Positions 1 through 64,000 of a stretch of DNA of 64,000 bases are shown here, piece after piece; positions within the stretch are counted from its first letter, which is position 1; every line of letters starts with the position of its first letter. A program made the position numbers and the translations under genes. Source of the stretch: Kaistia soli DSM 19436 (GTDB lineage Bacteria > Pseudomonadota > Alphaproteobacteria > Rhizobiales > Kaistiaceae); assembly GCF_900129325.1 (NCBI RefSeq), contig NZ_FQUP01000002.1:326668-390667 (forward strand). The letters run 5' to 3'. The notes under the pieces were generated by a model. The model worked only from the letters and a program-made list of their open reading frames with translations. It made no database searches and was not told the DNA's origin.

Positions 1-47
1 GCCAGGACGGACGCGTCCCTTCCACCAAGGGCAAGCTGGGCGATTGA
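1..47 (+). CDS. hisB: HisB C-terminus (partial)
   Basis: Only the last 14 codons are inside the window, ending at a TGA at 45-47. The reading frame gives RVPSTKGKLGD before the stop, and the PSTKG segment is the characteristic C-terminus of imidazoleglycerol-phosphate dehydratase, which dehydrates IGP to imidazole acetol phosphate in histidine synthesis. The position directly upstream of DUF2628-hisH-hisA-hisF supports this. The identification rests on a short tail plus context. Confidence 0.75.
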   Translation, partial: QDGRVPSTKGKLGD

Positions 48-54
48 GGCGATC

Positions 55-540
55 ATGAGAGATTACATCGTTCTCGCGCCGCCGCTTCCCTCGAAGGACG
101 GTGCGCCCGAGGCGCTCCGCCTCGTCTTCGTGAAGGATGGCTTCTGCTGGCCGGCGCTGCTGATCACGCTGCCCTGGATGCTGTATCGCCGCCTGTTCGT
201 CGAGGCAGCGCTCTATGTCCTGGCCGTCACCGGGCTCGGCTTTCTCGGCGAGCGGATCGGTGCGCCCGCGACGCTGCTCGCGGCAGCGCTCCCTTTGGCG
301 CTCGGCATTCTTGGCAATGATCTGCGCCGTTTCGCGCTTCGCCGTCGCGGCTATGCCCCCCGCGGCGTCGCGAGCGGCGCCAATATCGATGAGGCGGAGA
401 TCCGCTACTTCCTCGGCCTGCCTGAGGCGGCGGCCGCGCCGCTGCCGCCGCGCATTCCTCCGTCCGCGCCGGGCCCGATGAACAGTCAGGTCGGCGGATC
501 GGTCATCGGCCTCTTCCCGCAGGCGGAGGGCGCGCGATGA
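55..540 (+). CDS. DUF2628 membrane protein in his operon
   Basis: A 161-residue protein with the look of the DUF2628 family: a short N-terminal segment, then hydrophobic stretches at roughly residues 33-48, 50-64 and 70-86, an Arg-rich loop, and a Pro/Ala-rich C-terminal tail. The ATG lies 8 bases after the hisB stop, and the 3' end overlaps hisH by 4 bases (ATGA), so it should be cotranscribed with the histidine genes. Genes of this family sit between hisB and hisH in many Rhizobiales, but no role in histidine synthesis is established. Its molecular function is unknown. Confidence 0.8.
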
Positions 541-1190
541 CCATCGCCATCATCGATTATGGCGCCGGCAACCTGCATTCGGTCGGCAAGGCGCTGGAAC
601 TCGCGGTGGCGCGCAAGGGCTCCGGCGGACCGGTCGTCGTCACCTCCGATCCGGCCGTGGTTGCTGCCGCTGATCACGTCGTGCTGCCCGGCGACGGCGC
701 CTTTGCCGATTGCCGCGCCCAGCTCGACGCAGTCGACGGCATGATCGAGGCGATCATCGAGACTATCGACCGTCGCGGCCGGCCATTTCTCGGCATCTGC
801 GTCGGCATGCAGCTTCTGGCGACGCGCGGCGTCGAATATGGCATCTCGCCCGGTCTCGATCGCATTCCGGGCGAGGTTCGTCCTGTTCACCCGGCCGATG
901 CCGGGCTGAAGGTGCCGCATATGGGCTGGAATACGCTCGACGCGTCCAGGGATGCCCATCCCCTGCTCGCGGGCATCCCGACGGGGCCCGAGGGCTGGCA
1001 CGCCTATTTCCTGCATGGCTATCAGCTTTATCCGGATGATCCAGCCGACGTGATCGCGAGCGCCGACTATGGCGGACCGGTCACGGCGATCGTCGCGACC
1101 GGCACGATCGCCGGCACGCAGTTCCATCCCGAGAAGAGCCAGAAGCTCGGTCTCGCCCTTCTCGCCAACTTCCTGGACTGGCGCCCCTGA
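537..1190 (+). CDS. hisH: Imidazole glycerol phosphate synthase, glutaminase subunit
   Basis: HisH hydrolyses glutamine and passes ammonia to HisF, which makes IGP and AICAR. The 217-residue length is normal. A class I glutamine amidotransferase triad is visible: nucleophile Cys88 in GICVGMQ, and His197 and Glu199 in the TQFHPEKSQ segment; the N-terminal IDYGAGN motif is also present. The ATG overlaps the DUF2628 stop by 4 bases, and the stop overlaps the hisA ATG by a single base (TGATG), so translation is probably coupled through the operon. Confidence 0.97.
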
Positions 1191-1930
1191 TGATCCTTTT
1201 TCCCGCCATCGACCTCAAGGACGGCGCCTGCGTCCGGCTGAAGCGCGGTGCCATGGATGAGGCGACTGTGTTCAACACCGATCCGGCCGCGCAGGCGAAG
1301 CAGTTCGAGGACCAGGGCTTCGAATATCTACATGTTGTCGATCTGAACGGCGCGTTTGCCGGCAAGGCGGTGAACGGCGCCGCCGTCGAGGCGATCCTCG
1401 GCTCGGTGAAGATGCCGGTCCAGCTGGGCGGCGGCATCCGCGATCGCGCCGGCGTCGAGACCTGGCTCGACAAGGGCATCGCCCGCGTCATCCTGGGCAC
1501 GATCGCCGTGCGCGATCCTGATCTCGTGCGCGAGGCCTGCCGCGCGCATCCCGGCCGGATCGCGGTCGGCATCGACGCACGCGCCGGCAAGGTCGCGGTC
1601 GAGGGCTGGGCGGAGACATCGGAACTCACCACGATCGAGCTTGCCCGCCGTTTCGAGGATGCCGGCGTCGCCGCGATCATCTTCACCGACATTGATCGCG
1701 ACGGCGTCCTCGAAGGGCTCAACATCACCTCGACGCTGGCCCTGGCCCGCGCCGTCGGCATCCCCGTCATCGCCTCGGGCGGCCTCGCTTCGATCGCCGA
1801 CATCCGCCGTTTGTTGGAGCCTGACTGCCGCATCCTCGAAGGCGCAATTTCCGGCCGCGCCCTCTATGACGGCCGACTCGATCCGGCCGAGGCGCTGAAG
1901 CTGATCCGCGACGCGCGGAGACTGAACTGA
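1190..1930 (+). CDS. hisA: ProFAR isomerase (HisA)
   Basis: HisA isomerises the aminoaldose ProFAR to the aminoketose PRFAR, the HisF substrate. The 246-residue protein is a (beta/alpha)8 barrel with the internal half-barrel duplication typical of HisA and HisF. The first catalytic Asp is Asp8 in FPAIDLKDG, and the second is in FTDIDRDG in the second half. Phosphate-binding loops such as QLGGGIR and IASGG are present. It overlaps hisH and hisF by one base on each side (TGATG), consistent with strict operon expression. Confidence 0.97.
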
Positions 1931-2718
1931 TGCTCAAGACCCGCGTGATCCCCTGCCTCGACGTCAAGGACGGCCGCGTCGTCAAGGGCGTGCAGTTCAT
2001 CGACCTGATCGATGCCGGCGATCCCGTCGAGGCCGCCAAGGCTTATGACGCGGCCGGTGCCGACGAACTCTGCTTCCTCGACATCACCGCGACGCACGAG
2101 AATCGCGGCACGATCCTCGATGTCGTGGCCCGCACCGCCGAGGCTTGTTTCATGCCGGTGACGGTCGGCGGCGGCGTGCGTACGGTCGAGGATATCCGCG
2201 CGCTGATGCTGGCTGGCGCCGACAAGGTGGCGATCAACAGTGCAGCCGTGTTCGATCGGACGATCGTCGGCCGTGCGGCCGAGAAGTTCGGCGCGCAGGC
2301 GATTGTCGTTTCCATCGACGCCAAGCAGACACGTCGGCGCGGCGTCGGCGGCGACAACGAGGACCGCTGGGAGATCTTCACCCATGGCGGCCGCAAGCCG
2401 ACCGGCATCGATGCCGTCCAATATTCACGCGAGGTCGCGGAGCTCGGCGCCGGCGAAATCCTGCTGACTTCGATGGACCGTGACGGCACCCGCGATGGCT
2501 TCGATCTCGCGCTGACGCGCACGATTGCGGATATGGTGTCGGTGCCGGTCGTCGCATCCGGCGGCGTCGGCAGCCTCGATCACCTCGTCGACGGCGTGCG
2601 TATCGGTCATGCCAGCGCCGTTCTGGCCGCCTCGATCTTCCATTTCGGCACCTTCACGCTGCAGCAGGCGAAGGCCCATATGGCGGCGGCCGGCATTGCC
2701 GTCCGGCTTGATGGCTGA
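1930..2718 (+). CDS. hisF: Imidazole glycerol phosphate synthase, cyclase subunit
   Basis: HisF takes ammonia from HisH and converts PRFAR to IGP plus AICAR, linking histidine and purine synthesis. The 262-residue barrel has the expected catalytic Asp11 in [13 protein letters not shown] and a second Asp in VVSIDAKQ. The phosphate-binding [10 protein letters not shown] and ASGGVGS loops are intact. Its 3' end covers an in-frame ATG (2711) for hisE, but the better hisE start is downstream. No anomalies were seen. Confidence 0.97.
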
Positions 2719-2728
2719 GGAGGCCCCC

Positions 2729-3052
2729 GTGTCCGATTTCACTCTTCCCGACCTCGTCGCCATCGTGCATGCCCGCGCGACCTCGGGCGATCCCGGCTCC
2801 TACACGGCGAAGCTCCTCGCCAAAGGGCCGGCGCGCGTCGCCAAGAAGTTTGGCGAGGAAGCGGTCGAAGCAGTAATCGCGGCTGTCGAGGGCGACAACG
2901 CCGCCTTGACGTCGGAGGCCGCCGACATGCTCTATCATTTTGTGGTTCTCCTCGAAGCGCGCGGCATCCCGCTCGATGCCGTGATGGCCGAGCTTGCCGG
3001 GCGTACCGGACGCACCGGGCTCGAGGAGAAGGCGTCGCGGCCGCCCGAATAG
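2729..3052 (+). CDS. hisE: Phosphoribosyl-ATP pyrophosphatase
   Basis: HisE hydrolyses phosphoribosyl-ATP to phosphoribosyl-AMP and pyrophosphate, the second step of histidine synthesis. The all-alpha NTP-pyrophosphatase motif [11 protein letters not shown] with downstream EAADMLYH is present, giving the metal-binding acidic residues. I chose the GTG at 2729 (107 residues, starting V/MSDFTL) because GAGGAGG at 2717-2723 lies 5 bases upstream and family members begin at this point. The alternative ATG at 2711 inside hisF would add six residues. HisI is not adjacent, so the bifunctional HisIE form is absent here. Confidence 0.93.
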
Positions 3053-3069
3053 GCCGCTGGGAACAGACG

Positions 3070-4023
3070 ATGGACAGCGCATCGCGGCCTCAGCTCGCCC
3101 CGCACCGCTACTTCACCCGCGAGGAATGGGCGTCGCTGCGTGCCGACACGCCGCTGACGCTTGACGAGAGCGATCTGGCGCGGCTGCGCAGCCTCAACGA
3201 CCCGATCTCTATCGACGAGGTCGTGAGCATCTATCTGCCGCTCTCGCGCCTGCTCAATCTCTATGTTGCGGCGACGCAGCGGCTCTATAAGGCGACGCGC
3301 ACCTTTCTCGGGACTACCGACGGCAAGACGCCCTTCATCATCGGCATTGGCGGCTCGGTCGCGGTTGGCAAATCGACCACGGCGCGCGTTTTGCGCGCCC
3401 TGCTCCAGCGCTGGCCGGATACGCCGAAGGTTGAGCTCGTCACCACCGATGGTTTCCTCTATCCGAACGCCGTGCTGCAGCGCGAAGGGCTGATGGAGCG
3501 CAAGGGGTTTCCCGACAGCTACGATCTGCCGGCGCTGCTGGCTTTCCTCTCGGACATCAAGGCGGGTTCGCCGCGCGTGTCCGCGCCGCTGTATTCGCAC
3601 CTCGTCTATGACATCGTCCCTTCCGAGCGCGTCACGATCGATGCGCCCGACATCCTTATCGTCGAGGGCCTCAACGTCCTGCAGACGCCCCGCCTGCCGC
3701 GCGACGGCAAGGCGGTGCCCTTTGTCTCCGACTTCTTCGATTTCTCGATCTATATCGACGCCGACGAGATCGATATCCACCGCTGGTATGTCGCGCGGTT
3801 CGAGCGGCTGCGCGCCACGGCCTTCCAGGATCCGAGTTCCTATTTCCACCGGTATGCGCTCATCCCCGAGGAAGAGGCGCTGGCGATCGCCGAGCGGCTC
3901 TGGTCGCGCATCAACCTTGTCAATCTGCGCGAAAACATCCTGCCGACGCGGCCGCGCGCCGATCTGATCCTCAGCAAGGGCGCCAATCACCTCATCGAAC
4001 AGGTCGCGCTGCGGCGTCTCTGA
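3070..4023 (+). CDS. coaA: Type I pantothenate kinase
   Basis: CoaA phosphorylates pantothenate, the committed step of coenzyme A synthesis. The 317-residue protein has the bacterial type I layout: P-loop [10 protein letters not shown], then the [10 protein letters not shown] segment, the [10 protein letters not shown] motif of the pantothenate site, and IVEGLNVLQ. It starts 17 bases after hisE, which is the usual Rhizobiales linkage of coaA with the histidine operon. Length and motifs are standard. Confidence 0.97.
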
Positions 4024-4123
4024 AGTCTGTTGCCGACGGGCTGGAATGCCACTCGTTCGCAGTTGCGAAGATAGGCGTTGTGGCGGTGTGTGCCGGGGTG
4101 CTAAGGGCGCGAACCCCCACGTG

Positions 4124-5038
4124 ATGCGGATGCGCGCAATGCCGGTACGGATGGATAAGGTGACGCTCGTCGCCTTCAGCTCGATCGTCATCGCCCTTCT
4201 GGTGATGGGCCTCAAATATGCGGCCTATCTCGCCACCGGCAGCGTTGCGCTGTTTTCCGACGCGCTCGAAAGCATCGTCAATCTGGTGACGGCCCTCGCC
4301 GCCTTCTGGGCAATCCAGGTGAGCCGCAAGCCGGCCGATAACGACCATCAGTTCGGGCATCACAAGGCCGAGTATTTCGCCGCGGTCCTGGAAGGCGTAC
4401 TGATCGTTGTCGCAGCGCTCCTGATCGCGCGCCAGGCATGGATCTCCTACAATCTCCATCTCACGCCCGAGAACACCATGCAGGGCCTTGCCATCAATGC
4501 GGTGGCGACGGCGATCAACGGCGCCTGGGCGCTCTATTTGTTCCGCTTCGGCCGCCGCCGCCGCTCGCCGGCCTTCATCGCCGAAGCGTGGCACCTGACC
4601 AGTGACGTCATCAGCTCTGTCGGCGTCATCATCGGGCTTGTGCTGGTGGTGATCACGGGCTGGACCGTGCTCGATCCGCTGGTCGCTGTGATCGTGGCGG
4701 TCAACATCCTTTGGTCCGGCTGGAAGGTGATCCGCGATTCGGTCAGCGGCCTGATGGATGAGGCCGTGTCGCGATCGGTTGATACCGAGATCCGCACCAT
4801 CATCGCCGCCGAGGCCGAAGGAGCGCTTGAGGTGCATGATCTGAGGACCCGTAGCGCCGGCCGTGCTACGTTCATCGAGTTCCATCTCGTCGTTCCCGGC
4901 TCGATGTCGGTGGCGGCGGCCCATGCGATCTGCGACCGGATCGAAGTTGCGCTGATGAAGGCCGTCGAAGGGGCGGAGGTCTCGATCCATGTCGAGCCGG
5001 AGGCCGAGGCGCAGCATCACGGCGTGCTCGTCCTCTAG
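4124..5038 (+). CDS. Cation diffusion facilitator family transporter
   Basis: A divalent metal/proton antiporter of the CDF family (304 residues), expected in the inner membrane. Hydrophobic segments include ones near residues 11-30, 34-54, 80-100 and 150-195. Family motifs are SDALES in TM2, FGHHKAEYF in the following loop, and WHLTSD (HxxxD) in TM5, followed by a cytoplasmic ferredoxin-like domain from about residue 205. TM2 carries DxxxS where E. coli FieF/YiiP has DxxxD, so the metal cannot be inferred. I chose the ATG at 4124; upstream in-frame codons from 4046 look noncoding, and 4130, 4139 and 4151 are alternatives. Confidence 0.88.
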
Positions 5039-5064
5039 CTTGGAGGCCACGCCATCTGCCGCGA

Positions 5065-5096
5065 CTTGATTTTCAAGGCGCGAGCGCTGATATCGG
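5065..5096 (+). promoter_or_regulatory. Probable RpoH (heat-shock) promoter of grpE
   Basis: CTTG at 5065-5068, an 18-base spacer, then CTGATATCGG at 5087-5096. The published alphaproteobacterial heat-shock consensus is CTTG-N17/18-CYTATNTNNG, and this site differs at one position. It lies 41 bases upstream of the grpE ATG. The -35 region is also half of a perfect CTTGA-N3-TCAAG dyad (5065-5077), whose meaning is unclear. Confidence 0.55.
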
Positions 5097-5136
5097 GCGC
5101 AAAATGGATTACCAGCTACGAAAGCGAGACGCCGCA

Positions 5137-5724
5137 ATGACCAACGATCCGCAGACGACGCCGGAGACCGAGACGGCCGTCGATCAGCCCGAGGCCGATG
5201 GCGCAGCCGAGGCGCGCATCGAGGCCCTGGAAGCCGAGAACGCGGAGATGAAGGACCGTGTCCTGCGCACCATGGCCGAAATGGAAAATCTCCGTCGCCG
5301 CACCGAGCGCCAGATCGCTGAAACTCGGCAGTATGCCATCGCGGCGTTTGCCCGCGACATGCTCACGGCCGGTGACAATCTGGCCCGCGCGCTCGAGGCT
5401 GTTCCGGACGAGGCACGGGGCGCCGAAGCGATGAAGACGCTGATCGAAGGCGTCGAGATGACCGAGCGCGACCTCCTCAATTCGCTCGAGAAACATGGCG
5501 TCAAGAAGCTCGATCCGCTCGGCCAGAAATTCGATCCGAACCTGCATCAGGCGATCTTCGAGGTGCCGACAGACGCGCAGCCTTCGGGCACCGTGATGCA
5601 GGTGATGCAGTCCGGCTATGTCATCGGCGAGCGCGTCCTCCGCCCCGCCATGGTGGGTGTCGCCAAGGGTGCGCCGCGACAGAAGGATCCGTCCGACGCG
5701 TCCGGCGCCGGCGAGACCGGCTAG
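5137..5724 (+). CDS. grpE: Nucleotide exchange factor GrpE
   Basis: GrpE releases ADP from DnaK in the heat-shock chaperone cycle. The 195-residue protein has an acidic N-terminus, a long coiled coil (about residues 25-75, with [14 protein letters not shown]), the four-helix region, and a C-terminal beta domain with the [15 protein letters not shown] and [15 protein letters not shown] signatures. The ATG at 5137 is chosen over 5104, which would add 11 residues and run into the proposed promoter's downstream region. dnaK and dnaJ lie 40 kb away in the window and hrcA 29 kb away, so the regulon is scattered. Confidence 0.95.
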
Positions 5725-5730
5725 TCCAAA

Positions 5731-6375
5731 ATGGGCCTGGATGTCTCCTTGCTCCAGGCCCTCGATTCGATCGGGGTCGTCGTCTTTGCCGTCACAGGCG
5801 CACTGGCCGCGTCGCGCAAGGAACTCGACCTTGTCGGTTTCGTCTTCCTGGCGGCGATCACTGGCGTCGGTGGCGGCACGCTGCGTGACGTCATTCTCGG
5901 CGAGACGCCGGTCTTCTGGATTCGTGAGCCGCAGCCGGTGATCCTCTGCGCGCTCTCCGGCGTCGCGGTCTTCTTTGCCGCACCGTTCGTCGAGTATCGC
6001 TATCAGGCACTGCTCTGGGCCGACGCCATCGGCATTTCCGGCTATTGCGTCATGGGCGCCTCGCGCGCGCTGGATGCAGGCGCGAGCCCATTCGGCGCGG
6101 TCGTCATGGGCGTCATGACCGCGTCCTTCGGCGGCATCATCCGCGACGTGATCGCCGGGGAGCCGTCCGTGCTTCTGCGTAAGGAGATCTACGTTACGGC
6201 GACGCTGGTCGGCGCGGCGCTGTTCGTGGTCGCCGTTCGATCGGGCATGCCGTTCTGGCCGGCTGCGTTCCTCGGCGGCCTTGCTGCCTTCGCCGTCCGC
6301 GCGGGCGCGCTCAGCTTCGGCTGGACGCTGCCGACCTATCGCTCGCGCCCAGGCCGCGAATTCCCGCCGCGCTGA
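5731..6375 (+). CDS. Trimeric intracellular cation channel family protein
   Basis: A 214-residue integral membrane protein of the YicG/UPF0126 family, now grouped with prokaryotic TRIC channels. About seven hydrophobic segments fill the protein. The two repeated signatures GVGGGTLRDVILGETP and SFGGIIRDVIAGEPS mark the internal duplication of the family, whose Gly-rich kinks line the pore. It starts 6 bases after grpE and is probably cotranscribed. Family members conduct K+ or take up small solutes; the substrate here is unknown. Confidence 0.88.
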   Translation: MGLDVSLLQALDSIGVVVFAVTGALAASRKELDLVGFVFLAAITGVGGGTLRDVILGETPVFWIREPQPVILCALSGVAVFFAAPFVEYRYQALLWADAIGISGYCVMGASRALDAGASPFGAVVMGVMTASFGGIIRDVIAGEPSVLLRKEIYVTATLVGAALFVVAVRSGMPFWPAAFLGGLAAFAVRAGALSFGWTLPTYRSRPGREFPPR

Positions 6376-6378
6376 AGT

Positions 6379-7326
6379 TCAGGCGGCGTAACGCGTCGCA
6401 TCGACGCCGTAGTGATTGACATAGCGCTCGTTGATGGCGCTGACAGGCAGCACGATCAGCACGTCCGTGGTGCCGAACTGACGATCGACGACCGCCCCGT
6501 CGCCGACATAGGCGCCGATCCGCAGATAGCCCTTCAGCAGCGGCGGGAGCAGGTGCAGCGCCGCCTTCGCATCGATCGCCTCGACCGGCACGCGGTCCAT
6601 CGCAACGCGGCGGCCGGGCAGGGCGCCGACCTGCCAGTCGCCCGGCGCGCGGGCATGATGATGCAGAAAGGCGAGCGGCAGCGCGAGACGGTCGGGGTCG
6701 GTTCCCTCGAGCGACGCGCAGCCGATCATGACGTCGATATTGTGCCGGCGCACATAGCTCCAGATGCCGTGCCAAAGCAGTTCGACGGTTCGCTTGGTCC
6801 GATAGGGGCGCAGCACGCAGGAGCGGCCGAGTTCCAGGAAACTGAGGCCGCTGTGTCGCTCGATCAGCGGCGCGAGGTCGAATTCATTGGCTGAGTAGAA
6901 GCCGGAAAAGCGCTGCGCCACGTCTTGGCGCAGCAGGCGATAGGTGCCGACAATCGCCGCCTCGCCTGACTTGGTGATCGTGTCGTGGTCGATGACGAGA
7001 AGATGATCGCAGATGGCGTCGAATGCATCGCGGTCACGCCGCGAAACCTGCGTCTGAATGTCGGGGATCGCCGACATCTCCTCATAGAAGACCTTGTAGC
7101 GCAGCTTCTGCGCCTTCTTCACTTCGCGCGGCGTGACCGCTAGGCGCACCTCGAGTGCGCCGATCCGCCCAAGCGGAGGAGGCGACAACGGAGCCGGCAA
7201 AAGACCTGGCGGCATCGTCTTTCTGAGCCCATGCAACATGCGCCGGGAAAGATCCGGCAGCGTGGAAAACGGCTCCGGAAACGGCCGCATCTTCGGCCGC
7301 GCCCCGCTTTCCGCCCGCTTCAGCAT
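6379..7326 (-). CDS. olsB: Ornithine N-acyltransferase-like GNAT protein (OlsB)
   Basis: The body of this 315-residue protein matches the OlsB group of GNAT acyltransferases, which transfer a 3-hydroxyacyl chain from acyl carrier protein to ornithine in the first step of ornithine-lipid synthesis. Family segments include LRYKVFYEEM, IVGTYRLLRQ, LELGRSCVLRPYR and MIGCASLEGTDP. I chose the ATG at 7326 because GGGAG lies 8 bases upstream; the open frame continues upstream into the kinase gene but that part lacks support. The second enzyme, OlsA, is not nearby. Substrate assignment is by family similarity only. Confidence 0.8.
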   Translation of the reverse strand: MLKRAESGARPKMRPFPEPFSTLPDLSRRMLHGLRKTMPPGLLPAPLSPPPLGRIGALEVRLAVTPREVKKAQKLRYKVFYEEMSAIPDIQTQVSRRDRDAFDAICDHLLVIDHDTITKSGEAAIVGTYRLLRQDVAQRFSGFYSANEFDLAPLIERHSGLSFLELGRSCVLRPYRTKRTVELLWHGIWSYVRRHNIDVMIGCASLEGTDPDRLALPLAFLHHHARAPGDWQVGALPGRRVAMDRVPVEAIDAKAALHLLPPLLKGYLRIGAYVGDGAVVDRQFGTTDVLIVLPVSAINERYVNHYGVDATRYAA

Positions 7327-7408
7327 AGCACGATCTCCCATGACGCGGCGTGCCGGCAGGCCCAGGATCGGATTCGCCGGCTGCGATCGACGCGTTAGAT
7401 CACGGAAT

Positions 7409-9265
7409 TCATGCAGTTTGGTGACGGGGATTGAGAGCAACGCTTCGCCTGCTCAGCGCCTTCTCGAAGGCGTGGCCGAGGCGCTCGGCGGAGATGGGTT
7501 TCTCCAGGAACAGATCGGCGCCGGCCGCCAGTGCAGCTGCCTCGTTGGCCGCATCGCCATTTCCCGACGTCGCGATCATCGCAGGGCGCGCGCGCTCGGC
7601 TGCGGGTGACGCGAAGGCGCGGACGAGGTCGAGCCCGTCGCCGTCGCCGAGTCTCAGATCGACAAGCACGACATCCGGCGGATCAGCGAGCCGCGCCTTG
7701 GCCGCCACCAGCGTTCGCACCTCACTCACCTCATGGCCAAGCCGCTCCAGCACGGCTCGGGCGAGGAGCGCCGAAACGGGATCGTCCTCGACGACGAGGA
7801 CGTCGAGAGGCCGGCGGCCGCGCCGTTCAGGAGCAATGCCATGGGGTTCGTCCGCCGGATCGGCAACGAAGCGGGCCGGACGGTGGATTGCTTCGCCGAC
7901 CACGGCAACGAGCGAGCGGCGACGCACTGGACGCATGAGATAAGCGTCGAACCCGTCGTCCTTGAGTGCGTCGACGGCCCGCCGGTCCCGCGATTCGATC
8001 ATGATTCCCACCGCCAGACGCCCGCCGGCCGCATCGCGCAGCCGCTTCAGCGCAACTTGGGCGTCGATGGCGATGCGTGCGTCGGCAAGAACCATGCGAT
8101 AGGGCTGTCCAGCCGCTGCGGCCGCTCCGACGAGGCCGGTCGCCTCGGAGAGACTGCCGACGAGACGCGTCTCGGCTCCCGCTTCTTCGAGCGCGGAACC
8201 GAGAGCCTCCGATTCAAGACCGGGTGGGGCCACGAGCAGGACCGCCTCGCCGTCGAGCGGCCGGGCTGCGCGGGGCGGGTGCCCGAGGGGCGCCAAGCCA
8301 AGCGTGAAGTGAAAGACGGCGCCGCCGCCCGCGCGCGCTTCGAGCGCGATATGGCCGCCCATCCGCGAGACGATCTGTTGCGAGATCGCGAGGCCGAGGC
8401 CAAGCCCGGTTCCATCGACCCTCGCCCGCTCGAAGCTCGCGAATATCCGGTCGCGGTCGTCGCTGTCGACCCCCAACCCGCTGTCATGAACTGCAAAGCC
8501 GAGGGCGATACCCTCGTCCGCGATCGAATCGGCCGGATCGACGGCCAGCAACACCGATCCCTGCTCGGTTGCCGCGATCGCGTTGGTGAGGAGGTTGATC
8601 AGGATCTGGCGCAGCCGTCCGGCGTCGACCATGACCGGCGGCAGGTTGGGCGCGACCCGCGTGCCGAGGCCGATGCCGCGCTCATGGGCCAGCGGGGCCA
8701 GCAACTCGGCGATGTCCTCGACGAGCGCCTCGATCTCTGCTGGAGCGGGCTGGAGCGTGAACTGGCCGGTCGCGATGCGTGAGGCATCGAGCAGATCATC
8801 GACCAATCGGGCGAGCGCGCCGGCGGACTGCCTGACGGCGCTGACATAGGCGCGCTGCTCGGCCGAGAGCTCGGTTCCGGCGAGCAGATCGACCAGCGCC
8901 AGCACGCCATGCAACGGCGCCCGCATCTCGTGGCTGACGGTCGCAATCGGGATCATCGCCTCGGCCGCCTTTTGCGACCCGGCATCGCTGAGTTCCCAGG
9001 AGAGATCCTGCAATGCCTCGAAACGCTCAGCCATCGCCCGGCGCGTACGGCGTTCGCGAAGGAGCCGCAGCCAGAGGCCCCCGGCGGCGCCGACGGCCAG
9101 GAATAATCCAGCGGCCAGGAAATAGCTGGCCCCGCTCGACGGTTCCAGGAGCCCGATCATCAACGCGAAAATGGCAGGCAGTCCCACACCAAGCGCGATC
9201 AGCGCCGCGGCGAGACGGTGCGTTTCGGACGGCGCGACGACAAGGCGGAGCGGATCGGCGGACAT
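7409..9265 (-). CDS. Hybrid sensor histidine kinase/response regulator
   Basis: A 618-residue membrane kinase. Two hydrophobic segments (about residues 18-40 and 48-66) are followed by a short linker, a HisKA domain with phosphoacceptor His112 in TVSHEMRAPLHG, and a HATPase_c domain with N box (LLTNAI), G1 (DSGLGV) and G2 (GTGLGLGLA). Next is a degenerate receiver-like region (about 340-455, lacking the acidic pair and the conserved KP) and then a complete C-terminal receiver with VVEDD, VLVDLRL and LEKP. There is almost no periplasmic loop, so the stimulus is probably membrane-borne or cytoplasmic. No partner output regulator is adjacent. Confidence 0.9.
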   Translation of the reverse strand: MSADPLRLVVAPSETHRLAAALIALGVGLPAIFALMIGLLEPSSGASYFLAAGLFLAVGAAGGLWLRLLRERRTRRAMAERFEALQDLSWELSDAGSQKAAEAMIPIATVSHEMRAPLHGVLALVDLLAGTELSAEQRAYVSAVRQSAGALARLVDDLLDASRIATGQFTLQPAPAEIEALVEDIAELLAPLAHERGIGLGTRVAPNLPPVMVDAGRLRQILINLLTNAIAATEQGSVLLAVDPADSIADEGIALGFAVHDSGLGVDSDDRDRIFASFERARVDGTGLGLGLAISQQIVSRMGGHIALEARAGGGAVFHFTLGLAPLGHPPRAARPLDGEAVLLVAPPGLESEALGSALEEAGAETRLVGSLSEATGLVGAAAAAGQPYRMVLADARIAIDAQVALKRLRDAAGGRLAVGIMIESRDRRAVDALKDDGFDAYLMRPVRRRSLVAVVGEAIHRPARFVADPADEPHGIAPERRGRRPLDVLVVEDDPVSALLARAVLERLGHEVSEVRTLVAAKARLADPPDVVLVDLRLGDGDGLDLVRAFASPAAERARPAMIATSGNGDAANEAAALAAGADLFLEKPISAERLGHAFEKALSRRSVALNPRHQTA

Positions 9266-9380
9266 CAGGCTGGCCCCTCAGGGTGCCGCAACGATACGGC
9301 CGCATCAGGCTAGTGGAGGTTGATTGCGAAACCCTTGCGTCTGGCCGATCGACCCGGCGCTAGATGCTTGCCGCGGCTGA

Positions 9381-10694
9381 TCAGGCGGCCGCCTGCAGCC
9401 GCTCGCCAACGGCCCGGTAGCTCAGGGCTTCTGCCAGATGCATGCGGCCGACGCGCGCGGCAGCGTCGAGGTCGGCGATGGTCCGCGCGACCTTGAGCAC
9501 CCGGTGATAGCCGCGTGCCGAAAGCTTGAGGGAATGCGCCGCCTCCGCGAGAAGCGCGCGGCCACTGGCGTCAGGTGCCGCAATCTCCTCCATGAGATTG
9601 GTCGGGCAGCGTGCATTGCTGCCGACATCCCTGAGCGAAAGGGCCTCATAGCGCTCGGCCTGCAAGGCACGCGCCGCAGCGACACGGGCGCCGACCACCG
9701 CACTCGTCTCGCCGCGGCCGGGCGCGATCAGATCGGCGGCCGTGACGGCAGGTACCTCGATGCGCAGGTCGATCCGGTCGAGGAACGGCCCCGACAGTCG
9801 CCCCTGATAGTCGGAAACGCAGCGAGCTCCGCGCGCGCAGACATGTCCGGGTTCGCCGGCCATGCCGCAGCGGCAGGGATTCATCGCCGCGATCATCTGG
9901 AAGCGGGCCGGATAGCTGACGCGATGATTAGCGCGCGCGATGACCGCCTCACCGGTCTCCAGCGGCTGGCGCAGCGAATCGAGCACCTGCGGCTGGAATT
10001 CCGGCAGTTCGTCCAGGAACAACACGCCATGATGGGCGAGCGAAACCTCGCCCGGCTTGACACGCAAGCCGCCGCCGACCAGCGCCGCCATCGAAGCCGA
10101 ATGATGCGGGGCGCGGAAGGGCCGACGGTCGGTGAGCTTTCCTCCGGAGAGTTCGCCGCCGATCGACGTCACCATCGAGACCTCGAGAAGCTCTCGCGGC
10201 GTCAGCGGCGGCAGGATCGAGGGCAGGCGGCTCGCCAGCATGGACTTGCCGGCGCCGGGCGGCCCGACCATCAGAAGGTTGTGCCCGCCGGCCGCGGCGA
10301 TCTCCAAGGCACGCTTGGCGACTTCCTGGCCACGGATGTCGGCGAGATCAGCGAGAAGCGGCGGCTCGCGCATCAGCGCCGGCTCCGGCCGCGTCAACAT
10401 CTGCGTGCCTTTGAAGTGATTGGCGATTGCGATCAGGCTGCGCGGGGCGAGGATATCGAGTTCGCGGCTCGCCCAGGCGGCCTCTGGGCCGGTGGCCGCC
10501 GGGCAGATCAGGCCGCGTCCCATGGCATTGGCACCGATCGCCGCCGGCAGCACGCCCGCGACGGCTGTGATCGTGCCATCGAGCGCCAGTTCCCCGAGAA
10601 CCAGATAGTCGGACAGCCGCTCGCCGGGAAGGGCGCCGATCGCGGCCATCAACGCCATGGCGATCGGCAGATCGTAATGGCTGCCTTCCTTCGG
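9381..10694 (-). pseudogene. comM: ComM/YifB C-terminal fragment (interrupted)
   Basis: This is the larger 3' part of comM, a hexameric Mg-chelatase-like AAA+ helicase that promotes branch migration in natural transformation. It begins within PKEGSHYDLPIA and contains the Walker A GPPGAGKSM, the VLFLDELPEF Walker B region, and the C-terminal SARGYHRVLKVARTIADL signature. It lacks the first 78 residues, which lie at 27583-27818 on the other side of the integrated element. The junction is the 17-bp repeat at 10678-10694. Element sequence upstream adds an in-frame GTG (10742) and ATG (10718), so a headless ATPase fragment could in principle be translated. Confidence 0.93.
10678..10694. repeat. 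Left attachment-site core (17 bp)
   Basis: TGGCTGCCTTCCTTCGG, identical to 27583-27599. On the minus strand it encodes P-K-E-G-S-H of comM. The sequences diverge immediately on both sides of the repeat, as expected for the strand-exchange core of site-specific integration. The integrase gene begins 173 bases to the right. Confidence 0.9.
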
Positions 10695-10867
10695 CCGTCC
10701 TGGACTATGCGCTCGCATAATCTCACGTTGCCGGAAGTGCACTCCTCTGCAGATTACCGCCGTTCTAGTCTTATCCGCCCATGCCGGCGATTGGCCGACG
10801 TCTCCTATTGTTTCCCCGCGCGAGGTGAGCCTATTGTGAGTGCAGTCTGCAAACTCACCCGGACGCG

Positions 10868-12121
10868 ATGTCGAAACTCACCAAAACGATTGTTGAAAGC
10901 GCTGAGCCCCGCGAAAAACAATATACGGTCTGGTGCTCCGACCTGAAGGGCTTCGGCGTCTATATCCAGCCCTCCGGCCGGCGGAGCTATTTCGTCGACT
11001 ATCGGACCGCGGACGGCGTGCGTAGGCGGATGACGATCGGAGCCCACGGCGTGCTCACGACGGAACAGGCCCGCAAGCTCGCCATCGAGACTATGGGCGG
11101 CATCGTTCTGCAGAAGGCTGATCCGCTCCTCGAGCGTCGCACGCGCCGGGCATCGCTTACGGTGGCCGAGCTTTGCGACCGATACATGCGCGCCGCCGAG
11201 AAAGGCCTCATACTCGGAAGGAGGAAGAGCCGACCGAAGAAGGCCTCGACAATTGAGATCGATCGCGGCCGGATCTCCCGACATATCAAGCCGCTGCTCG
11301 GCAACAAGCTCGTGATCGACCTTAGCCGGGCAGACATCACGAAATTCGTGCGGGACGTGTCGGCCGGGAAGACCGCGGTGAAGAATCGATCGGGCAAGAA
11401 CGGTGCCCGCGTCGAGGTTACTGGAGGCCTGGGCACCGCCGCAAGGACGGCTGGTTTTCTTGGCGGGATCCTCACCTATGCGGTCGAGGAGGGCATCATC
11501 CCGAGCAATCCGGCTCAGGGCGTCAAGCTGCCAGCGGACGGGGTCCGGACGCGGCGCGTTCTTCCCGCCGATTACAAGGCCATTGGGGCAGCCCTCACGG
11601 CGCCGGAGGCCGAGATAGACACGCCACAGGCGATCTTGGGCGCGTGGCTGCTCGCGCTCACTGGCTGCCGCCTGGGCGAGATCCAGTCGCTGCGCTGGTC
11701 AGAGGTGGACGTGGAGGGCCATTGTTTCCGCCTCGAGGACAGCAAGAGCGGTCCCTCGGTTCGCCCGATCGGCACGGCAGCATTTGACGCTCTCTCCCGC
11801 GCCAAGAAGGTGGCGGGCAATCCTTATGTCCTCCCGGCGCTACGCAAGAACGGCCACTACAATGGCCTCTCCGGGGCGTGGGGGCGTCTGATGCAGCGTG
11901 CGGGCTTGGAGGGCGTGACACCGCACACGATGCGCCATTCGTTCGCGTCGGTCGCGGGCGACCTGGGTCTCGCCGAAAGCACGATTGCTGCGCTCCTCGG
12001 CCATGCCGGCGGGACCGTCACCAGCCGGTATGTGCATCGGCTCGATTCGGTGATGGTGGCAGCCGCGGACAAAGTATGCGGTGAGGTGCTCCGGCAAATG
12101 ACCGCTGCCGATGACAGCTAG
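10868..12121 (+). CDS. int: Tyrosine site-specific integrase
   Basis: A 417-residue phage-type integrase that would catalyse insertion at, and excision from, the comM site. The N-terminal arm-binding region (residues 1-90) has the GFGVYIQPSGRRSYFVDYR pattern of P4-like integrases, followed by a SAM-like core-binding domain (about 95-215). The catalytic domain has a complete set of residues: Arg268 (TGCRLGE), Lys293, His353 and Arg356 (HTMRHSFAS), His379 (LLGHAG) and nucleophile Tyr388. Nothing suggests inactivation. It converges on and overlaps the repressor gene by 4 bases. Confidence 0.96.
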   Translation: MSKLTKTIVESAEPREKQYTVWCSDLKGFGVYIQPSGRRSYFVDYRTADGVRRRMTIGAHGVLTTEQARKLAIETMGGIVLQKADPLLERRTRRASLTVAELCDRYMRAAEKGLILGRRKSRPKKASTIEIDRGRISRHIKPLLGNKLVIDLSRADITKFVRDVSAGKTAVKNRSGKNGARVEVTGGLGTAARTAGFLGGILTYAVEEGIIPSNPAQGVKLPADGVRTRRVLPADYKAIGAALTAPEAEIDTPQAILGAWLLALTGCRLGEIQSLRWSEVDVEGHCFRLEDSKSGPSVRPIGTAAFDALSRAKKVAGNPYVLPALRKNGHYNGLSGAWGRLMQRAGLEGVTPHTMRHSFASVAGDLGLAESTIAALLGHAGGTVTSRYVHRLDSVMVAAADKVCGEVLRQMTAADDS

Positions 12122-12576
12122 AAGGGCTCTTCGGAGTCGTCTAGCGGGGGCATAGGCGACATAGGCAGCTCTGGCTCTTCGAACGGGTTGTAGGCGTCCT
12201 CTTGGGCAATCTCCATCCGCTCCTCCTGCCAGCGCTCCAACTGCTCACTGACGTTTGCGCGGAAGTCTGGCGGCGTCGCGATCTTCCCCTCGTAGATCTT
12301 GTCCACGACGCCGCTGATCTCGTCTATCAGGCGATCAACGCCGCGTGACGGCTCCCCTCCAGCCTTCAGCAGGGCAGCCATAGTCGCAAGTTCTTCTAGC
12401 TTCTCGTCCAGCGTCTTGGGCGCCGGGAAGAAATGCTCAAGGCACCAAACCACGGCCTCGTTCATCGACATTCCGGCGCGTTCCGCTTTCGCCTTGATGC
12501 GGTCCCGCATGCCCGGAGGGAGGCGCAATTGGAACTGCTCGTAGTCCTTCACCTTCGGCTTTTCGGGCAGCACCAT
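12118..12576 (-). CDS. Arc-like ribbon-helix-helix regulator
   Basis: A 152-residue protein. Residues about 14-50 (YEQFQLRLPPGMRDRIKAKA, then AGMSMNEAVVWCLEHFF) form an Arc-type ribbon-helix-helix DNA-binding domain. The rest is acidic and helical with a Pro/Glu-rich tail. It is transcribed away from the early operon, and two near-identical dyads lie in the shared upstream region. It is thus the best candidate for the element's repressor. No CI-type repressor was seen. Confidence 0.82.
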   Translation of the reverse strand: MVLPEKPKVKDYEQFQLRLPPGMRDRIKAKAERAGMSMNEAVVWCLEHFFPAPKTLDEKLEELATMAALLKAGGEPSRGVDRLIDEISGVVDKIYEGKIATPPDFRANVSEQLERWQEERMEIAQEDAYNPFEEPELPMSPMPPLDDSEEPF

Positions 12577-12594
12577 TCACAGACCTCTTTCGAC

Positions 12595-12610
12595 CTAGCA
12601 TGCATGCTAG
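12595..12610. promoter_or_regulatory. Operator-like dyad 1 (TAGCAT-N2-ATGCTA)
   Basis: CTAGCATGCATGCTAG is a perfect 16-bp palindrome, 18 bases upstream of the Arc-like gene start. It shares the TAGCAT-N2-ATGCTA core with a second dyad 58 bp away. Its position fits autoregulation by the RHH protein. Confidence 0.7.
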
Positions 12611-12650
12611 ATTTCGTTTGACTTAGCCACGGGCCTGCGGAATATTCCAG

Positions 12651-12670
12651 TCATAGCATCAATGCTATGA
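12651..12670. promoter_or_regulatory. Operator-like dyad 2 (TAGCAT-N2-ATGCTA)
   Basis: TCATAGCATCAATGCTATGA has 9-bp arms around a CA centre and the same TAGCAT-N2-ATGCTA core as dyad 1. It ends 12 bases before the first gene of the rightward early operon, where a bound repressor would block transcription. Binding by the adjacent RHH protein is inferred. Confidence 0.7.
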
Positions 12671-12682
12671 CAATCCGTAGGG

Positions 12683-12931
12683 ATGGTTAGTCAAATGTCA
12701 ACGCCTGCTCGCCCCCGCCTGCGCCGCTCTGAGGTGCCGAACTACTTGATGGAGAAGCACGGCATCCCGTGCGCATTGAAGACGCTCAACAAGCTTGCCT
12801 CGATCGGCGGCGGCCCTGCGATGCAGTATGCCGGCCGCATCCCGCTCTATCGCCCGGAAGACCTTGATGCCTGGGCTGCCGAGCGGCTCAGCAAGCCGGT
12901 CCGTTCGACCGCTGAGCGGAGCGCCGCATGA
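12683..12931 (+). CDS. Small winged-helix/excisionase-like protein
   Basis: An 82-residue basic protein, first gene of the rightward early operon. The pattern RRSEVPNYLMEKHGIPCALKTLNKLASIGGGP...GRIPLYRPEDLDAWAAER resembles MerR/AlpA-type helix-turn-helix proteins, including phage excisionases, with the closing DLDAW motif. It may serve as excisionase or early regulator. The start at 12683 directly follows TAGGG; an ATG at 12695 (MSTPARPR) is an alternative. Its stop overlaps the next ATG by 4 bases. Confidence 0.75.
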   Translation: MVSQMSTPARPRLRRSEVPNYLMEKHGIPCALKTLNKLASIGGGPAMQYAGRIPLYRPEDLDAWAAERLSKPVRSTAERSAA

Positions 12932-13317
12932 GCGCTGCCGACCTGAAACAGAAAGGTCCGGCGAAGGCGGCAACCTTCCCGGACCGTGGTTCTCACCCCG
13001 CGAAGGGATCATCAAACATGAGCAGCAATATCACGGAGCCGGCCGCGCCGGCAATGAAGGACATGATCGAGGCGTTCCGGCTCCTCGAGGGCGCCATGTG
13101 CGACACACTGCATATGGCCGACCTCGCGTCCGACGTCGTCTGCGATGCTCTTTCCGACACCGAATTGCACCGGAGCATCACCGGCAAGGAGGACGTCGTC
13201 TACATGCCGGCCCTCCGAGTCGACCGCCTGATCTTCGTCACCACGCAGGCATGGGTGATGGTCCGCGATCTACACGCCGCGTACTACGCCGCGCTCCACG
13301 GCGAGGTGGCGTCATGA
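12928..13317 (+). CDS. Hypothetical early phage protein
   Basis: A 129-residue protein of unknown function in the overlapped early operon (ATGA overlaps at both ends). The N-terminal 30 residues are low-complexity and basic; the rest is predicted helical (MIEAFRLLEGAMCDTLHMADLA...). A second ATG at 13018 (MSSNITEP) would give a 99-residue product and could be the true start, since it begins where the ordered region begins. No motif was recognised. Confidence 0.65.
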   Translation: MSAADLKQKGPAKAATFPDRGSHPAKGSSNMSSNITEPAAPAMKDMIEAFRLLEGAMCDTLHMADLASDVVCDALSDTELHRSITGKEDVVYMPALRVDRLIFVTTQAWVMVRDLHAAYYAALHGEVAS

Positions 13318-13499
13318 CCGAGCCCCTCGTCGACCAGATGGACGGTGGTCTCGATCTCATCCGGGTCAGCCGCATCGCTCTCCTTGCCGAAGGATGGATT
13401 GACCAGGACGCGGCAGAGGCGATCGGGCATAGCCTAGACATAGCGCTGAAGATGCTGTCGGCGCCGCGCGAGCACCTGAACCGGGAGCGCGGCGCATGA
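13314..13499 (+). CDS. Hypothetical small helical protein
   Basis: A 61-residue protein starting MTEPLVDQMDGG at the ATG that overlaps the preceding stop by 4 bases and ending in an ATGA overlap with the next gene. Its composition (AAEAIGHSLDIALKMLSAP) suggests a helical protein. The overlap chain is the main argument that it is real. Function is unknown. Confidence 0.65.
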   Translation: MTEPLVDQMDGGLDLIRVSRIALLAEGWIDQDAAEAIGHSLDIALKMLSAPREHLNRERGA

Positions 13500-13732
13500 G
13501 CAACGTCATTCCCTTCCCGCAGGTCGATCGGCTCGTGATCGAGACGGGCGTCTCCTCTCGCGACGATGATCCAGATCAGGTCGGCCAGCGTCTCTTCTGG
13601 TTGGAATACCAGCCCGCCTCTGGCGGTCATCTCATCGCATGGATGGGAACCAGCTTGGCTGGGGCGCGCCGCGCCGCCGGGGAATGGGCGGCCGACGGCG
13701 TCACGATCTCGGACCGGACGGGGATGCCCTGA
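13496..13732 (+). CDS. Hypothetical small protein, early operon
   Basis: A 78-residue protein (MSNVIPFPQVDRL start) with mixed alpha/beta character and a repeated-looking pattern RLFWLEYQPASGGHLIAWMGTSLAGARRAAGEWA. It overlaps the previous gene by 4 bases and abuts the initiator-like gene with no gap. No family was recognised with confidence. Confidence 0.65.
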   Translation: MSNVIPFPQVDRLVIETGVSSRDDDPDQVGQRLFWLEYQPASGGHLIAWMGTSLAGARRAAGEWAADGVTISDRTGMP

Positions 13733-14299
13733 ATGAGCAGCAAGTGGAAGCGAAAGGGCGGTCAGAAGTTTCTCATGATCGACGGCGCGGTCTTCCGATC
13801 GGCCGCCTGGAAGGCGCTGCTGCCGGCCGAACGCGTCGCCTACGAAGAACTCAAGTGGCGATACGACGGCACCAACAATGGACGGATCGGGCTCGGCTGT
13901 AGGGAGCTGGCCGAATTGCTCCATGCAAAAAGCAAGGACACCGCCAGCCGAGCGCTCGCCGCGTTGCAGGAGAAAGGCTTCGTCGCGAAGGCGAAGCCAA
14001 GCGGGTTCACCCTGAAGCATCGCGTCGCAACCGAATGGCGTCTCACCGAGTACCGAGACGACGTCACCGGAGAGCTGCCGACAAGAGAATACGTCCGCTG
14101 GAAGCCGCCCCTCGAAAACAAAACACAGTCCGATGGATCGGACGCACGGTCCGATGGATCGGACAGAGGTCGGATTATACCCGGAGCAAATACGGTTCAC
14201 AGTCCGATGGATCGTACCGTCAGGCCCGTTTCGAGCAAATCACAGTCCGATGCATCGGCCACATATAGATATACCATAGGGGGTGAGACCAATGCGTAG
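13733..14299 (+). CDS. Winged-helix protein, candidate replication initiator
   Basis: A 188-residue protein. Residues about 13-110 look like a winged-helix domain (AVFRSAAWKALLPAERVAYEELK, then LGCRELAELLHAKSKDTASRALAALQEKGF) of the type found in phage replication proteins. The C-terminal 60 residues are Ser/Asp-rich and probably disordered. The DNA coding for this tail contains four 18-bp dyad repeats and is followed by an AT-rich patch. That mirrors phage lambda O, which binds iterons inside its own gene. The initiator role is inferred from this arrangement; a transcriptional regulator is the alternative. Confidence 0.75.
   Translation: MSSKWKRKGGQKFLMIDGAVFRSAAWKALLPAERVAYEELKWRYDGTNNGRIGLGCRELAELLHAKSKDTASRALAALQEKGFVAKAKPSGFTLKHRVATEWRLTEYRDDVTGELPTREYVRWKPPLENKTQSDGSDARSDGSDRGRIIPGANTVHSPMDRTVRPVSSKSQSDASATYRYTIGGETNA
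14125..14259. repeat. Four dyad iterons, candidate replication origin
   Basis: Copies at 14125-14142, 14146-14163, 14199-14216 and 14242-14259 match ACAGTCCGATGGATCGGA with at most two or three changes each. Each is a dyad TCCGAT-N2-ATCGGA (imperfect in copies 3 and 4). Start-to-start distances of 21, 53 and 43 bp are close to whole helical turns. Copy 3 is in a different reading frame of the host gene from the others, so conservation is for DNA, not protein. An AT-rich stretch (14260-14280) follows. Confidence 0.75.
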
Positions 14300-14624
14300 C
14301 TCTGACCTTCCGCTCTTTGCCTGGCAGCCGCCTCGCCAGACGATCCCATTTCCGGCCCGATCTCGCATCGGCCACGCCCGGAAGGTCGCTCTGCAGATGG
14401 CCAAGGCCCGGACGCAGAATGAAGCGACATGGGCCTATACCCGGGCATGCGACTCGTTCGTTGCCCAAATGCGGAAGGCTGGCATCGCCGAGCATGAGAT
14501 TGAGCGGCAACTCGCCGACTTCTCCCGAGCCATCTACGGGCAGTGCCTCAGCGAGCACGCGGCCTGGGTGCCCACGCTGCCTGAGCACGCCTCCTACCAT
14601 CGCAGCCCCGACGGTGCAGCATGA
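14292..14624 (+). CDS. DUF6074-like phage protein
   Basis: A 110-residue protein with the opening SDLPLFAWQPPRQTIPFPARSRIG, followed by a helical body and AGIAEHEIERQLADF, typical of the DUF6074 family found in rhizobial prophages. I chose the ATG at 14292 because AGGGGGTG sits 7 bases upstream; a GTG at 14283 is in frame. It overlaps the initiator-like gene by 8 bases and the next gene by 4. Function is unknown. Confidence 0.72.
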   Translation: MRSSDLPLFAWQPPRQTIPFPARSRIGHARKVALQMAKARTQNEATWAYTRACDSFVAQMRKAGIAEHEIERQLADFSRAIYGQCLSEHAAWVPTLPEHASYHRSPDGAA

Positions 14625-14824
14625 CCTCCCAGACAGCAACCCGAGCCTCCGATGGCGGATGGCAGGTTACCAGCGCGGGAGCGGTCCTCGCCGGCCCATT
14701 CCCGACCATGGCCGAGGCATGGCGGTGGATCGACCGATACGAGGGCGAGCCGATCACGCCCGTGGGCGTCAACCTCACCGCGCTTCTGCGGCCCCGCACC
14801 TCTCTCCCCGATGGTGCAGCATGA
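14621..14824 (+). CDS. Hypothetical small protein
   Basis: A 67-residue protein (MTSQTATRASDGGW start) with the pattern GGWQVTSAGAVLAGPFPTMAEAWRWIDRYEGE, resembling small beta-beta-alpha phage proteins. ATGA overlaps at both ends place it in the early operon. Function is unknown. Confidence 0.62.
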   Translation: MTSQTATRASDGGWQVTSAGAVLAGPFPTMAEAWRWIDRYEGEPITPVGVNLTALLRPRTSLPDGAA

Positions 14825-15063
14825 ACGATCCCCTTTCGCCTGCCGAGTACGATCTGCACTCCGTTTCGACGGTGGAGCGCCAGCTCGCTGAGAGCTTAGC
14901 CGACGCAATCGAAGCGGCACGAAACGCAGGGATGCCCGATCCCGCCCTTCGCCAAGCCCTCCTGGACCTCGCCGTTGCGATCTCGAACGACAATCTCGAT
15001 GCCGCCGTAATGCTCGCGGCCGTCAGGGCTGAGCGCCGCCGGCGGGAGGCAAACCGCCTATGA
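14821..15063 (+). CDS. Hypothetical helical protein
   Basis: An 80-residue helical protein (MNDPLSPAEYDLHS start) with repeated Ala/Leu-rich segments ERQLAESLADAIEAARNAG and LDAAVMLAAVRAERRRREA. The start is fixed by the ATGA overlap with the previous gene, and the stop overlaps the next start by 4 bases. No family was recognised. Confidence 0.62.
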   Translation: MNDPLSPAEYDLHSVSTVERQLAESLADAIEAARNAGMPDPALRQALLDLAVAISNDNLDAAVMLAAVRAERRRREANRL

Positions 15064-15263
15064 CGGATCGGATCCCCCAGGTTCTCATCGGCCACAAGGA
15101 GATTGCCCGCTTCCTCGGCGTCTCTCCTCGTCAGGTGGCATGGCTGGATGAGAAGAACCGTCTTCCCACGTTCCGGATAGGTCGCCGCTCATGCGCTCGG
15201 CCCGACAGCCTGCAGGCTTGGCTGATCGCAGAAGAGGAGAAGGCGCGGCGGCAGAGACGGTAG
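15060..15263 (+). CDS. Helix-turn-helix (AlpA/excisionase-like) protein
   Basis: A 67-residue protein with the complete small-HTH pattern IGHKEIARFLGVSPRQVAWLDEKNRLPTFRIGRRSCARPDSLQAWL and a basic tail. Such proteins act as excisionases or activators in phages and integrative elements. It is the last gene of the overlapped early operon. Either this gene or the one at 12683 could be the excisionase partner of the integrase. Confidence 0.75.
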   Translation: MTDRIPQVLIGHKEIARFLGVSPRQVAWLDEKNRLPTFRIGRRSCARPDSLQAWLIAEEEKARRQRR

Positions 15264-15322
15264 AATGTTGCCGTGAGAACCCATTGATATTGTTATATTT
15301 TCTCCTCCATCGACCATTGACA

Positions 15323-15351
15323 TTCGAGGCTTTGACGCCAAAGTCATCGAA
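15323..15351. repeat. Inverted repeat upstream of the serine recombinase
   Basis: Within the 118-base gap before the recombinase, TTCGA (15323-15327) pairs with TCGAA (15347-15351), and CTTTG (15330-15334) with CAAAG (15339-15343). The gap is also locally AT-rich (15284-15305). It could be an operator, a res-type site or a hairpin; the sequence does not decide. Confidence 0.35.
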
Positions 15352-15381
15352 GGTTGGCAATAACGTTACGGGCTGAGGGCC

Positions 15382-16068
15382 ATGGCAGACGGCAAGTTCA
15401 TCAGCTACCTCCGCGTCTCGACGGAGCGCCAAGGGCGTTCTGGCCTTGGCCTTGAGGCTCAGCGGCAGGCGGTCGCCGAGTATCTCAACGGCGGCAAGTG
15501 GACGGTCCTGCAAGAGGTCGTAGAGATCGAGAGCGGCAGCAAGGATGATCGGCCGAAGCTTCTCGAGGCCATGGCTCTGTGCCGGCTCCACGGCGCCACG
15601 CTGGTCATCGCGAAGCTCGATCGCCTGTCGCGTGATGCCGCGTTCCTGCTGAGCCTGCAAAAGGCTGGCGTGCGCTTCGTCGCGGCCGATATGCCGGAGG
15701 CCAATGAGATGGTGGTCGGCATCATGGCCGTGGTTGCCCAGGCCGAGCGCAAGATGATCAGCCAGAGGACCAAGGCGGCCCTGCAAGCGGCGAAGGCGCG
15801 TGGCCAGAAGCTTGGCGGCTTCCGCGGCGCGATGATCACTGACGAGGCGCGCAAGGCCGGCCGAGAGGCTGCTTCAGCGAAGGCACGGGCTCGCGCGGCC
15901 GACCTGATGCCGGTGATCGAGGAGATCAGGGCCTGCGGCGTAACCAGCCTCGGCGGGATCGCCGCAGCGCTGAGCAGCAAGGGCATCCCGACGGCCCGCG
16001 GCATGAGTGACTGGACAGCCGTCCAGGTATCCCGCGTGCTCGCATCTGCTACGCCATCGAACGCTTAG
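15382..16068 (+). CDS. Serine recombinase (resolvase/invertase family)
   Basis: A 228-residue protein with an N-terminal resolvase catalytic domain: the nucleophile Ser lies in ISYLRVSTERQGRSGLGLEAQR, and KLDRLSRDAAFLLSLQKAGV and the E-helix RKMISQRTKAALQAAKARGQKLG are present. The C-terminal part (about 175-228) has an HTH-like IAAALSSKGIPTARGMSDWTAVQVSRVL. This is the short resolvase/invertase form, not a large serine integrase. It may resolve multimers or invert DNA, but no paired inverted target was found. Confidence 0.9.
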   Translation: MADGKFISYLRVSTERQGRSGLGLEAQRQAVAEYLNGGKWTVLQEVVEIESGSKDDRPKLLEAMALCRLHGATLVIAKLDRLSRDAAFLLSLQKAGVRFVAADMPEANEMVVGIMAVVAQAERKMISQRTKAALQAAKARGQKLGGFRGAMITDEARKAGREAASAKARARAADLMPVIEEIRACGVTSLGGIAAALSSKGIPTARGMSDWTAVQVSRVLASATPSNA

Positions 16069-16136
16069 CACCACTTAGCGACAGTTCGGCCTAACCCCGA
16101 TTGAACCGGGGGCGATGCGCCGACAACTCTCGCTGC

Positions 16137-16535
16137 ATGACGCAAACAAGCCCCTCGATCGCTCAGCCTTTGCCGACCGGCCGCGCCGCTGTGTCGAACG
16201 GTTCGCGCCTGCTTCCGGGCGTGGATGGCCGGAGCGCATCGGCACGCCGCTATCGGGACCTGATGAAGGAGTTCACCGGCGAGCTCGGCGGCGAGGGCAT
16301 CATGACGGAGCCGATGCGTGCCCTCGTGCGCCAGGCTGCAGCCGTGACGGTGGAAGCCGAGAAGATGCAGGCGGCGATCGTCCGCGGCGACCCGGTGGAC
16401 ACCGAGCAGCTGGTGCGGGTGACGAATACCCTCGCCCGCCTCATGAATCTTCTGAAGACGAAAGCCAAGGCGGCTAAGGCCGGCCAGCGAACGGAGCTGT
16501 CCGAATACCTCCGCAACAGGGCGGCCATCGCATGA
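16137..16535 (+). CDS. Putative terminase small subunit
   Basis: A 132-residue helical protein (MTQTSPSIAQPLPTG start) with NGSRLLPGVDGRSASARRYRD followed by helices and a region rich in Arg/Lys. It overlaps the large terminase gene by 4 bases, the usual place for the small subunit that recognises packaging DNA. Sequence similarity alone is weak, so the call is mainly positional. A TTG at 16101 would extend it by 12 residues. Confidence 0.6.
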   Translation: MTQTSPSIAQPLPTGRAAVSNGSRLLPGVDGRSASARRYRDLMKEFTGELGGEGIMTEPMRALVRQAAAVTVEAEKMQAAIVRGDPVDTEQLVRVTNTLARLMNLLKTKAKAAKAGQRTELSEYLRNRAAIA

Positions 16536-17926
16536 GGCCGCTGGTTAGCCTCCGAGAGGCCATGGCCGACCCGGCATTGCTCGGCGGCGCCATTCCCGGT
16601 GAGTCTTGGTTGCCCTGGCGCACGCTCCTCATCGCCGCGATGGGAGAGCCGCTCACGGATGACGAGCGGACGATCTTCACCGCGTTGACGGGCCGCGATA
16701 TCGAGCCTCTGGAGCAGGTTGAGGAGCTCTGGTGCATCGTCGGCCGGCGCGGTGGCAAGACGCGGGCCGCGGGCACGCTGGCTGCCTATGTCGCCGGCCT
16801 CTGCGACCACAGCGACGCACTGGCGCCCGGTGAGCGTGGCGTGCTTCCGATCATGGCGGCGTCGACCGATCAGGCCACACGGGCATTCCACCATGTCGTC
16901 GGCATCCTGAACCATTCCCCGGTGCTGCGGTCGGAGGTGCAGGATCAGCTCTCCGATGTCATCCGCCTCGGAACAGCGATCGATGTGCAGATCCGGCCGG
17001 CGAACTTCCGGACCCTGCGCGGCATCACGGCCGTCGGCGCGATCGGTGACGAGGTGGCGTTCTGGTCCATCGAGGGCTCGGTCAATCCCGACAGCGAGAT
17101 CCTCGACGCCCTTCGCCCCGCGCTGGCGACCACCGGCGGGCCTTTGGTGGTGATCAGCTCTCCCTATGCGAGACGCGGCGAGCTCTGGGCAGCATACAAA
17201 CGGCACTACGGCCCGAAAGGCGATCCCCGCGTTCTGGTGGCCAAGGGACCGTCGCGAACGTTCAACCCGACGCTGAAGCAATCGGTGGTCGACCGGGCCT
17301 ATGAGCGCGATGCGGCTGTGGCTTCGGCCGAATATGGCGGCGAGTTCCGCACCGATGTTGAGGCGCTGCTGACCCGCGAGGCGGTCGAGGCCTGCGTTAG
17401 CCCGGGCGTCCGGGAGCGGGGGGCTGTGGCGTCGACCAGCTACTTCGCCTTCGTCGACCCTTCGGGCGGCAGCGCTGACAGCTTCACGATGTGCATCGGC
17501 CACCGAGATGATCGGGTTGTCGTCATTGACGCCATCCGGGAGCGGAAACCACCGTTCTCACCTGAAGGTGTTGTCGAGGAGTATTGCACGCTCCTCAAGA
17601 GCTATCGGGTCAATCGTGTCAGCGGTGATCGTTACGCTGGCGAATGGCCACGCGAGCAATTCCGTAAGCACGACATCCAATACGAGGTCGCGGTCAAGGC
17701 AAAGAGCGACCTTTATCGGGATCTGTTGCCCGTCCTGAACTCGCGCAACATCGACCTGCTCGATCATGACCGGCTCGTCACCCAGTTGATCGGTTTGGAG
17801 CGGCGCACGGCGCGCGGTGGCCGCGACAGCATCGACCATGCGCCAGGCGCCCATGACGACATCGCGAACGCGGTCGCCGGCTGCATCCAAGCCAAGCGCT
17901 CATTCAATTACGACTGGGTCGCATAA
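16532..17926 (+). CDS. terL: Phage terminase large subunit
   Basis: The 464-residue DNA packaging motor. The ATPase domain has Walker A GRRGGKT (residues 71-77), and a Walker B-like region in VGAIGDEVAFWS with the following SSPYARRG coupling motif. The nuclease domain has acidic metal-binding residues in FVDPSGG, SGDRYAGEWP and APGAHDDIANAVAG. All expected catalytic motifs are present. In a complete phage the portal gene would follow; here it does not. Confidence 0.93.
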   Translation: MRPLVSLREAMADPALLGGAIPGESWLPWRTLLIAAMGEPLTDDERTIFTALTGRDIEPLEQVEELWCIVGRRGGKTRAAGTLAAYVAGLCDHSDALAPGERGVLPIMAASTDQATRAFHHVVGILNHSPVLRSEVQDQLSDVIRLGTAIDVQIRPANFRTLRGITAVGAIGDEVAFWSIEGSVNPDSEILDALRPALATTGGPLVVISSPYARRGELWAAYKRHYGPKGDPRVLVAKGPSRTFNPTLKQSVVDRAYERDAAVASAEYGGEFRTDVEALLTREAVEACVSPGVRERGAVASTSYFAFVDPSGGSADSFTMCIGHRDDRVVVIDAIRERKPPFSPEGVVEEYCTLLKSYRVNRVSGDRYAGEWPREQFRKHDIQYEVAVKAKSDLYRDLLPVLNSRNIDLLDHDRLVTQLIGLERRTARGGRDSIDHAPGAHDDIANAVAGCIQAKRSFNYDWVA

Positions 17927-17936
17927 AGGAGCCCCC

Positions 17937-18572
17937 ATGACCGCCACCGCCCTTGCCACGAAGTCGCCGCCAGCCGCCGCACCCGCGAAGGCCGTCTTGC
18001 CGCCCGTCCTGTCGCTCGATGATCGGATCCGCGCCGCGCTCACGGACCATGCGGCATCGACCGTGATCGCTGAACTGGCCGCCGAGGTCGATGACGCCGT
18101 TGCCGCTGCGGAGAAGCACTATGCGGCAGCGAATGAACGGGCGATCGACCCGACCATTCCGGGCGAGGCCGTCGCCGAAGCGCGGCGTGTGATGGAAGAC
18201 AACGACTTCATCCGGCAGCGCATGCACGAGGCAGCGCGGCGTCTCAAGGATGAGCTCGACGTCGCGAAGGCGCGGGAGGCCGATGCGGCCCGACAGATCG
18301 AGGTCAGCGCCTTCTTCGCCGAGCGCGACCTGCTCATCCGGGATCTCCGCCAGCAATACGAGAACGCCGCCGGCGTCATTCTCAGCCTGCTCCGGCGGCT
18401 GCAGCGAAGCGATGCGGAGCTCGCCCGGCTCGGCCTCGGCCTTGATGCCGGCGCCGAGACAGGGGCGCGTGGCGTTCCGGCGCACTTCCACACGGCGAAT
18501 GGACCTGTGTCGCGCCTCTATGACGCCCGTCTGCCTCAGTTCTACGGCCACGGCTACCTCTGGCCGCGATGA
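17937..18572 (+). CDS. Hypothetical coiled-coil phage protein
   Basis: A 211-residue protein: Ala/Pro-rich N-terminus (residues 1-25), then long helices with coiled-coil character (IAELAAEVDDAVAAAEKHYAAANER; MHEAARRLKDELDVAKAREADAARQIE), and a C-terminal segment ending YGHGYLWPR. It starts 10 bases after terL with GGAG upstream. No portal, protease or capsid feature is present. It could be a minor head or scaffold-like protein, but this is only a guess from position. Confidence 0.6.
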   Translation: MTATALATKSPPAAAPAKAVLPPVLSLDDRIRAALTDHAASTVIAELAAEVDDAVAAAEKHYAAANERAIDPTIPGEAVAEARRVMEDNDFIRQRMHEAARRLKDELDVAKAREADAARQIEVSAFFAERDLLIRDLRQQYENAAGVILSLLRRLQRSDAELARLGLGLDAGAETGARGVPAHFHTANGPVSRLYDARLPQFYGHGYLWPR

Positions 18573-18669
18573 CATCACCGATCCGCGCCGGCGAGCGCGG
18601 TGAAGACGGGAGCGGGGCTCGGCGACGCGGGAACCGCTCCCTTCCAAATCCCAACCCAAGGAGATCGCG

Positions 18670-19077
18670 ATGGAGCGAAGAGCTAAGTTCTCACGAGATG
18701 GCCAGCTGATCGAGGACGACGACGACATCCTGCGGGATGGTCAGACCCTCCGTATCCCAGTGATGCTCCGCGACGGCAGCCCGGCGCCGGCCGGCACGCC
18801 TGCCGCCGACACACTGCCGCCCAACGTCACAGTCCTGGCCGACGGCTCGGCCCGGCACACCTTCGACGATGGCTCCGCTGTGCTGATGATGGGCGATGGC
18901 AGCCGCCGCTATCTCGACGCGGCCGGCAATCCCGCCAAGTCGTTGACACTGGTTCAGCAGGCACACGCCGAAGGTGCAGCCGGCCGGGCGGGGCTGATCG
19001 ATCGCCATGCCCATGTCGACGCGGCTCACCGCGCCTATGAGGCGAACCTCAACACCGCCTGGCGCAACGGCGCCTGA
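18670..19077 (+). CDS. Hypothetical phage protein
   Basis: A 135-residue protein with an acidic start (MERRAKFSRDGQLIEDDDD), a beta-rich middle with repeated DG motifs (LADGSARHTFDDGSAVLMMGDGSRRYLD), and a helical C-terminus. AAGGAG lies 7 bases upstream of the ATG. It sits between packaging and tail genes, where head and tail-tube genes would be expected, but has no recognisable feature of either. Confidence 0.6.
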   Translation: MERRAKFSRDGQLIEDDDDILRDGQTLRIPVMLRDGSPAPAGTPAADTLPPNVTVLADGSARHTFDDGSAVLMMGDGSRRYLDAAGNPAKSLTLVQQAHAEGAAGRAGLIDRHAHVDAAHRAYEANLNTAWRNGA

Positions 19078-19103
19078 ACCTCTCATCGAAGGGATCGACC
19101 ATC

Positions 19104-19541
19104 ATGGCTGAGAAGAAAATCAACGGGCGGACCTTCAAGGTGACGCCGATGCTGGCCTCCGAAGCGCTGGCGATGCAGGCGCGGCTGTTCAAGGCGATCG
19201 GACCGGCCATGCCGCGGCTGCCCGCCATTCTCGCTGGGCTCAAAGAAGATAGGCCGGCGGAGGCCCGTACCGCGGCCGAGGTCAGTTCCATCTCTGCCCT
19301 GGTCGAGATCCTCGGCGGCGCTCAGCCGGGCGAGACAACGGCGCTGGTCAAGGACATCTGCGAGAAGGCGATGATCCAGAGGCAGGGCGGCAACTTCGAA
19401 GATGTCGACCTCGATCATGACTTCACCGGCCACCTTGCCGATATCCCGGCCGTCGTGCTGTTCGTGCTCAAGGAGAACTTCTCCGATTTTTTCGGCGACG
19501 TGCTCAAGAGCGTTGGCAACCGGGCGCGGGCGGCGAGCTGA
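19104..19541 (+). CDS. Phage tail assembly chaperone (upstream frame)
   Basis: A 145-residue protein (MAEKKINGRTFKVTPMLASEAL start) with the composition and position of lambda G-type tail assembly chaperones: it lies just before the tape measure gene and would bind it during tail assembly. A T_TTT_TTC slippery heptamer near its 3' end (19487-19493) leads into an open -1 frame that ends exactly at the tape measure start. A minority of ribosomes would therefore make a longer G-T-like fusion. Confidence 0.82.
   Translation: MAEKKINGRTFKVTPMLASEALAMQARLFKAIGPAMPRLPAILAGLKEDRPAEARTAAEVSSISALVEILGGAQPGETTALVKDICEKAMIQRQGGNFEDVDLDHDFTGHLADIPAVVLFVLKENFSDFFGDVLKSVGNRARAAS
19487..19493 (+). promoter_or_regulatory. 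Programmed -1 frameshift slippery site T_TTT_TTC
   Basis: The heptamer TTTTTTC is in the correct phase (zero-frame codons TTT TTC) for tandem -1 slippage. The -1 frame then has no stop for 82 codons, up to the TGA at 19739-19741. This is the classical organisation of phage tail chaperone genes. No downstream stem-loop or pseudoknot was worked out. Confidence 0.75.
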
Positions 19542-19741
19542 GCGAGGCTGAGCTGCGCCGGGCCGCGCCGACGCTCGATCTCTTCCTGTGGCGGCCGGTG
19601 ATGGCCGACCCGCCGCTGTGCAGCCCGAGCGACTTGCGGACCTGGGTGACGCTCGGCGACCTGCTCGACATGCACGAGGCCCTCGATCTGAAGGCGTTCG
19701 CTGCCGAGAAGGCGGAGCGGGAAAGGGAACAGCGGCGATGA
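19493..19741 (+). CDS. Tail chaperone C-terminal extension (-1 frame)
   Basis: This is the part made only by -1 frameshifting. It reads RRRAQERWQPGAGGELSEAE, then RRAAPTLDLFLWRPVMADPP and a charged helical tail ending REREQRR. The predicted fusion is about 212 residues (130 zero-frame plus 82). The TGA stop overlaps the tape measure ATG as ATGA, which supports the frame being translated. In lambda the equivalent T domain recruits the tail tube protein. This region is not preceded by a good independent start. Confidence 0.72.
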   Translation, partial: RRRAQERWQPGAGGELSEAELRRAAPTLDLFLWRPVMADPPLCSPSDLRTWVTLGDLLDMHEALDLKAFAAEKAEREREQRR

Positions 19742-21678
19742 CCGTCATCGACGAACTCATTGCGATCCTCGGCTACAAGTTCGAGGGCGAGAAGGACGTC
19801 GCCCGCTTCAAGCAGGGCATCGACGGTGCCGAGAAGCGGCTGCGCAGCTTCGCCTCAGCCGTCACTGTCATCGGTGCCGCGATCACCACCGGCGTTGGGG
19901 CGATGTTCGCCCGATCGGTCATTCAGGTCGGCTCGCAGTTCGAGAACCTGCAGGTTCGGCTCGAATCTCTGGAAGGATCATCGGACAAGGCCAAGAAGGC
20001 GATGGATTGGGTGACGATCTTCGCGCAGAAGACGCCACTCTCACTCAAGGAGACCGCCGACGCCTATGCGATGCTGAAGACCTTCGGCATCGACCCGATG
20101 AACGGCTCGCTGCAGGCGGCCGTCGACACAATGGCGAAGAATGGCGGTTCAGCCGATTATCTCCAAGGCGTCATTCTCGGCCTCGGGCAGGCATGGACCA
20201 AGGAAAAGCTGCAGGGTGAGGAAGCGCTGCAGCTGATCGAGCGCGGCATTCCCGTCTGGGAACTGCTCTCGGAGGCGACGGGCAAATCCGCTGCCGAGCT
20301 GCAGAACCTGTCGCAGAAGGGCAGGCTCGGCCGGAAAGAGATCGCGCTCCTCATCGAGATGATGGAGAAGAAGTCTTTCGGCGCGTCGGAGAAGATGGCG
20401 AAGACCTGGTCCGGCGTCACCGGCCGGCTCGGCGACACCTGGACGATGTTCCTGAAGCGGATCGCCGATGCCGGCTTCTTCGACACGGCGAAGCGCCAGG
20501 TCGATCGGTTCTCCGACTTTCTCACGGAGCTCGCTGCCGACGGGCGGCTCGAACGCTGGGCGAGGACGCTGTCCGACGCGCTGTCGGCGGCTGCGGACGC
20601 TATCAGTCCCATTGCAAAGGGCATTGTGAAGGACGTCGGCACAATCGTCGATGCCTTCAAGAAGATGCCGGAGCTCAAATGGGCAATGTTGGCGCTCGGC
20701 GTCTTCATGTTCCCGACTGTTGCGGCCTTCGGGCTTCTCGCGCTGCTCGCCGATGATGTGCTGACCATGATGCGGGGCGGCAAGTCGATCATCGGCGACT
20801 TCTCCAGATGGCTGCAGGATCTCACCGGCATCGCCAAGAGCACCGCCGACGCGATCTCGCTGATCGGAGCCGCGATCCTCGCCGCCTTCATCTTCAAGCC
20901 GGCGCTGGCGAGGGCAGGGTTGGCTGCAGTCGGCGGCCTTGTCGGACTGGCAAGAGGCATCCTCGGCAGTGCGGCGCCGGCGGCCGCTCCCGCAGCTGCT
21001 CCGGCAGTCGCCCCTGCCGCTGCGGAGGCCGGCTTCCTGGCATGGGCCGGACGGGGGCTCGCGCGCTTCCTGGCGCCGATTGGTGTCGCCCTCGGCGTCG
21101 CGGAGCTGCTGAAGACCTTCGATCCCAAGGGAAACCTTTGGGGCCTGACGTCGGGCATCGACAAATGGATGAAGAAGAACACAGGCTTTGATCCGTCCAA
21201 CGTGACCCCGGACGGTTCGCAGCGCGGCACCTTCGGTCAGCGACTCGACGGCGGGCCGAACAAGGTCGATCTCTTCCGCGTCCCGGCCGCTGTCCCTGAT
21301 GGCGGACGAGACTACACGCTCGGGGCCTTCGGCGGCTTCCGGCAGCCAGGACAGGCACCTGTAGCGGGCGGGTTCAAGGGCGGCGATGTCTGGGTCGACA
21401 GGATGAACGCGGCGCTCGCCAAGCTCCCTGCCGTGTTCGAGATGGTGGACAAGATGTCGGGCGCGATGCCCGGATCGACGGCGCCGCAGGTGATGAATGA
21501 CAATCGCCAGGACAATCGCTCCACGACGGTCAACATCACGCAGAACATCGCGCAGGCCAGCGATGCGCCGCGCGCCGCGGCCGAGGCGACCGGACGCGCT
21601 GTTTCCGGGAGAGCCTCTTCGTTGTCGCAGCCGGCCAGAAAGGTCGATCCCGCCACAAATTGGGGAGGACCGCGCTGA
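19738..21678 (+). CDS. Phage tail tape measure protein
   Basis: A 646-residue protein that sets tail length and occupies the tail lumen. The N-terminal part has the tape measure signature (DVARFKQGIDGAEKRLRSFA...AITTGVGAMFARSVIQVGSQFENLQVRLESLEGSSDKAKKAMDW), with hydrophobic segments at about 320-345, 375-400 and 440-480 and an Ala/Pro-rich linker near 420. The ATG at 19738 overlaps the stop of the frameshifted chaperone; an apparent extension to 19588 is that gene read in another frame. The protein is short for this family, implying a short tail or internal loss. Confidence 0.88.
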   Translation: MTVIDELIAILGYKFEGEKDVARFKQGIDGAEKRLRSFASAVTVIGAAITTGVGAMFARSVIQVGSQFENLQVRLESLEGSSDKAKKAMDWVTIFAQKTPLSLKETADAYAMLKTFGIDPMNGSLQAAVDTMAKNGGSADYLQGVILGLGQAWTKEKLQGEEALQLIERGIPVWELLSEATGKSAAELQNLSQKGRLGRKEIALLIEMMEKKSFGASEKMAKTWSGVTGRLGDTWTMFLKRIADAGFFDTAKRQVDRFSDFLTELAADGRLERWARTLSDALSAAADAISPIAKGIVKDVGTIVDAFKKMPELKWAMLALGVFMFPTVAAFGLLALLADDVLTMMRGGKSIIGDFSRWLQDLTGIAKSTADAISLIGAAILAAFIFKPALARAGLAAVGGLVGLARGILGSAAPAAAPAAAPAVAPAAAEAGFLAWAGRGLARFLAPIGVALGVAELLKTFDPKGNLWGLTSGIDKWMKKNTGFDPSNVTPDGSQRGTFGQRLDGGPNKVDLFRVPAAVPDGGRDYTLGAFGGFRQPGQAPVAGGFKGGDVWVDRMNAALAKLPAVFEMVDKMSGAMPGSTAPQVMNDNRQDNRSTTVNITQNIAQASDAPRAAAEATGRAVSGRASSLSQPARKVDPATNWGGPR

Positions 21679-22169
21679 TGGGCTTCTATGCCAAGGTGAT
21701 CCGTCGGAGCGGCGGCGGATTGAAGAAGCTCTTCGTGCCGAAGCGGCGGCGGTCCATCGTCAAGGTCGGCTTCCCCGCCGGAGAGGTCAAATCATCGGTC
21801 ATCATGCGGGCGATCTACAACGAGTTCGGCACGCGCGGATCCGGCAAAGGATTCAAGACGGAGCGAGGCGGCGGGTTCGGCGGACCTATTCCTGAGCGGC
21901 CGTTCCTCCGCAACGCCATGCGCGAGAACCGCGATGCCTACCGCGCGGCGATGAGGGCCGCAGCGCGCAGGATCTTCGCCAAGAAGCTGCCCGTAGGCGA
22001 GGAACTGCGCCGGCTCGGCGTCAAGGCGCAGGGCGACGTGCAAAAGTCTATCCAGACACTGACTTCGCCCCCGAATAGTCCGCTCACAATCGCATTGAAG
22101 GGCTCTGACAAGCCGTTGATCGACACGGGTGAGATGGGGCAGGCAGTCACCTTCAAGGTCGAGGAGTAA
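21678..22169 (+). CDS. HK97 gp10-like/virion morphogenesis protein
   Basis: A 163-residue basic protein starting at an ATG that overlaps the tape measure stop by one base. The pattern AIYNEFGTRGSGKG...PERPFLRNAMREN...ELRRLGVKAQGDVQKSIQTL...PLIDTGEMGQAVTFKV is the shape seen in HK97-gp10/gpG-like tail completion proteins: NEFGT, PERPFLR and a closing DTG segment. The position after the tape measure is unusual for HK97-type phages but occurs in other tailed phages. Confidence 0.7.
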   Translation: MGFYAKVIRRSGGGLKKLFVPKRRRSIVKVGFPAGEVKSSVIMRAIYNEFGTRGSGKGFKTERGGGFGGPIPERPFLRNAMRENRDAYRAAMRAAARRIFAKKLPVGEELRRLGVKAQGDVQKSIQTLTSPPNSPLTIALKGSDKPLIDTGEMGQAVTFKVEE

Positions 22170-22175
22170 CCCGCC

Positions 22176-22781
22176 ATGCCCGCCATCATCTTCTCGCGCG
22201 CAATCGGCCCCGTTGCCGTTGATGTCGTGCTCTCCGAAGCCCATGAGAGCCGTCTGTCGATCACGAAAAACCCGATCGAGGCAGGCGCCGATGTCGCGGA
22301 CCACGCCTATGTCGAGCCAAAGCGACTGACGCTCGATTTCGCGGCAGCCGGCGCGGCTCTGACCTATGCAGCGCTGGTCCGCTTCCAGGAGAGCCGCCAG
22401 CCCTTCACGGTGGTCTCCGGTCTGTTCATCTACGACAATATGCTGATCGAGGTCCTGACAGCCGACCGCGACCCCGACACCGCATTTATCTTAAAAGGTC
22501 GCGCCGTTCTCAGCGAGGCGATCATCGTCGAAACTGCCTATGCGCAGTCCGAAGACACGGGTTCGCAGAAGTCTGGGCAGGCGGGCGGCAAGAAGTCGAC
22601 CAATGCCGCAAAGCCTTCCTCCGGTCGTTCTGGTGATGCTGTGACTGCTGATCGTGCTTCCGGCACGGTGGCGCGAGGCGACGCGACCTCATCGGCTTCC
22701 TCGACTGCGGAAGATCAGTCGGCGCTCTATCGCCTGAAGTACGGATCTTCGGCAGCGAGAGTGGGCAGAGGGGATCTCTGA
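22176..22781 (+). CDS. Dit-like tail/baseplate protein
   Basis: A 201-residue protein. The first 130 residues resemble the N-terminal domain of Dit-like tail proteins: VVLSEAHESRLSITKNPIEAGADVADHAYVEPKRLTLDF, then an all-beta pattern through AILKGRAVLSEA. The rest is a Ser/Lys/Gln-rich low-complexity linker ending in SALYRLKYGSSAARVG. Dit proteins form the hub at the tail tip. It starts 6 bases after the previous gene. Confidence 0.72.
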   Translation: MPAIIFSRAIGPVAVDVVLSEAHESRLSITKNPIEAGADVADHAYVEPKRLTLDFAAAGAALTYAALVRFQESRQPFTVVSGLFIYDNMLIEVLTADRDPDTAFILKGRAVLSEAIIVETAYAQSEDTGSQKSGQAGGKKSTNAAKPSSGRSGDAVTADRASGTVARGDATSSASSTAEDQSALYRLKYGSSAARVGRGDL

Positions 22782-22782
22782 C

Positions 22783-23112
22783 ATGCTGCAAGCCGCTCGT
22801 GCCATCGATCGCTTCGCCGTTCCGCTGACGCTCTACCAGACGCAGCCGACGACCTATGTCAACCACAAGCCGGTGACGCATGACCCGATCGAGATTGCGA
22901 TCCGTGGCGTCATCCAGCCCGCCAAGGGCAACCAGATGCAGGACATGCCGGAAGGCGTCAGGATCGACGCCGGATGGCTGCTGTGGACCCGGGCCGAGGT
23001 CGGCGAGGGCGACATCGTCGCTGACGCCGCGGGTCTCCGCTACCGCGCCATGTGGCTTTGTCCGCGCGCGGAAGGCGGGTTCGTGCGGGCGGTGCTGGAG
23101 AGGTTTCGATAG
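22783..23112 (+). CDS. Hypothetical phage structural protein
   Basis: A 109-residue protein following the Dit-like gene by one base. It has a beta-rich pattern (PLTLYQTQPTTYVNHKPVTHDPIEIAIRGVIQPA...EGDIVADAAGLRYRAMWLCPRAEGGFVRAVLERF) like small phage neck or tail-completion proteins, but no exact family was recognised. It is the last recognisable morphogenesis gene; baseplate, fibre and lysis genes that should follow are missing. Confidence 0.65.
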   Translation: MLQAARAIDRFAVPLTLYQTQPTTYVNHKPVTHDPIEIAIRGVIQPAKGNQMQDMPEGVRIDAGWLLWTRAEVGEGDIVADAAGLRYRAMWLCPRAEGGFVRAVLERFR

Positions 23113-23161
23113 GGATCCGGAATGCGGGCCCCATCGCGGACTAGAAAGACCCGCGGGCAGG

Positions 23162-23473
23162 ATGGAAATGCGGCTTTTCCTGCGCCAAGCTACAGCGATG
23201 AGAATACCACCCGGCTTCCGTGAACTTTGCTCTGGGCTCCATCAGGATGCCCTCTACCTGGCGCAAGGTAGCGTTGAACGCCTTGCTGCCAATTGCATCA
23301 GTTTTGTCCGGCAAGAACACAGGGCTGACCTCCGTGAATTCCTACGCATCGAACTGGCGGTCCGAACAGCGAGCGAGCTGAAGGGAGTTATCAAGCGACA
23401 GAAGCCCGACATTTTCTTTTCCTCTTCCGCGGCGAGAACCTTTCTGGAAAATGTCTATCAGCGCCTTGATTAA
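23162..23473 (+). CDS. Hypothetical protein (no family recognised)
   Basis: A 103-residue protein with good codon-like composition (MEMRLFLRQATAMRIPPGFRE start; IKRQKPDIFFSSSAARTFLE near the end). An ATG at 23168 is an alternative start. It is outside the morphogenesis block and less GC-rich. Its size and the xIPxGFxELCSGLHQDA pattern resemble small standalone proteins, but I cannot name a family. It could be a moron gene. Confidence 0.5.
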   Translation: MEMRLFLRQATAMRIPPGFRELCSGLHQDALYLAQGSVERLAANCISFVRQEHRADLREFLRIELAVRTASELKGVIKRQKPDIFFSSSAARTFLENVYQRLD

Positions 23474-23941
23474 TCAAATATCCGGCCTAGTTCGGCGCGC
23501 GATGTACGGCCTGGGCCGAGATGGCCGACGCTTCAATTCGTTGTGCCCGAGCTCGTCAAGGAGCGGCCGGAAAATGCGATTGAGCTCTGGTCCGAAACCA
23601 TCAAGAAGGTCTCCAATGTCCTCGCCGCGTTTCCCGAGCTCGAGGCGCGCGGCGGAGCGCTCCTGGACCAGTTCGAGGCGCTAGACCTCGCTCGGCTGCG
23701 TCTACGCGCCAAGCAGGTCGCCATAGGCCGGATCGCCGCCCATGAGGCTCTTGCCGTGCTTCTGATCGATGCTCTTGGGCCCGAGTTGCCGCAGGTCGAT
23801 CCTGTCCCGGTCAAGCGGAAGATGACGGTGAAAGAGAAGAAGGCGCGGGAGGCGGCGGCTCGGCGGAGAGCAAGGCGGTCGACGCATTCCGCGCCAGATC
23901 CGGCCGCCTCCGCGAATTCAGCCCAGCTTCCGGGCGGGTAA
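23474..23941 (+). pseudogene. 5'-truncated helical protein remnant
   Basis: An open frame from a stop at 23471-23473 to 23941 that reads plausibly coding (PTLQFVVPELVKERPENAIE, then helical sequence) even upstream of its first start codon, a GTG at 23543. This suggests a gene that lost its 5' end. The product from the GTG would be 132 residues, helical, with a Lys/Arg-rich stretch (KRKMTVKEKKAREAAARRRA). Function is unknown; it may still be translated. Confidence 0.4.
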
Positions 23942-24376
23942 CGTGCGAGACAGGCTCAGAGCGACGGATCGAGTCAAATATGTCCAAGTCGTCTGTCATG
24001 GAAGTTTGATTCTGGTGCCTCCGCCCGTTCAGCGCATCGAAGATCAGGAACACGCAATGCGGGCGCCTAAGGGCTTCGCCGGTCGTCGGCCACATATCAA
24101 CCGGCTCGTTTAAGCCAAGGCGCTTCACCTCCGAAAGCCGGTGAAGCTGAGCCTTCCGTTTTGGCATCGATCGTTTTGGGAACGGAACAATCCGCGATAG
24201 CTGCGACATTCTGACTCGGAAACGTGATTGGACGATCGAGTCAGCAGCGCGCTATTTGTTGTTCGACGTAGTTGACACGGTAATATTCTGCCTGCCGTGG
24301 GTTCGCATCACCAGTTTCGGAGGAACCGCGAACGCATACCTAGGGGTTCACTTGGCAGGCCCCGACTACGTCGCAA
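23942..24376. other. Region without a convincing gene
   Basis: About 435 bases inside the element with mixed, lower GC. A minus-strand frame (24209-23811) begins plausibly (MSQLSRIVPFPKRS) but ends as antisense of the preceding gene. No repeats, RNA genes or clear promoters were identified. Confidence 0.4.
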
Positions 24377-24405
24377 AAAACAGCGCCTCCTCCGGGCGCT
24401 GTTTT
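24377..24405. terminator. Bidirectional intrinsic terminator
   Basis: AAAACAGCGCC (24377-24387), a 7-base loop, and GGCGCTGTTTT (24395-24405) form a perfect 11-bp stem with A and T tracts at its base, so it can work in either direction. It ends two bases from the stop of the minus-strand gene at 24407-24844, for which it is the natural terminator. Confidence 0.8.
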
Positions 24406-24406
24406 G

Positions 24407-24844
24407 CTATCCGCGATGGTTCTGAAGGACCGCGCCTCGAACTAGATGGGATCTTGTCTGCCGCTTTCGGCATCGGTGAAACGTCTGGACCCACACCTCG
24501 CAGTTGTTCACGATCTTCAATGAAACCGAATATCGATGCGCAAGAGCCGGGCTGAGGTAGTTCACAATCACGAACCTAGGTTTATCTCGCTCCTGGACGA
24601 TCAGCCCGTTTCTGATGGCGAACGGCATAACCAGCATCTCCAAGCGGGATATCTGAGGGTGATCCCGCTCGATGTGATCTAGCGCGGAAAGCGCCATATA
24701 GACGTTGGGTGTGGCGAGGCGCAGCGCATTGCTGACAGCGGGGCGGAATTCCCCGACATGGATAGGGTCACGCAAGCCGCGAGAAAGGGCGTTTATGTCT
24801 TCAAGCGTTAGCGACACCAATAACGCACTCAGCCAGGCCGACAA
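24407..24844 (-). CDS. Hypothetical protein, possible PBECR-type nuclease
   Basis: A 145-residue protein if started at TTG 24844; a GTG at 24817 (VSLTLEDINALSRGL) gives 136 residues. The C-terminal half (NGLIVQERDKPRFVIVNYLS, then RYSVSLKIVNNCEVWVQTFH, then RCRKRQ) resembles the small barnase/EndoU/colicin/RelE-like (PBECR) nucleases carried by prophages: a helix, two beta strands, and a basic end. The resemblance is by eye only. A strong terminator follows directly, supporting expression. Its 5' end overlaps the divergent gene at 24795. Confidence 0.5.
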   Translation of the reverse strand: MSAWLSALLVSLTLEDINALSRGLRDPIHVGEFRPAVSNALRLATPNVYMALSALDHIERDHPQISRLEMLVMPFAIRNGLIVQERDKPRFVIVNYLSPALAHRYSVSLKIVNNCEVWVQTFHRCRKRQTRSHLVRGAVLQNHRG

Positions 24845-24998
24845 GTTTCAGAAAGCGGCGAGAGAGGCCGAAACAGACGACAGCGCAGAGGCCTTTGACG
24901 CTGTTCTGAAGCGGGTAGCAAATGGCAAAGCCGAGAAAAAACGGCCGCCCCTAAGGGCGACCGCCATGACGATTAGGCAGCGCGTTAACGCCGCTTGA
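24795..24998 (+). CDS. Small hypothetical protein
   Basis: A 67-residue protein (MSSSVSDTNNALSQADKFQK start) with AREAETDDSAEAFDAVLKRVA and a basic C-terminus. AAAGGG lies 5 bases upstream of the ATG. Short proteins with this layout are common in rhizobial mobile elements. It overlaps the minus-strand genes on both sides: 50 bases at its 5' end and 14 bases at its 3' end. Function is unknown. Confidence 0.5.
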   Translation: MSSSVSDTNNALSQADKFQKAAREAETDDSAEAFDAVLKRVANGKAEKKRPPLRATAMTIRQRVNAA

Positions 24999-25191
24999 CC
25001 GCCTCGGCACGGCTGCCAGAGTGCTTGTCGCCGCTTTTGATCTCAGAGACGCGGGCGCTGTTCACGTCGAACTGCGCCGCGATCCGGTTCTGTGTCCATC
25101 CATCTAGCAGCATGGATTGGATTTTGACTGCGTCATCATATGTGAGCCGCCGAGAAGGGCGCCTCGGGTCTTCGCCGAATAGGTCGCGCAT
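24985..25191 (-). CDS. Small helix-turn-helix protein
   Basis: A 68-residue protein (MRDLFGEDPRRPSRRLTYDD start). The segment DAVKIQSMLLDGWTQNRIAAQFDVNSARVSEIKSG is a homeodomain-like/Hin-type helix-turn-helix, followed by a basic tail. It may regulate cargo genes of the element. It is convergent with the gene at 24795. Confidence 0.68.
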   Translation of the reverse strand: MRDLFGEDPRRPSRRLTYDDAVKIQSMLLDGWTQNRIAAQFDVNSARVSEIKSGDKHSGSRAEAVKRR

Positions 25192-25777
25192 GGACCTGCC
25201 TTTCGCTTTGAGAGCAAAAGCCGGGCTTGACCAAAGGGCGGAAAAGACTCACTACTAACTTGCACTACCGCCCTACGTCCCGTCGCCCGACCATCAATCG
25301 TGACGGGGCCTGAACTTCAGAAGCCGTCCCGGTTGGCCCCGTGGCGGCTTCGTTCATTTAGGCTCACACCACATGTAGTTCGAGTCCGCATCCCAGGGCA
25401 AGACATAGTAATACGACCGCTGCACACTTTTCGTGGGCGGTTACAATATTCCAGCGATTTCAGTCTTTTAGGGTAGTCCTCCCGTGTGAACGGTGGTCCT
25501 CCCTCCACACATCACACGCCACCAGTTAGCGCTGATTCGAGTAGAAGCGCAAATTGCTGCAGCGCGGCTGAGTCGCTGCGTGGCGAAAGACATCAGCGTT
25601 ACTTACCTATTAGGTAAAAGCATATGCAGATTTCTTTATATCAAACGGGGAGTGGCACGGATTTGCAAGAGATAGGCTAGCCTGCCTCGCGGCCGCTAGC
25701 GAGGTGGCCGGTGGCACGCGCGACCCGCCGCATCTCCAGCGGGTCGCGGAGGCTTATAGGGTTTGGCCAAGTCATGC
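25192..25777. other. Noncoding stretch with palindrome and hairpins
   Basis: About 585 bases with no convincing gene. It holds an isolated 15-bp dyad TTACCTATTAGGTAA (25603-25617) followed by an AT-rich promoter-like patch (25618-25650), then two GC hairpins: CCTCGC/GCGAGG (25685-25704) and a 9-bp stem GCGACCCGC/GCGGGTCGC (25720-25747). The second hairpin lies 30 bases downstream of the minus-strand TIR-like gene and may act as its transcript end, although it has no T tract. Confidence 0.45.
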
Positions 25778-26629
25778 TTACAGAGCGATGTTCATATCTA
25801 TCTGATAACCAGCTGCTTTGAGCTCCTTCGCGAGAGCAAACTTCCACATGCCGGCACCATCAACTGGTGTATAGAGTACCCCATCGAAATCGTTGGGGGT
25901 TTCCACATCGCCGCGGACCAGCGAGGCCACCCGGTTCGGCCCAAGGGCTCCGAGAAAGAAACCCAGCTCCAAAATGACATTCTGCCTCGCCCTCTTCTTG
26001 CCATTTGGCAATTCATCGTCGGGCGTCAGTAGGACGATAGCGAACCCAACATCAGCGGCCTCATCTCGGAACTTCTGAATGATCGTTCTACCTACATTCG
26101 CCTGCTCATGAAGAATGATGGGCTCGTATCCAAGTTTGGCGATCCAACGCGCGACGCTCTCTTTCAGCTCGCTGTCGTGGCCGTGAACAACGAAGATGCG
26201 ATTGGACTGTACGTCAGCCGTCTTTGCCGTTCTGCGAACCGCAACCTCTTCGTCAGCTCCGAGACGTTCCTGTAGGAGGGAAATTGCGTCGCCCAGCAAT
26301 TGGATAGAGCGAACTCTGTCTGCCGAAACGCTCCTCACTTTGTCATGGTGAGGAAGTTCATCCCCAAAAGATATAGGCCAGTCAAACTGCGAGGCCGCCC
26401 AATATCTATTATACTCGATTGTATTGCTGCCGAATGTCTCAACGAGTGCGGTCTCGATTGAAGTTGAGAGCGGACGTACGGTCTCGTGCGGATCTTCACG
26501 ACTGAGACTATTCGGATCGAATGCTTTGACATCGTCGAGCCGCTTGGTCAAACGCACGATGCCGCGCCGCATGTCTTCGGCCGACATTGATGCCTGCTTA
26601 GGTTCTTGTGGTGTAGGCCGTCGAGCCAT
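25778..26629 (-). CDS. TIR-like (CAP12/Pycsar-type) effector protein
   Basis: A 283-residue protein. Residues about 143-283 are a TIR-like nucleotide-binding domain (Pfam CAP12/PCTIR type): NRIFVVHGHDSELKESVARW, then EPIILHEQANVGRTIIQKF, AIVLLTPDDE, RARQNVILELGFFLGALG with the probable catalytic Glu221, and VLYTPVD. Proteins with this domain degrade NAD+ in CBASS and Pycsar antiphage systems. The N-terminal 140 residues are an unrecognised helical region, which may be the sensor. I chose the ATG at 26629 because GGGGAG precedes it by 7 bases. GC is lower than in neighbouring genes. No cyclase gene was found nearby. Confidence 0.85.
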   Translation of the reverse strand: MARRPTPQEPKQASMSAEDMRRGIVRLTKRLDDVKAFDPNSLSREDPHETVRPLSTSIETALVETFGSNTIEYNRYWAASQFDWPISFGDELPHHDKVRSVSADRVRSIQLLGDAISLLQERLGADEEVAVRRTAKTADVQSNRIFVVHGHDSELKESVARWIAKLGYEPIILHEQANVGRTIIQKFRDEAADVGFAIVLLTPDDELPNGKKRARQNVILELGFFLGALGPNRVASLVRGDVETPNDFDGVLYTPVDGAGMWKFALAKELKAAGYQIDMNIAL

Positions 26630-26768
26630 ATTGCAACTCCCCCGCGAATCAATCGTCAGTCGAATTAGATGCAGGAGTTGTCGTGCAGGCAAGGACCGGC
26701 AGGCGATCGTGTGTGAAGCGAGATACCTGTAGAAATCGAGAGATCGCACAGAAAAGACAACGCGAGCC

Positions 26769-27437
26769 CTATCGCGCCACCTTTTTCAGTGCTTTGAGGC
26801 GCTCAACCAGCGACGCATATTGGTAAGTGGCCTTTAGTATTTCCTTGGCCATATCAATCGCTAGACCAGATTCGTCGATGCCAATGTCGTCGTAGGCCTG
26901 AGCCTCAACGTGAGCTGCATCGTTGCCTAGAATTCGGAGCTCATCTGCGGCGGCCAGTAGCTCAGAGGGTATGATGATCGATGTGCTCAGCTTTGATAGA
27001 CGATCCTTCAGATTGCCACCGGTCGCGCCCTTGTCCTTGCAAACCTCCTCGAGAACTCGTCGAATCATGAGTGCGGATGCCTTATACGCTCCTGCGGCGT
27101 GGCACTTTAGGGCCTCTTCAATCGAACTGAGGATAGCTTGTGGGAGCGCCGTGGCGTCAAAGTCGATGAGTTCTGACGGCAGAGAACTGACAAGCTTGCC
27201 GCCCTCAACGTGAACGAGAATTATTCCTCGGCAGTCCGGGTTGGGGCAGATTCGGATTCCCGCGCCACACTGGATATTTTCAACGATGCCATCTGTGCGT
27301 CTTCGTTGCTCCAACCAACCCGCGTCGAGGCTCTGCTCTGATGGGTGAAAGACGCCAGCGTGCCGACAATAGGGGCAGCGAAGCTTTACATCCTTCGGCG
27401 GCAACGGCCCTGGACCCAGAAGCCCACGAAACGGCAT
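26769..27437 (-). CDS. DUF4145 domain protein with zinc-ribbon N-terminus
   Basis: A 222-residue protein. The N-terminus has paired cysteines typical of a zinc ribbon (Cys21-x2-Cys24 in CPYCRHAG; Cys64-x4-Cys69 in CPNPDC). The C-terminal half (about 100-215) is a DUF4145 helical domain: AAGAYKASALMIRRVLEEVC and LRILGNDAAHVEA with Arg168 and His176. DUF4145 has been linked to the HEPN group and is frequent near defence loci. Its ATG directly follows the stop of the comM N-terminal fragment, so translational coupling is likely. It is 139 bases upstream of the TIR-like gene on the same strand. Confidence 0.78.
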   Translation of the reverse strand: MPFRGLLGPGPLPPKDVKLRCPYCRHAGVFHPSEQSLDAGWLEQRRRTDGIVENIQCGAGIRICPNPDCRGIILVHVEGGKLVSSLPSELIDFDATALPQAILSSIEEALKCHAAGAYKASALMIRRVLEEVCKDKGATGGNLKDRLSKLSTSIIIPSELLAAADELRILGNDAAHVEAQAYDDIGIDESGLAIDMAKEILKATYQYASLVERLKALKKVAR

Positions 27438-27818
27438 TTAGGCACCAACCGTGATTGAGGGTTCGTCACCGAGCGCGGGCGCGCACAAATGATCCTGCGG
27501 CGACGTTGCCGGTGAGTGATGCGTGAGTGATGCGCAGGGCCCTCTGGAATTGACAAAAAACTCAACGCGTTGCAGCTCCTGCTGGCTGCCTTCCTTCGGA
27601 AGATCGGCCGGCGCGAGATTGACGATGACCCGCTTTGGCGGCAGGGCGAGCCCGGAGGCATGCAGCGCCGAGCGCACCCGTTCACGGCTTTCGGCAACGG
27701 TCTTGTCGGGCAGGCCGACGATGATGAAACTCGACAGGCCAGGGACGATCTGCACCTGCACATCCACGGGAACTGCCTCGATCCCCTGGAAGGACACTGT
27801 CGTTACATGCGCGACCAT
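27438..27818 (-). pseudogene. comM: ComM/YifB N-terminal fragment fused to element sequence
   Basis: The 5' part of comM: MVAHVTTVSFQGIEAVPVDV, through the Lon-like domain signature IIVGLPDKTVAESRERVRSA to NLAPADLPKEGS, about 78 residues. After the 17-bp repeat the frame runs 48 further element-derived codons (QQELQRVEFFVNS...) to a stop at 27438. The product, about 126 residues, lacks the ATPase domain and should be nonfunctional as a helicase. It retains the native start and upstream region after gshB, so its transcript may continue into the DUF4145 and TIR-like genes. Confidence 0.92.
27583..27599. repeat. Right attachment-site core (17 bp)
   Basis: TGGCTGCCTTCCTTCGG, identical to 10678-10694. 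On the minus strand it encodes P-K-E-G-S of comM; downstream codons belong to the element. The element therefore carries about 145 bases of its own DNA in frame before the fused comM stop at 27438. Confidence 0.9.
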
Positions 27819-27936
27819 TGCCTGATCCCCGTTCACCCAAGGCAAGACTAGGCCAAGCGGGGTGGCGGCGCAAGAACAGGAGGGGAACAAAAATCGCGCA
27901 GCAGTTGCGCCTGGGTTGTGCCTGGTTGAAAACCGT

Positions 27937-28878
27937 TCACCGTTTGGCTTCGATGGCATCCCAGATCAGGCTGGCGATGTCGGCGCCGCCGAAGCGCTTC
28001 ACTTCGCGAATCCCGGTCGGCGAGGTGACGTTGATCTCGGTCAGATAGTCGCCGATGACGTCGATGCCGACGAACAGGAAGCCACGCCGCTTCAATTCCG
28101 GACCAATCGCCTCGCAGATTTCGCGATCGCGCCGTGTCAGCTCGATCGGCTCGGGGCGTCCGCCGACATGCATGTTGGAGCGCGATTCGCCATCGGCGGG
28201 GACACGGTTGATGGCCCCGGCCGCGACGCCGTCGACAAGGATGATGCGCTTGTCACCGGCCCGGACGGCGGGCAGATAGCGCTGCACGACATAAGGCTGG
28301 CCGTGATAGGCGGCGGCGAAGATCTCCAACAGTGACGCCAGATTCTGGTCGCCTTCCGACAGGCGAAACACCCCGGCGCCGCCATTGCCATAGAGCGGCT
28401 TCACGATGATGTCGCCATGGGCACGTCGGAAGTCGCGGATTTCCTCGGCGTCGCGGGAAATCAGCGTCGGCGGCATCAGGGCCGGGAATTCGGTGACGAA
28501 GATCTTTTCCGGCGCGTTGCGCACCTCGGCGGGATCGTTGACGACAAGCGTCTTCGGATGGATGCGCTCAAGAAGATGCGTCGTGGTGATGTAGCCCATG
28601 TCGAACGGCGGGTCCTGCCGCAGCAGCACGACGTCGAAGGTCGAGAGATCGGTGCGTTCGGTCTCGCCGAGCGTGAAATGGTCGCCCGGGATATCGCGGA
28701 CCTGTACGGACTCGAGCCGCGCCTCGACCCGTCCATCATTCAGCGACAGACGGTCCGGCGTAAAATGCGCGAGCCGGTGGCCGCGCCGCTGCGCCTCAAG
28801 CATCAGCGCGAAGGTCGAATCGCCGCGGATGTTGATGCTGGCGATGTGATCCATCTGCACGGCGACGGAAAGCGACAT
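27937..28878 (-). CDS. gshB: Glutathione synthetase
   Basis: GshB ligates glycine to gamma-glutamylcysteine with ATP. The 313-residue protein is a prokaryotic-type ATP-grasp enzyme: [22 protein letters not shown] at the N-terminus, [31 protein letters not shown] at the ATP-grasp loop, and [13 protein letters not shown] near the metal-binding end. It is the last of the rsmI-yraN-gshB genes on the minus strand and precedes comM, a common Rhizobiales order that confirms comM was originally here. Confidence 0.96.
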
Positions 28879-28971
28879 GGAAACCTCGGGGGCTGGCGCG
28901 CGCAGGGCGGGCGATCTGGCCGAGTCTTATGGCGCGACCGGGTGCTGCCTGGCAATCCCGCAGCGTGGCCG

Positions 28972-29382
28972 TCACCGATCGGTCCCGAAGGCGTCGACGA
29001 GATGACGCGGCCAGCGGCGTGGCGCTATGAGCACGAGATCAAAGCGGAGGGTGAGCGTCGCCGCATCGGGATGGCGGCCAATAAAGGCGTCCGCCGCGCG
29101 CAGCAGCCTCCGGCGTGCATGGGGCGTGACCGCGAGCGCCGCCGCATCGAAGTCCGCGCGGTTCTTGACCTCGACAAAGGCGAGCACGCCGCCCCGTCGC
29201 ATTACGAGATCGATTTCCCCGACCGGGCTCTTGAAGCGCCGCGCGACGACGCGATAGCCCTTGAGGCCGAGATACAGCGCGGCGATGCGCTCGGCCCGGC
29301 GGCCACGCTGCTCAGCTGCCTGCCGATCTTCCGTCCCGCGGCGCGGACGCCCGCGGTCAGGCCGCGTCGTCATCGCCGCCAT
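28972..29382 (-). CDS. yraN: YraN family nuclease-fold protein
   Basis: A 136-residue UPF0102 protein with a restriction-endonuclease-like core: RGRRAERIAALYLGLKGYRVVARRFKSPVGEIDLVMRRGGVLAFVEVKNR, giving the E-x-D-(E/V)xK arrangement of a metal-dependent nuclease fold. Its role is unsettled. It overlaps the 3' end of rsmI by 26 bases (or 17 if the second ATG at 29373 is used), consistent with cotranscription. Confidence 0.9.
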   Translation of the reverse strand: MAAMTTRPDRGRPRRGTEDRQAAEQRGRRAERIAALYLGLKGYRVVARRFKSPVGEIDLVMRRGGVLAFVEVKNRADFDAAALAVTPHARRRLLRAADAFIGRHPDAATLTLRFDLVLIAPRRWPRHLVDAFGTDR

Positions 29383-30277
29383 CGCCCTGCTTCAGCGCCA
29401 GCGCCCGCTGATAGAGATCCCGCCTTGGCAGGCCGGTCTGCGCCGCCGCCTGTTGGGCGGCCTCCTTGACCGGATGGTCGGCGAGGAGGCGCAGCAGCAG
29501 CGCATCGACATCCCCGGGCTCCGCGACGCCAGCTTCCGGCGGGCCGACCATGATGACGATCTCACCCTTCGGGTCGGGTTCGTCGGCGAGCTCAGCCGCA
29601 AGGCTGCCGAGCGTGCCGCGCCGATGCGTCTCGAACGTCTTGGTGAGTTCGCGCGCCATGGTCGCCGGCCGCTCGGGACCCAGGGTTTCGGCAAGATCGG
29701 CCAGCGTCTCGGCGGTGCGATGCGGCGATTCGTAGAAGACGAGCGTGCCGGGGATCGCCGCGAGCGCCGCGATCCGCTTCTTGCGGCCGACAGTCCGCGT
29801 CGGCAGGAAGCCGGCGAAGAAGAAGGCGTCGGTCGGCAGCGCCGCAGCGACGAGCCCGGCGAGGATCGCAGACGCTCCGGGAATCGGCACCACGAGATGG
29901 CCGGCGGCGGTAACATCCGCGACCAGGCGGTAGCCGGGATCGGAGATCAGCGGCGTGCCGGCGTCGCTGACGAGCGCCAGGCTGCGTCCCGTATCGAGCG
30001 CCTCGAGGATTCGCGGCCGCTGTTCCGCGGCGTTGTGCTCGTGATAGGCGATAAGCTGCCCTGAAAGGCCGTAATGGCGCAGCAGCACGCGCGTCGTCCG
30101 CGTATCCTCGCAGGCGATGATGTCGGCGGCCGCAAGCGTCTGCAGCGCCCGGATCGTTATGTCGCGGAGATTGCCGATCGGCGTCGAGACGATATAGAGG
30201 CCGCCCGGAAGCGGGGGCGCCGTGAAGGCCTGGCCATCGATCGTGTAGCGCAGCGGCTCGTCGTTTGCGGCACTCAT
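29357..30277 (-). CDS. rsmI: 16S rRNA (cytidine-2'-O)-methyltransferase
   Basis: RsmI methylates the ribose of C1402 in the ribosomal P site. The 306-residue tetrapyrrole-methylase-fold protein has YIVSTPIGNLRDITIRAL, ACEDTRTTRVLLRHYG, LVSDAGTPLISDPGYRLV and PIPGASA, all diagnostic. The ATG at 30277 gives the normal family length; in-frame codons further upstream are antisense to the divergent lipoprotein gene. Cotranscribed with yraN and gshB. Confidence 0.95.
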   Translation of the reverse strand: MSAANDEPLRYTIDGQAFTAPPLPGGLYIVSTPIGNLRDITIRALQTLAAADIIACEDTRTTRVLLRHYGLSGQLIAYHEHNAAEQRPRILEALDTGRSLALVSDAGTPLISDPGYRLVADVTAAGHLVVPIPGASAILAGLVAAALPTDAFFFAGFLPTRTVGRKKRIAALAAIPGTLVFYESPHRTAETLADLAETLGPERPATMARELTKTFETHRRGTLGSLAAELADEPDPKGEIVIMVGPPEAGVAEPGDVDALLLRLLADHPVKEAAQQAAAQTGLPRRDLYQRALALKQGDGGDDDAA

Positions 30278-30401
30278 GTGCGCCGGCCCTGCGCGCCGGG
30301 GGACAAGAATGGTGAGATTGGGGACATCGGCCTCTTGCCTCTCGCGGCCGTCCGGCCCTTTTCTAGTGATATCGTCTGGATCGACCAAGGAGAAGGCCGG
30401 C

Positions 30402-31616
30402 GTGCGACCGATACTGTCAAGACGAGGCATCGGCGGGTTGAAACGGTGGCTTGGTGCGGCCGCGCTGGCCGGAACCGCGCTCGCCTCTGGCTGCTCGCCG
30501 ACGATCGAGGCCAATGCACCCTCGGCCGGAACGCCGGCCGTGCAGCCGGCCGCCGCCGACACGATCGGCACGGGCAAGGTGCGGGTCGCTTTGCTGCTGC
30601 CGGCCTCTGCGCCCGGCAATGCCGGTCTTGTCGCAGCAAGCCTTCGCCATGCCGTCGAGCTCGCGCTCAAGGAGACGCCGGGTGCCGATCTGACGGTCAT
30701 CGTCGAGGACGACAGAGGGACGAGCGAAGGCGGCCGCGCTGCGGCTGCAGCAGCCGTCGATGCCGGCGCCGAACTGATCATCGGGCCGCTCTTCGCCGCT
30801 TCGGTGCGCGGCGCCTCGGAAGTCGCACGTCCGGCGGGCGTGCCGATGCTGGTCTTCTCGACCGATGCCAGCGTTGCGGCGCGTGGCGTCTATCTGTTCG
30901 GCTTCCTGCCCGAGGGTGATGCCGAGCGGATTGCGCGCTTCGCTGCCACGCGCGGCAAGCGCAGCTTCGCCGCGCTGCTGCCCGACAACGGCTATGGCTC
31001 GGTCTTCGGCTCGGCGTTGCAGCGCGCGGTTGCCGCGAGCGGCGGTACGATCGCCGCCGTCGAGCGCTATGGGGCCGATGCGGCGTCGCTCGGCCAGAAG
31101 GCAGCGTCGGTGGCGGCGCTGGCGACGGCCGGCGGCGCGAGCGCCATCGCGGTTCCGGCCGGTGACGATGCTCCGCTACGGGTCGGGGCCGCGCTCGCGG
31201 CAGCGCCGGGCGGTCCCTCGCGGGTGCAGTTGCTCGGCTCGGGCCAATGGAACGATCCGCGCCTTCTCGCCGCGCCCGCGTTGCAGGGCGGCTGGTTCCC
31301 GGCCCCTGACGGCGCCGGCTTCGCGAGCTTTTCAGCGCGCTATGCGGCGGCGTTCGGCACAGTGCCGGCACGGCCCGCCGCGCTCGCCTTCGACGCGACC
31401 CGTCTCGCCGCCGGCCTCGCCGCGCGCTATGGCGAACGGCGCTTCGCGTTCGAGACGCTGACCAATCCGAATGGCTTCACGGGCGTTGATGGTGCTTTCC
31501 GCCTGCTGCCGGACGGGCTCAACCAGCGCAGTCTCGCCGTCTATGAGGTCGCCGCTGGCAGTGCGCGCATCATCGATCCGGCGCCGCGCAGTTTCCCGCC
31601 GCGCGCCGGGTTCTAG
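30402..31616 (+). CDS. LpoA-like periplasmic-binding lipoprotein
   Basis: A 404-residue penicillin-binding-protein activator/ABC substrate-binding type protein. The GTG at 30402 is preceded by AAGGAGAAGG and starts a signal peptide ending in a lipobox LASGC (Cys about residue 30). The mature part has two Rossmann-like lobes of the type I periplasmic-binding fold (VRVALLLPASAPGNAG; ELIIGPLFAASVRGASEVA; SFAALLPDNGYGSVFGSAL). Such proteins sit opposite rsmI in many proteobacteria. Activation of a PBP is not shown for alphaproteobacteria. Confidence 0.82.
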   Translation: MRPILSRRGIGGLKRWLGAAALAGTALASGCSPTIEANAPSAGTPAVQPAAADTIGTGKVRVALLLPASAPGNAGLVAASLRHAVELALKETPGADLTVIVEDDRGTSEGGRAAAAAAVDAGAELIIGPLFAASVRGASEVARPAGVPMLVFSTDASVAARGVYLFGFLPEGDAERIARFAATRGKRSFAALLPDNGYGSVFGSALQRAVAASGGTIAAVERYGADAASLGQKAASVAALATAGGASAIAVPAGDDAPLRVGAALAAAPGGPSRVQLLGSGQWNDPRLLAAPALQGGWFPAPDGAGFASFSARYAAAFGTVPARPAALAFDATRLAAGLAARYGERRFAFETLTNPNGFTGVDGAFRLLPDGLNQRSLAVYEVAAGSARIIDPAPRSFPPRAGF

Positions 31617-31619
31617 CTG

Positions 31620-32798
31620 TCAGGCTGCGAGATCGGCGACGACCGCGTCGAGGACGAACGCGCCCGCGCGGGTCGCGCGGACATGGTGCGGCCCGATCCG
31701 TTCGACCATGCCATGCGCGATGAGGTCGGTGAGGCGGCTCGGATCGAGCGGCCTGCCGGCGATCGCGCGATAGCGACGCAGATCGATGCCCTCGACGAGG
31801 CGGAGCCCCATCAGCAGCAGCTCATCGCCCGATTCCTCGGGCGTCAGCACGTCGTCGGTGTCGACGCCATCGCCCCAGGATTCGACGCGGGAGAGCCATT
31901 TTTCCGGTTCGCGCGCCGTCGCGGTGGCGTGGCGGCGGCCGTCGACAACGAGGCGGCCATGCGCGCCAGGCCCGATGCCGGCATATTCGCCATAGCGCCA
32001 ATAGACGAGGTTATGCCGGCATTCGGCGCCAGGCGCCGCGTGATTGGAGATCTCATAGGCCGGGCGGCCATGCGCCTCGCAGATTTCCTGCGTGATCTCG
32101 AACAAAGTCGCCGCCGTGTCCTCGTCGGGGATCTTGAGCTTGCCGGCGGCATAGAGCTTCTCGAACATCGTGTCCGGCTCGATGGTCAGCTGGTAGAGCG
32201 AAAGATGGTCCGAGGCGCGGTCGAGCGCGGTCTTGAGTTCGGCCGCCCAGAGTTCCGGCGTCTGGCCGGGCCTTGCATAGATCAGGTCAAACGAGATGCG
32301 CGGGAATGTCGCGCGCGCAATCTCGACCGCCTTCATCGCTTCTTCGGCCGTATGCAGGCGACCGAGCGCGCGAAGGTCGGGATCGTTCAAGGCCTGCACG
32401 CCGAGCGAGACGCGGTTGACGCCGGCGGCACGATAGCCTCGAAAACGCTCGGCTTCGACGCTGGAGGGGTTCGCCTCCATCGTGATCTCGGCATCGGGCG
32501 CCACGGTCCAGGCCCCGGCGATGGCGTCGAGCACGGTCGCAACCGTCGCGGGGTCCATCAGCGAAGGCGTGCCGCCGCCGAGGAAGATGGACGACACCTG
32601 CCGCCCGGGCGCACGCGCTGCCGTCGCCTTGATTTCGGCGACGAGCGCCGCCGCAAAGCGCACCTGATCGACCCCCTCGCGCCGCACATGCGAATTGAAG
32701 TCGCAATAGGGGCATTTGGAGGCGCAGAACGGCCAGTGGACATAGACGCCGAAGCCAGGATCGATCGGTGCGTCGTTGGGTTCGTCCAAGCGGATCAA
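31620..32798 (-). CDS. hemW: Radical SAM heme chaperone HemW
   Basis: A 392-residue radical SAM protein. The [4Fe-4S] cluster motif is CxxxCxxC in [15 protein letters not shown], followed by [10 protein letters not shown] and [17 protein letters not shown]. This is the HemW form rather than the HemN oxygen-independent coproporphyrinogen oxidase: the N-terminal tail is short and HemN-specific motifs are absent. HemW delivers heme to client proteins. It overlaps rdgB by 4 bases. Confidence 0.92.
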
Positions 32799-33436
32799 TC
32801 CTCGAGCTCGGCGGCGGCAAAGCGCGCAAAGGCGCGGGCGCGATGCGACAGCGCGTCGGTCCGGCCAGCCGACCAGCCATGTTTCTCGGTTGCCGCCATC
32901 TCGCCGAAGCTGCGCTCATGCCCTTCGGGCAGGAACATCGGATCATAGCCGAAGCCGAGCGAGCCGCGCGGCGGCCAGATCATCGTGCCTTCGATTTCGC
33001 CGCGATAATAGCGCAAAGTTCCGTCTGGAAAGGCGAGGCAGAGCACGGCGACGAAGCGGCCGGTGCGCTGCTCAGGAGTGTGGGCACCCGCCTGATGAAG
33101 CTTCTCCTCGACATTACGCATCGCGCGCGAAAAGTCCTTGTCGGGCCCGGCCCAATCCGCCGAATAGACGCCCGGATCGCCATCAAGCGCATCGACGCAC
33201 ATCCCGGAATCATCCGAAAGCGCGGGAAAGCCCGAAGCGGTCGTGGCGGCGATCGCCTTGATCGCGGCGTTTTCCTCGAAGGTCGTACCGGTTTCGGCCG
33301 GCTCAGGCAGGCCGAGTTCGCCGCCCGAGACGGTCTTGAGGCCGAAGGGCGCGAGCAGATCGGCGAACTCGCGCAGCTTGCCCTTGTTGTGGCTGGCGAT
33401 GACGAGCGTATCGCCGCGCTTGAGGCGGTGGGTCAT
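32795..33436 (-). CDS. rdgB: XTP/dITP pyrophosphatase RdgB
   Basis: A 213-residue HAM1/RdgB housecleaning enzyme that hydrolyses noncanonical purine triphosphates (ITP, dITP, XTP). The N-terminal [48 protein letters not shown] and [10 protein letters not shown] segments are all family signatures. Its gene is between rph and hemW on the same strand. Confidence 0.95.
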
Positions 33437-33455
33437 GGCGTCCTCTGCCAGCGTC

Positions 33456-34169
33456 TCAAGCCAGCGTCTGCTTCTGCAATTCGACGAGCTGGCCGATACC
33501 GGCCTTGGCCAAGCCGAGCATCGCAGTGAGTTCGGCCTCGTCGAAGGGCTTGCCCTCGGCGGTGCCCTGGATCTCGACGATGCCGCCCGAGCCGGTCATG
33601 ACGAAATTCGCGTCGGTTTCGGCTTCCGAATCCTCGGCATAATCGAGATCGAGAACCGGCTTGCCACGATACATGCCGACGGAGATCGCAGCGACATGGT
33701 CGCGAATCACCTTCGGGCCGACCATGTCGCGCGCCTTCATCCACTGGACGCATTCATAGAGCGCGATCCAGCCGCCGGTGACCGACGCGGTGCGCGTGCC
33801 GCCATCGGCCTGCAGGACGTCGCAATCGATGGTGATCTGCTTCTCGCCGAGATGGACGAGGTCGACGACCGAGCGCAGCGAGCGGCCGATCAGCCGCTGG
33901 ATTTCCTGCGTCCGGCCGGATTGCTTGCCGGTCGCGGCCTCGCGCCGCATGCGATCGCCCGTCGAACGCGGAAGCATGCCATATTCCGCGGTAACCCAGC
34001 CCTTGCCCGAGCCGCGCAGCCAGGCCGGCGGCTTTTCCTCGAGGCTTGCGGTGCAGAGGACATGGGTATCGCCGAAGCGGACGAGGCAGGAACCTTCGGC
34101 ATGCTTGGCGACGCCCCGTTCGAACGAGACCGAACGCATGGCGTCTGCAGCGCGCTTGGAGGGTCGCAT
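33456..34169 (-). CDS. rph: Ribonuclease PH
   Basis: A 237-residue phosphorolytic 3'-5' exoribonuclease that trims tRNA 3' ends. Features: [19 protein letters not shown] start, [19 protein letters not shown] with the RNA- and phosphate-binding Arg residues, [15 protein letters not shown], and the C-terminal [13 protein letters not shown]. First gene of rph-rdgB-hemW. It is divergent from hrcA with a 129-base gap, a conserved arrangement. Confidence 0.96.
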
Positions 34170-34298
34170 GGGCTATCCTTGTCGAGTGTGATGCGACAGC
34201 TTGTAGCCGTCACAAGGCGTTGACGCAAAGCCCCGCTTGAAGCCGGCTCGAAAATCGACACTTAATCTCGATGTGCATCGAGCGATCGCGCTGGTGCC

Positions 34299-35405
34299 GT
34301 GACAGAGGACTCACCTAACCTGACCGGCGAACGACCCACCTCCGATAGTTCGGCGTCGACCTTGGCGCGGCTCGACCGCCGCTCGCGCGAGATCTTCCGG
34401 CGTATCGTCGACACTTATCTCGAAACGGGCGAGCCGCTTGGGTCGCGCAACCTGTCGCGCATCCTGCCCATGGCGCTGTCGCCGGCCTCGATCCGCAATG
34501 TCATGGCTGATCTCGAATATCTCGGGCTGATCTATTCGCCGCACACTTCGGCAGGGCGCTTGCCGACCGAGAGCGGGCTCCGCCTTTTCGTCGATGCGAT
34601 GCTGGAGGTCGGTGATCTCACGGCCGATGAGCGCCGCGACATCGAAAACCGCGTCGCAGCCGGAGGTAGTGGTCGCCCCGTCGACGAGTTCCTCGCCGAT
34701 GCGAGCCGCATGCTGTCGGGCCTCTCGCGCGGTGCCGGCGTCGTGCTCGCCTCGAAGATCGACCAGCGCCTGAAGCAGGTCGAATTCCTGCGCCTTGAAC
34801 CGACACGGGCGCTGGTCGTGCTGGTCGGCGAGGATGGTTCGGTCGAGAACCGCCTGATCGATATCGAGCCGGGCACCAGCCCCTCGGCGCTGATCGAGGC
34901 GTCCAACTACATCAATGCCCACCTCCGCGGTCGCAGCCTCTCCGAGGCGCGCACGGAGCTTCTCCATCGGCAGACCGAGATGCGTGCCGAGCTCGATCAG
35001 CTGACCGCGCGCCTTGTCGATCAGGGGCTGGCGAGCTGGGCGGGCAAATCCGCCGGGCGGCTCGAAACACTGATCGTGCGTGGCCAGGCCAACCTGCTCG
35101 AGGATGTCCGCGCCGCCGAGGATCTCGAGCGGATTCGCCTGCTTTTCGACGATATCGAGACGCAGCGCGAACTGGTCGAGCTGCTCGGCAGCGCCGAGGC
35201 CGGCGATGGCGTGCGCATCTTCATCGGGTCGGAGAACAAGCTGTTCTCGCTCTCTGGTTCCTCGCTGGTCGTCTCGCCCTATCGCGACCAGGAAAACCGC
35301 GTCGTCGGCGTGCTCGGTGTCATCGGCCCGACGCGGCTCAACTATGCCCGCATCGTGCCGATGGTTGATTACACCGCCAAGCTGGTTGGCCGGCTGATCC
35401 GCTGA
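34299..35405 (+). CDS. hrcA: Heat-inducible transcription repressor HrcA
   Basis: HrcA represses heat-shock operons through CIRCE elements. The 368-residue protein begins at GTG 34299. An N-terminal winged helix covers about residues 25-95 ([58 protein letters not shown]), and the C-terminal GAF-like domain ends [19 protein letters not shown]. No CIRCE was found in its upstream gap or upstream of dnaK here, so its targets (usually groESL) must be elsewhere. In many relatives grpE directly follows hrcA; here it does not. Confidence 0.95.
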
Positions 35406-35494
35406 CGTTCCGGCCGCTTCCGCGACCGGATGGCGCCTGTACACGCCCCGCGCCAGCCAGTATGGAAAAGCACCACAGAAGGCAGGAGACAGGC

Positions 35495-36466
35495 ATGACG
35501 GCGGACAGGGGCAAGCTGGTCACGATCTTCGGCGGCTCGGGCTTCATTGGCCGGCACGCCGTTCGGGCGCTCGCCAAGCGCGGCTGGCGTATCCGCGTCG
35601 CGGTCCGCAGGCCCGATCTCGCCGGTCACGTGCAGCCGCTCGGCGCCGTCGGTCAGATCATGCCGGTCCAGGCCAATCTCCGCTATCGCTGGTCGGTCGA
35701 CCGCGCCGTCGAAGGTGCCGATGCGGTGGTCAACCTCGTCGGTATCCTCTCCGAGAGCGGCCGACAGACCTTCGGGGCCGTGCAGGGCTTCGGCGCCCGC
35801 GCCGTCGCGGAAGCGGCCCGCGGCGCCGGCATTTCGAACCTGATCCAGATGTCCGCCCTTGGCGCGACGGCGAATTCGGAATCGCTCTATGCGCGCAGCA
35901 AGGCCGAAGGCGAGGCGGCTGCGCTTGAGACCGTGCCCGGCGCGGTCGTCTTCCGGCCGTCGATCGTGTTCGGCCCCGAGGACCAGTTCTTCAATCGCTT
36001 CGCCAATCTAACGCGCTTCATGCCGTTCCTGCCGCTGATCGGTGGCGGCACGACCCGGCTGCAGCCGGTCTTCGTCGGCGACATCGCCGAGGCTATCGCG
36101 CGTGCCGTCGACGGCGCCGTGCCGGGTGGACGCGTCTATGAGCTCGGCGGGCCCGAGGTGAAGACCTTCCGCGAATGCCTCGAACTGATGCTGAAGGAGA
36201 TCGAGCGCAGCCGTCCGCTGCTGCCGCTGCCCTGGAGCGTCGCCCGCCTGCAGGCCTCGATCATGGAGTGGCTGCCGAACCCGATGATGACGCGCGACCA
36301 GCTCAAGCTGCTCGAGGTCGACAATGTCGTTTCGCACCACGCCATTGCCGAGGGCCGGACGTTGCAGGGGATCGGCATCACGCCGACCAGCCTCGCAGCC
36401 GTGCTGCCGTCCTATCTCGTGCGGTTCAAGCCGCACGGCCAGTTCAACGACAAGCGCGTCGCCTGA
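35495..36466 (+). CDS. NDUFA9-like NAD(P)-binding protein of complex I
   Basis: A 323-residue atypical short-chain dehydrogenase of the complex I NDUFA9 family. The N-terminal Rossmann motif is GGSGFIGRHAVRALAKRG, with the Lys/Ser/Tyr-type region LIQMSALGATANSESLYARSKAEGE and VFRPSIVFGPEDQFFNRFA. The mitochondrial homologue is a structural NADPH-binding subunit; the alphaproteobacterial one is probably associated with NADH dehydrogenase. I chose the ATG at 35495 because AGGAGA precedes it by 7 bases; 35462 is an alternative start. Confidence 0.88.
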   Translation: MTADRGKLVTIFGGSGFIGRHAVRALAKRGWRIRVAVRRPDLAGHVQPLGAVGQIMPVQANLRYRWSVDRAVEGADAVVNLVGILSESGRQTFGAVQGFGARAVAEAARGAGISNLIQMSALGATANSESLYARSKAEGEAAALETVPGAVVFRPSIVFGPEDQFFNRFANLTRFMPFLPLIGGGTTRLQPVFVGDIAEAIARAVDGAVPGGRVYELGGPEVKTFRECLELMLKEIERSRPLLPLPWSVARLQASIMEWLPNPMMTRDQLKLLEVDNVVSHHAIAEGRTLQGIGITPTSLAAVLPSYLVRFKPHGQFNDKRVA

Positions 36467-36495
36467 TCGGCCTGATAATCGGATAGAATTGTGCG

Positions 36496-36524
36496 GCGGG
36501 GCCTCTCGGCCCCGCTTTTCTTTT
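36496..36524. terminator. Intrinsic terminator between convergent genes
   Basis: GCGGGGCC/GGCCCCGC stem (36496-36515) with a TCTC loop, followed by TTTTCTTTT. It ends the NDUFA9-like gene transcript. Confidence 0.85.
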
Positions 36525-36529
36525 GCGCG

Positions 36530-37336
36530 TCAGCCGAAGGTGATGACCGCGGCGAGCGCGATCGCGCCGACGACGATGCGCCAATAGGCGAAGGGCGCGA
36601 AGCCGCGCTGGCTGACGAAGTCAAGCAGGTGGCGGACGACGAACACGCCGGCGATGAAGGCCGCGATGAAGCCGACGGTAATGTTGAGCCAGGCGGCCCC
36701 CGTCAGCGCATCCTTGTTCTTGTAGAAGTCATAGGCGAAGGCGCCGACCATGGTCGGCATGGCGAGGAAGAACGAGAATTCCGCCGCCGCCCGCTTGTCG
36801 CTGCCGAACAGCATCGCCGCCACGACCGATGAACCGGAGCGCGAGACGCCGGGGATCATGGCCAGGCACTGCGCGATGCCGATGCCGAGATAGACATGAA
36901 GCGGATAGTCCATCGCGTCACGATAACGCGGCTTGAGGTCCAGCCGGTCGACGATCAGCAGGATGAACCCGCCGATGATCAGCATCACCGAGATCAGCAT
37001 CGGGCTTTCGAACAGCACGCGCTTGATGAAATCATGCGCTATGACGCCGATCACCACGGCGGGCAGAAAAGCGAGCAGAATGCCGAGCACGAAACGCCGC
37101 GTGCGTGGATCGCTTGGCAGGTCCTTCGCCATCTTGATGAGCCGCGCCGAATAGACCGTGAGGATCGCGAGAATGGCACCGAGCTGGATCAGAACCTCGA
37201 AGGCGCGACCGGGGCTCTCGAAGCCGAGAAAGTGGCCGGCCAGCAGCAGATGGCCGGTCGAAGACACAGGAATGAACTCTGTGAGGCCTTCGAGCAGGCC
37301 GAGGATGAGCGCGTCCAGCACACTGTGCAGATCCAT
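36530..37336 (-). CDS. uppP: Undecaprenyl-diphosphatase
   Basis: UppP (BacA) dephosphorylates undecaprenyl diphosphate to recycle the cell-wall lipid carrier. The 268-residue membrane protein has the catalytic [19 protein letters not shown] motif near the N-terminus and [11 protein letters not shown] in the middle, with eight hydrophobic segments. The ATG at 37336 (MDLHSVLD) gives the family length; an upstream in-frame start at 37393 adds 19 unlikely residues. Confidence 0.95.
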
Positions 37337-37492
37337 AAGGGAACCCTTGGACAGGAGAAGCGGGGATGCGCCGCGAATCGGCTTGATCCCCATTGCAATG
37401 GCAGCCTATATGCGGGCCGCAAAGCTCCGGGAGCAATTGGACGAACTGCCGCAAAATCGCTTCGATTGCCCGCCACACCTCGCCGCGTGACA

Positions 37493-38185
37493 ATGCCCAA
37501 GCTTCACCATCACCCGTTTTCCGCCGCGTCCCGCTATGTCCGCCTCGTTCTGGCGGAATATGACGAGACGGCCGAGTTCATCGAGGAAAAGCCGTGGCTG
37601 CGCGTTCCAGCGCTGCTGCAGCTCAATCCGGCTGGCACGCTGCCGATCTTCATCGATGATAACGACACGGTTGTGAGCGGCGGCGCGGTCGTCGCCGAAT
37701 ATCTGCTCGAGACCAAGGGCGCGCGCATGGGCGAGGTTCGCCTGATGCCTGAGCACGCTGCTGATCGCGCCGAGGTTCGCCGCCTCGTCGAATGGTTCTC
37801 GCAGAAGCTTCATGGCGAGGTGACGAATTATATGGTCACCGAGAAGGTCTACAAGCGCCGCATGGGCGCCGGCGAGGGCAACAATTCGCCCGATCCGGCC
37901 GCGATCCGCGCCGCCCGCGCCAATATCCGCTATCATCTGCAATATATCGGCTATCTGGCTGGCCGCAGGAACTGGCTCGCCGGCCGTGAACTCTCGCTGG
38001 CCGACTTCGCGGCGGCGGCGGAGCTGTCCTGCATCGATTATCTCGGCGAGGTGCCATGGGAGGCCGACGAGAGCGCGAAGGCCTGGTACGCACGGGTGAA
38101 GTCCCGCCCGTCCTTCCGCTCGCTGCTGAGCGACACGCTGCGCGGCGTGCCGGCCTCGACCCATTACGCGGATCTCGACTTCTGA
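37493..38185 (+). CDS. Glutathione S-transferase family protein
   Basis: A 230-residue protein with an N-terminal thioredoxin-like domain ([41 protein letters not shown] with the cis-Pro, and [12 protein letters not shown]) and a C-terminal helical domain with [24 protein letters not shown]. The substrate is unknown. Its TGA stop overlaps the probable queG start. Confidence 0.9.
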
Positions 38186-39378
38186 ACGAGGCCGGCCTCC
38201 TGGCCGAAAAGGCGCGGCTCGTCGCCGACGCCGCCGGCGAGGGCTTCGATGCCCTGCGCATCACCACGCCGGACGCGATTCCCGAGGCCGCTGGCCGTCT
38301 TTCGACCTTTCTCGCCGACGGCCATCACGCCAGCATGGACTGGATGGCGGAAACCGAAGCGCGCCGCGCCGATCCCCGCATTCTCTGGCCCGATGTGCGC
38401 GCCGTGATCATGCTCGGGCTCAACTATGGTCCCGAGAGCGATCCTCGTGCCATCCTGGAGCAGCGCGATCGCGGCGCGATCTCGGTCTATGCGCAGAACC
38501 GCGATTATCACGATGTCATCAAGGGCAAGCTGAAGCTTCTGGCCGGCCGCCTGGCGGCGCGTACGGGCGCCGAGGTGAAGGTGTTCGTCGACACGGCACC
38601 GCTGATGGAAAAGCCCCTCGCCGCTCGCGCCGGCCTCGGCTGGCAGGGCAAGCATACCAATCTGGTGTCGCGCGAATTCGGCTCCTGGCTGTTTCTGGGC
38701 GCCATCCTGACGGCGTTGCCGCTGCCGCCGGATAGTTCCGAGCGCGATCACTGCGGCTCCTGCCGCGCCTGCCTCGATGCCTGCCCGACATCGGCTTTCC
38801 CGGCCCCGTACCGGCTCGATGCGCGCCGCTGCATTTCCTATCTCACGATCGAGCATGCCGGCCCGATCCCGGAGGAATTCCGCGCCGCGATGGGCAATCG
38901 CATCTATGGCTGCGATGATTGCCTCGCCGCCTGCCCCTGGAACAAGTTCGCCCGTGCCGGCGCCGAGATGAAGCTGAAGGCGCGGCCCGACCTGCAGGCT
39001 CCCCGCCTTGCCGACCTCGCCGCGCTCGACGATCAGGCCTTTCGCGCTCTCTTTTCGGGATCGCCGGTGAAGCGCATCGGTCGTGACCGGTTCGTTCGCA
39101 ACGTGTTGATCGCCATCGGCAATTCAGCCGACAGCAGCCTCGCGCCCGCCGTTCTCGCCCGCCTCGACGACGAGGCGGCCGTGGTTCGCGGCGCAGCGGT
39201 CTGGGCGCTCGGACGGCTGTCGCCGGAGCGGGCGAGGGAGGAATGGATGACGAGGAAGGGGCGAGAGAGAGACGCGGCGGTGATCGACGAGTGGATCGCC
39301 CTCAGCCGGCTCGCCGCAGATGACGCGACGGAGCAGGAACGGCATGACCAAGATCCTGCGCCGCCTCGATCCAGCTGA
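38182..39378 (+). CDS. queG: Epoxyqueuosine reductase QueG
   Basis: QueG reduces epoxyqueuosine to queuosine in tRNA using cobalamin and two [4Fe-4S] clusters. Features: [40 protein letters not shown], cluster motifs [16 protein letters not shown] and [14 protein letters not shown], and a C-terminal HEAT-like region. The only ATG/GTG/TTG in frame upstream is 38056, deep inside the GST gene. A CTG at 38182 overlaps the GST stop (CTGA) and gives the N-terminus the same length as E. coli QueG, so I place the start there. The 3' end overlaps hicB by 77 bases. Confidence 0.88.
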
Positions 39379-39526
39379 CGATGGCATCCTGAACATTGGC
39401 CACGGCTTCTTCGGGTGAAGCGCCGTCGCTCATGCAACCCGGCAGGTCGGGGACCGTCGCAAGAAAGCCGCCACCGTCTTCGTCGGAGAGCGGCTCGATC
39501 ACGATCGGATAGAGAAGAGCGGTCAT
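39302..39526 (-). CDS. hicB: HicB family antitoxin (short form)
   Basis: A 74-residue antitoxin with the partial RNase H-like HicB fold: [51 protein letters not shown]. It has no C-terminal DNA-binding domain, so autoregulation would need the toxin complex or another factor. It overlaps hicA by 4 bases and, convergently, the 3' end of queG by 77 bases. Confidence 0.9.
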
Positions 39527-39765
39527 GCGGAAGCCCTCAGTCGATCGATGAATGCCACCAAGCTTCGAACATATATGGGCTTTATCGGTCTCTTGAAAGG
39601 AATGGTGAGCTTCTCGGCCAAAGCAGCGTGACCGATCTTGTAATGCGAGCCACCACCGCGCGGCGGCTCGCACAAAGCGCCGAACTCCCGGCACAAGGCT
39701 GCGACGTCGCCGATTGTCCAGCCTCCTGCCGGGTTCCGACGCATCGCCTCCAGCCGTTTGCTCAT
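39523..39765 (-). CDS. hicA: HicA family mRNA interferase toxin
   Basis: An 80-residue double-stranded-RNA-binding-fold toxin. The catalytic His41 is in GGGSHYKIGH, followed by KLTIPFKRPIKPIYVRSLVAFIDRLRA. N-terminal MSKRLEAMRRNPAGGWTIGDV. It precedes hicB and directly abuts gpmA. HicA cleaves mRNA and is neutralised by HicB. Confidence 0.9.
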   Translation of the reverse strand: MSKRLEAMRRNPAGGWTIGDVAALCREFGALCEPPRGGGSHYKIGHAALAEKLTIPFKRPIKPIYVRSLVAFIDRLRASA

Positions 39766-40386
39766 CTACCCCTTCAGAACCTTCTTCTCGGCGACTGTCG
39801 TGTCGGCGTTGAGACGGTAGAGGATCGGCACGCCGGTCTCGAGTTCCTGCTTCAGGATTTCCTCGGGCGAAAGGCCTTCCAGCGCCATGATCAGCGCGCG
39901 CAGCGAATTGCCATGTGCAGCGACCAGCACCTTCTCGCCGCGCATCACGGGGGGGAGGATGTTGAAGAGATAATAGGGCCAGACGCGGGCGCCGGTATCC
40001 TTCAAGGATTCGCCGCCGGGCGGGGGCACATCATAGGAGCGGCGCCAGATATGGACCTGCTCCTCGCCCCATTTCGCGCGGGCGTCGTCCTTGTTGAGGC
40101 CGGAAAGCTCGCCATAGTCGCGCTCGTTGAGCGCGACGTCGCGGACCGTCTGAAGATCGGGCTGGCCAACCTCGTCGAGGATCAGCTTCAGCGTGTGCTG
40201 GGCGCGCGTCAGTTCGGAGGTGAAGGCGAGGCCGAAGGAAAGGTCGAGCGCCTTCAGCCGCTTGCCGGCCGCGCGCGCTTCCTCGACGCCCTTCGGCGTC
40301 AGGTCGGGGTCGCGCCAGCCGGTGAAGAGGTTCTTCAGGTTCCAGTCGCTCTGGCCGTGGCGCACGAGCACGAGGAGGCGGTCCAT
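39766..40386 (-). CDS. gpmA: 2,3-bisphosphoglycerate-dependent phosphoglycerate mutase
   Basis: Interconverts 3- and 2-phosphoglycerate in glycolysis/gluconeogenesis. The 206-residue histidine phosphatase-fold enzyme has the phospho-His motif [13 protein letters not shown], with [31 protein letters not shown] and [13 protein letters not shown]. The length is the shorter alphaproteobacterial form. Cotranscription with dapB upstream is likely (22 bases). Confidence 0.95.
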
Positions 40387-40408
40387 GCGGGGTCCTTTGG
40401 ATCGGGGG

Positions 40409-41224
40409 TCAGGTTGTGGTGAAGCCGAGCACGTCGGCCATGGAATAGCGCCCGGGCTTGCGACCGCGCGCCCACAGCGCGGCCTTCACGGCACCTCGAG
40501 CGAATATGGTGCGATCGGCCGCGTGATGCGAGAGCGTGATCGTTTCACCCTCGCCGGCGAACAGCACGGAATGATCGCCTGCGACCGAGCCGCCGCGTAA
40601 AGTCGCAAAGCCTATGGCGCCTTCCGGGCGCGGGCCGGTATGGCCGTCGCGCGTGCGGACCGCCGCCTCGGCAAGCGCGATGCCGCGGCCTTCTGCGGCG
40701 GCCTGGCCGAGCAGCAGCGCGGTCCCCGAGGGCGCATCGACCTTGTGGCGATGGTGCATTTCGGCGATCTCGATATCGAAATCAACGTCGAGCGCGCGCG
40801 CGGCCTCGCGCACCAGCAAGGCCAGCAGATTGACGCCGAGGCTCATATTGCCGGATTTGACGATCACGGCATGGCGCGCGGCGGCATCGATCGCTGTCTC
40901 GTCTGCCACCGAAAGTCCGGTCGTTCCAACGACATGAACGATGCGGGCCTGCGCCGCGATTTCGGCGAAGGCGAGCGTCGAGGCCGGCGTCGTGAAGTCG
41001 ACGACGCCTTCAGCCCGGGCGAACAGCGGCAACGGGTCATCCGACACTGTGACGCCGAGCGACGGCAGGCCGGCCAGCGTGCCGGCATCGCTGCCAAGCG
41101 CCTCCGAGCCGGCGCGCTCGACAGCTCCGACGAGATGGACACCGTCCGTCTCGGCAATGGTGCGGATCAGCGTGCGGCCCATGCGGCCGCCTGCTCCGAC
41201 GACGACGAGGCCCATATCGGTCAT
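40409..41224 (-). CDS. dapB: 4-hydroxy-tetrahydrodipicolinate reductase
   Basis: DapB makes tetrahydrodipicolinate for lysine and meso-diaminopimelate. The 271-residue enzyme has the N-terminal Rossmann motif [25 protein letters not shown], the substrate-binding [15 protein letters not shown] and the [17 protein letters not shown] segment. The ATG at 41224 is followed by [13 protein letters not shown], the normal N-terminus; the frame is open further upstream without support. Confidence 0.96.
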
Positions 41225-41285
41225 GGCGTGCGTTCCAGCTTGTCGGCGCCATATAGCAGGCGCCCGGTCGCGGCGGAAAGGGCTG

Positions 41286-41993
41286 CTAGCGCGAAAGCGC
41301 CAGCTCGATCTCGGAGAGGATCGATTTGGCGACGCTGCGCGGGTTCGATGCCGCGATGACGGGCCGGCCGACGACGAGATGATCGGCGCCGGCGCGAATG
41401 GCATCGGTCGGCGTCGCGACGCGCTTCTGGTCGCCGCTCGCGCTGCCGCGTGGCCGGATGCCCGGCGTCACGATGGTCATGCCCGCGCCGACGATGGCCC
41501 GCATCGCGCTGGCCTCCTCCGGCGAGCAGACGATGCCATCCATGCCGGCGACCCGTGCATCGGCGGCGCGCCGGGCGACGAGTTCGGCGATGCTGCCGCC
41601 ATAGCCGGCATTCGCGAGATCAGCCTCGTCCATCGACGTCAGCACGGTGACGGCGAGCAGGCGGAGATCATTCATGCCCTTGCCAGCGACAGCGGCGCGC
41701 ATCGCCTTCGGATAGGCGTGGATGGTGCAGAAGGTCATGCCGAGCTTGGCGATGTTCTCGGTCGCATGCGTCACGGTATTGTCGATATCGAGCAGCTTGA
41801 CGTCGAGGAACACCTTCTTGCCGCGATCGCGAAGCCGGCGGGCGAAATCGAGGCCGCCGGCGAAATGGAGCTGCAGGCCGACCTTGTAGAAGGTCACGTC
41901 GTCGCCGAGTGTCGTCACCATCGCCTCGGCGTCGGCAACGGTCGGAAGATCGAGGCCGACGATCAGTCGGTCGCGCATGTCGAGGAATGGCAT
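41286..41993 (-). CDS. pyrF: Orotidine 5'-phosphate decarboxylase
   Basis: Final step of UMP synthesis. The 235-residue barrel enzyme has [14 protein letters not shown], the catalytic Lys/Asp array in [44 protein letters not shown] and [12 protein letters not shown]. The ATG at 41993 (MPFLDMRDR) gives the family length. Confidence 0.96.
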
Positions 41994-42027
41994 CGCTTCG
42001 AAATACCCCCTGTTTAACGTCGGCGGA

Positions 42028-42603
42028 TCAAATTTCGGGTGCGAGCCGGCGGCTCGCATGAACGAGTTCGCGCGCCAGCGCCTGCAGCGCGGCAGCGAGG
42101 TTGGGATCATCGAGGCGCCCCTGCGCATCGAAGGCCAGCGAGGCTTGCCCGACGGCGAGCCCGCCACCGACGAGCGTCGCGCCGAAGCCGCGCGCTATGA
42201 TGCGTTCGAGATCGGCAAGGGCCGCGGCGGCACTGATATCGTCGTCCGAGGCAGCCGCAAGCGCGAAGAGCGGCGCCGCTTCGCCGCGCGGCCGTCCGCC
42301 GAGGGGTCGAAGCCATTCGAGCGCGTTGCGCAAAAGCGCGGGCATGCCGCCGGCAAGACTGGGCGTCGCCAGGAAAACCGCGCTATGGCCGCGCAGCAGC
42401 CCGCGCAGCTTCTGCACCGCGCCGGGCAGTGACGTCTCGGCGCGGTCGGCATCGAATTGCGGCAGCGGATAGTCGGCCAATGCGATCAGCGTCGCCTCTC
42501 CATCGAGAAAAGCGATCTCGCGCGCAAAGGCCGCCGTGAGCCGGCTCGCCGGCGAGGCGGGTGCGGTCGAGCCGGCAAGAAGGAGAATGCGGGGCGGCGC
42601 CAT
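42028..42603 (-). CDS. NADPH-dependent FMN reductase-like protein
   Basis: A 191-residue flavodoxin-fold protein ([22 protein letters not shown] start) with the phosphate-binding loop [19 protein letters not shown], the central [26 protein letters not shown] motif and a C-terminal helix. It is a member of the NAD(P)H-dependent FMN reductase/azoreductase superfamily. The loop GSxxPxSxxxRL is close to that of flavin reductases. The electron acceptor is unknown. Confidence 0.85.
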
Positions 42604-42673
42604 CGGAATCCTATCCTGGCGAAGCTCTATCAGGCTGCATGGGCCATTGGCCAGCCGCCGCATGGGGTGGCGG

Positions 42674-43273
42674 CTAGAAAGCCCTGCGAGAGCCGGCATC
42701 CTCCATGGATTGCCAGGGGCTGACCAGCCGAAACGGCGGATGCTCGAAGACGAAGACATTGCCGCCGCCGCCAGACTGGTCGTGCTGGCGACCGATGGCA
42801 TGGCCTGCGCAATGGCAGAGCAGCAGCGTGCCGACACCGCCGTGACCCACAAACAGCGTCACTCCGGCATCCTCAGGCGGCTCATCCAGAATGGCGCTGA
42901 CAGCCACCACGATCCGGCGCTGCGCGTCGGCCGCCCGTTCCCAGCCGCGGATGCTCGTGTGTGGCGCGGCGAAGAAGCGGTCGGCCGTCGCCTCGAATTC
43001 ATCCGGTGGTAGGAAGCCGGTCGCCGAGCGGTCGTTCTCGTGCAGATCGTCGCGGATCTCGACCGACAGTCCGTGCGCATCGGCAATGATCGCGGCTGTT
43101 TCGATCGCTTTCCGTTCGCGGCTCGCAACAATCCGGCTCACCCGAGAAAGAACCGAAAGGGTAGCGAATGCCTCGGTGCGGGCCCTGCCGAGCGGCGACA
43201 GTCCCCAATCCGGCACCGGCACGGCGGGATCGATGGCGACCTGCGGGTGCGAAAGGTAGATGACCCGCATCAT
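42674..43273 (-). CDS. Histidine phosphatase family protein
   Basis: A 199-residue phosphoglycerate mutase-like protein. The usual RHG motif is changed: the N-terminus is MRVIYLSHPQVAI, so the first catalytic stretch has SHPQ instead of RHGE, while other elements (WGLSPLGRARTEAFATL, SRERKAIETAAIIA, TLFVGHGGVGTLLLCH) are kept. This pattern occurs in a subgroup of the family. Substrate and activity are uncertain. It is cotranscribed with pmtA (4-base gap). Confidence 0.8.
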   Translation of the reverse strand: MMRVIYLSHPQVAIDPAVPVPDWGLSPLGRARTEAFATLSVLSRVSRIVASRERKAIETAAIIADAHGLSVEIRDDLHENDRSATGFLPPDEFEATADRFFAAPHTSIRGWERAADAQRRIVVAVSAILDEPPEDAGVTLFVGHGGVGTLLLCHCAGHAIGRQHDQSGGGGNVFVFEHPPFRLVSPWQSMEDAGSRRAF

Positions 43274-43277
43274 CGTT

Positions 43278-43874
43278 TCAGCCGGTGCGGCGGTAGAGCC
43301 AGACCCGGGCCGGCGGCAGGTTCATCACCACCCAATGGGTGTGTTCGACGGTGAAGCGGCCGGGCTCGGCCGGAACGGGCGGCACCAGAGCATAGGAGAA
43401 CTGGATCAGCGGCCGTCCAATCGGCATGCGTTCCAGCGCCTCGATGATGAGCTGGCGACGCGCTTCGGGCGGCCGCGTGAATAGCGGCAGGCTCGAGACA
43501 ACCGCAGAAACCGGCCCCTCGACGGTGCCGAGCAATGTTCTGTTGAAGCTGTACGCGTCGCCCTGGATGATCCGGACACCGGGAAAACGGCGACGCAATA
43601 GGCCGCAGAAATCGGGATTGAATTCGATGGAGGCGATGCGGCCGGGTGCGACACCGCGTTCAAGCAAGGCTTGCGTCACGACGCCGGTGCCCGGTCCGAG
43701 CTCGACAACGGGCAGGTCGTCAAGGGGGTCGACGAAGCTCGCCATCAGCTTGGTGAGGGCCTTTCCCGACGGGCTGACGGCGCCTGTGGTCAGCGGGCGG
43801 CCGATCCAGTTTCGCAGGAAGCGGACCTCGTCAGCGACCATGGCCTTCAGCTTGCGCTTCTCGATCGACGACAT
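43278..43874 (-). CDS. pmtA: Phosphatidylethanolamine N-methyltransferase-like (PmtA)
   Basis: A 198-residue SAM-dependent methyltransferase matching the Sinorhizobium-type PmtA, which methylates phosphatidylethanolamine to phosphatidylcholine. Motif I is VVELGPGTGVVTQALLERGV; others are IASIEFNPDFCGLLRRRFPGV, IIQGDAYSF, VSSLPLFTRP and QFSYALVPPVP. I chose the ATG at 43874 because AAGGGGG precedes it, in place of the ATG at 43898. rRNA adenine methyltransferases (KsgA-like) share the fold and are the alternative. Confidence 0.82.
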   Translation of the reverse strand: MSSIEKRKLKAMVADEVRFLRNWIGRPLTTGAVSPSGKALTKLMASFVDPLDDLPVVELGPGTGVVTQALLERGVAPGRIASIEFNPDFCGLLRRRFPGVRIIQGDAYSFNRTLLGTVEGPVSAVVSSLPLFTRPPEARRQLIIEALERMPIGRPLIQFSYALVPPVPAEPGRFTVEHTHWVVMNLPPARVWLYRRTG

Positions 43875-43951
43875 GGCGCCCCCTTGATGTCGTGTCACGC
43901 ACGGCGGGCAATCTTGCCGCCGATTTCAAGGCAATCCTGTGACAGAGCCGC

Positions 43952-45085
43952 TCAGGCGCCGCCGAAGAAATCACGGATACGCGCGAAGAAGCCGGCCGAT
44001 TCCGGGTTGTTCTCCTCGGAGGAGGCCTGCTCGAACTCCTCAAGGAGTTCGCGCTGCCGGCGGGAAAGGTTGCTCGGCGTCTCCACGACGACCTGGATAT
44101 ACATGTCGCCCATCTGCGCCGAGCGCAGCACAGGCATGCCCTTGCCCTTGAGGCGGAACTGCTTGCCTGTCTGGGTTCCGTCAGGAACCTTGACGCGCGT
44201 CTTGCCGCCCTCGACCGTTGGCACGTCGAACTGCCCGCCGAGCGCCGCGGTGGTGATCGAGATCGGCACGCGGCAGAAGATGTCCGCGCCCTCGCGCTGG
44301 AACAGCTGATGCGGCTTTACCGACAGGAAGAGATAGAGATCGCCGGCCGGACCGCCACGCAGCCCCGCCTCGCCTTCGCCGGACAGGCGGATGCGCGTAC
44401 CATCCTCGATGCCGGCCGGGATATTGACCTGGAGGGTGCGCTCCTGGGTCTGGCGGCCCGAACCGCCGCAGGTCTCGCACGGATCGGAAATGATCTCGCC
44501 GCGGCCACCGCAGGTCGGGCAGGTCCGCTCAATCGAGAAGAAGCCCTGCGCCGCACGCACGCGGCCATGGCCGTCGCAGGTGGTGCAGATCTTGGGATGC
44601 GAGCCTGGCTTGGCGCCGGTGCCCGCACAGGCCTCGCAAGCGATCTTGGTTGGGACGCGGATTTCGGCCGTCTTGCCCGAATAAGCCTCTTCGAGCGTGA
44701 TTTCCATGTTGTAGCGCAGGTCCGCCCCGCGCTCGCGGCCACCGCCGCCCTGGCGCTGGCCGCGCCGCCCGCCCATGAACTCGCCGAAGATGTCGTCGAA
44801 GATATCCGACATCGAGGAGCCGAAATCGCCTGAAAAGCCCTGCGGACCGCCACCGCCGCCATCAAAGGCCGCATGGCCGAAGCGGTCATAGGCGGCGCGC
44901 TTCTGCGGATCGCGCAATTTCTCGTAGGCTTCGTTGATTTCCTTGAATTTCGCTTCGGCGCCGTGATCGCCCGGATTGCGGTCCGGATGAAACTGCATGG
45001 CAAGCTTGCGGAACGCCGCCTTCAGCGTCTTGTCGTCGGCGTCGCGCGCGACGCCCAGCACTTCGTAATAGTCGACCTTGGCCAT
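43952..45085 (-). CDS. dnaJ: Chaperone DnaJ
   Basis: Co-chaperone that stimulates DnaK ATPase and delivers substrates. The 377-residue type I DnaJ has the J domain (HPD at 33-35), a Gly/Phe-rich region, four zinc-finger CxxCxGxG repeats ([32 protein letters not shown]), and the C-terminal substrate-binding domain. It lies downstream of dnaK with a 109-base gap containing a hairpin. Confidence 0.97.
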
Positions 45086-45150
45086 GGACGCTCGTGGTGG
45101 TGTGCTGGACGGAACTAGTCTGAAGAGATGAGAGACGACATCATCGAAGA

Positions 45151-45172
45151 CCCGGCGCGTTGCCGCGCCGGG
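45151..45172. terminator. Hairpin between dnaK and dnaJ
   Basis: CCCGGCGCG and CGCGCCGGG form a 9-bp GC stem with a 4-base loop. It is followed by only a short T-rich run on the minus strand (TCTTCG). It may attenuate read-through from dnaK so that dnaJ is made at a lower level, or stabilise the dnaK mRNA end. Confidence 0.5.
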
Positions 45173-45194
45173 TTCGAAGTGCAGTTATGCAGGA

Positions 45195-47099
45195 CTATGC
45201 CGACTTCTTCTTGTCGTCGTCGACTTCCTCGAAGTCGGCATCGACCACATCATCCTTCTCAGCGGTGGCGTCGGTGCCTTCGCCATCCTCGGACTGCGAG
45301 GCGGCGTACATCGCCTCGCCCAGCTTCATCGAGACCTGCGCAAGGGCGCCGACCTTCTGCTGGATCGCTTCCGCGTCGTCACCCTCGAGCGCGGTCTTGA
45401 CGTCGGCAATTGCGGTCTCGATCGCCGAGCGGTCGGCGGCCGAAATCTTCGAGCCGTAATCGGCCAGCGACTTCTCGGTCGAATGAACGAGGGCCTCGCC
45501 CTGGTTCTTCGCCTCGACGACCGCGCGGCGCTTCTTGTCCTCGGCGGCATGCGCCTCGGCGTCCTTGACCATCTTCTCGATATCCGCGTCGGAAAGGCCG
45601 CCGGAGGCCTGGATGCGGATCTGCTGCTCCTTGCCCGTGCCCTTGTCCTTGGCGGAGACATTGACGATGCCGTTGGCGTCGATATCGAAGGTGACTTCGA
45701 TCTGCGGCACGCCGCGCGGCGCCGGCGGCAGGCCGACGAGGTCAAACTGGCCGAGCATCTTGTTGTCGGCCGCCATCTCGCGCTCGCCCTGGAACACGCG
45801 GATCGTCACAGCCGACTGCGAGTCCTCGGCGGTCGAGAAGACCTGGCTCTTCTTGGTCGGGATCGTGGTGTTACGCTCGATGAGGCGCGTGAACACGCCG
45901 CCGAGCGTCTCGATGCCGAGCGAAAGCGGCGTCACGTCGAGCAGCAGCACGTCCTTGACGTCGCCCTGCAGTACACCCGCCTGGATGGCGGCGCCGGCAG
46001 CCACGACTTCGTCCGGATTGACGCCCTTATGGGGCTCCTTGCCGAAGAACTGCTTCACGATCTCCTGGATCTTCGGCATGCGCGTCATGCCGCCGACCAG
46101 AACCACTTCGTCGATCTCGCCCTTGGCGAGGCCGGCATCCTTCAGCGCCGCAATGCACGGCGCCACCGTCTTCTGGACCAAATCATCGACCAGCGCCTCG
46201 AACTTCGAGCGCGTCAGCTTGATGGCGAGGTGCTTCGGGCCCTTGGCATCGGCGGTGATGAAGGGGAGGTTGATCTCGGTCTGCTGCGAGGAAGAAAGCT
46301 CGATCTTGGCCTTCTCGGCCGCTTCCTTGAGGCGCTGCAGCGCGAGCTTGTCGCCCCGGAGGTCGATGCCCTGCTCGCGCTTGAACTCGTCGGCCAGATA
46401 GTTGACGAGGCGCATGTCGAAGTCCTCGCCGCCGAGGAACGTGTCGCCATTCGTCGACTTCACCTCGAAGACGCCGTCGCCGATCTCGAGGATCGAGATG
46501 TCGAACGTGCCGCCGCCGAGGTCATAGACCGCGATCGTCTTGCCGTCGTTCTTGTCGAGGCCGTAGGCGAGCGCCGCTGCCGTCGGCTCGTTGATGATAC
46601 GAAGGACCTCGAGGCCAGCGATCTTGCCGGCATCCTTGGTCGCCTGACGCTGAGCGTCGTTGAAATAGGCCGGGACCGTGATGACGGCCTGATCGACTGT
46701 GGTGCCCAGGAACGCCTCGGCGGTCTCCTTCATCTTCTGCAGGATGAAGGCGGAGATCTGCGCCGGCGAATACTTCTCGCCATCGACCTCGACCCAGGCG
46801 TCGCCGTTCGGACCCTTCACGATCTTGTAGGGAACGAGATGCTTGTCCTTCTCGACCATCGGGTCGTCATAGCGGCGGCCGATAAGGCGCTTCACCGCGA
46901 AGAAGGTGTGCTCGGGATTCGTCACCGCCTGGCGCTTGGCCGGCTGGCCGACGAGCTTCTCGCCGCCATCGGTGAACGCCACCATCGACGGCGTCGTCCG
47001 CGCGCCTTCGGCGTTCTCGATGATCTTCGGCGCTTTGCCGTCCATGACGGCAATGCAGGAATTGGTCGTTCCGAGGTCGATACCGATGACCTTAGCCAT
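45195..47099 (-). CDS. dnaK: Molecular chaperone DnaK
   Basis: ATP-driven Hsp70. The 634-residue protein starts [21 protein letters not shown] and carries the full nucleotide-binding domain ([67 protein letters not shown]), the interdomain linker [15 protein letters not shown], the beta substrate domain and an acidic C-terminal tail. The ATG at 47099 is chosen; the open frame extends 13 codons upstream. An RpoH promoter lies about 140 bases upstream. Confidence 0.98.
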
Positions 47100-47234
47100 T
47101 ATGCTCTCTCCTTTTCGGCGGGCCGTGCGGACCCTCAAGAGGCGTCCGCGAAACCGGGCCGGAATTCCGAACGGCCCCCATCGACAGATTTGATACGAAG
47201 CTGCTGCCTACGGGCGGTAGCCTCGGGTTCTGCG

Positions 47235-47266
47235 CGTATATAAGAAGATGCGGAAAAGGCCGCAAG
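47235..47266 (-). promoter_or_regulatory. RpoH (sigma-32) promoter of dnaK
   Basis: Read on the minus strand, CTTG (47266-47263), an 18-base spacer, then CTTATATACG (47244-47235). This matches the alphaproteobacterial heat-shock consensus CTTG-N17/18-CYTATNTNNG at every defined position. The implied untranslated leader of dnaK is about 130 bases. The site also lies 70 bases upstream of the divergent alkB-like gene. Confidence 0.85.
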
Positions 47267-47337
47267 GCGGCAGAGAACTTGAACTTGCGACGCTTTGGCC
47301 GAGTCTGGCAGCTGAAAGCCTCTGCCCAGGACCCCGA

Positions 47338-47958
47338 ATGAAGAACGCTCCGCTCCCCGAAGGGATCCGACTGATCGACGGTTGGTTCGACCGCGACGGC
47401 CAGGTGGCCCTTATCGCGGCGATCCGTGCCGTTGTCGCGGAGGCTCCGCTTTATCGGCCGGAGATGCCGCGCACGGGCAAACCGTTTTCGGTGCGGATGA
47501 CCAATTGCGGGCCGCTCGGCTGGGTCTCCGACCGTGCTGGCTACCGCTATCAGCCACTCCATCCGGTCACCGGATGCCCGTGGCCCGCCATTCCCGAGGT
47601 GCTGCTCGCGCTTTGGGGCGAGGTCGCGGACTATCCGCATCCGCCGGAGGCGTGCCTCGTCAATTTCTACGACGAGACGGCGCGGATGGGTCTGCATCGC
47701 GACGAGGACGAGGCGGCGCTGGACGCGCCCGTCGTCTCGGTGTCGCTTGGCGACAGCTGCCTGTTCCGTATCGGCGGGCGCGAGCGCAGCGATCCCACCC
47801 GCTCCTTTCGTCTCGCCTCAGGCGATGTCTTCGTCCTCGGCGGTCCATCGCGTCTCGCCTTTCACGGCGTTGACCGCATCTATCCCGGCAGTTCGACGCT
47901 GCTCGAACGGGGCGGGCGGATCAATCTGACGCTCCGCCGCGTGACCTCGCCGGGTTGA
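47338..47958 (+). CDS. alkB: AlkB-like Fe(II)/2-oxoglutarate dioxygenase
   Basis: AlkB repairs 1-methyladenine and 3-methylcytosine in DNA by oxidative demethylation. The 206-residue protein has the iron ligands His and Asp in MGLHRDEDE, the distal His in LAFHGVDRI, and the 2-oxoglutarate-binding Arg in GGRINLTLRR, plus substrate-loop features MTNCGPLGWVSDRAGYRYQ. The ATG at 47338 is preceded by CCAGGA. It is divergent from dnaK. Confidence 0.92.
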   Translation: MKNAPLPEGIRLIDGWFDRDGQVALIAAIRAVVAEAPLYRPEMPRTGKPFSVRMTNCGPLGWVSDRAGYRYQPLHPVTGCPWPAIPEVLLALWGEVADYPHPPEACLVNFYDETARMGLHRDEDEAALDAPVVSVSLGDSCLFRIGGRERSDPTRSFRLASGDVFVLGGPSRLAFHGVDRIYPGSSTLLERGGRINLTLRRVTSPG

Positions 47959-48000
47959 CGCCCGGACAACGCGGGGCTTTGATCAACTCTCCAGCAGAAA

Positions 48001-48633
48001 ATGAGGCGCGCCTTGACGGATTCGACCAGCGTTCTGATCGTCACTGACATTCAGAACGACTTCCTGCCCGGCGGCGCGTTGGCGGTGGCCAACGGCCACG
48101 AGATCATCCCAGCCGTCAACGCCGTCGCCCGCCGCTTCAAGAATGTCATCATCACGCAGGACTGGCATCCGGCCGGGCACATCTCCTTCGCCTCGACGCA
48201 TGCAGGCCGCGCGCCTTTCGAGGTGATCGACCTTCGCTACGGCCCGCAGGTGCTGTGGCCGGACCACTGCATCCAGGGCACGTCCGGCGCGGCGCTTGCC
48301 GATGGGCTCGACATACCGCATGCGCAGATGATCATCCGCAAAGGCTATCACGCCCATACGGACAGCTATTCGGCCTTCTTCGAGGCCGACCGCAAGACGC
48401 CGACAGGTCTCACCGGCTACCTGTTCGAGCGCGGTATAGAGACGGTCTATGCCGTCGGCCTCGCTACCGATTTCTGCGTCAATTGGACGGCGCTCGACGC
48501 GCGCACGCACGGCTTCGAGACGGTGGTGATCGAGGATCTCTGCCGCGCTATCGACACCAGTAATTCGCTCGCCGCCGCCATCGCACAGATGGACGCCGCC
48601 GGCGTCCGCAGGATCCAGTCCGCCGCGCTCTGA
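48001..48633 (+). CDS. pncA: Nicotinamidase PncA
   Basis: Hydrolyses nicotinamide to nicotinate for NAD salvage. The 210-residue isochorismatase-fold enzyme has the catalytic Asp in VTDIQNDFLPGGALAV, the metal-binding DWHPAGHISF, catalytic Lys in IIRKGYH, and nucleophile Cys in VGLATDFCVNWTALDA. Length and motifs match bifunctional nicotinamidase/pyrazinamidases. Confidence 0.95.
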   Translation: MRRALTDSTSVLIVTDIQNDFLPGGALAVANGHEIIPAVNAVARRFKNVIITQDWHPAGHISFASTHAGRAPFEVIDLRYGPQVLWPDHCIQGTSGAALADGLDIPHAQMIIRKGYHAHTDSYSAFFEADRKTPTGLTGYLFERGIETVYAVGLATDFCVNWTALDARTHGFETVVIEDLCRAIDTSNSLAAAIAQMDAAGVRRIQSAAL

Positions 48634-48668
48634 CGGCAACCTTCTGCGCCCCCGAAGGGCCGGACGCG

Positions 48669-49052
48669 TTATGTCATCGCAGCCGGGACCATCCAGCCCT
48701 GCATCGCGCCGCCGGGAATCGTGACGATCGCGATCATGCCGACGCCCGGCACCTCGAAGGGCGGCTGCGTGACCGTCCCACCCTCGGCTGTCAGCAGTGC
48801 CAGTCGCTTGTCGAGATCATCCACCTCGATATAGCTGAACCAATGGTCGGGCACGCCTTCGAACATCGGGCCCGACATCTCCATGATGCCGCCGACCATG
48901 GTCTCGCCCATCATGGCGACGTGGTAGTCGCCCATTTCGCCCATCGGCATGGAGTTGAAGCTCCAGCCGAGCGTCCGCGTGTAGAAATCCATTGCCCGCG
49001 CGGCGTCGCGCGTCATCAGTTCGTTCCAGTAGAACGTTCCGTTTCCGGCCAT
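48669..49052 (-). CDS. VOC family protein
   Basis: A 127-residue glyoxalase/bleomycin-resistance-fold protein. It has two beta-alpha-beta-beta-beta modules: FYWNELMTRDAARAMDFYTRTLGWSF and DHWFSYIEVDDLDKRLALLTAEGGTVTQPPFEVPGVGMIAIVTIPGGA. It probably binds a small ligand or metal; the reaction is unknown. Confidence 0.88.
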   Translation of the reverse strand: MAGNGTFYWNELMTRDAARAMDFYTRTLGWSFNSMPMGEMGDYHVAMMGETMVGGIMEMSGPMFEGVPDHWFSYIEVDDLDKRLALLTAEGGTVTQPPFEVPGVGMIAIVTIPGGAMQGWMVPAAMT

Positions 49053-49127
49053 GGTCGCCTCCTCCGCTCAATGGCGAGCGAAGGCTATCACAATCCGGCG
49101 GGCCGGGGCATCCGCCGTTCGGCCGGA

Positions 49128-51410
49128 TCAGCCACCCACATTGAAGGCAGCAAGCGCTGCCATGTTGACGATGTCGCTGTCGCGCGCGCCGAGCGAGAGT
49201 ATCTGCACCGGCTTGTCGAGGCCGACAAGAAGCGGTCCGATCACCGTCGCCCCGCCGAGCTCCTGCATCATCTTGGTCGAGATCGAGGCGGAGTGGAACG
49301 CGGGCATGACCAGAACGGTCGCCGGCCCCGAGAGGCGGCAGAACGGATAGGCCGCCATGACTTTCGGATTGAGCGCGACATCGGCTGCCATCTCGCCGTC
49401 GAACTCGAAATCGACGCGCCGCCGCTCAAGGATTTGGACCGCTTCGCGTACATGCCGCGACCGCTCGCCCTCGGGCTGTCCGAAGGTCGAATAGGCGAGC
49501 ATCGCGACGCGCGGATCATAGCCGAGCCGCTTGGCGAAGCTCGCGGCTTCCTCGGCGATATCGGCCAGCTCCTCGCCGGAGGGCATGTCATGCACCGCGG
49601 TGTCGGCCACGACGACGGTGCGGCCGCGCACGAGCACGATCGAGACGCCGATCACGCGGTGTCCCGGCCGCGTATCGATGACCCGTCGGACATCGGTGAG
49701 TACGGTCGAATAGTTGCGCGTGACACCGGTCACCATCGCGTCGGCATCGCCGAGGGCGACCATGGTGGCGCCGAAATAGTTGCGATCGGTGTTGATGAGG
49801 CGCTGGCAGTCGCGGAAGAGCAGACCCTTCCTCTGCAGCCGGGCATAGAGGAAGTCGATATAGTCGGCGTTGCGGCGCGACAGGCGGGCGTTGTGGATCT
49901 CGATGCCGTCGCGGATCTCGATGCCGGCATGCGCCGCCGTGTCGCGCACGATGTCCTCGCGGCCGATGAGGATCGCCGTGCCCAGCTTCTGCGCGGCGAA
50001 GCTTGCCGCGGCGCGGATCACCTGTTCCTCCTCGCCCTCTGCGAAGACGACGCGCTTCGGATTGCGGCGCACACGCTCATAGATGCGGGCGAGCGTGCCG
50101 ACGATCGGATCGCGCCGCGCCGACAGCTGGATCTTGTAGGCAGCCATGTCGGCAATCGGCTTGCCGGCGACGCCCGAATCCATCGCCGCCTGCGCCACCG
50201 CCGCCGGAATCTCCGACAGGAGACGCGGATCGAACGGCACCGGGATGATGTAGTGAGCCCCGAAGCGCGGCCGCACGCCCTGATAGGCGGCGGCGACCTC
50301 GTCCGGCACGTCCTCGCGGGCGAGGGCGGCCAGAGCCTTGGCGGCGGCAATCTTCATCGGCTCGTTGATCGTCCGCGCCCGCACATCGAGCGCGCCGCGG
50401 AAGATGTAGGGGAAGCCAAGGACGTTGTTGACCTGGTTCGGATAGTCCGAGCGTCCCGTCGCCATGATCGCGTCGTCGCGCACCTCGGCGACCTCTTCCG
50501 GCGTGATCTCGGGATCGGGATTGGCCATCGCGAAGATGATCGGTCGCGGCGCCATCGAGCGCACCATGTCCGGCGTCAGCGCGCCCTTGGCGGAAACGCC
50601 GAAGAAGATGTCAGCGCCCTTCATGGCGTCTTCCAGCGTGCGGGCGACTGTGTCCGTCGCATGCGCCGTCTTCCACTGGTTCATGCCTTCGGTGCGGCCC
50701 TGATAGACCACGCCCTTTGTGTCGCAGAGCAGGACGTTCTCGGACGGCATGCCCATCGCCTTGACCAGCTCGATGCAGGCGATGCCGGCTGCGCCCGCAC
50801 CATTGCAGACCAGCTTGGTGGTCTTGATGTCGCGTCCAGTCAGATGCAGTGCATTGATCATTCCCGCTACGGCAATGATTGCGGTGCCATGCTGGTCGTC
50901 ATGGAAGACGGGAATGTCCATCAGCTCGCGCAGGCGGCTTTCGATGATGAAGCAGTCCGGCGCCTTGATGTCCTCGAGATTGATGCCTCCGAAGGAGGGT
51001 CCGAGATAACGAACCGAATTCACGAAGGCGTCGACATCCTCCGTGTCGATCTCGAGATCGATCGAATCGACATCGGCGAAGCGCTTGAAGAGGACGGCCT
51101 TGCCTTCCATCACCGGCTTGGACGCGAGCGGCCCGAGATTGCCGAGGCCGAGAATGGCCGTGCCGTTCGAGATAACGGCGACGAGATTGCCACGCGTCGT
51201 ATAGTCGAAAGCAAGGCTCGGATCGGCGGCAATCGCCTTCACCGGCACCGCGACGCCGGGCGAATAGGCGAGCGACAGATCGCGCTGCGTCGCCATCGGC
51301 TTCGTCGGGGTGATTTCGAGTTTGCCCGGCCGCCCGCGGGCGTGGAATTCCAGCGCCTCCTGGTCCGTGACGGCGGGACCGCTGCGCGCGGGCTTCTTCA
51401 CTTCGGTCAT
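49128..51410 (-). CDS. maeB: NADP-dependent malic enzyme (MaeB type)
   Basis: Oxidative decarboxylation of malate to pyruvate with NADP+. The 760-residue multimodular form has an N-terminal malic enzyme domain ([71 protein letters not shown]) to about residue 430, then a phosphotransacetylase-like domain ([15 protein letters not shown] onward) lacking enzymatic assignment in this fusion. In rhizobia this type is Tme. It is divergent from mutS. Confidence 0.95.
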
Positions 51411-51568
51411 AGGTGACGGCTCTGGGTCAGGCGTTTCCGAAAGGTGGACGGCTCTTCAGGGCCGTCTCGAAGGCGGAGGGCGACGATAGCATTGGATGAC
51501 TGAATGTGAAGCGGCGAGATTGATGCCGGACGGGTGAAACAGCTTTCGCGCTTTGCTAGGGTCAGGCC

Positions 51569-54286
51569 ATGTTGGACAATGCCAAGACGGATCCGGCGAG
51601 CGCCCGCGCGACGCCCATGATGGAGCAGTATCTGGAGCTGAAGGTCGCCCATCCGGGCACCCTTCTCTTCTACCGGATGGGCGACTTCTACGAGTTGTTC
51701 TTCGGAGACGCCGAAATCGCATCGCGCGCCCTCGGCATCACGCTGACGAAGCGCGGCAAGCATCTCGGCGAGGACATCCCGATGTGCGGCGTGCCGATCC
51801 ATGCCGCGAACGACTATCTGCAGAAGCTGATCGCGCTCGGCCACCATGTTGCCGTCTGCGAGCAGACCGAGGATCCCGCCGAAGCGAAGAAGCGCGGCGG
51901 CCGCTCCGTCGTGAAGCGCGACGTCGTGCGCATCGTGACGCCGGGCACTATTACGGAAGAAACGCTGCTGCGTTCCGGCGAGAGCAACTATCTCGCGACG
52001 CTGGCGCGCGGCCGCGGCGTTGGGCCGGGCGGCAGTGATCGCTGGGCGCTTGCCTTCATCGATATCTCCACCGGTGAATTCCGCGTCGTCGAGACCGATC
52101 GCCAGCGTCTTGCCGCCGATGTTGCGCGTATCGATCCGCGCGAACTGCTGGCGCCGGATTCCCTCTTCGCTGACGAGGAGGCCGGCGCCCTGCTACGCGG
52201 TTTGCCGTTGCAGCCGAGCCCTCTTCCCGCCGCCTTCTTCGACGGCTCGACCGCCGCGAGCCGGCTCGCGGGCTATTTCGGCGTCGGGACGCTCGATGGC
52301 ATCGCAGCATTTTCGCGGGTTGAGCTGGCGGCCGCCGCCGCTGCGCTTGCCTATGTCGAGAAGACCCAGATCGGCGCGCGCGTGCCGCTTGGCCGGCCGC
52401 TTCGCGAGACCGAAGGCGGGCTGCTGCTGATCGATGCGGCGACGCGCGCGAATCTCGAACTGACGCGCACCTTAACCGGTGAACGGCGCGGCAGCCTGCT
52501 CGCCGCGATCGACCGCTGCGTCACCGGTGCCGGCAGCCGCATGCTCGCGGCGCGCCTCGCCGGCCCGATTACCGATCCGGACGAGATCGGCCGCCGGCTC
52601 GATGCGATCGACTGGCTGATCGCCGCCCCCGATCTTCGTCGCCGGCTGCGCGAGCAACTGGCGGCCTGCCCGGATCTCGCCCGCGCGCTCTCGCGCCTCG
52701 CGCTCGATCGCGGCGGCCCGCGCGACCTGGCCGCCATCGGTGCGGGGCTCTCCGCCGCCGCGGCGATCGCGGAGCTGCTCGGCGACGCCGAGGGGCTGCT
52801 GCCCGACGAGATCGCCGAGGTGGCCACGGTGCTCGTCGCCTTGCCGCCCGGCTTTGCCGAGCGCATCGGTGCCGCGCTCGATGACGAACTGCCGCTTTTG
52901 AAGCGCGATGGCGGTTTCGTCCGGCCCGGACATGATGGCGAACTCGACGCCACGCGGGCGCTCCGCGATGAAAGCCGACAGGTGATCGCGGCGCTGCAGG
53001 GCCGCTACGCCGCAGAGACGGACGTCAAGACGCTGAAGATCCGTCACAACAACGTCCTCGGCTATTATATCGAGGTGCCGCAGCTTCATGGCGAAAGGCT
53101 GCTCGGCGCCGATTTCGCGGGACGCTTCATCCACCGCCAGACGATGGCGGGCGCGATGCGCTTCGTCACCACCGAGCTCGCCGGCCTCGAAGCGCAGATC
53201 GCCTCGGCTGCCGACAGGGCGCTGCAGCGCGAGCTCGGCGTGTTCGACACGCTTGCCGTCGCCGTGAAGGATGAGGACGCCGCGATCCGGGCGGCGGCCG
53301 GGGCGCTCGCCCGCCTCGATGTCGCGGCTGGCCTTGCGACCCTCGCCGAAGCGGAGGGCTGGTCACGGCCGCTTGTCGATGGCTCGCTTGCCTTCGAGAT
53401 CGAGGGCGGCCGTCATCCGGTCGTCGAGCAGGCCCTGAAGCGGGCCGGCGAAAGCTTCGTCCCGAACGACAGCCGTCTCGGGGATGCAGGCGCCGAGGCT
53501 GGCCGCATCTGGCTCATCACCGGGCCGAACATGGCCGGTAAATCGACGTTCCTGCGCCAGAACGCGCTTATCGCCGTGCTGGCGCAGATCGGCAGCTACG
53601 TGCCGGCGCGGCGGGCGCAGATCGGCGTCGTCGACCGCCTGTTCAGCCGCGTCGGCGCCGCCGATGATCTTGCACGCGGCCGCTCGACCTTCATGGTCGA
53701 GATGGTCGAGACCGCGGCGATCCTCAACCAGGCGACGGCGCGCTCGCTCGTTATCCTCGACGAGATCGGACGGGGCACCGCGACCTTCGACGGTCTTTCG
53801 ATCGCCTGGGCGGCGATCGAGCATCTGCATGAGGTCAACCGGTCCCGCTCGCTGTTCGCGACGCACTATCATGAGCTGACGGCGCTGGCGCAGCGGCTGG
53901 ACCGTCTCGAAAACGCCACCGTCCGCGTGCGCGAATGGCAGGGCGACGTTGTCTTCCTGCACGAGATCGTGCCCGGTGCGGCGGATCGCTCCTATGGCAT
54001 CCAGGTGGCGAAGCTCGCGGGCTTGCCACCATCCGTGGTGGCTCGGGCCCGCGCGGTGCTTGAGCGGCTGGAGGAAGGCGACAGAAAGTCGCCGGCGACC
54101 ACCCTGATCGATGACCTGCCGCTGTTCGCGGCTGCTCGGGTCGCCGAGATGCCGAGCGTTCCGGCCGTCGAGGATCCGCTCGGGCCGGCGCTCGATGCGC
54201 TTCTTCCCGACGAGATGACGCCGCGCGACGCGCTCGAGGCGCTCTACCGGCTCAAGGCGTTGCGGGCGCGCCCGCAGCGCATCTGA
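51569..54286 (+). CDS. mutS: DNA mismatch repair protein MutS
   Basis: Recognises mismatches and activates repair. The 905-residue protein has the mismatch-binding domain near the N-terminus ([18 protein letters not shown] with the Phe-x-Glu mismatch wedge), connector, core and clamp domains, and the ABC ATPase with Walker [10 protein letters not shown] at about residue 651, and [24 protein letters not shown]-terminal MutL/dimerisation tail of about 60 residues is present. It heads the mutS-glnD-murJ-trpS run. Confidence 0.98.
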
Positions 54287-54384
54287 CCGCACAGAGCCGC
54301 TGCGTTGGATCGCCAGCATGGCGCCGTAAAGCGAAGTGGATTAGCCTTCTCCGTCAAACGCCGTATCCGGATGCCGTCCCCTTG

Positions 54385-57165
54385 ATGAACCGTTCCGAAT
54401 CCGCCCTCATCGATGGGCGCAAGCTCTCATCCGAATTGCAGGCGCTGGCCACCGCCGAACAGGATGAGGGCCGCCGCAGGCCACTCGTGCTCGCGCGCCT
54501 GAAGGAAGTCCTGCGCGAGGGTCGCGCCCGCGCCGAGGAGCGGCTTCTCGCCGGGCAGCAGGGATCCGCCTGCGCCCGCAGCCTCTCCGACATGATGGAT
54601 GAGATCATCCGCGCGACTTATGATGTCGGCGCTCATGTCGTCTATCGCGTCGACAAGCCCTCAACGGCGGAGCGGATGGCGGTCGTCGCGGTCGGCGGCT
54701 ATGGCCGCGGGATGCTGGCGCCCGGCTCCGACATCGATCTCCTCTTCGTGCTGCCCTACAAGCAGACGCCCTGGGGCGAGAGCGTGGTCGAGTTCATGCT
54801 CTATATGCTCTGGGATCTCGGTCTCAAGGTCGGCCATGCGACGCGCAATGTCGACGAGTGCATCCGCCTGTCGCATGGCGACATGACCATCCGCACCGCC
54901 ATCCTCGAGTCCCGCTTCCTCTGGGGCGAGGAAAAGCTCTTCGCCGATCTCGAACAGCGTTTCGACAACGAGGTCGTCAAGGGAACCGGGCCGGAATTCA
55001 TCGCCGCCAAGCTTGCCGAGCGGGACGAGCGCCATCGCCGCCAGGGCGCCTCGCGCTATCTGGTCGAGCCGAACGTCAAGGAAGGCAAGGGCGGCCTCCG
55101 AGACCTGCACACGCTGTTCTGGATCGCCAAGTATTTCTATCGCGTCCGCTCAGGAGATGCGCTGGTCGAGGCCGGCGTGTTCTCGCGCAGTGAACTCGCG
55201 CTGTTCCGCAAGGCGGAGAACTTTCTCTGGTCGGTCCGCTGCCACCTGCATTTCCTGACAGGACGCGCGGAGGAGCGGATCTCTTTCGACGTGCAGCGGG
55301 AAATGGCGGTACGGCTCGGCTACACCTCACATCCCGGCATGAAGGATGTCGAGCGCTTCATGAAGCACTACTTCCTTTACGCGAAGGATGTCGGCGACCT
55401 GACGCTGATCTTCTGCTCTGCCCTCGAGGAAGAGCATGCCAAGCAGACGCCGCTGCTCAATCGTCTCTTCGGCGTCTCGCCGCGCCGCCGCCGCCGCAAG
55501 ATCGCCGGCACGACCGATTTCGTCGTCGAACACGATCGCATCAACATGGCGGACCCCCATGTCTTCGTGCGCGATCCGGTCAACCTGATCCGCCTGTTCC
55601 ACCTCGCCGACAAGCATGACCTCGCCTTTCATCCCGACGCGATGAAGGCCGTAACGCGGTCGCTGAGGCTGATCGATGCCGATGTGCGCGAGGACAAGAC
55701 CGCCAACCGCCTGTTTCTCGACCTGCTCTCCTCGCGCAACCAGCCGGAGATCGTTTTGCGGCGGATGAACGAAGCCGGCGTGCTCGGCCGTTTCGTGCCG
55801 GATTTCGGCAAGATCGTCGCGATGATGCAGTTCAACATGTATCATCACTATACGGTCGACGAGCACCTCATCCGCTCGATCGGCGTTCTCGCCGGGATCG
55901 ATCGCGGTGAGCGCAGCCAGGACCATCCGCTCGCGAATTCGCTGATCGCGACGCTGCAGGATCGCACCGTGCTCTATGTCGCGATGCTGCTGCACGACAT
56001 CGCCAAGGGACGGCCGGAAGATCACTCGATCGCCGGTGCGCGCGTCGCCCGCAAGCTCGGGCCGCGTTTCGGTCTGACGCCGGCCGAAACCGAGACGGTG
56101 GCGTGGCTGGTCGAGCATCACCTCCTGATGAGCATGGTGGCCCAGTCGCGCGATCTCGGCGACCGCAAGACGATCCAGGATTTCGCCGCCGTCGTGCAGA
56201 GCCTCGAACGGCTCAAGCTGCTTCTGATCCTCACCATCGCCGATATCACGGCGGTCGGGCCGGGCGTCTGGAATGGCTGGAAGGGCCAGTTGCTGCGCAC
56301 ACTTTATTACGAGACCGAGCCACTGCTCACCGGTGGCCACAGCCAGATCTCGCGCGACAAGCGGGTCGCCGCCGCCAAGGCGGAGCTCGATCAGGCACTG
56401 GCCGGCTGGCCGGACGCGGAGCGGGAGACCTATCTCGAGCGCCACTACCCAGCCTATTGGCTGCGTGTCGACCTCGCCCGCAAGATCGCCCATGCCGAGC
56501 TGATCCGGGAGGCCGATGCGACCGGCAAGTCGCTGGCGACCGCAGTGGCGGTCCGCTCTTTCGAGGGCGTCACAGAGATTACGGTTCTAGCGCCCGATCA
56601 TCCCCGGCTTCTGTCGATGATCGCCGGCGCCTGCACGGCGGGCGGCAGCAATATCGTCGATGCGCAGATTTTCACGACGACGGACGGACGCGCCATCGAC
56701 ACGATCTTCATCGCGCGCGAGTTCGAGACCGACGAGGAGGAGACGCGGCGCGCGCTGAAGGTCGGCGCCTTGATCGAGGACGCGCTGTCCGGCAGCGTCG
56801 CTTTGCCCGAGGCGATCGCCCGCAAGGCCAAGCCGCGCGCCCGCATCAAGGCTTTCACCGTGGAGACGCGGATCCTCTTCGACAATTCCTGGTCGAACCA
56901 GTTCACGGTTATCGAGGCCTCCGGCATCGACCGGCCGGGCCTGCTCTATGATCTGACGCGCTCGATCTCCGATCTCAACCTCAACATCGCCTCGGCCCAT
57001 ATCGCGACCTTCGGCGAGCGCGCCGTGGATGTGTTCTATGTCACTGACCTCATGGGTAGGAAGGTGACCAATGCCGGGCGCGAGGCCGGGATCCGCCGCC
57101 GCCTCGCGGAAGTATTCAACGGTGCGATGGCAACTGAGAAGTCGCCCTTGAAGAAGGTCGGATGA
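54385..57165 (+). CDS. glnD: Bifunctional [PII] uridylyltransferase/uridylyl-removing enzyme
   Basis: Nitrogen sensor that adds or removes UMP on PII proteins according to glutamine. The 926-residue protein has the nucleotidyltransferase motif [18 protein letters not shown] near residue 110, [21 protein letters not shown], the HD hydrolase domain ([20 protein letters not shown] near 537) and two C-terminal ACT domains ([41 protein letters not shown]). The ATG at 54385 is used; a TTG directly precedes it. Confidence 0.97.
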
Positions 57166-57172
57166 CGCCCGC

Positions 57173-58735
57173 ATGTCGCTGATGCGGAACTTCATGACCG
57201 TGGGCGGCTCGACGATATCGAGCCGCATCCTCGGTTTTGTCCGCGACATGTTCATGGCGGCGGCGCTCGGGACCGGGCCGGTTGCCGATGCCTTTCTCGT
57301 CGCCTTCCGTTTTCCGAACCTCTTCCGCCGTCTCTTCGCCGAAGGCGCCTTCGCGTCCGCCTTCGTGCCGCTCTTTGCCCGGACGCTGGAGGGCGAAGGC
57401 GTCGACGCGGCCCGGCGCTTCGGTTCGGAAGCCCTGTCCGCCCTGTTGGCGCTGCTGATTGCGATCACGCTTGTCGCCGTGATCGGCATGGTGCCGCTGA
57501 TGTATGTGATGGCGCCGGGATTCGTGTCAGATCCGGCGAAGTTCGACCTGACGGTCATGTTGACGAGGATTGCCTTTCCCTATCTGACGCTGATCTCGTT
57601 GCTGGCCCTCTATAGCGGCGTGCTCAACGCCCGTGGGCGCTTCCTCGCCGCCGCGATGGCGCCAGGACTTCTCAACGTGGCCCTCGTGGCGGCGCTCGCC
57701 TTCATCCTGCTCTCGCACCACGACACCACGGCCGAAGCGGGGATTCTGCTCGCCTGGGCGACGCTGGTCGGCGGCGTATTGCAACTTGGGCTGGTCGTTG
57801 GCGCTGCCTGGCGCGACGGCATGGCGCTCCCGCTCCGCTGGCCGCGGCTGACGCCGGGTGTACGGCGGCTGACGGCGCTGGCGGTCCCCGGCCTCATCGC
57901 CGGCGGCGCCACGCAGATCAACATCGTCATCGGCACAATGATCGCCTCTTTCGCGCCAGGTGCGATCGCGGTGCTCGGCTATGCCGACCGCCTCTACCAG
58001 CTGCCGCTCGGCATCGTCGGGGCCACCATCGCGGTGGTGATGTTGCCCGATCTCTCGCGGCATCTGCGCGCCGGGCGCGCCGATCTTGCCGATCACACCC
58101 AGAACCGCAGTCTCGAATTCGCCATGGCGCTGACATTGCCGGCGGCGATCGCGCTGTTCGTGCTGGCGAAGCCGATCGTGCAGGTCATCTACCAGCGCGG
58201 CGCGTTCGGTCCTGACGATACGCTGGCGACGGCGGAAACGCTGATGGGCTTCGCGGTGGGGCTGCCCGCCTTCGTGCTCATCAAGGTTTTCTCCCCCGGC
58301 TTCTTTGCCCGCGAGGATACCAAGACGCCGATGTGGTTCGCGGCGGTCGGCGTCGCGGTCAACATCGCGCTGTCGCTGGCGCTCTTTCCGAGGTTCACTT
58401 ATGTCGGCATCGCTGTCGCCACCAGCGTCTCCGGCTGGCTCAATGCCGGCCTGCTCGGCTGGATGCTGCACCGGCGCGGCCACTTCCTCTTCGACGCAAA
58501 AGTCAGGCGCAGCCTGCCTCTGTTGCTCACCGCCGCGCTCGCCATGGGCGTTGGCGTCTTCTTCGCCGCCTGGTGGGCCGAGCCCTTTCTCGCCGATCGC
58601 CGCGTGCTGATGCGTGCCGGCGCCATGGCGGCGATCTGCCTTGCGGGGCTGCTGCTCTTCGCCGCCTTCTGCCAGGCTGTCGGAGTCGTCGATTTTCGCG
58701 GCCTCGTCGCGACGCTCAGAAAACGCAAGGGCTGA
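57173..58735 (+). CDS. murJ: Lipid II flippase MurJ
   Basis: A 520-residue MOP-family membrane protein expected to flip lipid II across the inner membrane. About 14 hydrophobic segments; N-terminal [55 protein letters not shown], and [29 protein letters not shown] are diagnostic. It starts 7 bases after glnD and is cotranscribed with it. Confidence 0.96.
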
Positions 58736-58800
58736 GCCGTCCGCCGCTTGCGCGCCACGCCTCACCGCGCGATAAGGCGCCCGCGCAAAAAGGGTGCCCC

Positions 58801-59841
58801 ATGACCGAATTCCAGCCGCGTGTCTTCTCCGGTGTCCAGCCGACCGGAAATCTCCATCTCGGCAATTATCTCGGCGCGATCGTCAATTTCGTCGCGCTGC
58901 AGGACAGTCATGACTGCATCTATTGCGTGGTCGACATGCATGCCATCACCGTCTGGCAGGATCCGGCCGAGCTTTCGCGCCAGATCCGCGAGGTGACGGC
59001 CGCCTTCGTTGCCGCCGGCATCGATCCGGTGAAGCACATCGTCTTCAACCAGAGCCAGGTCTCGGCCCATGCCGAGCTTGCTTGGGTCTTCAATTGCGTC
59101 GCGCGCATCGGCTGGATGAACCGCATGACGCAGTTCAAGGACAAGGCGGGCAAGGACAAGGAAAATGCCTCGCTCGGCCTGCTCGCCTATCCGAGCCTGA
59201 TGGCGGCCGACATCCTCGCCTACAAGGCGACGCATGTTCCCGTCGGCGAGGACCAGAAGCAGCATCTGGAGCTGACGCGCGATATCGCGCAGAAGTTCAA
59301 CAACGACTATGCCGGATCGATTGCCGGACATGGCTATGGCGACGCCTTTTTCCCGCTGACCGAGCCGCTGATCACCGGACCGGCGACGCGCATCATGAGC
59401 CTGCGCGATGGCACCAAGAAGATGTCGAAGTCCGATCCATCCGATTACTCGCGCATCAACCTCACCGACGATTCGGACCAGATCGCCCAGAAGATCCGCA
59501 AGGCCAAGACCGACGCCGATGCGTTGCCCGGCGAGACGGAGGGCCTCAAAGGTCGTCCGGAGGCGGACAATCTCGTCGGCATCTATGCAGCTCTCGCCGG
59601 GCTCTCGAAGCAGGCTGTGTTGGACCAATTCGGCGGCCAGCAATTCTCGGCGTTCAAGCCGGCTCTGGCCGAGCTCGCGGTGCAGAAGCTCGGGCCGATA
59701 GGCGCCGATATGCGCCGCCTGATGGCCGATCCGGGGCATATCGACCAGATCCTCGCGAACGGCGCCATCCGTGCCGATGCGATCGCGCGGCCGATCCTCG
59801 ACGGCGTCAAGGACGTTGTCGGCTTCATCCGCCGCAATTGA
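58801..59841 (+). CDS. trpS: Tryptophanyl-tRNA synthetase
   Basis: Class I aminoacyl-tRNA synthetase of 346 residues. The HIGH-like motif is [14 protein letters not shown] near residue 15, the KMSKS motif is [11 protein letters not shown] near 206, with [18 protein letters not shown] and [19 protein letters not shown] between. The ATG at 58801 has AAAGGG upstream. No duplicated or resistance-type features. Confidence 0.97.
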
Positions 59842-59884
59842 CCCGCCGCTTGCCGTCCGTCCGGCGCGGTGGCAGCATCGCGCC

Positions 59885-60376
59885 ATGCTGAAACGGCGCA
59901 GCACAGAGGCCGGTCACCGGCGCAAATTCCTGGCGGTCCTCGATGACACGCCGGAATGTTCGCGCGCGGTGATCTATGCCGCCCGCCGCGCCGAACGCAC
60001 CGCGGGCGGTCTCACCATGCTCTATGTGATCGAGCCGTCGGGTTTCCAGCACTGGATCGGCGTCGAGAACATCATGCGCGCCGAGGCGATGGACGAGGCC
60101 GAGGCGACTTTGGCCCGTTTCGCCGATATCGTCCGCCGTCATTCCTCGGTCGAGCCGGAACTCGTCATTAGAGAGGGCAACAGGGCCGAGCAGATTACCG
60201 GCTTGATCGCCGATGACGAGGATATCGCGATCCTCGTGCTCGCTGCCGGTACCGACAAGGACGGTCCGGGTCCGCTCGTGACCGCGATGGCAGGCCGCCA
60301 TGTCGCGCATTTTCCCGTGCCGATCACCATCGTGCCAGGCACGCTGACCGACGACGACATCGCCGCGATCGCCTGA
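59885..60376 (+). CDS. Universal stress protein family
   Basis: A 163-residue USP-fold protein: FLAVLDDTPECSRAVIYAARRAERTAGGLTMLYVIEP, a helical insert, and the ATP-binding region IAILVLAAGTDKDGPGPLVTAMAGRHVAHFPVPITIVPG. The linker departs from G-x2-G-x9-G-S/T but retains a related GPGPLV loop. Located 44 bases after trpS, its usual rhizobial position. Its role is not known. Confidence 0.88.
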   Translation: MLKRRSTEAGHRRKFLAVLDDTPECSRAVIYAARRAERTAGGLTMLYVIEPSGFQHWIGVENIMRAEAMDEAEATLARFADIVRRHSSVEPELVIREGNRAEQITGLIADDEDIAILVLAAGTDKDGPGPLVTAMAGRHVAHFPVPITIVPGTLTDDDIAAIA

Positions 60377-60382
60377 ACGAAA

Positions 60383-60404
60383 AAGGGCGCCCGAAAGCGC
60401 CCTT
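60383..60404. terminator. Intrinsic hairpin between convergent genes
   Basis: AAGGGCGC and GCGCCCTT form an 8-bp stem with a 6-base loop. On the minus strand it is followed by TTTTTCG, so it would terminate the PhoX-like gene; on the plus strand it has little T tract. Confidence 0.65.
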
Positions 60405-60426
60405 CACGATGTCGATCGTAATCGGC

Positions 60427-62049
60427 TTACTTCGCCGGTTTCGCCTTGGCAGCCGCCTCGACGATCTCGAAGGTGATGTTGCGGCCGTGCTGGCGGGTAT
60501 AGAACACGCGCCAGCCATTTTCGAACGGGGTCGGCACGGCCGTGCCGATCAGGCCCTCGACGGTCGGGTCGCCGTTCGAGACGTGGATGCCGGTGATTTC
60601 GTTGTCGCCGTCATTCTGGAAGCCATTGTCGGCATTGCCGATCGACGCGTCGATCGTCGCCATGTCGTCGCGGGTCTGCGACAGGAAGCGGATCGGATCG
60701 GGTGTCGATGCCTTGGCATAGTCGGCCGTCACGTCGGCGATATAGCCGGAATCGACCGCATTGCGCTGGCCATGCAGCTTGTCGCCACCATCCTCGACCA
60801 CCATCAGTTGGGTGTCGTTGAGGAAGGAGAGATTGTCGAAGCCGGTATGGGTGACGTCGCCGCGCCAGATGATGGCGAGGCGTCCCTTTTCGGCCGAAGG
60901 CGAAGCCTGCGTCACGCGGAACACGCCGCCGAAGCCGCCGAACTCGGCACCGGCCTCGGTCTTGGCGTTGGTGTCGCCCGTGGCGGTGAAATAGAACTCC
61001 TCGAAGCCGGTGCCGGGCCGGAACTGACCGTTCTCGGGCCGCTTCATCGGCGTCGCCTTCGCCTGCTTGGCGAGCTCGTTGGCGTCGAAGGTCTCCGTCG
61101 CGCCGGCGGCTGTTTCCTTCAGCGTAATCCAGCGCGTCGGCAGTTCGTTGCCATAGGCGTAGATCAGCTTCTGTTCGGGCGCGAGGATGTCCTGATCGGT
61201 CTGGCCGTCATGGAAGACGATCGGATTGTTGTACGCGTCGAGAACCTGCAGCGCCTGGAGCTTGCCGCCCTTGGTGAGGTCGCTCTTGTCGGCCGGCACA
61301 AAGCGATAGACGAACGAATTCGGCTGCTTGGCATTCTTTGTCTTGGAACCGCCCTTGCCGCCCTCATCCTCGACCAGCCAGAGATTGCCGTCCGAATCGA
61401 CTTCGACGCCTTCGTAGGAGGCGCGGCCGGTGAATGCCGAGATGTCGGTCACCTTGGACGGGAAATCCGCCGTGGCGATCCAGACTCCGCCATCCTTGCC
61501 TTCCTCGGAGGTCAGCAGAAGCATTTTCGCGAAGGGGTCCCAGGCCGAACCGTCGATGAGCGGCAGCGCCTTGCCGTCGACATCGGTCGAGGCCATCAGC
61601 GTGACGCGGTGGGCCTTGGCGGCGTCGAGATTGATGCGCGTCAGGCCGCCATGGATAACGCCCTCGGCGTCCTTCGGGCCGTTCTCATGGCCCTGAAACA
61701 GGAAATGCGTACCGTATTTCACGCCCTTCGCCGGACCTGTCGCGCCCGACATGACCAGATAGGTGTTCTTGTCAGGCTCGGTCTTGGTCGCCTCGACATT
61801 ATGGCCCGGCGACTGCACGGCGCCCTTGGCAGGAGCCAGCGGGCCGTCCTTGCCATAGCCGTAGTAGCCGAGATCCTTCGAGGGATTCTCGAGCTTGAAG
61901 GCGCCTTCCGCGACGGGAACCTCGGCAAGGCCAGGCGCGAGCACATCCTCGGCCGGCTTGACGACGGCTGAGGGAAGCTTGACCGGGTCGGCGAGAGCGG
62001 GAAGCGACAATGCAAGGAGTGCACTGGACGTCAGAAGGATGCGTTTCAT
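60427..62049 (-). CDS. PhoX-like (DUF839) secreted protein
   Basis: A 540-residue exported protein. The signal peptide MKRILLTSSALLALSLPALA has a Sec-type ALA cleavage site. The mature part is a beta-propeller of the DUF839/PhoX class (GHENGPKDAEGVIHGGLTRINLD, SYEGVEVDSDGNLWLVEDEGGKG, FDNLSFLNDTQLMVVEDGGDKLHG). The twin-arginine motif of authentic PhoX phosphatases is absent, so phosphatase activity is uncertain. The ATG at 62049 is chosen; a single CTGTCAT half-site upstream is not enough to claim a Pho box. Confidence 0.8.
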   Translation of the reverse strand: MKRILLTSSALLALSLPALADPVKLPSAVVKPAEDVLAPGLAEVPVAEGAFKLENPSKDLGYYGYGKDGPLAPAKGAVQSPGHNVEATKTEPDKNTYLVMSGATGPAKGVKYGTHFLFQGHENGPKDAEGVIHGGLTRINLDAAKAHRVTLMASTDVDGKALPLIDGSAWDPFAKMLLLTSEEGKDGGVWIATADFPSKVTDISAFTGRASYEGVEVDSDGNLWLVEDEGGKGGSKTKNAKQPNSFVYRFVPADKSDLTKGGKLQALQVLDAYNNPIVFHDGQTDQDILAPEQKLIYAYGNELPTRWITLKETAAGATETFDANELAKQAKATPMKRPENGQFRPGTGFEEFYFTATGDTNAKTEAGAEFGGFGGVFRVTQASPSAEKGRLAIIWRGDVTHTGFDNLSFLNDTQLMVVEDGGDKLHGQRNAVDSGYIADVTADYAKASTPDPIRFLSQTRDDMATIDASIGNADNGFQNDGDNEITGIHVSNGDPTVEGLIGTAVPTPFENGWRVFYTRQHGRNITFEIVEAAAKAKPAK

Positions 62050-62270
62050 AATCGGTAGCCCCGTGGTGATGAGGGAGCTTTCCGTTAGGCCCGGCCGATT
62101 GCGTTTCGATGACAGCCTTTCGCTGCAACCTGCCGGCAACAGGCGCTTGAATCATGACTGTCAAAGTACGATTTCTACAGCGACGGGCGTGATTCCGCTT
62201 GAAGCGGCCCCGCCGATCGCCCACAACACTCTTAGAAGAATTCCAATTAAGCTTGCGGCGAGGCCCCCCG

Positions 62271-62843
62271 ATGTTCATACAGACCGAAGCGACTCCCAAT
62301 CCAGCGACGCTGAAGTTTCTCCCCGGACGCCCTGTGCTCCCCGAGGGAACGGCGGAATTCCGCGATCCGGCCGAGGCCGGTCGTTCGCCGCTCGCCGAGC
62401 GGCTGTTCTCGGTCAACGGCGTGTCCGGCGTGTTTCTCGGCCACGACTTCATCAGCGTGACCAAGGCGAATGGCGAGTGGCAGCATCTGAAGCCGGCGCT
62501 GCTCGGTGCCATCATGGAGCATTTCATGGCCGGCGTTCCGGTCATGGTGCAGGCTGGTCCTGCCCAGGCGGCGGCTGGCGAGGCCGGCGCCGAGTTCTTC
62601 GAGGAGGCTGACGGCGAGATCGTCGAGACCATCAAGGAGCTGATCGAGACGCGTGTTCGCCCGGCTGTGGCGCAGGATGGCGGCGACATCACCTTCCAGG
62701 GCTTCCGCGACGGCATCGTCTATCTGAACATGCGCGGCTCCTGCTCCGGCTGCCCGTCCTCGACGGCGACGCTGAAGAACGGCATCCAGAACCTGCTGCG
62801 CCACTTCATCCCGGAAGTGCGCGAAGTTCAGGCGGTCAACTGA
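62271..62843 (+). CDS. NifU family iron-sulfur scaffold protein (NFU1-type)
   Basis: A 190-residue protein with an N-terminal Nfu domain (MFIQTEATPNPATLKFLPGR, FSVNGVSGVFLGHDFISVTK) and a C-terminal NifU domain with the cluster-binding CSGCPSS motif in NMRGSCSGCPSSTATLKNGIQ and RPAVAQDGGDITF. NFU1-type proteins carry [4Fe-4S] clusters to client enzymes. A strong terminator follows. The ATG at 62271 gives the family N-terminus. Confidence 0.95.
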   Translation: MFIQTEATPNPATLKFLPGRPVLPEGTAEFRDPAEAGRSPLAERLFSVNGVSGVFLGHDFISVTKANGEWQHLKPALLGAIMEHFMAGVPVMVQAGPAQAAAGEAGAEFFEEADGEIVETIKELIETRVRPAVAQDGGDITFQGFRDGIVYLNMRGSCSGCPSSTATLKNGIQNLLRHFIPEVREVQAVN

Positions 62844-62869
62844 GCCCGCCACTGCTCCGAATGAAATGA

Positions 62870-62898
62870 GAGCCCGCCTTTGGCGGGCTCTTTTGTTT
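62870..62898 (+). terminator. Intrinsic terminator after nifU-like gene
   Basis: GAGCCCGCC and GGCGGGCTC form a perfect 9-bp stem with a 3-base loop, followed by TTTTGTTT. It lies 27 bases after the stop. Confidence 0.9.
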
Positions 62899-62944
62899 CA
62901 GGATGGCGGTGTCGCCTGACGTTCAGGGACGGATCAAGCGCCGC

Positions 62945-63931
62945 CTACCAGCGCTGGTGTACGTGCGGCCGGATATCCTCGTCATAGATCGTCTTCAGAG
63001 CCGCCATGGTCGCAGCGTCGAGAGGCGCCAGCGTTGCGGCCTCGGCATTGGCGCGGGCCTGTGCCTCGTTCTTGGCGCCGGGGATGGCGACCGTTACCGC
63101 GTCGAACATCAGGATCCACTTCAGCGCGAACTTGGCCATCGTTGTGTCGCCCCCGACCAGCGGCCGAATGCGTTCGACCGCCGCGAGACCCGCTTCATAA
63201 GGAACGCCCGAGAAAGTCTCGCCGACATCGAAGGCCTCGCCATGGCGGTTGAACTGGCGATGGTCGGAACCGTCGAAATGCGTGTCCGCCTTCATCTTGC
63301 CGGTGAGCAGGCCGCTCGCGAGCGGCACGCGGGCGATGATCGCAGTCTCGCTTTCCAGCGCGCGCTGGAAGAGCCGCTCGATCGGGCGCTGGCGGAAGAT
63401 GTTGAAGACGATCTGGATGGAGACGACGCCGGGATATTCGAGTGCCTTCAGCCCTTCCTCGACCCGCTCGACGCTGACGCCGTAATTCGCGATCTTTCCG
63501 GCCGCGACGAAGTCGTCGAGCGCAGCAAAAACCTCGGGGCGGTAATAGACATCGGTCGGCGGGCAATGAAGCTGGACGAGATCGAGCGTCTCCATTTCCA
63601 GATAGTCGCGGCTGCGATCGATGAAGCCTTCAAGTGCCTCGGCGGTATAGCCGGCGGCGACATGCGGCTGCAGCCGGCGGCCGGCCTTGGTGGCGACGAA
63701 CGGCCGCGCGCCGCCGCGTTCGCGCAGGACGCGCGCAATCAGCTTTTCTGACCGGCCGTCGCCGTAGACATCGGCGGTGTCGATGAAGGTCACGCCCGCG
63801 TCGAGGGCGGTGTTGAGCGCGGCGATCGCATCGCTCTCGTCGACATGGCCCCAACTGGCGCCGATGGCCCAGGCGCCGAAGCCGATCTCGCTGACCTGTC
63901 GGCCGGTTCGTCCGAATGTCCGCGCGCGCAT
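62945..63931 (-). CDS. Aldo/keto reductase
   Basis: A 328-residue NAD(P)H-dependent oxidoreductase. The catalytic tetrad is visible: Asp in FIDTADVYG, Tyr in the same motif, Lys in FVATKAGRR and His in LVQLHCPPTD. The C-terminal cofactor region is AIPGAKNEAQARANAEA. The substrate is unknown; it resembles the sugar/aldehyde reductase subgroup with the start MRARTFGRTGRQVSEIG. Confidence 0.92.
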   Translation of the reverse strand: MRARTFGRTGRQVSEIGFGAWAIGASWGHVDESDAIAALNTALDAGVTFIDTADVYGDGRSEKLIARVLRERGGARPFVATKAGRRLQPHVAAGYTAEALEGFIDRSRDYLEMETLDLVQLHCPPTDVYYRPEVFAALDDFVAAGKIANYGVSVERVEEGLKALEYPGVVSIQIVFNIFRQRPIERLFQRALESETAIIARVPLASGLLTGKMKADTHFDGSDHRQFNRHGEAFDVGETFSGVPYEAGLAAVERIRPLVGGDTTMAKFALKWILMFDAVTVAIPGAKNEAQARANAEAATLAPLDAATMAALKTIYDEDIRPHVHQRW

Positions 63932-64000
63932 GTCTCAACCTCCAAACTGTCTGTCGCGGAGGTTATCGGTCTCCGGCCGCCTCCTGACAAGGGCGGGCCG

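Follow-up and report, generated by a model that had tools for sequence, protein, structure and literature searches.

Mobile elements of several kinds have been described in comM. Elements with a CF65_00446-like integrase are reported from comM of Aggregatibacter, Acinetobacter, Mannheimia, Francisella and P. syringae (Croucher 2016, PMC4774983). The gene is also targeted by Tn6022-like elements, which carry TnsF, and by Tsy elements with tyrosine recombinases (Faure 2023, PMC10293859), while large serine integrases directed at a Mg chelatase/protease gene make up 12.4% of the site-specific integrases predicted in one study (Durrant 2022, PMC10083194). Why comM attracts so many mobile elements is regarded as an open question (PMC11472951). 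The ComM protein itself is listed among the proteins that help DNA borne by gene transfer agents (GTAs) to enter cells (PMC10883770). These statements, like the comparisons below, follow the accessible parts of the papers cited. In the open-licence literature, no paper treating comM together with Kaistia was found, nor, by title or the start of the abstract, any on a tRNA look-alike att site in comM; PMC12884075 does not mention comM, yifB, chelatase or competence.

We analysed a 64,000-nt stretch of the genome of Kaistia soli DSM 19436 (the window), in which comM is interrupted after about codon 78 by an element that measures 16,905 bp from repeat to repeat. The parts of the gene and the edges of the element are the following:

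9381..10694, minus strand: comM 3' part, about codon 73 to the stop, AAA+ and C-terminal domains retained
10678..10694, plus strand: 17-bp att core, integrase-side edge
10824..10841, plus strand: GGTGAG and GTGAGT, 12 bp apart, probable arm-type integrase sites
27512..27528, plus strand: two GTGAGT, 11 bp apart, probable distal arm-type sites
27583..27599, plus strand: 17-bp att core, distal edge
27583..27818, minus strand: comM 5' part, codons 1 to about 78, reading on to a stop at 27438 within the element

The sequence TGGCTGCCTTCCTTCGG is present in two exact copies in the window (10678-10694 and 27583-27599), within the PKEGS codons of comM, and no third position in the window matches it with at most 2 mismatches, where 0.02 would be expected. 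The 17-bp repeat is not extraordinary by itself, as same-strand repeated 17-mers of any kind number five in the window, two of them overlapping. It is read as the att site because it lies at both comM breakpoints and recurs in relatives. Joining 27583-27818 to 9381-10677 on the minus strand gives 1533 nt without internal stops. An earlier sequence-only reading had proposed a comM split by a 16.9-kb element with a 17-bp repeat and had restored the gene in frame at this length, all of which was confirmed; its figure of 511 codons, however, includes the stop, and the protein has 510 residues. The rejoined ComM carries the ChlI, Mg_chelatase and Mg_chelatase_C domains in order. The C-terminal part is recognised above threshold by NCBIfam TIGR00368 (YifB family). 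The gene next to comM, at 27937-28878, had been named gshB and exceeds the threshold for glutathione synthase. A second copy of comM was rejected because the host's own genome has a single Mg_chelatase_C match.

Two observations had been named beforehand as speaking against such an insertion, a comM naturally split without an element and an integrase never recurring at this site, and both were looked for. Since comM is intact in 10 of the 14 same-genus genomes, a natural split was rejected. A related tyrosine integrase was found at exactly this comM codon in two more genomes of the genus as well as in Nitratireductor, two Mesorhizobium and one viral contig; the six other places with this insertion are G014 (the same as L104), G022, L101, L102, L103 and L181. 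The elements at this codon are about 16.3, 16.9, 23 and 33 kb in size and their cargo is mostly unrelated. In 4/4 comM elements, CTCACC lies 134-135 bp inside the core (comM orientation) and the distal GTGAGT-type copies are 54-56 and 65-66 bp away from it, and these near-constant offsets amount to a common att architecture.

The genomes followed up were picked by eye (two matches or weak scores) and comprised 51 of 397 genomes plus three more of the same genus; from a second survey of 398 genomes, 43 were picked likewise, all outside the order. Among these 43, one genome (G754) shows a large insertion at about codon 74-80 whose edge genes look Tn7-like by eye, and no relative of the window integrase was found in the two stretches examined. 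In G199, a comM fragment runs from residue 78-82 and has a stop; no integrase was found there, and this genome was left out of the counts. A search of phage records with the window integrase gave 104 records, none of them at 60% identity or more.

The annotated genes of the element are given below:

10868..12121, plus strand: tyrosine integrase, 417 aa, Arm-DNA-bind_3 and Phage_integrase
12118..12576, minus strand: Arc-like DNA-binding protein, phage-type repressor candidate
12683..12931, plus strand: 82-aa protein without a family match, excisionase candidate
13733..14299, plus strand: weak transcription-regulator match, with relatives in L181 and, distantly, in the G404 element
14283..14624, plus strand: DUF6074 protein, with relatives in L181 and the G404 element
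15382..16068, plus strand: serine resolvase/invertase
16532..17926, plus strand: phage terminase large subunit (PHROG match)
19104..19541, plus strand: tail assembly chaperone (Phage_TAC_15)
19588..21678, plus strand: tape measure protein, start codon uncertain
21660..22169, plus strand: tail completion / Neck1-type protein
22176..22781, plus strand: Dit-like tail protein
22783..23112, plus strand: PHROG 939 match (head protein)
25778..26749, minus strand: TIR-domain protein (CAP12/PCTIR; PADLOC candidate PDC-S35), probable defence cargo
26769..27437, minus strand: DUF4145 protein, weak PD-T7-4 match

The integrase reading frame is open and its arm-binding and catalytic domains adjoin one att site; the direct repeat at both edges and the intact empty site in relatives are likewise those of a tyrosine-integrase integrative element. 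The residues R268, H353, R356, H379 and Y388, which we take to be the catalytic ones, are invariant in a 4-row alignment. The 82-aa protein has relatives in five other comM elements and at two tRNA-site loci, in each case close to the integrase. Scans of 20 element ORFs returned a single recombinase of the tyrosine type and, as phage genes, the terminase, the tail genes and one "head protein" match. No portal or major capsid protein was matched among these 20 ORFs (small ORFs being partly covered), and endolysin families came up only as secondary, weaker hits for the tape measure protein and the Dit-like protein; the portal, capsid and lysis genes expected of a complete temperate phage were not found in these scans. 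We conclude that the element is phage-derived, integrative and defective or satellite-like, and that it entered comM by its own tyrosine integrase; we assign a probability of about 0.8 to this explanation as a whole, the tRNA origin set out below included.

It is highly improbable that this is an ordinary comM-targeting element (Tn6022/Tn7-like with TnsF, Tsy or a large serine integrase) without any tRNA link. Such elements are indeed known in comM (PMC10293859, PMC10083194), and many comM genes from this bacterial order are interrupted at other positions, either near residue 280 or at about residue 210-217, where a homologous recombinase ORF was present in 9/9 elements, the one scanned being a large serine recombinase. 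For most insertions at other codons, a longest-common-substring search of the edges gave meaningless cores, and the edges were viewed directly. The break in the window, however, falls at codon 73-78, away from the Walker motifs, and the element combines phage genes, a 17-bp repeat and a single tyrosine integrase that has an arm domain. As no Tn7 transposition protein was matched among the 20 scanned element proteins either, a Tn7-type insertion was rejected.

The targets of related integrases were read at 88 loci, including the best 80 of 296, from which L182 and L183 (no upstream sequence) and L122 (unreadable) were left out. Among the 85 readable relatives, the anticodon arm of tRNA-Arg(CCG) is the target in 76 cases, another tRNA in 4 and comM in 5. 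Five of the 76 were assigned from the loop sequence only, and the tRNA halves in general were assigned by reading the T-arm and loop sequences because ARAGORN finds whole tRNAs only: on 14 loci it made two calls, tRNA-Arg(CCG) for L105 and a distant tRNA-Tyr for L123, and on a set of 11 loci it called no tRNA. In the K. soli genome itself, the tRNA is occupied by rival elements.

The comM users form one clade of six rows (support 100/96), which is nested among the tRNA users and has L182 as its sister. The window integrase is homologous to the tRNA-Arg(CCG) integrase family and descends from a common ancestor with it, whereas the window element sits in comM and not at a tRNA. The sequence-only reading had called the attachment site protein-coding, not tRNA; this is literally true, but most relatives are tRNA-Arg(CCG) users and the site resembles the anticodon arm of that tRNA.

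The conserved (L)PKEGS codons of comM contain CTGCC-N7-GGCAG, that is, the arms and the spacing of the tRNA-Arg(CCG) anticodon arm. For the comparison, we used 31 intact, mutually related comM genes, namely the closest matches to the window's ComM together with G021 and G026, after L024 (a split gene) had been dropped from 32 loci. In 27 of the 31 genes, no place resembled the tRNA arm more closely than the att site, which was the best match or tied for it; in the other 4, a different place in the gene matched better. The value of 27/31 was reached by 1/1000 inverted-repeat-shaped shuffles and 0/1000 plain shuffles. The signal is carried by the arms, since the same arms with random spacers did equally well in 26 of 300 trials, and the arm pattern is not sufficient, since it occurs at 26 places in the own genome versus 17 for a reversed control.

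The random-spacer trials would also fit a likeness that is mere coincidence, with the comM specificity acquired independently, and so would the spacer, which agrees between tRNA-Arg and comM in only 3-4 of 7 bases and differs in the other 3-4, and the window's own empty site, which matches the tRNA arm at 12/17. We consider such a coincidence unlikely in view of the rarity of inverted-repeat-shaped shuffles that do as well, the 80 of 85 readable relatives that use tRNAs, and a tRNA-Arg-like half present at the comM site of G036. In that genome, which is 84% complete and has comM on two contigs, the gene is cut at the same codon, with the tRNA-Arg-like 3' half beside its C-terminal part and an integrase beside its N-terminal part. 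This integrase has a very long branch outside the comM clade; a more distant integrase seems to have entered comM at this codon in G036 too.

Because tRNA users dominate the relatives, the comM clade is nested among them and the site shares the arms and spacing, we infer that an integrase lineage directed at tRNAs probably took over a competence-gene site that resembles its usual target. The integrase, presumably derived from users of the tRNA-Arg(CCG) anticodon arm, could have adopted comM since the (L)PKEGS codons provide the inverted arms of that tRNA, CTGCC...GGCAG, with 7 bp between them, and the element would then have integrated there site-specifically. In the integrated state, the break lies within the N-terminal ChlI domain (residues 20-139), and ComM is probably inactive. 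This would reduce the recombination of incoming DNA, and both transformation and GTA DNA are considered as its source because the host genome encodes ComEC and a GTA protein (GTA_TIM). Exact excision would restore comM. The sequence-only reading expected ComM-dependent recombination to be lost on integration and regained on excision, which is a fair inference from an open reading frame cut inside ChlI and an empty site that can be restored exactly.

A loss of ComM function is not visible in the substitutions, as the dN/dS values against G025 (C-terminal part 0.054, N-terminal part 0.012) are as low as those of intact pairs. Regulated gene integrity is known from other prophages in competence genes, and the open state of both halves, their low dN/dS and the exactly restored empty site would suit a comM that works in two pieces or through frequent excision, the insertion being neutral. 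We find this rather doubtful, given that the ChlI domain is cut and that a recent insertion explains the low dN/dS equally well.

The capture of a look-alike site may have a wider meaning, for which we see the chances as even. Anticodon-arm mimicry may be a route by which tRNA-targeting phage integrases turn into competence-gene breakers, with the conserved (L)PKEGS codons as a decoy tRNA-Arg anticodon arm. There would have been two captures, one in the clade of the window and another, oppositely oriented, by the more distant tRNA-Arg-type element of G036. A tRNA already taken by rival elements may favour the switch to comM, and the split may keep the element from being removed when DNA arrives by transformation or in GTAs.

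The hosts listed above for the CF65_00446-type elements are not alphaproteobacteria. Like the window element, these elements bear an integrase and lie inside comM, at an orthologous location, and they are proposed to inhibit transformation (PMC4774983); the accessible part of that paper draws no link to tRNA. The target region of the Tn6022-like and Tsy elements overlaps the Walker B motif (PMC10293859), whereas the window element lies at about codon 73, has one conventional phage-type integrase and displays neither a Walker B-guided insertion nor, among the ORFs scanned, TnsF. Large serine integrases (PMC10083194) share the kind of target gene but differ in their serine chemistry and in the codon; the Walker A insertions that we observed within the order are consistent with them. 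The tRNA-Arg(CCG)-site integrases (76 loci, mostly in alphaproteobacterial records) belong to the same family as that of the window, with the same int-proximal layout and the same or a similar host-side core arm, but their target is the tRNA gene and not comM. While comM is known as a target of mobile elements, the present codon, integrase group and route appear to be new. For one lineage, they offer a concrete, testable answer to why comM is targeted, namely that it harbours a sequence resembling a widely used tRNA integration site, and the finding supplies a direction (from tRNA to comM), an attB and a case in a bacterium encoding a GTA protein.

A search of the window found the 17-bp core only at positions 10678-10694 and 27583-27599, where the sequence-only reading had placed the edges of an element splitting comM, and the repeat-bounded element is 16,905 bp long. 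When the flanks were joined, the resulting 1533 nt encoded a stop-free protein of 510 residues with the ChlI, Mg_chelatase, and Mg_chelatase_C domains, and the gene next to comM codes for glutathione synthase, as had been predicted. The cut lies inside the ChlI domain (residues 20-139), and Mg_chelatase_C has a single match in the host genome. The tRNA search of the window returned no tRNA. We conclude that the insertion in comM is real and site-specific. Compared with the intact gene of G025, the genome nearest to the window by ComM, the dN/dS values were 0.012 for the N-terminal and 0.054 for the C-terminal part, both within the range of intact pairs. Such low values indicate that the insertion is recent or that the gene is still under selection.

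The ends of the element carry the following genes:

Integrase-side edge (10678-10694): adjoined by a tyrosine integrase of 417 aa with an arm-binding domain
Distal, lower-GC end (edge at 27583-27599): TIR protein and DUF4145 protein

Past the integrase, the genes encode an Arc-like protein, an 82-aa excisionase candidate, a DUF6074 protein, a serine resolvase, and then the terminase large subunit, which is followed by tail chaperone, tape measure, neck/tail completion, and Dit-like proteins. No portal or major capsid match was found among the 20 element ORFs scanned, and we read the element as a defective prophage or satellite-like. Of the two proteins at 25778-27437, the TIR-domain one matches the PADLOC candidate PDC-S35, and the DUF4145 protein lies beside it. 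The gene at 13733-14299 contains a 17-bp direct repeat, CACAGTCCGATGGATCG, whose copies lie 74 bp apart (14124-14214).

Both the intact gene and related integrases at the same codon, which the sequence-only reading had suggested looking for, were found in relatives. Among 14 genomes of the genus, comM is intact in ten (G015-G021 and G024-G026). Three others, the host (G000), G014 (K. adipata), and G022, have it split at codon 73; the break in G023 falls near residue 210-223. In G014 and G022, an integrase (75% identical in G014, 79% across 130 residues in G022) adjoins comM at the same codon as in the window; in G022, only the C-terminal part of comM was seen and the integrase runs off the contig. 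In the scan of genome contigs, Nitratireductor indicus, two Mesorhizobium, and K. adipata have comM starting at about residue 74 next to the integrase, and L181 shows this arrangement in the scan of viral contigs. The comM alignment of L102 (G404) begins earlier, via read-through, its core being seen separately. The element edges share 21 bp in G014, and the edge sequence common to G404 and G405 is CCCAAGGAAGGCAGCCA. The cargo of the comM elements is mostly unrelated. Relatives of the 82-aa protein occur in the elements of G014, G404, and G405, at L101 and L181, and at two tRNA-site loci (L108 and L185). In four elements, CTCAC-type repeats flank the core at near-constant offsets: distally these are 54-56 and 65-66 bp, and towards the integrase a CTCACC lies 134-135 bp away. 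Each element has 24-28 such motifs in all. They look as integrase arm sites would.

The targets of the wider integrase family were read at 88 loci, namely the best 80 of 296 from genome contigs and eight from viral contigs. The integrase lies at comM in five, at tRNA-Arg(CCG) in 71 by the arm pattern and in five more by the loop sequence alone, and at other tRNAs in four (read by eye); one locus was unreadable and two had no upstream DNA. In 397 genomes of the order, several of which also belong to the 88-locus set, the search yielded 20 integrases above the cut-off, from 19 genomes: three are at comM (G000, G014, and G348, the same genome as G404) and 17 at tRNA 3' halves, 12 of these with the tRNA-Arg loop (by eye). 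A tree of 23 rows was built from the window, G036, and 21 of the 88 loci; in it, six comM rows group as a single clade (100/96) nested among tRNA users. Its sister (99/98) is L182, one of the two loci that had no upstream DNA. comM is full-length in four genomes with tRNA-type relatives (G406, G407, G408, and G410). In the host genome, tRNA-Arg(CCG) is itself occupied (L221, C5:652845-670683): another element, with a distant tyrosine integrase and genes resembling type I restriction-modification (by eye), lies between two complete copies of this tRNA gene spaced about 17.8 kb.

The integrase-proximal strand of tRNA-Arg reads CTGCC TTCGGAG GGCAG in L108, with GGCAA at the end in L105 and L107, and the K. 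adipata comM core reads CTGCC TTCCTTC GGCAG; the N-terminal-side spacer of G404 ends in G. The arms and their 7-bp spacing are identical, and the overall identity is 13/17 for K. adipata and 14/17 for G404 (spacer 3/7 and 4/7). For the empty site of the window, the match is 12/17, still the top score within its comM. When both strands of 31 intact comM genes were scanned, no other place matched the tRNA arm better than this site in 27 of them. Queries with shuffled arm and spacer letters that kept the inverted repeat did as well in 1/1000 cases, plain shuffles in 0/1000, and the same arms with random spacers in 26/300, which indicates that the resemblance rests on the arms. The arms are not sufficient for a site, since their pattern recurs at 26 places in the host genome (two being tRNA-Arg(CCG)) vs 17 for the reversed control.

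In G036, comM is broken at the codon used in the window, and both edges carry CTGCCCAAAGAGGGCAG. Its integrase, more distant (42% identical), adjoins the N-terminal part, opposite to the window's side, and falls outside the comM clade on a very long branch. The C-terminal part lies beside a tRNA-Arg-like 3' half, which ARAGORN reads together with comM codons as tRNA-Lys (L083:508-586); elsewhere in that genome a single comparable half turned up, which has three mismatches and is not called as a tRNA by ARAGORN. The case for a second capture of comM is suggestive only, because the N- and C-terminal parts come from different contigs.

Genomes of this order often have comM interrupted at another place, the Walker A codons (about residue 210-217). 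In 20 genomes of the draw, the N-terminal match ends at 203-239 and the C-terminal match starts at 197-214 (by eye). A homologous recombinase ORF is common to all nine such elements fetched (G023, G061, G148, G236, G254, G326, G336, G346, and G355; loci L081-L100), and that of G148, the one scanned, is a large serine recombinase. The insertion near residue 303 in L091 (G009:C43:40000-47500) is 4.5 kb long and has inverted terminal repeats as well as a target repeat of 11 bp. In G754, from another class of the phylum, an insertion of about 49 kb with Tn7-like edge genes (by eye) cuts comM near codon 74-80 (C6:2400-9000 and 47500-53500; L224/L225).

ComM is listed among the proteins helping Rhodobacter GTA DNA enter cells (PMC10883770), and the host encodes ComEC and a GTA_TIM protein. 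Given these, the split comM would be expected to make it rarer for incoming homologous DNA to integrate; with comM intact, such DNA could swap the element for an empty site.

A mobile element in comM is of a known kind. Earlier papers describe comM as a target of integrase elements (PMC4774983) and of TnsF and Tsy elements (PMC10293859), and the Mg chelatase gene as one of serine integrases (PMC10083194); in Acinetobacter, inactivated comM goes with lower transformation (PMC11472951). Within the literature that we could search, what is new is the codon, the clade of integrases, and the tRNA-to-comM route.

Follow-up and report, generated by a model that had tools for sequence, protein, structure and literature searches.

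A putative replication initiator gene with a candidate origin at its own 3' end, shared by small integrative elements of Pseudomonadota

The 64,000-nucleotide stretch of Kaistia soli DNA analysed here, hereafter the window, contains a gene on the + strand (13733–14299, an open reading frame of 188 amino acids) that, judged from sequence, very probably encodes a winged-helix replication initiator whose origin lies at the 3' end of the gene itself and serves small integrating elements. The reading as an initiator system follows from the observation that relatives across many proteobacteria keep the layout of the locus while the sequence of the sites changes.

Four dyads are located in the 3' part of the gene on the + strand: iteron 1 (14128–14143) and iteron 2 (14149–14164), both GTCCGATGGATCGGAC, iteron 3 (14202–14217, GTCCGATGGATCGTAC), and iteron 4 (14245–14260, GTCCGATGCATCGGCC), with successive spacings of 21, 53, and 43 bp. 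Iterons 1 and 2 match TCCGATGGATCGGA exactly, the arms of iteron 1 being perfect, and iterons 3 and 4 each contain one mismatch. A preliminary description of this DNA had reported these four copies, with the same spacings, as 18-bp dyads in a gene ending at 14283. The copies and the spacings were recovered, whereas the conserved unit is best given as 16 bp (GTCC-N8-GGAC) and the open reading frame extends to 14299. Iterons 1, 2, and 4 share one frame and iteron 3 lies in another, in agreement with that description. The array scored 30, whereas the highest score was 20 in 1000 dinucleotide shuffles and 25 in the 157 equal-length regions of the window. The exact sequence TCCGATNNATCGGA occurs at three sites in the 5.23-Mb genome, two of which are within the array; the third (C7:307428–307441, L003) is a lone copy outside the element. 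Near the candidate origin, one DnaA box was found against 1.8 expected, and an Rfam scan yielded no match.

Homologues were gathered by protein similarity alone, and included relatives at 64–67% identity and many others at about 23–50%. The five close homologues exhibited the identical 21/53/43 spacing with five different repeats, among them GTCGCACCCATCGGAC (L034), GTCCGCTCCACCGGAC (L035), GTCCACTGAGAGGGAC (L033), and GGGGCACCACAGGTCC (L031); in L031, the stop codon of the gene precedes copies 3 and 4. When a uniform test was applied (at least three copies and a score above all 20 shuffles), 42 of 66 loci had an array with its own sequence at the 3' gene end, compared to 4 of 66 upstream and 2 of 66 downstream control regions, and 24 of the 66 testable homologues had no array at this threshold. 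The earlier claim, which had been staked on homologues possessing the repeats, is thus borne out in most of them, each with a sequence of its own.

The 159 copies in 43 arrays comprise 91 inside and 68 outside the gene, and imperfect dyad arms are common among them. In 40 of the 43 arrays, copies occupy more than one reading frame or lie outside the gene. In the 43 arrays, the 97 spacings no longer than 70 bp, a set in which related loci are partly non-independent and the 21/53/43 clade was entered once, exhibited a period of 10.75 bp (R = 0.80), with clusters at about 22, 32, 44, and 54 bp, whereas random spacings never exceeded R = 0.35 in 2000 trials. A 3-bp period was not detected in the same 97 spacings (R = 0.10, p = 0.35). 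The mixed-frame and outside-gene copies, together with the lack of a 3-bp period, indicate from the sequences that the repeat array is under selection at the DNA level, and the phasing of about 10.75 bp suggests that the bound proteins would be arranged on one face of the helix, which counts against RNA- or peptide-level explanations. The selection on DNA and the near-helical phase, both proposed earlier for the window alone, therefore hold for the family.

The 3' end of the array adjoins a candidate origin core, CACATATAGATATACCATAGGGGG (14260–14283, + strand), which is a putative melting and loading site and consists of an AT-rich tract of about 17 bp (14260–14276), TACCA at 14272–14276, and a subsequent G-run. 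The AT-rich tract that had been noted after the repeats is thus present, but it is short and forms one conserved unit with the G-run. In the homologues, AT-rich DNA and TACCA likewise come after the last repeat, in most cases with a G-run, while the repeats diverge; across the five close homologues, the core is nearly invariant although their iterons differ. The core 18-mers had a median rank among the least stable 2.3% of windows in the surrounding 3 kb.

A matrix of the core, trained on array-bearing loci and scored on both strands over about 3.3 kb per locus, placed its top match between +120 and +260 from the domain in 32 of 45 homologues; these 32 include 12 of the 23 homologues kept out of the training, some of which are kin of training loci. 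By our estimate, the chance of a match in this interval is about 2% per locus. For 24 later loci, the top match was found at +120 to +330 in nine. The core was not the top match of the matrix in 13 of the 45 homologues and 15 of the 24 later loci. When the search was reversed and started from the core alone, 1 of 108 IMG/VR contigs with ATATAGWTATACCAKG encoded an initiator-like protein, and the order-level genomes yielded two core matches, with an initiator-like protein in the window alone. Since so few core-bearing contigs and genomes encode the protein, the core is informative in its context only and is non-specific as a stand-alone pattern.

The predicted structure of the protein and its matches point to an initiator. 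The AlphaFold model has pLDDT values above 90 over most of residues 11–130, which form the winged-helix domain, and below 50 over residues 141–188, which are coded by the iteron region and predicted to be disordered. In a Foldseek comparison with the PDB, the top eight matches were all replication initiators (4pql, 5kbj, 4pt7, and 4pta); the match to RepA_N had an E value of 2.7e-4 and a probability of 1.00, with modest TM-scores (0.37/0.51). A profile of 41 homologues, compared with PDB sequences, ranked RepA_N initiators in its top four places (E values of about 3e-5 to 1e-4), with RepA_N chains matched at 2.7e-5 over most of the winged-helix domain. The viral fold matches in BFVD included replication initiators, a replisome organizer, and lambda GpO-type proteins, and the PHROG matches of 14 family members comprised a DnaD-like loader in 10, replication initiation in 8, and the O-like PHROG 345 in 4. 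The earlier assignment to winged-helix proteins of the initiator type is thereby supported by model, fold, and profile.

Conversely, membership in the lambda O family, as previously proposed, is not borne out. The lambda-O model PF04492 matched neither the window protein (E ≤ 0.1) nor any of the 14 family members (E ≤ 0.01), the nearest solved relatives are RepA_N plasmid initiators, and the C-terminal half of lambda O is without a counterpart in the protein. For the same 14 proteins, no match to the Pfam RepA_N model PF06970 was reported at E ≤ 0.01; Pfam returned generic helix-turn-helix (HTH) models only, with weak matches of the MarR, IclR, and LexA type. No domain known for contacting a helicase or primase was found in the protein. 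The 15-residue stretch with the lowest conservation among the five close homologues is the recognition helix (43% identity vs 65% overall), which fits a shifting site specificity. In the wider family, iteron similarity follows overall protein similarity (r = 0.44), and no co-variation of the recognition helix beyond overall protein similarity was detected (partial r = 0.04, p = 0.21).

The gene resides in an integrated element of 16.9 kb (window 10678–27599), the ends of which are an exact 17-base direct repeat. The left attachment-site repeat, TGGCTGCCTTCCTTCGG (10678–10694), lies inside a comM/Mg-chelatase-like gene that is split by the element into a C-terminal part (9381–10742) and an N-terminal part (27438–27959), and the right repeat, a 17-base match to the left one, forms the end of the element (27583–27599). 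The comM-like halves were recognised at 9384–10742 and 27441–27959. A tyrosine integrase (10868–12121, +; Pfam Phage_integrase, 2.8e-16) and an Arc/RHH regulator (12118–12576, −; Pfam Arc, 2.1e-7) precede the initiator-like gene, as does a small HTH-like gene without a family match. The element further encodes a resolvase, a large terminase, a tail chaperone, a tape measure protein, neck proteins, and TIR-domain cargo; no portal or capsid gene was recognised in it. In agreement with the earlier description, in which no lambda P-like loader or DnaC had been recognised, no helicase, primase, or helicase loader was recognised in the element. At the right end, a CAP12/Pycsar-type TIR-domain gene (25778–26749) and a DUF4145 gene (26769–27437), both on the − strand, look like anti-phage defence cargo.

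The next gene after the initiator-like gene encodes a DUF6074 protein (PF19551; 14283–14624, +), and three of four close homologues likewise have a DUF6074 gene as the next one downstream. A role of DUF6074 as a replication partner is possible in these close relatives. As an obligatory partner it was rejected, because no more than 8 of the 26 DUF6074 loci, a set with several weak matches, have an initiator-like protein nearby (up to about 1.5 kb). Separately, the DUF6074 protein of the window has a DLPLF sequence near its start that loosely resembles a sliding-clamp-binding motif.

Initiator-like proteins were detected in 36 of 398 sampled Pseudomonadota genomes (about 9%). Six homologue queries found one in a single record out of 50,697 phage records, and plasmid searches found the protein on large plasmids only, with no small plasmid having it as the sole initiator. 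The sole phage record is Pseudomonas phage vB_Pae_U1 (L037), in which the gene is annotated as replication protein O. This 16-kb record carries the gene at 3747–4214, with four GGTACAGAAACTGTACC-type iterons and a TACCA core, and is possibly a satellite or island in its own right. In other genomes and records, an integrase was located within about 5 kb in 23 of 25 contexts, and 10 contexts have bounding repeats, either at tRNA genes or in the form of short repeats. The extent of the element was established for these att-bounded cases; as the search for the right end reached about 9 kb, larger elements would be missed.

Five of the att-bounded elements measure 5.0, 5.7, 5.8, 6.3, and 7.1 kb (L069, L082, L078, L087, and L079), and no other replication gene was recognised in several of the tRNA-integrated elements of 5–7 kb. 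In L069 and L082, the called genes are the integrase, one other open reading frame each, and the initiator-like gene, with gene calling crude enough that small genes may have been overlooked. The 4.96-kb element of L069 has a strong core and no clear array. The earlier assumption of an ordinary phage is not supported: members of the family lie for the most part close to integrases on bacterial chromosomes, in several cases within tiny islands, and are nearly missing from phage isolates, the window copy itself belonging to a 16.9-kb element without recognised portal or capsid genes.

Several of these elements carry further genes. L076 (6472–18027) and L084 (reverse strand, 7048–17850) are 11-kb tRNA-integrated elements with an integrase, the initiator, the array, and a large terminase; an excisionase/AlpA-type gene, a major head protein, and a head protease were found in L076, where they were checked. 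With no tail gene noticed, both resemble capsid-forming satellites. L070 (12.5 kb) and L072 (8.9 kb) are also tRNA-integrated, each with a tape-measure-like gene, and L070 has an SF2-type helicase-like gene immediately upstream of the initiator. An RNase H-like gene in L031 (6848–7453), recognised by eye, is the second gene downstream of the initiator, and in the 6.3-kb element of L087 a toxin-like gene accompanies a protein with a HicB-like antitoxin domain (6676–8609).

In the proposed mechanism, the winged-helix domain would bind the four dyads, probably as one dimer each, as the dyad symmetry suggests, with all the dimers on one helix face, and the bound iterons would form a compact nucleoprotein complex. 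This complex would strain the neighbouring AT-rich tract and induce melting beside the TACCA/G-run core, where a helicase from the host or a helper phage would be loaded. In the protein, the disordered tail (roughly residues 128–188) would largely be a by-product of the in-frame origin, and the module would confer autonomous replication on excised small integrative elements, such as satellites or degraded prophages, rather than on a full phage. A broader reading can be put forward only tentatively: these loci may be widespread minimal replicators of Pseudomonadota, in which a bare winged-helix protein, phased and fast-diverging iterons, and an AT-TACCA-G core suffice to replicate elements down to 5 kb with host or helper enzymes, by a novel mode of helicase loading at TACCA.

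The winged-helix domain, with its weak MarR-, IclR-, and LexA-type matches, would also suit a transcription regulator, the dyads being operators of a promoter in the AT stretch that drives DUF6074 and the genes beyond it. The array of the window is immediately upstream of that next gene, and TATAGAT/TATACC resembles a −10 element. This explanation is nevertheless unlikely, because no sigma-70 promoter-like site was found in 13400–14700, TACCA with a G-run is no known promoter signature, and both the fold and the profile comparisons are headed by initiators. In addition, L069, L082, and L087 offer nothing to regulate at this place, as no gene was called from the array or core to the attachment site. 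Selection of the repeats as a peptide (QSDGSD), with the DNA dyads as a by-product, accounts for the similar peptides of the in-frame iterons 1, 2, and 4, but can be virtually dismissed in view of the out-of-frame iteron 3, the 68 of 159 family copies outside the reading frame of the gene, the spacings without a 3-bp period, and the predicted disorder of the tail.

The array could instead be a packaging site of the pac or cos type, and the protein a small terminase subunit. In some phages the pac site lies inside the terminase gene, and winged helices, as well as binding to sites within their own genes, are known from some small terminases; satellites, moreover, require packaging signals. Against this very improbable alternative, the PHROG, Pfam, PDB, and BFVD matches of the protein include no terminase family, L031, L034, and the window each have a separate gene just before the large terminase gene (that of the window having no small-terminase family match), and the gene order, with an integrase and, in some contexts, an AlpA-type gene ahead of this gene, resembles that of replication modules. 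A different question is whether the window copy, though a replication module by origin, is now an inactive relic in a decayed prophage, which rivals only its present activity. The lack of recognised portal and capsid genes, the disruption of comM, and the imperfect arms of iterons 3 and 4 give this some weight, but it remains the less probable state, since the gene is intact, as are the four iterons and the core, and the homologues often have imperfect arms.

If the reading as an initiator with its origin at the 3' end of its gene is true, it assigns a replication system to a family that is present in about 9% of the sampled Pseudomonadota genomes and matches no specific Pfam replication family, and the array and core, taken in context, would be a signature for finding where small integrative elements and satellites have their origins. 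It would also raise the question of how an initiator without an effector domain recruits a helicase. Because iterons vary naturally between nearly identical flanks, initiator-iteron specificity and its evolution are testable by swaps.

Initiators with in-gene iterons are an already known kind. As in lambda O and ori-lambda, the initiator has imperfect inverted repeats in its own gene, with four iterons and an AT-rich flank, and as in lambda O and the O proteins of Stx phages, in which extra iterons add 13 residues to the protein (PMC7466680), the iteron-coded stretch contributes residues to the protein. Unlike in lambda, the C-terminal domain is absent here, no P protein or P/DnaC-type loader was recognised, the sites span about 135 bp at several helical intervals, the iteron sequence varies between homologues in arrays that are often partly outside the gene, and the AT tract is short and joined to the TACCA/G-run core. 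The RepA_N initiators (pSK41 and pTZ2162 Rep, PLE RepA) provide the nearest solved fold and sequence profile. The Rep of pSK41 binds four boxes in the middle of its own gene, with a dispensable origin-coded linker (PMC5703833), and the RepA of Vibrio PLE, which requires helper-phage functions, is a precedent for an initiator of this type in a phage satellite (PMC7145576). In contrast to pSK41 Rep, the window protein lacks a C-terminal host-specific domain of the type that contacts DnaG, and unlike those of RepA_N initiators, the window iterons are not A-tract centred; RepA_N has also been reported as rare in Gram-negative bacteria, whereas the present family is found in Pseudomonadota.

In the PICI and PICMI satellites, which are likewise small integrative elements, the integrase and an AlpA-type gene come first, and the origin directly follows the initiator gene on its 3' side (PMC6092414, PMC10803314). 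In the present loci, an integrase is found upstream of the initiator in 23 of 25 contexts and the array lies 3' of the gene or at its end; an AlpA/excisionase-like gene was confirmed in some contexts (L076), and the small upstream HTH-like gene of the window matched no family. The satellites encode a Pri-Rep or a primase, whereas here a bare winged-helix initiator occurs with no primase recognised, and in PICIs of Gram-negative bacteria the AT-rich region of the origin lies between two sets of iterons, compared to a single set on one side here. A literature search found no description of the present combination, with most subscription papers outside its coverage. By analogy, the proposed mechanism would match the logic of lambda O, pSK41 Rep, and the PICI layout, and what appears to be new is the combination of a bare winged-helix initiator that neither the lambda-O nor the RepA_N model of Pfam matches, arrays that diverge between relatives while their phasing stays constant, a TACCA core common to them, and a wide distribution in small integrative elements.
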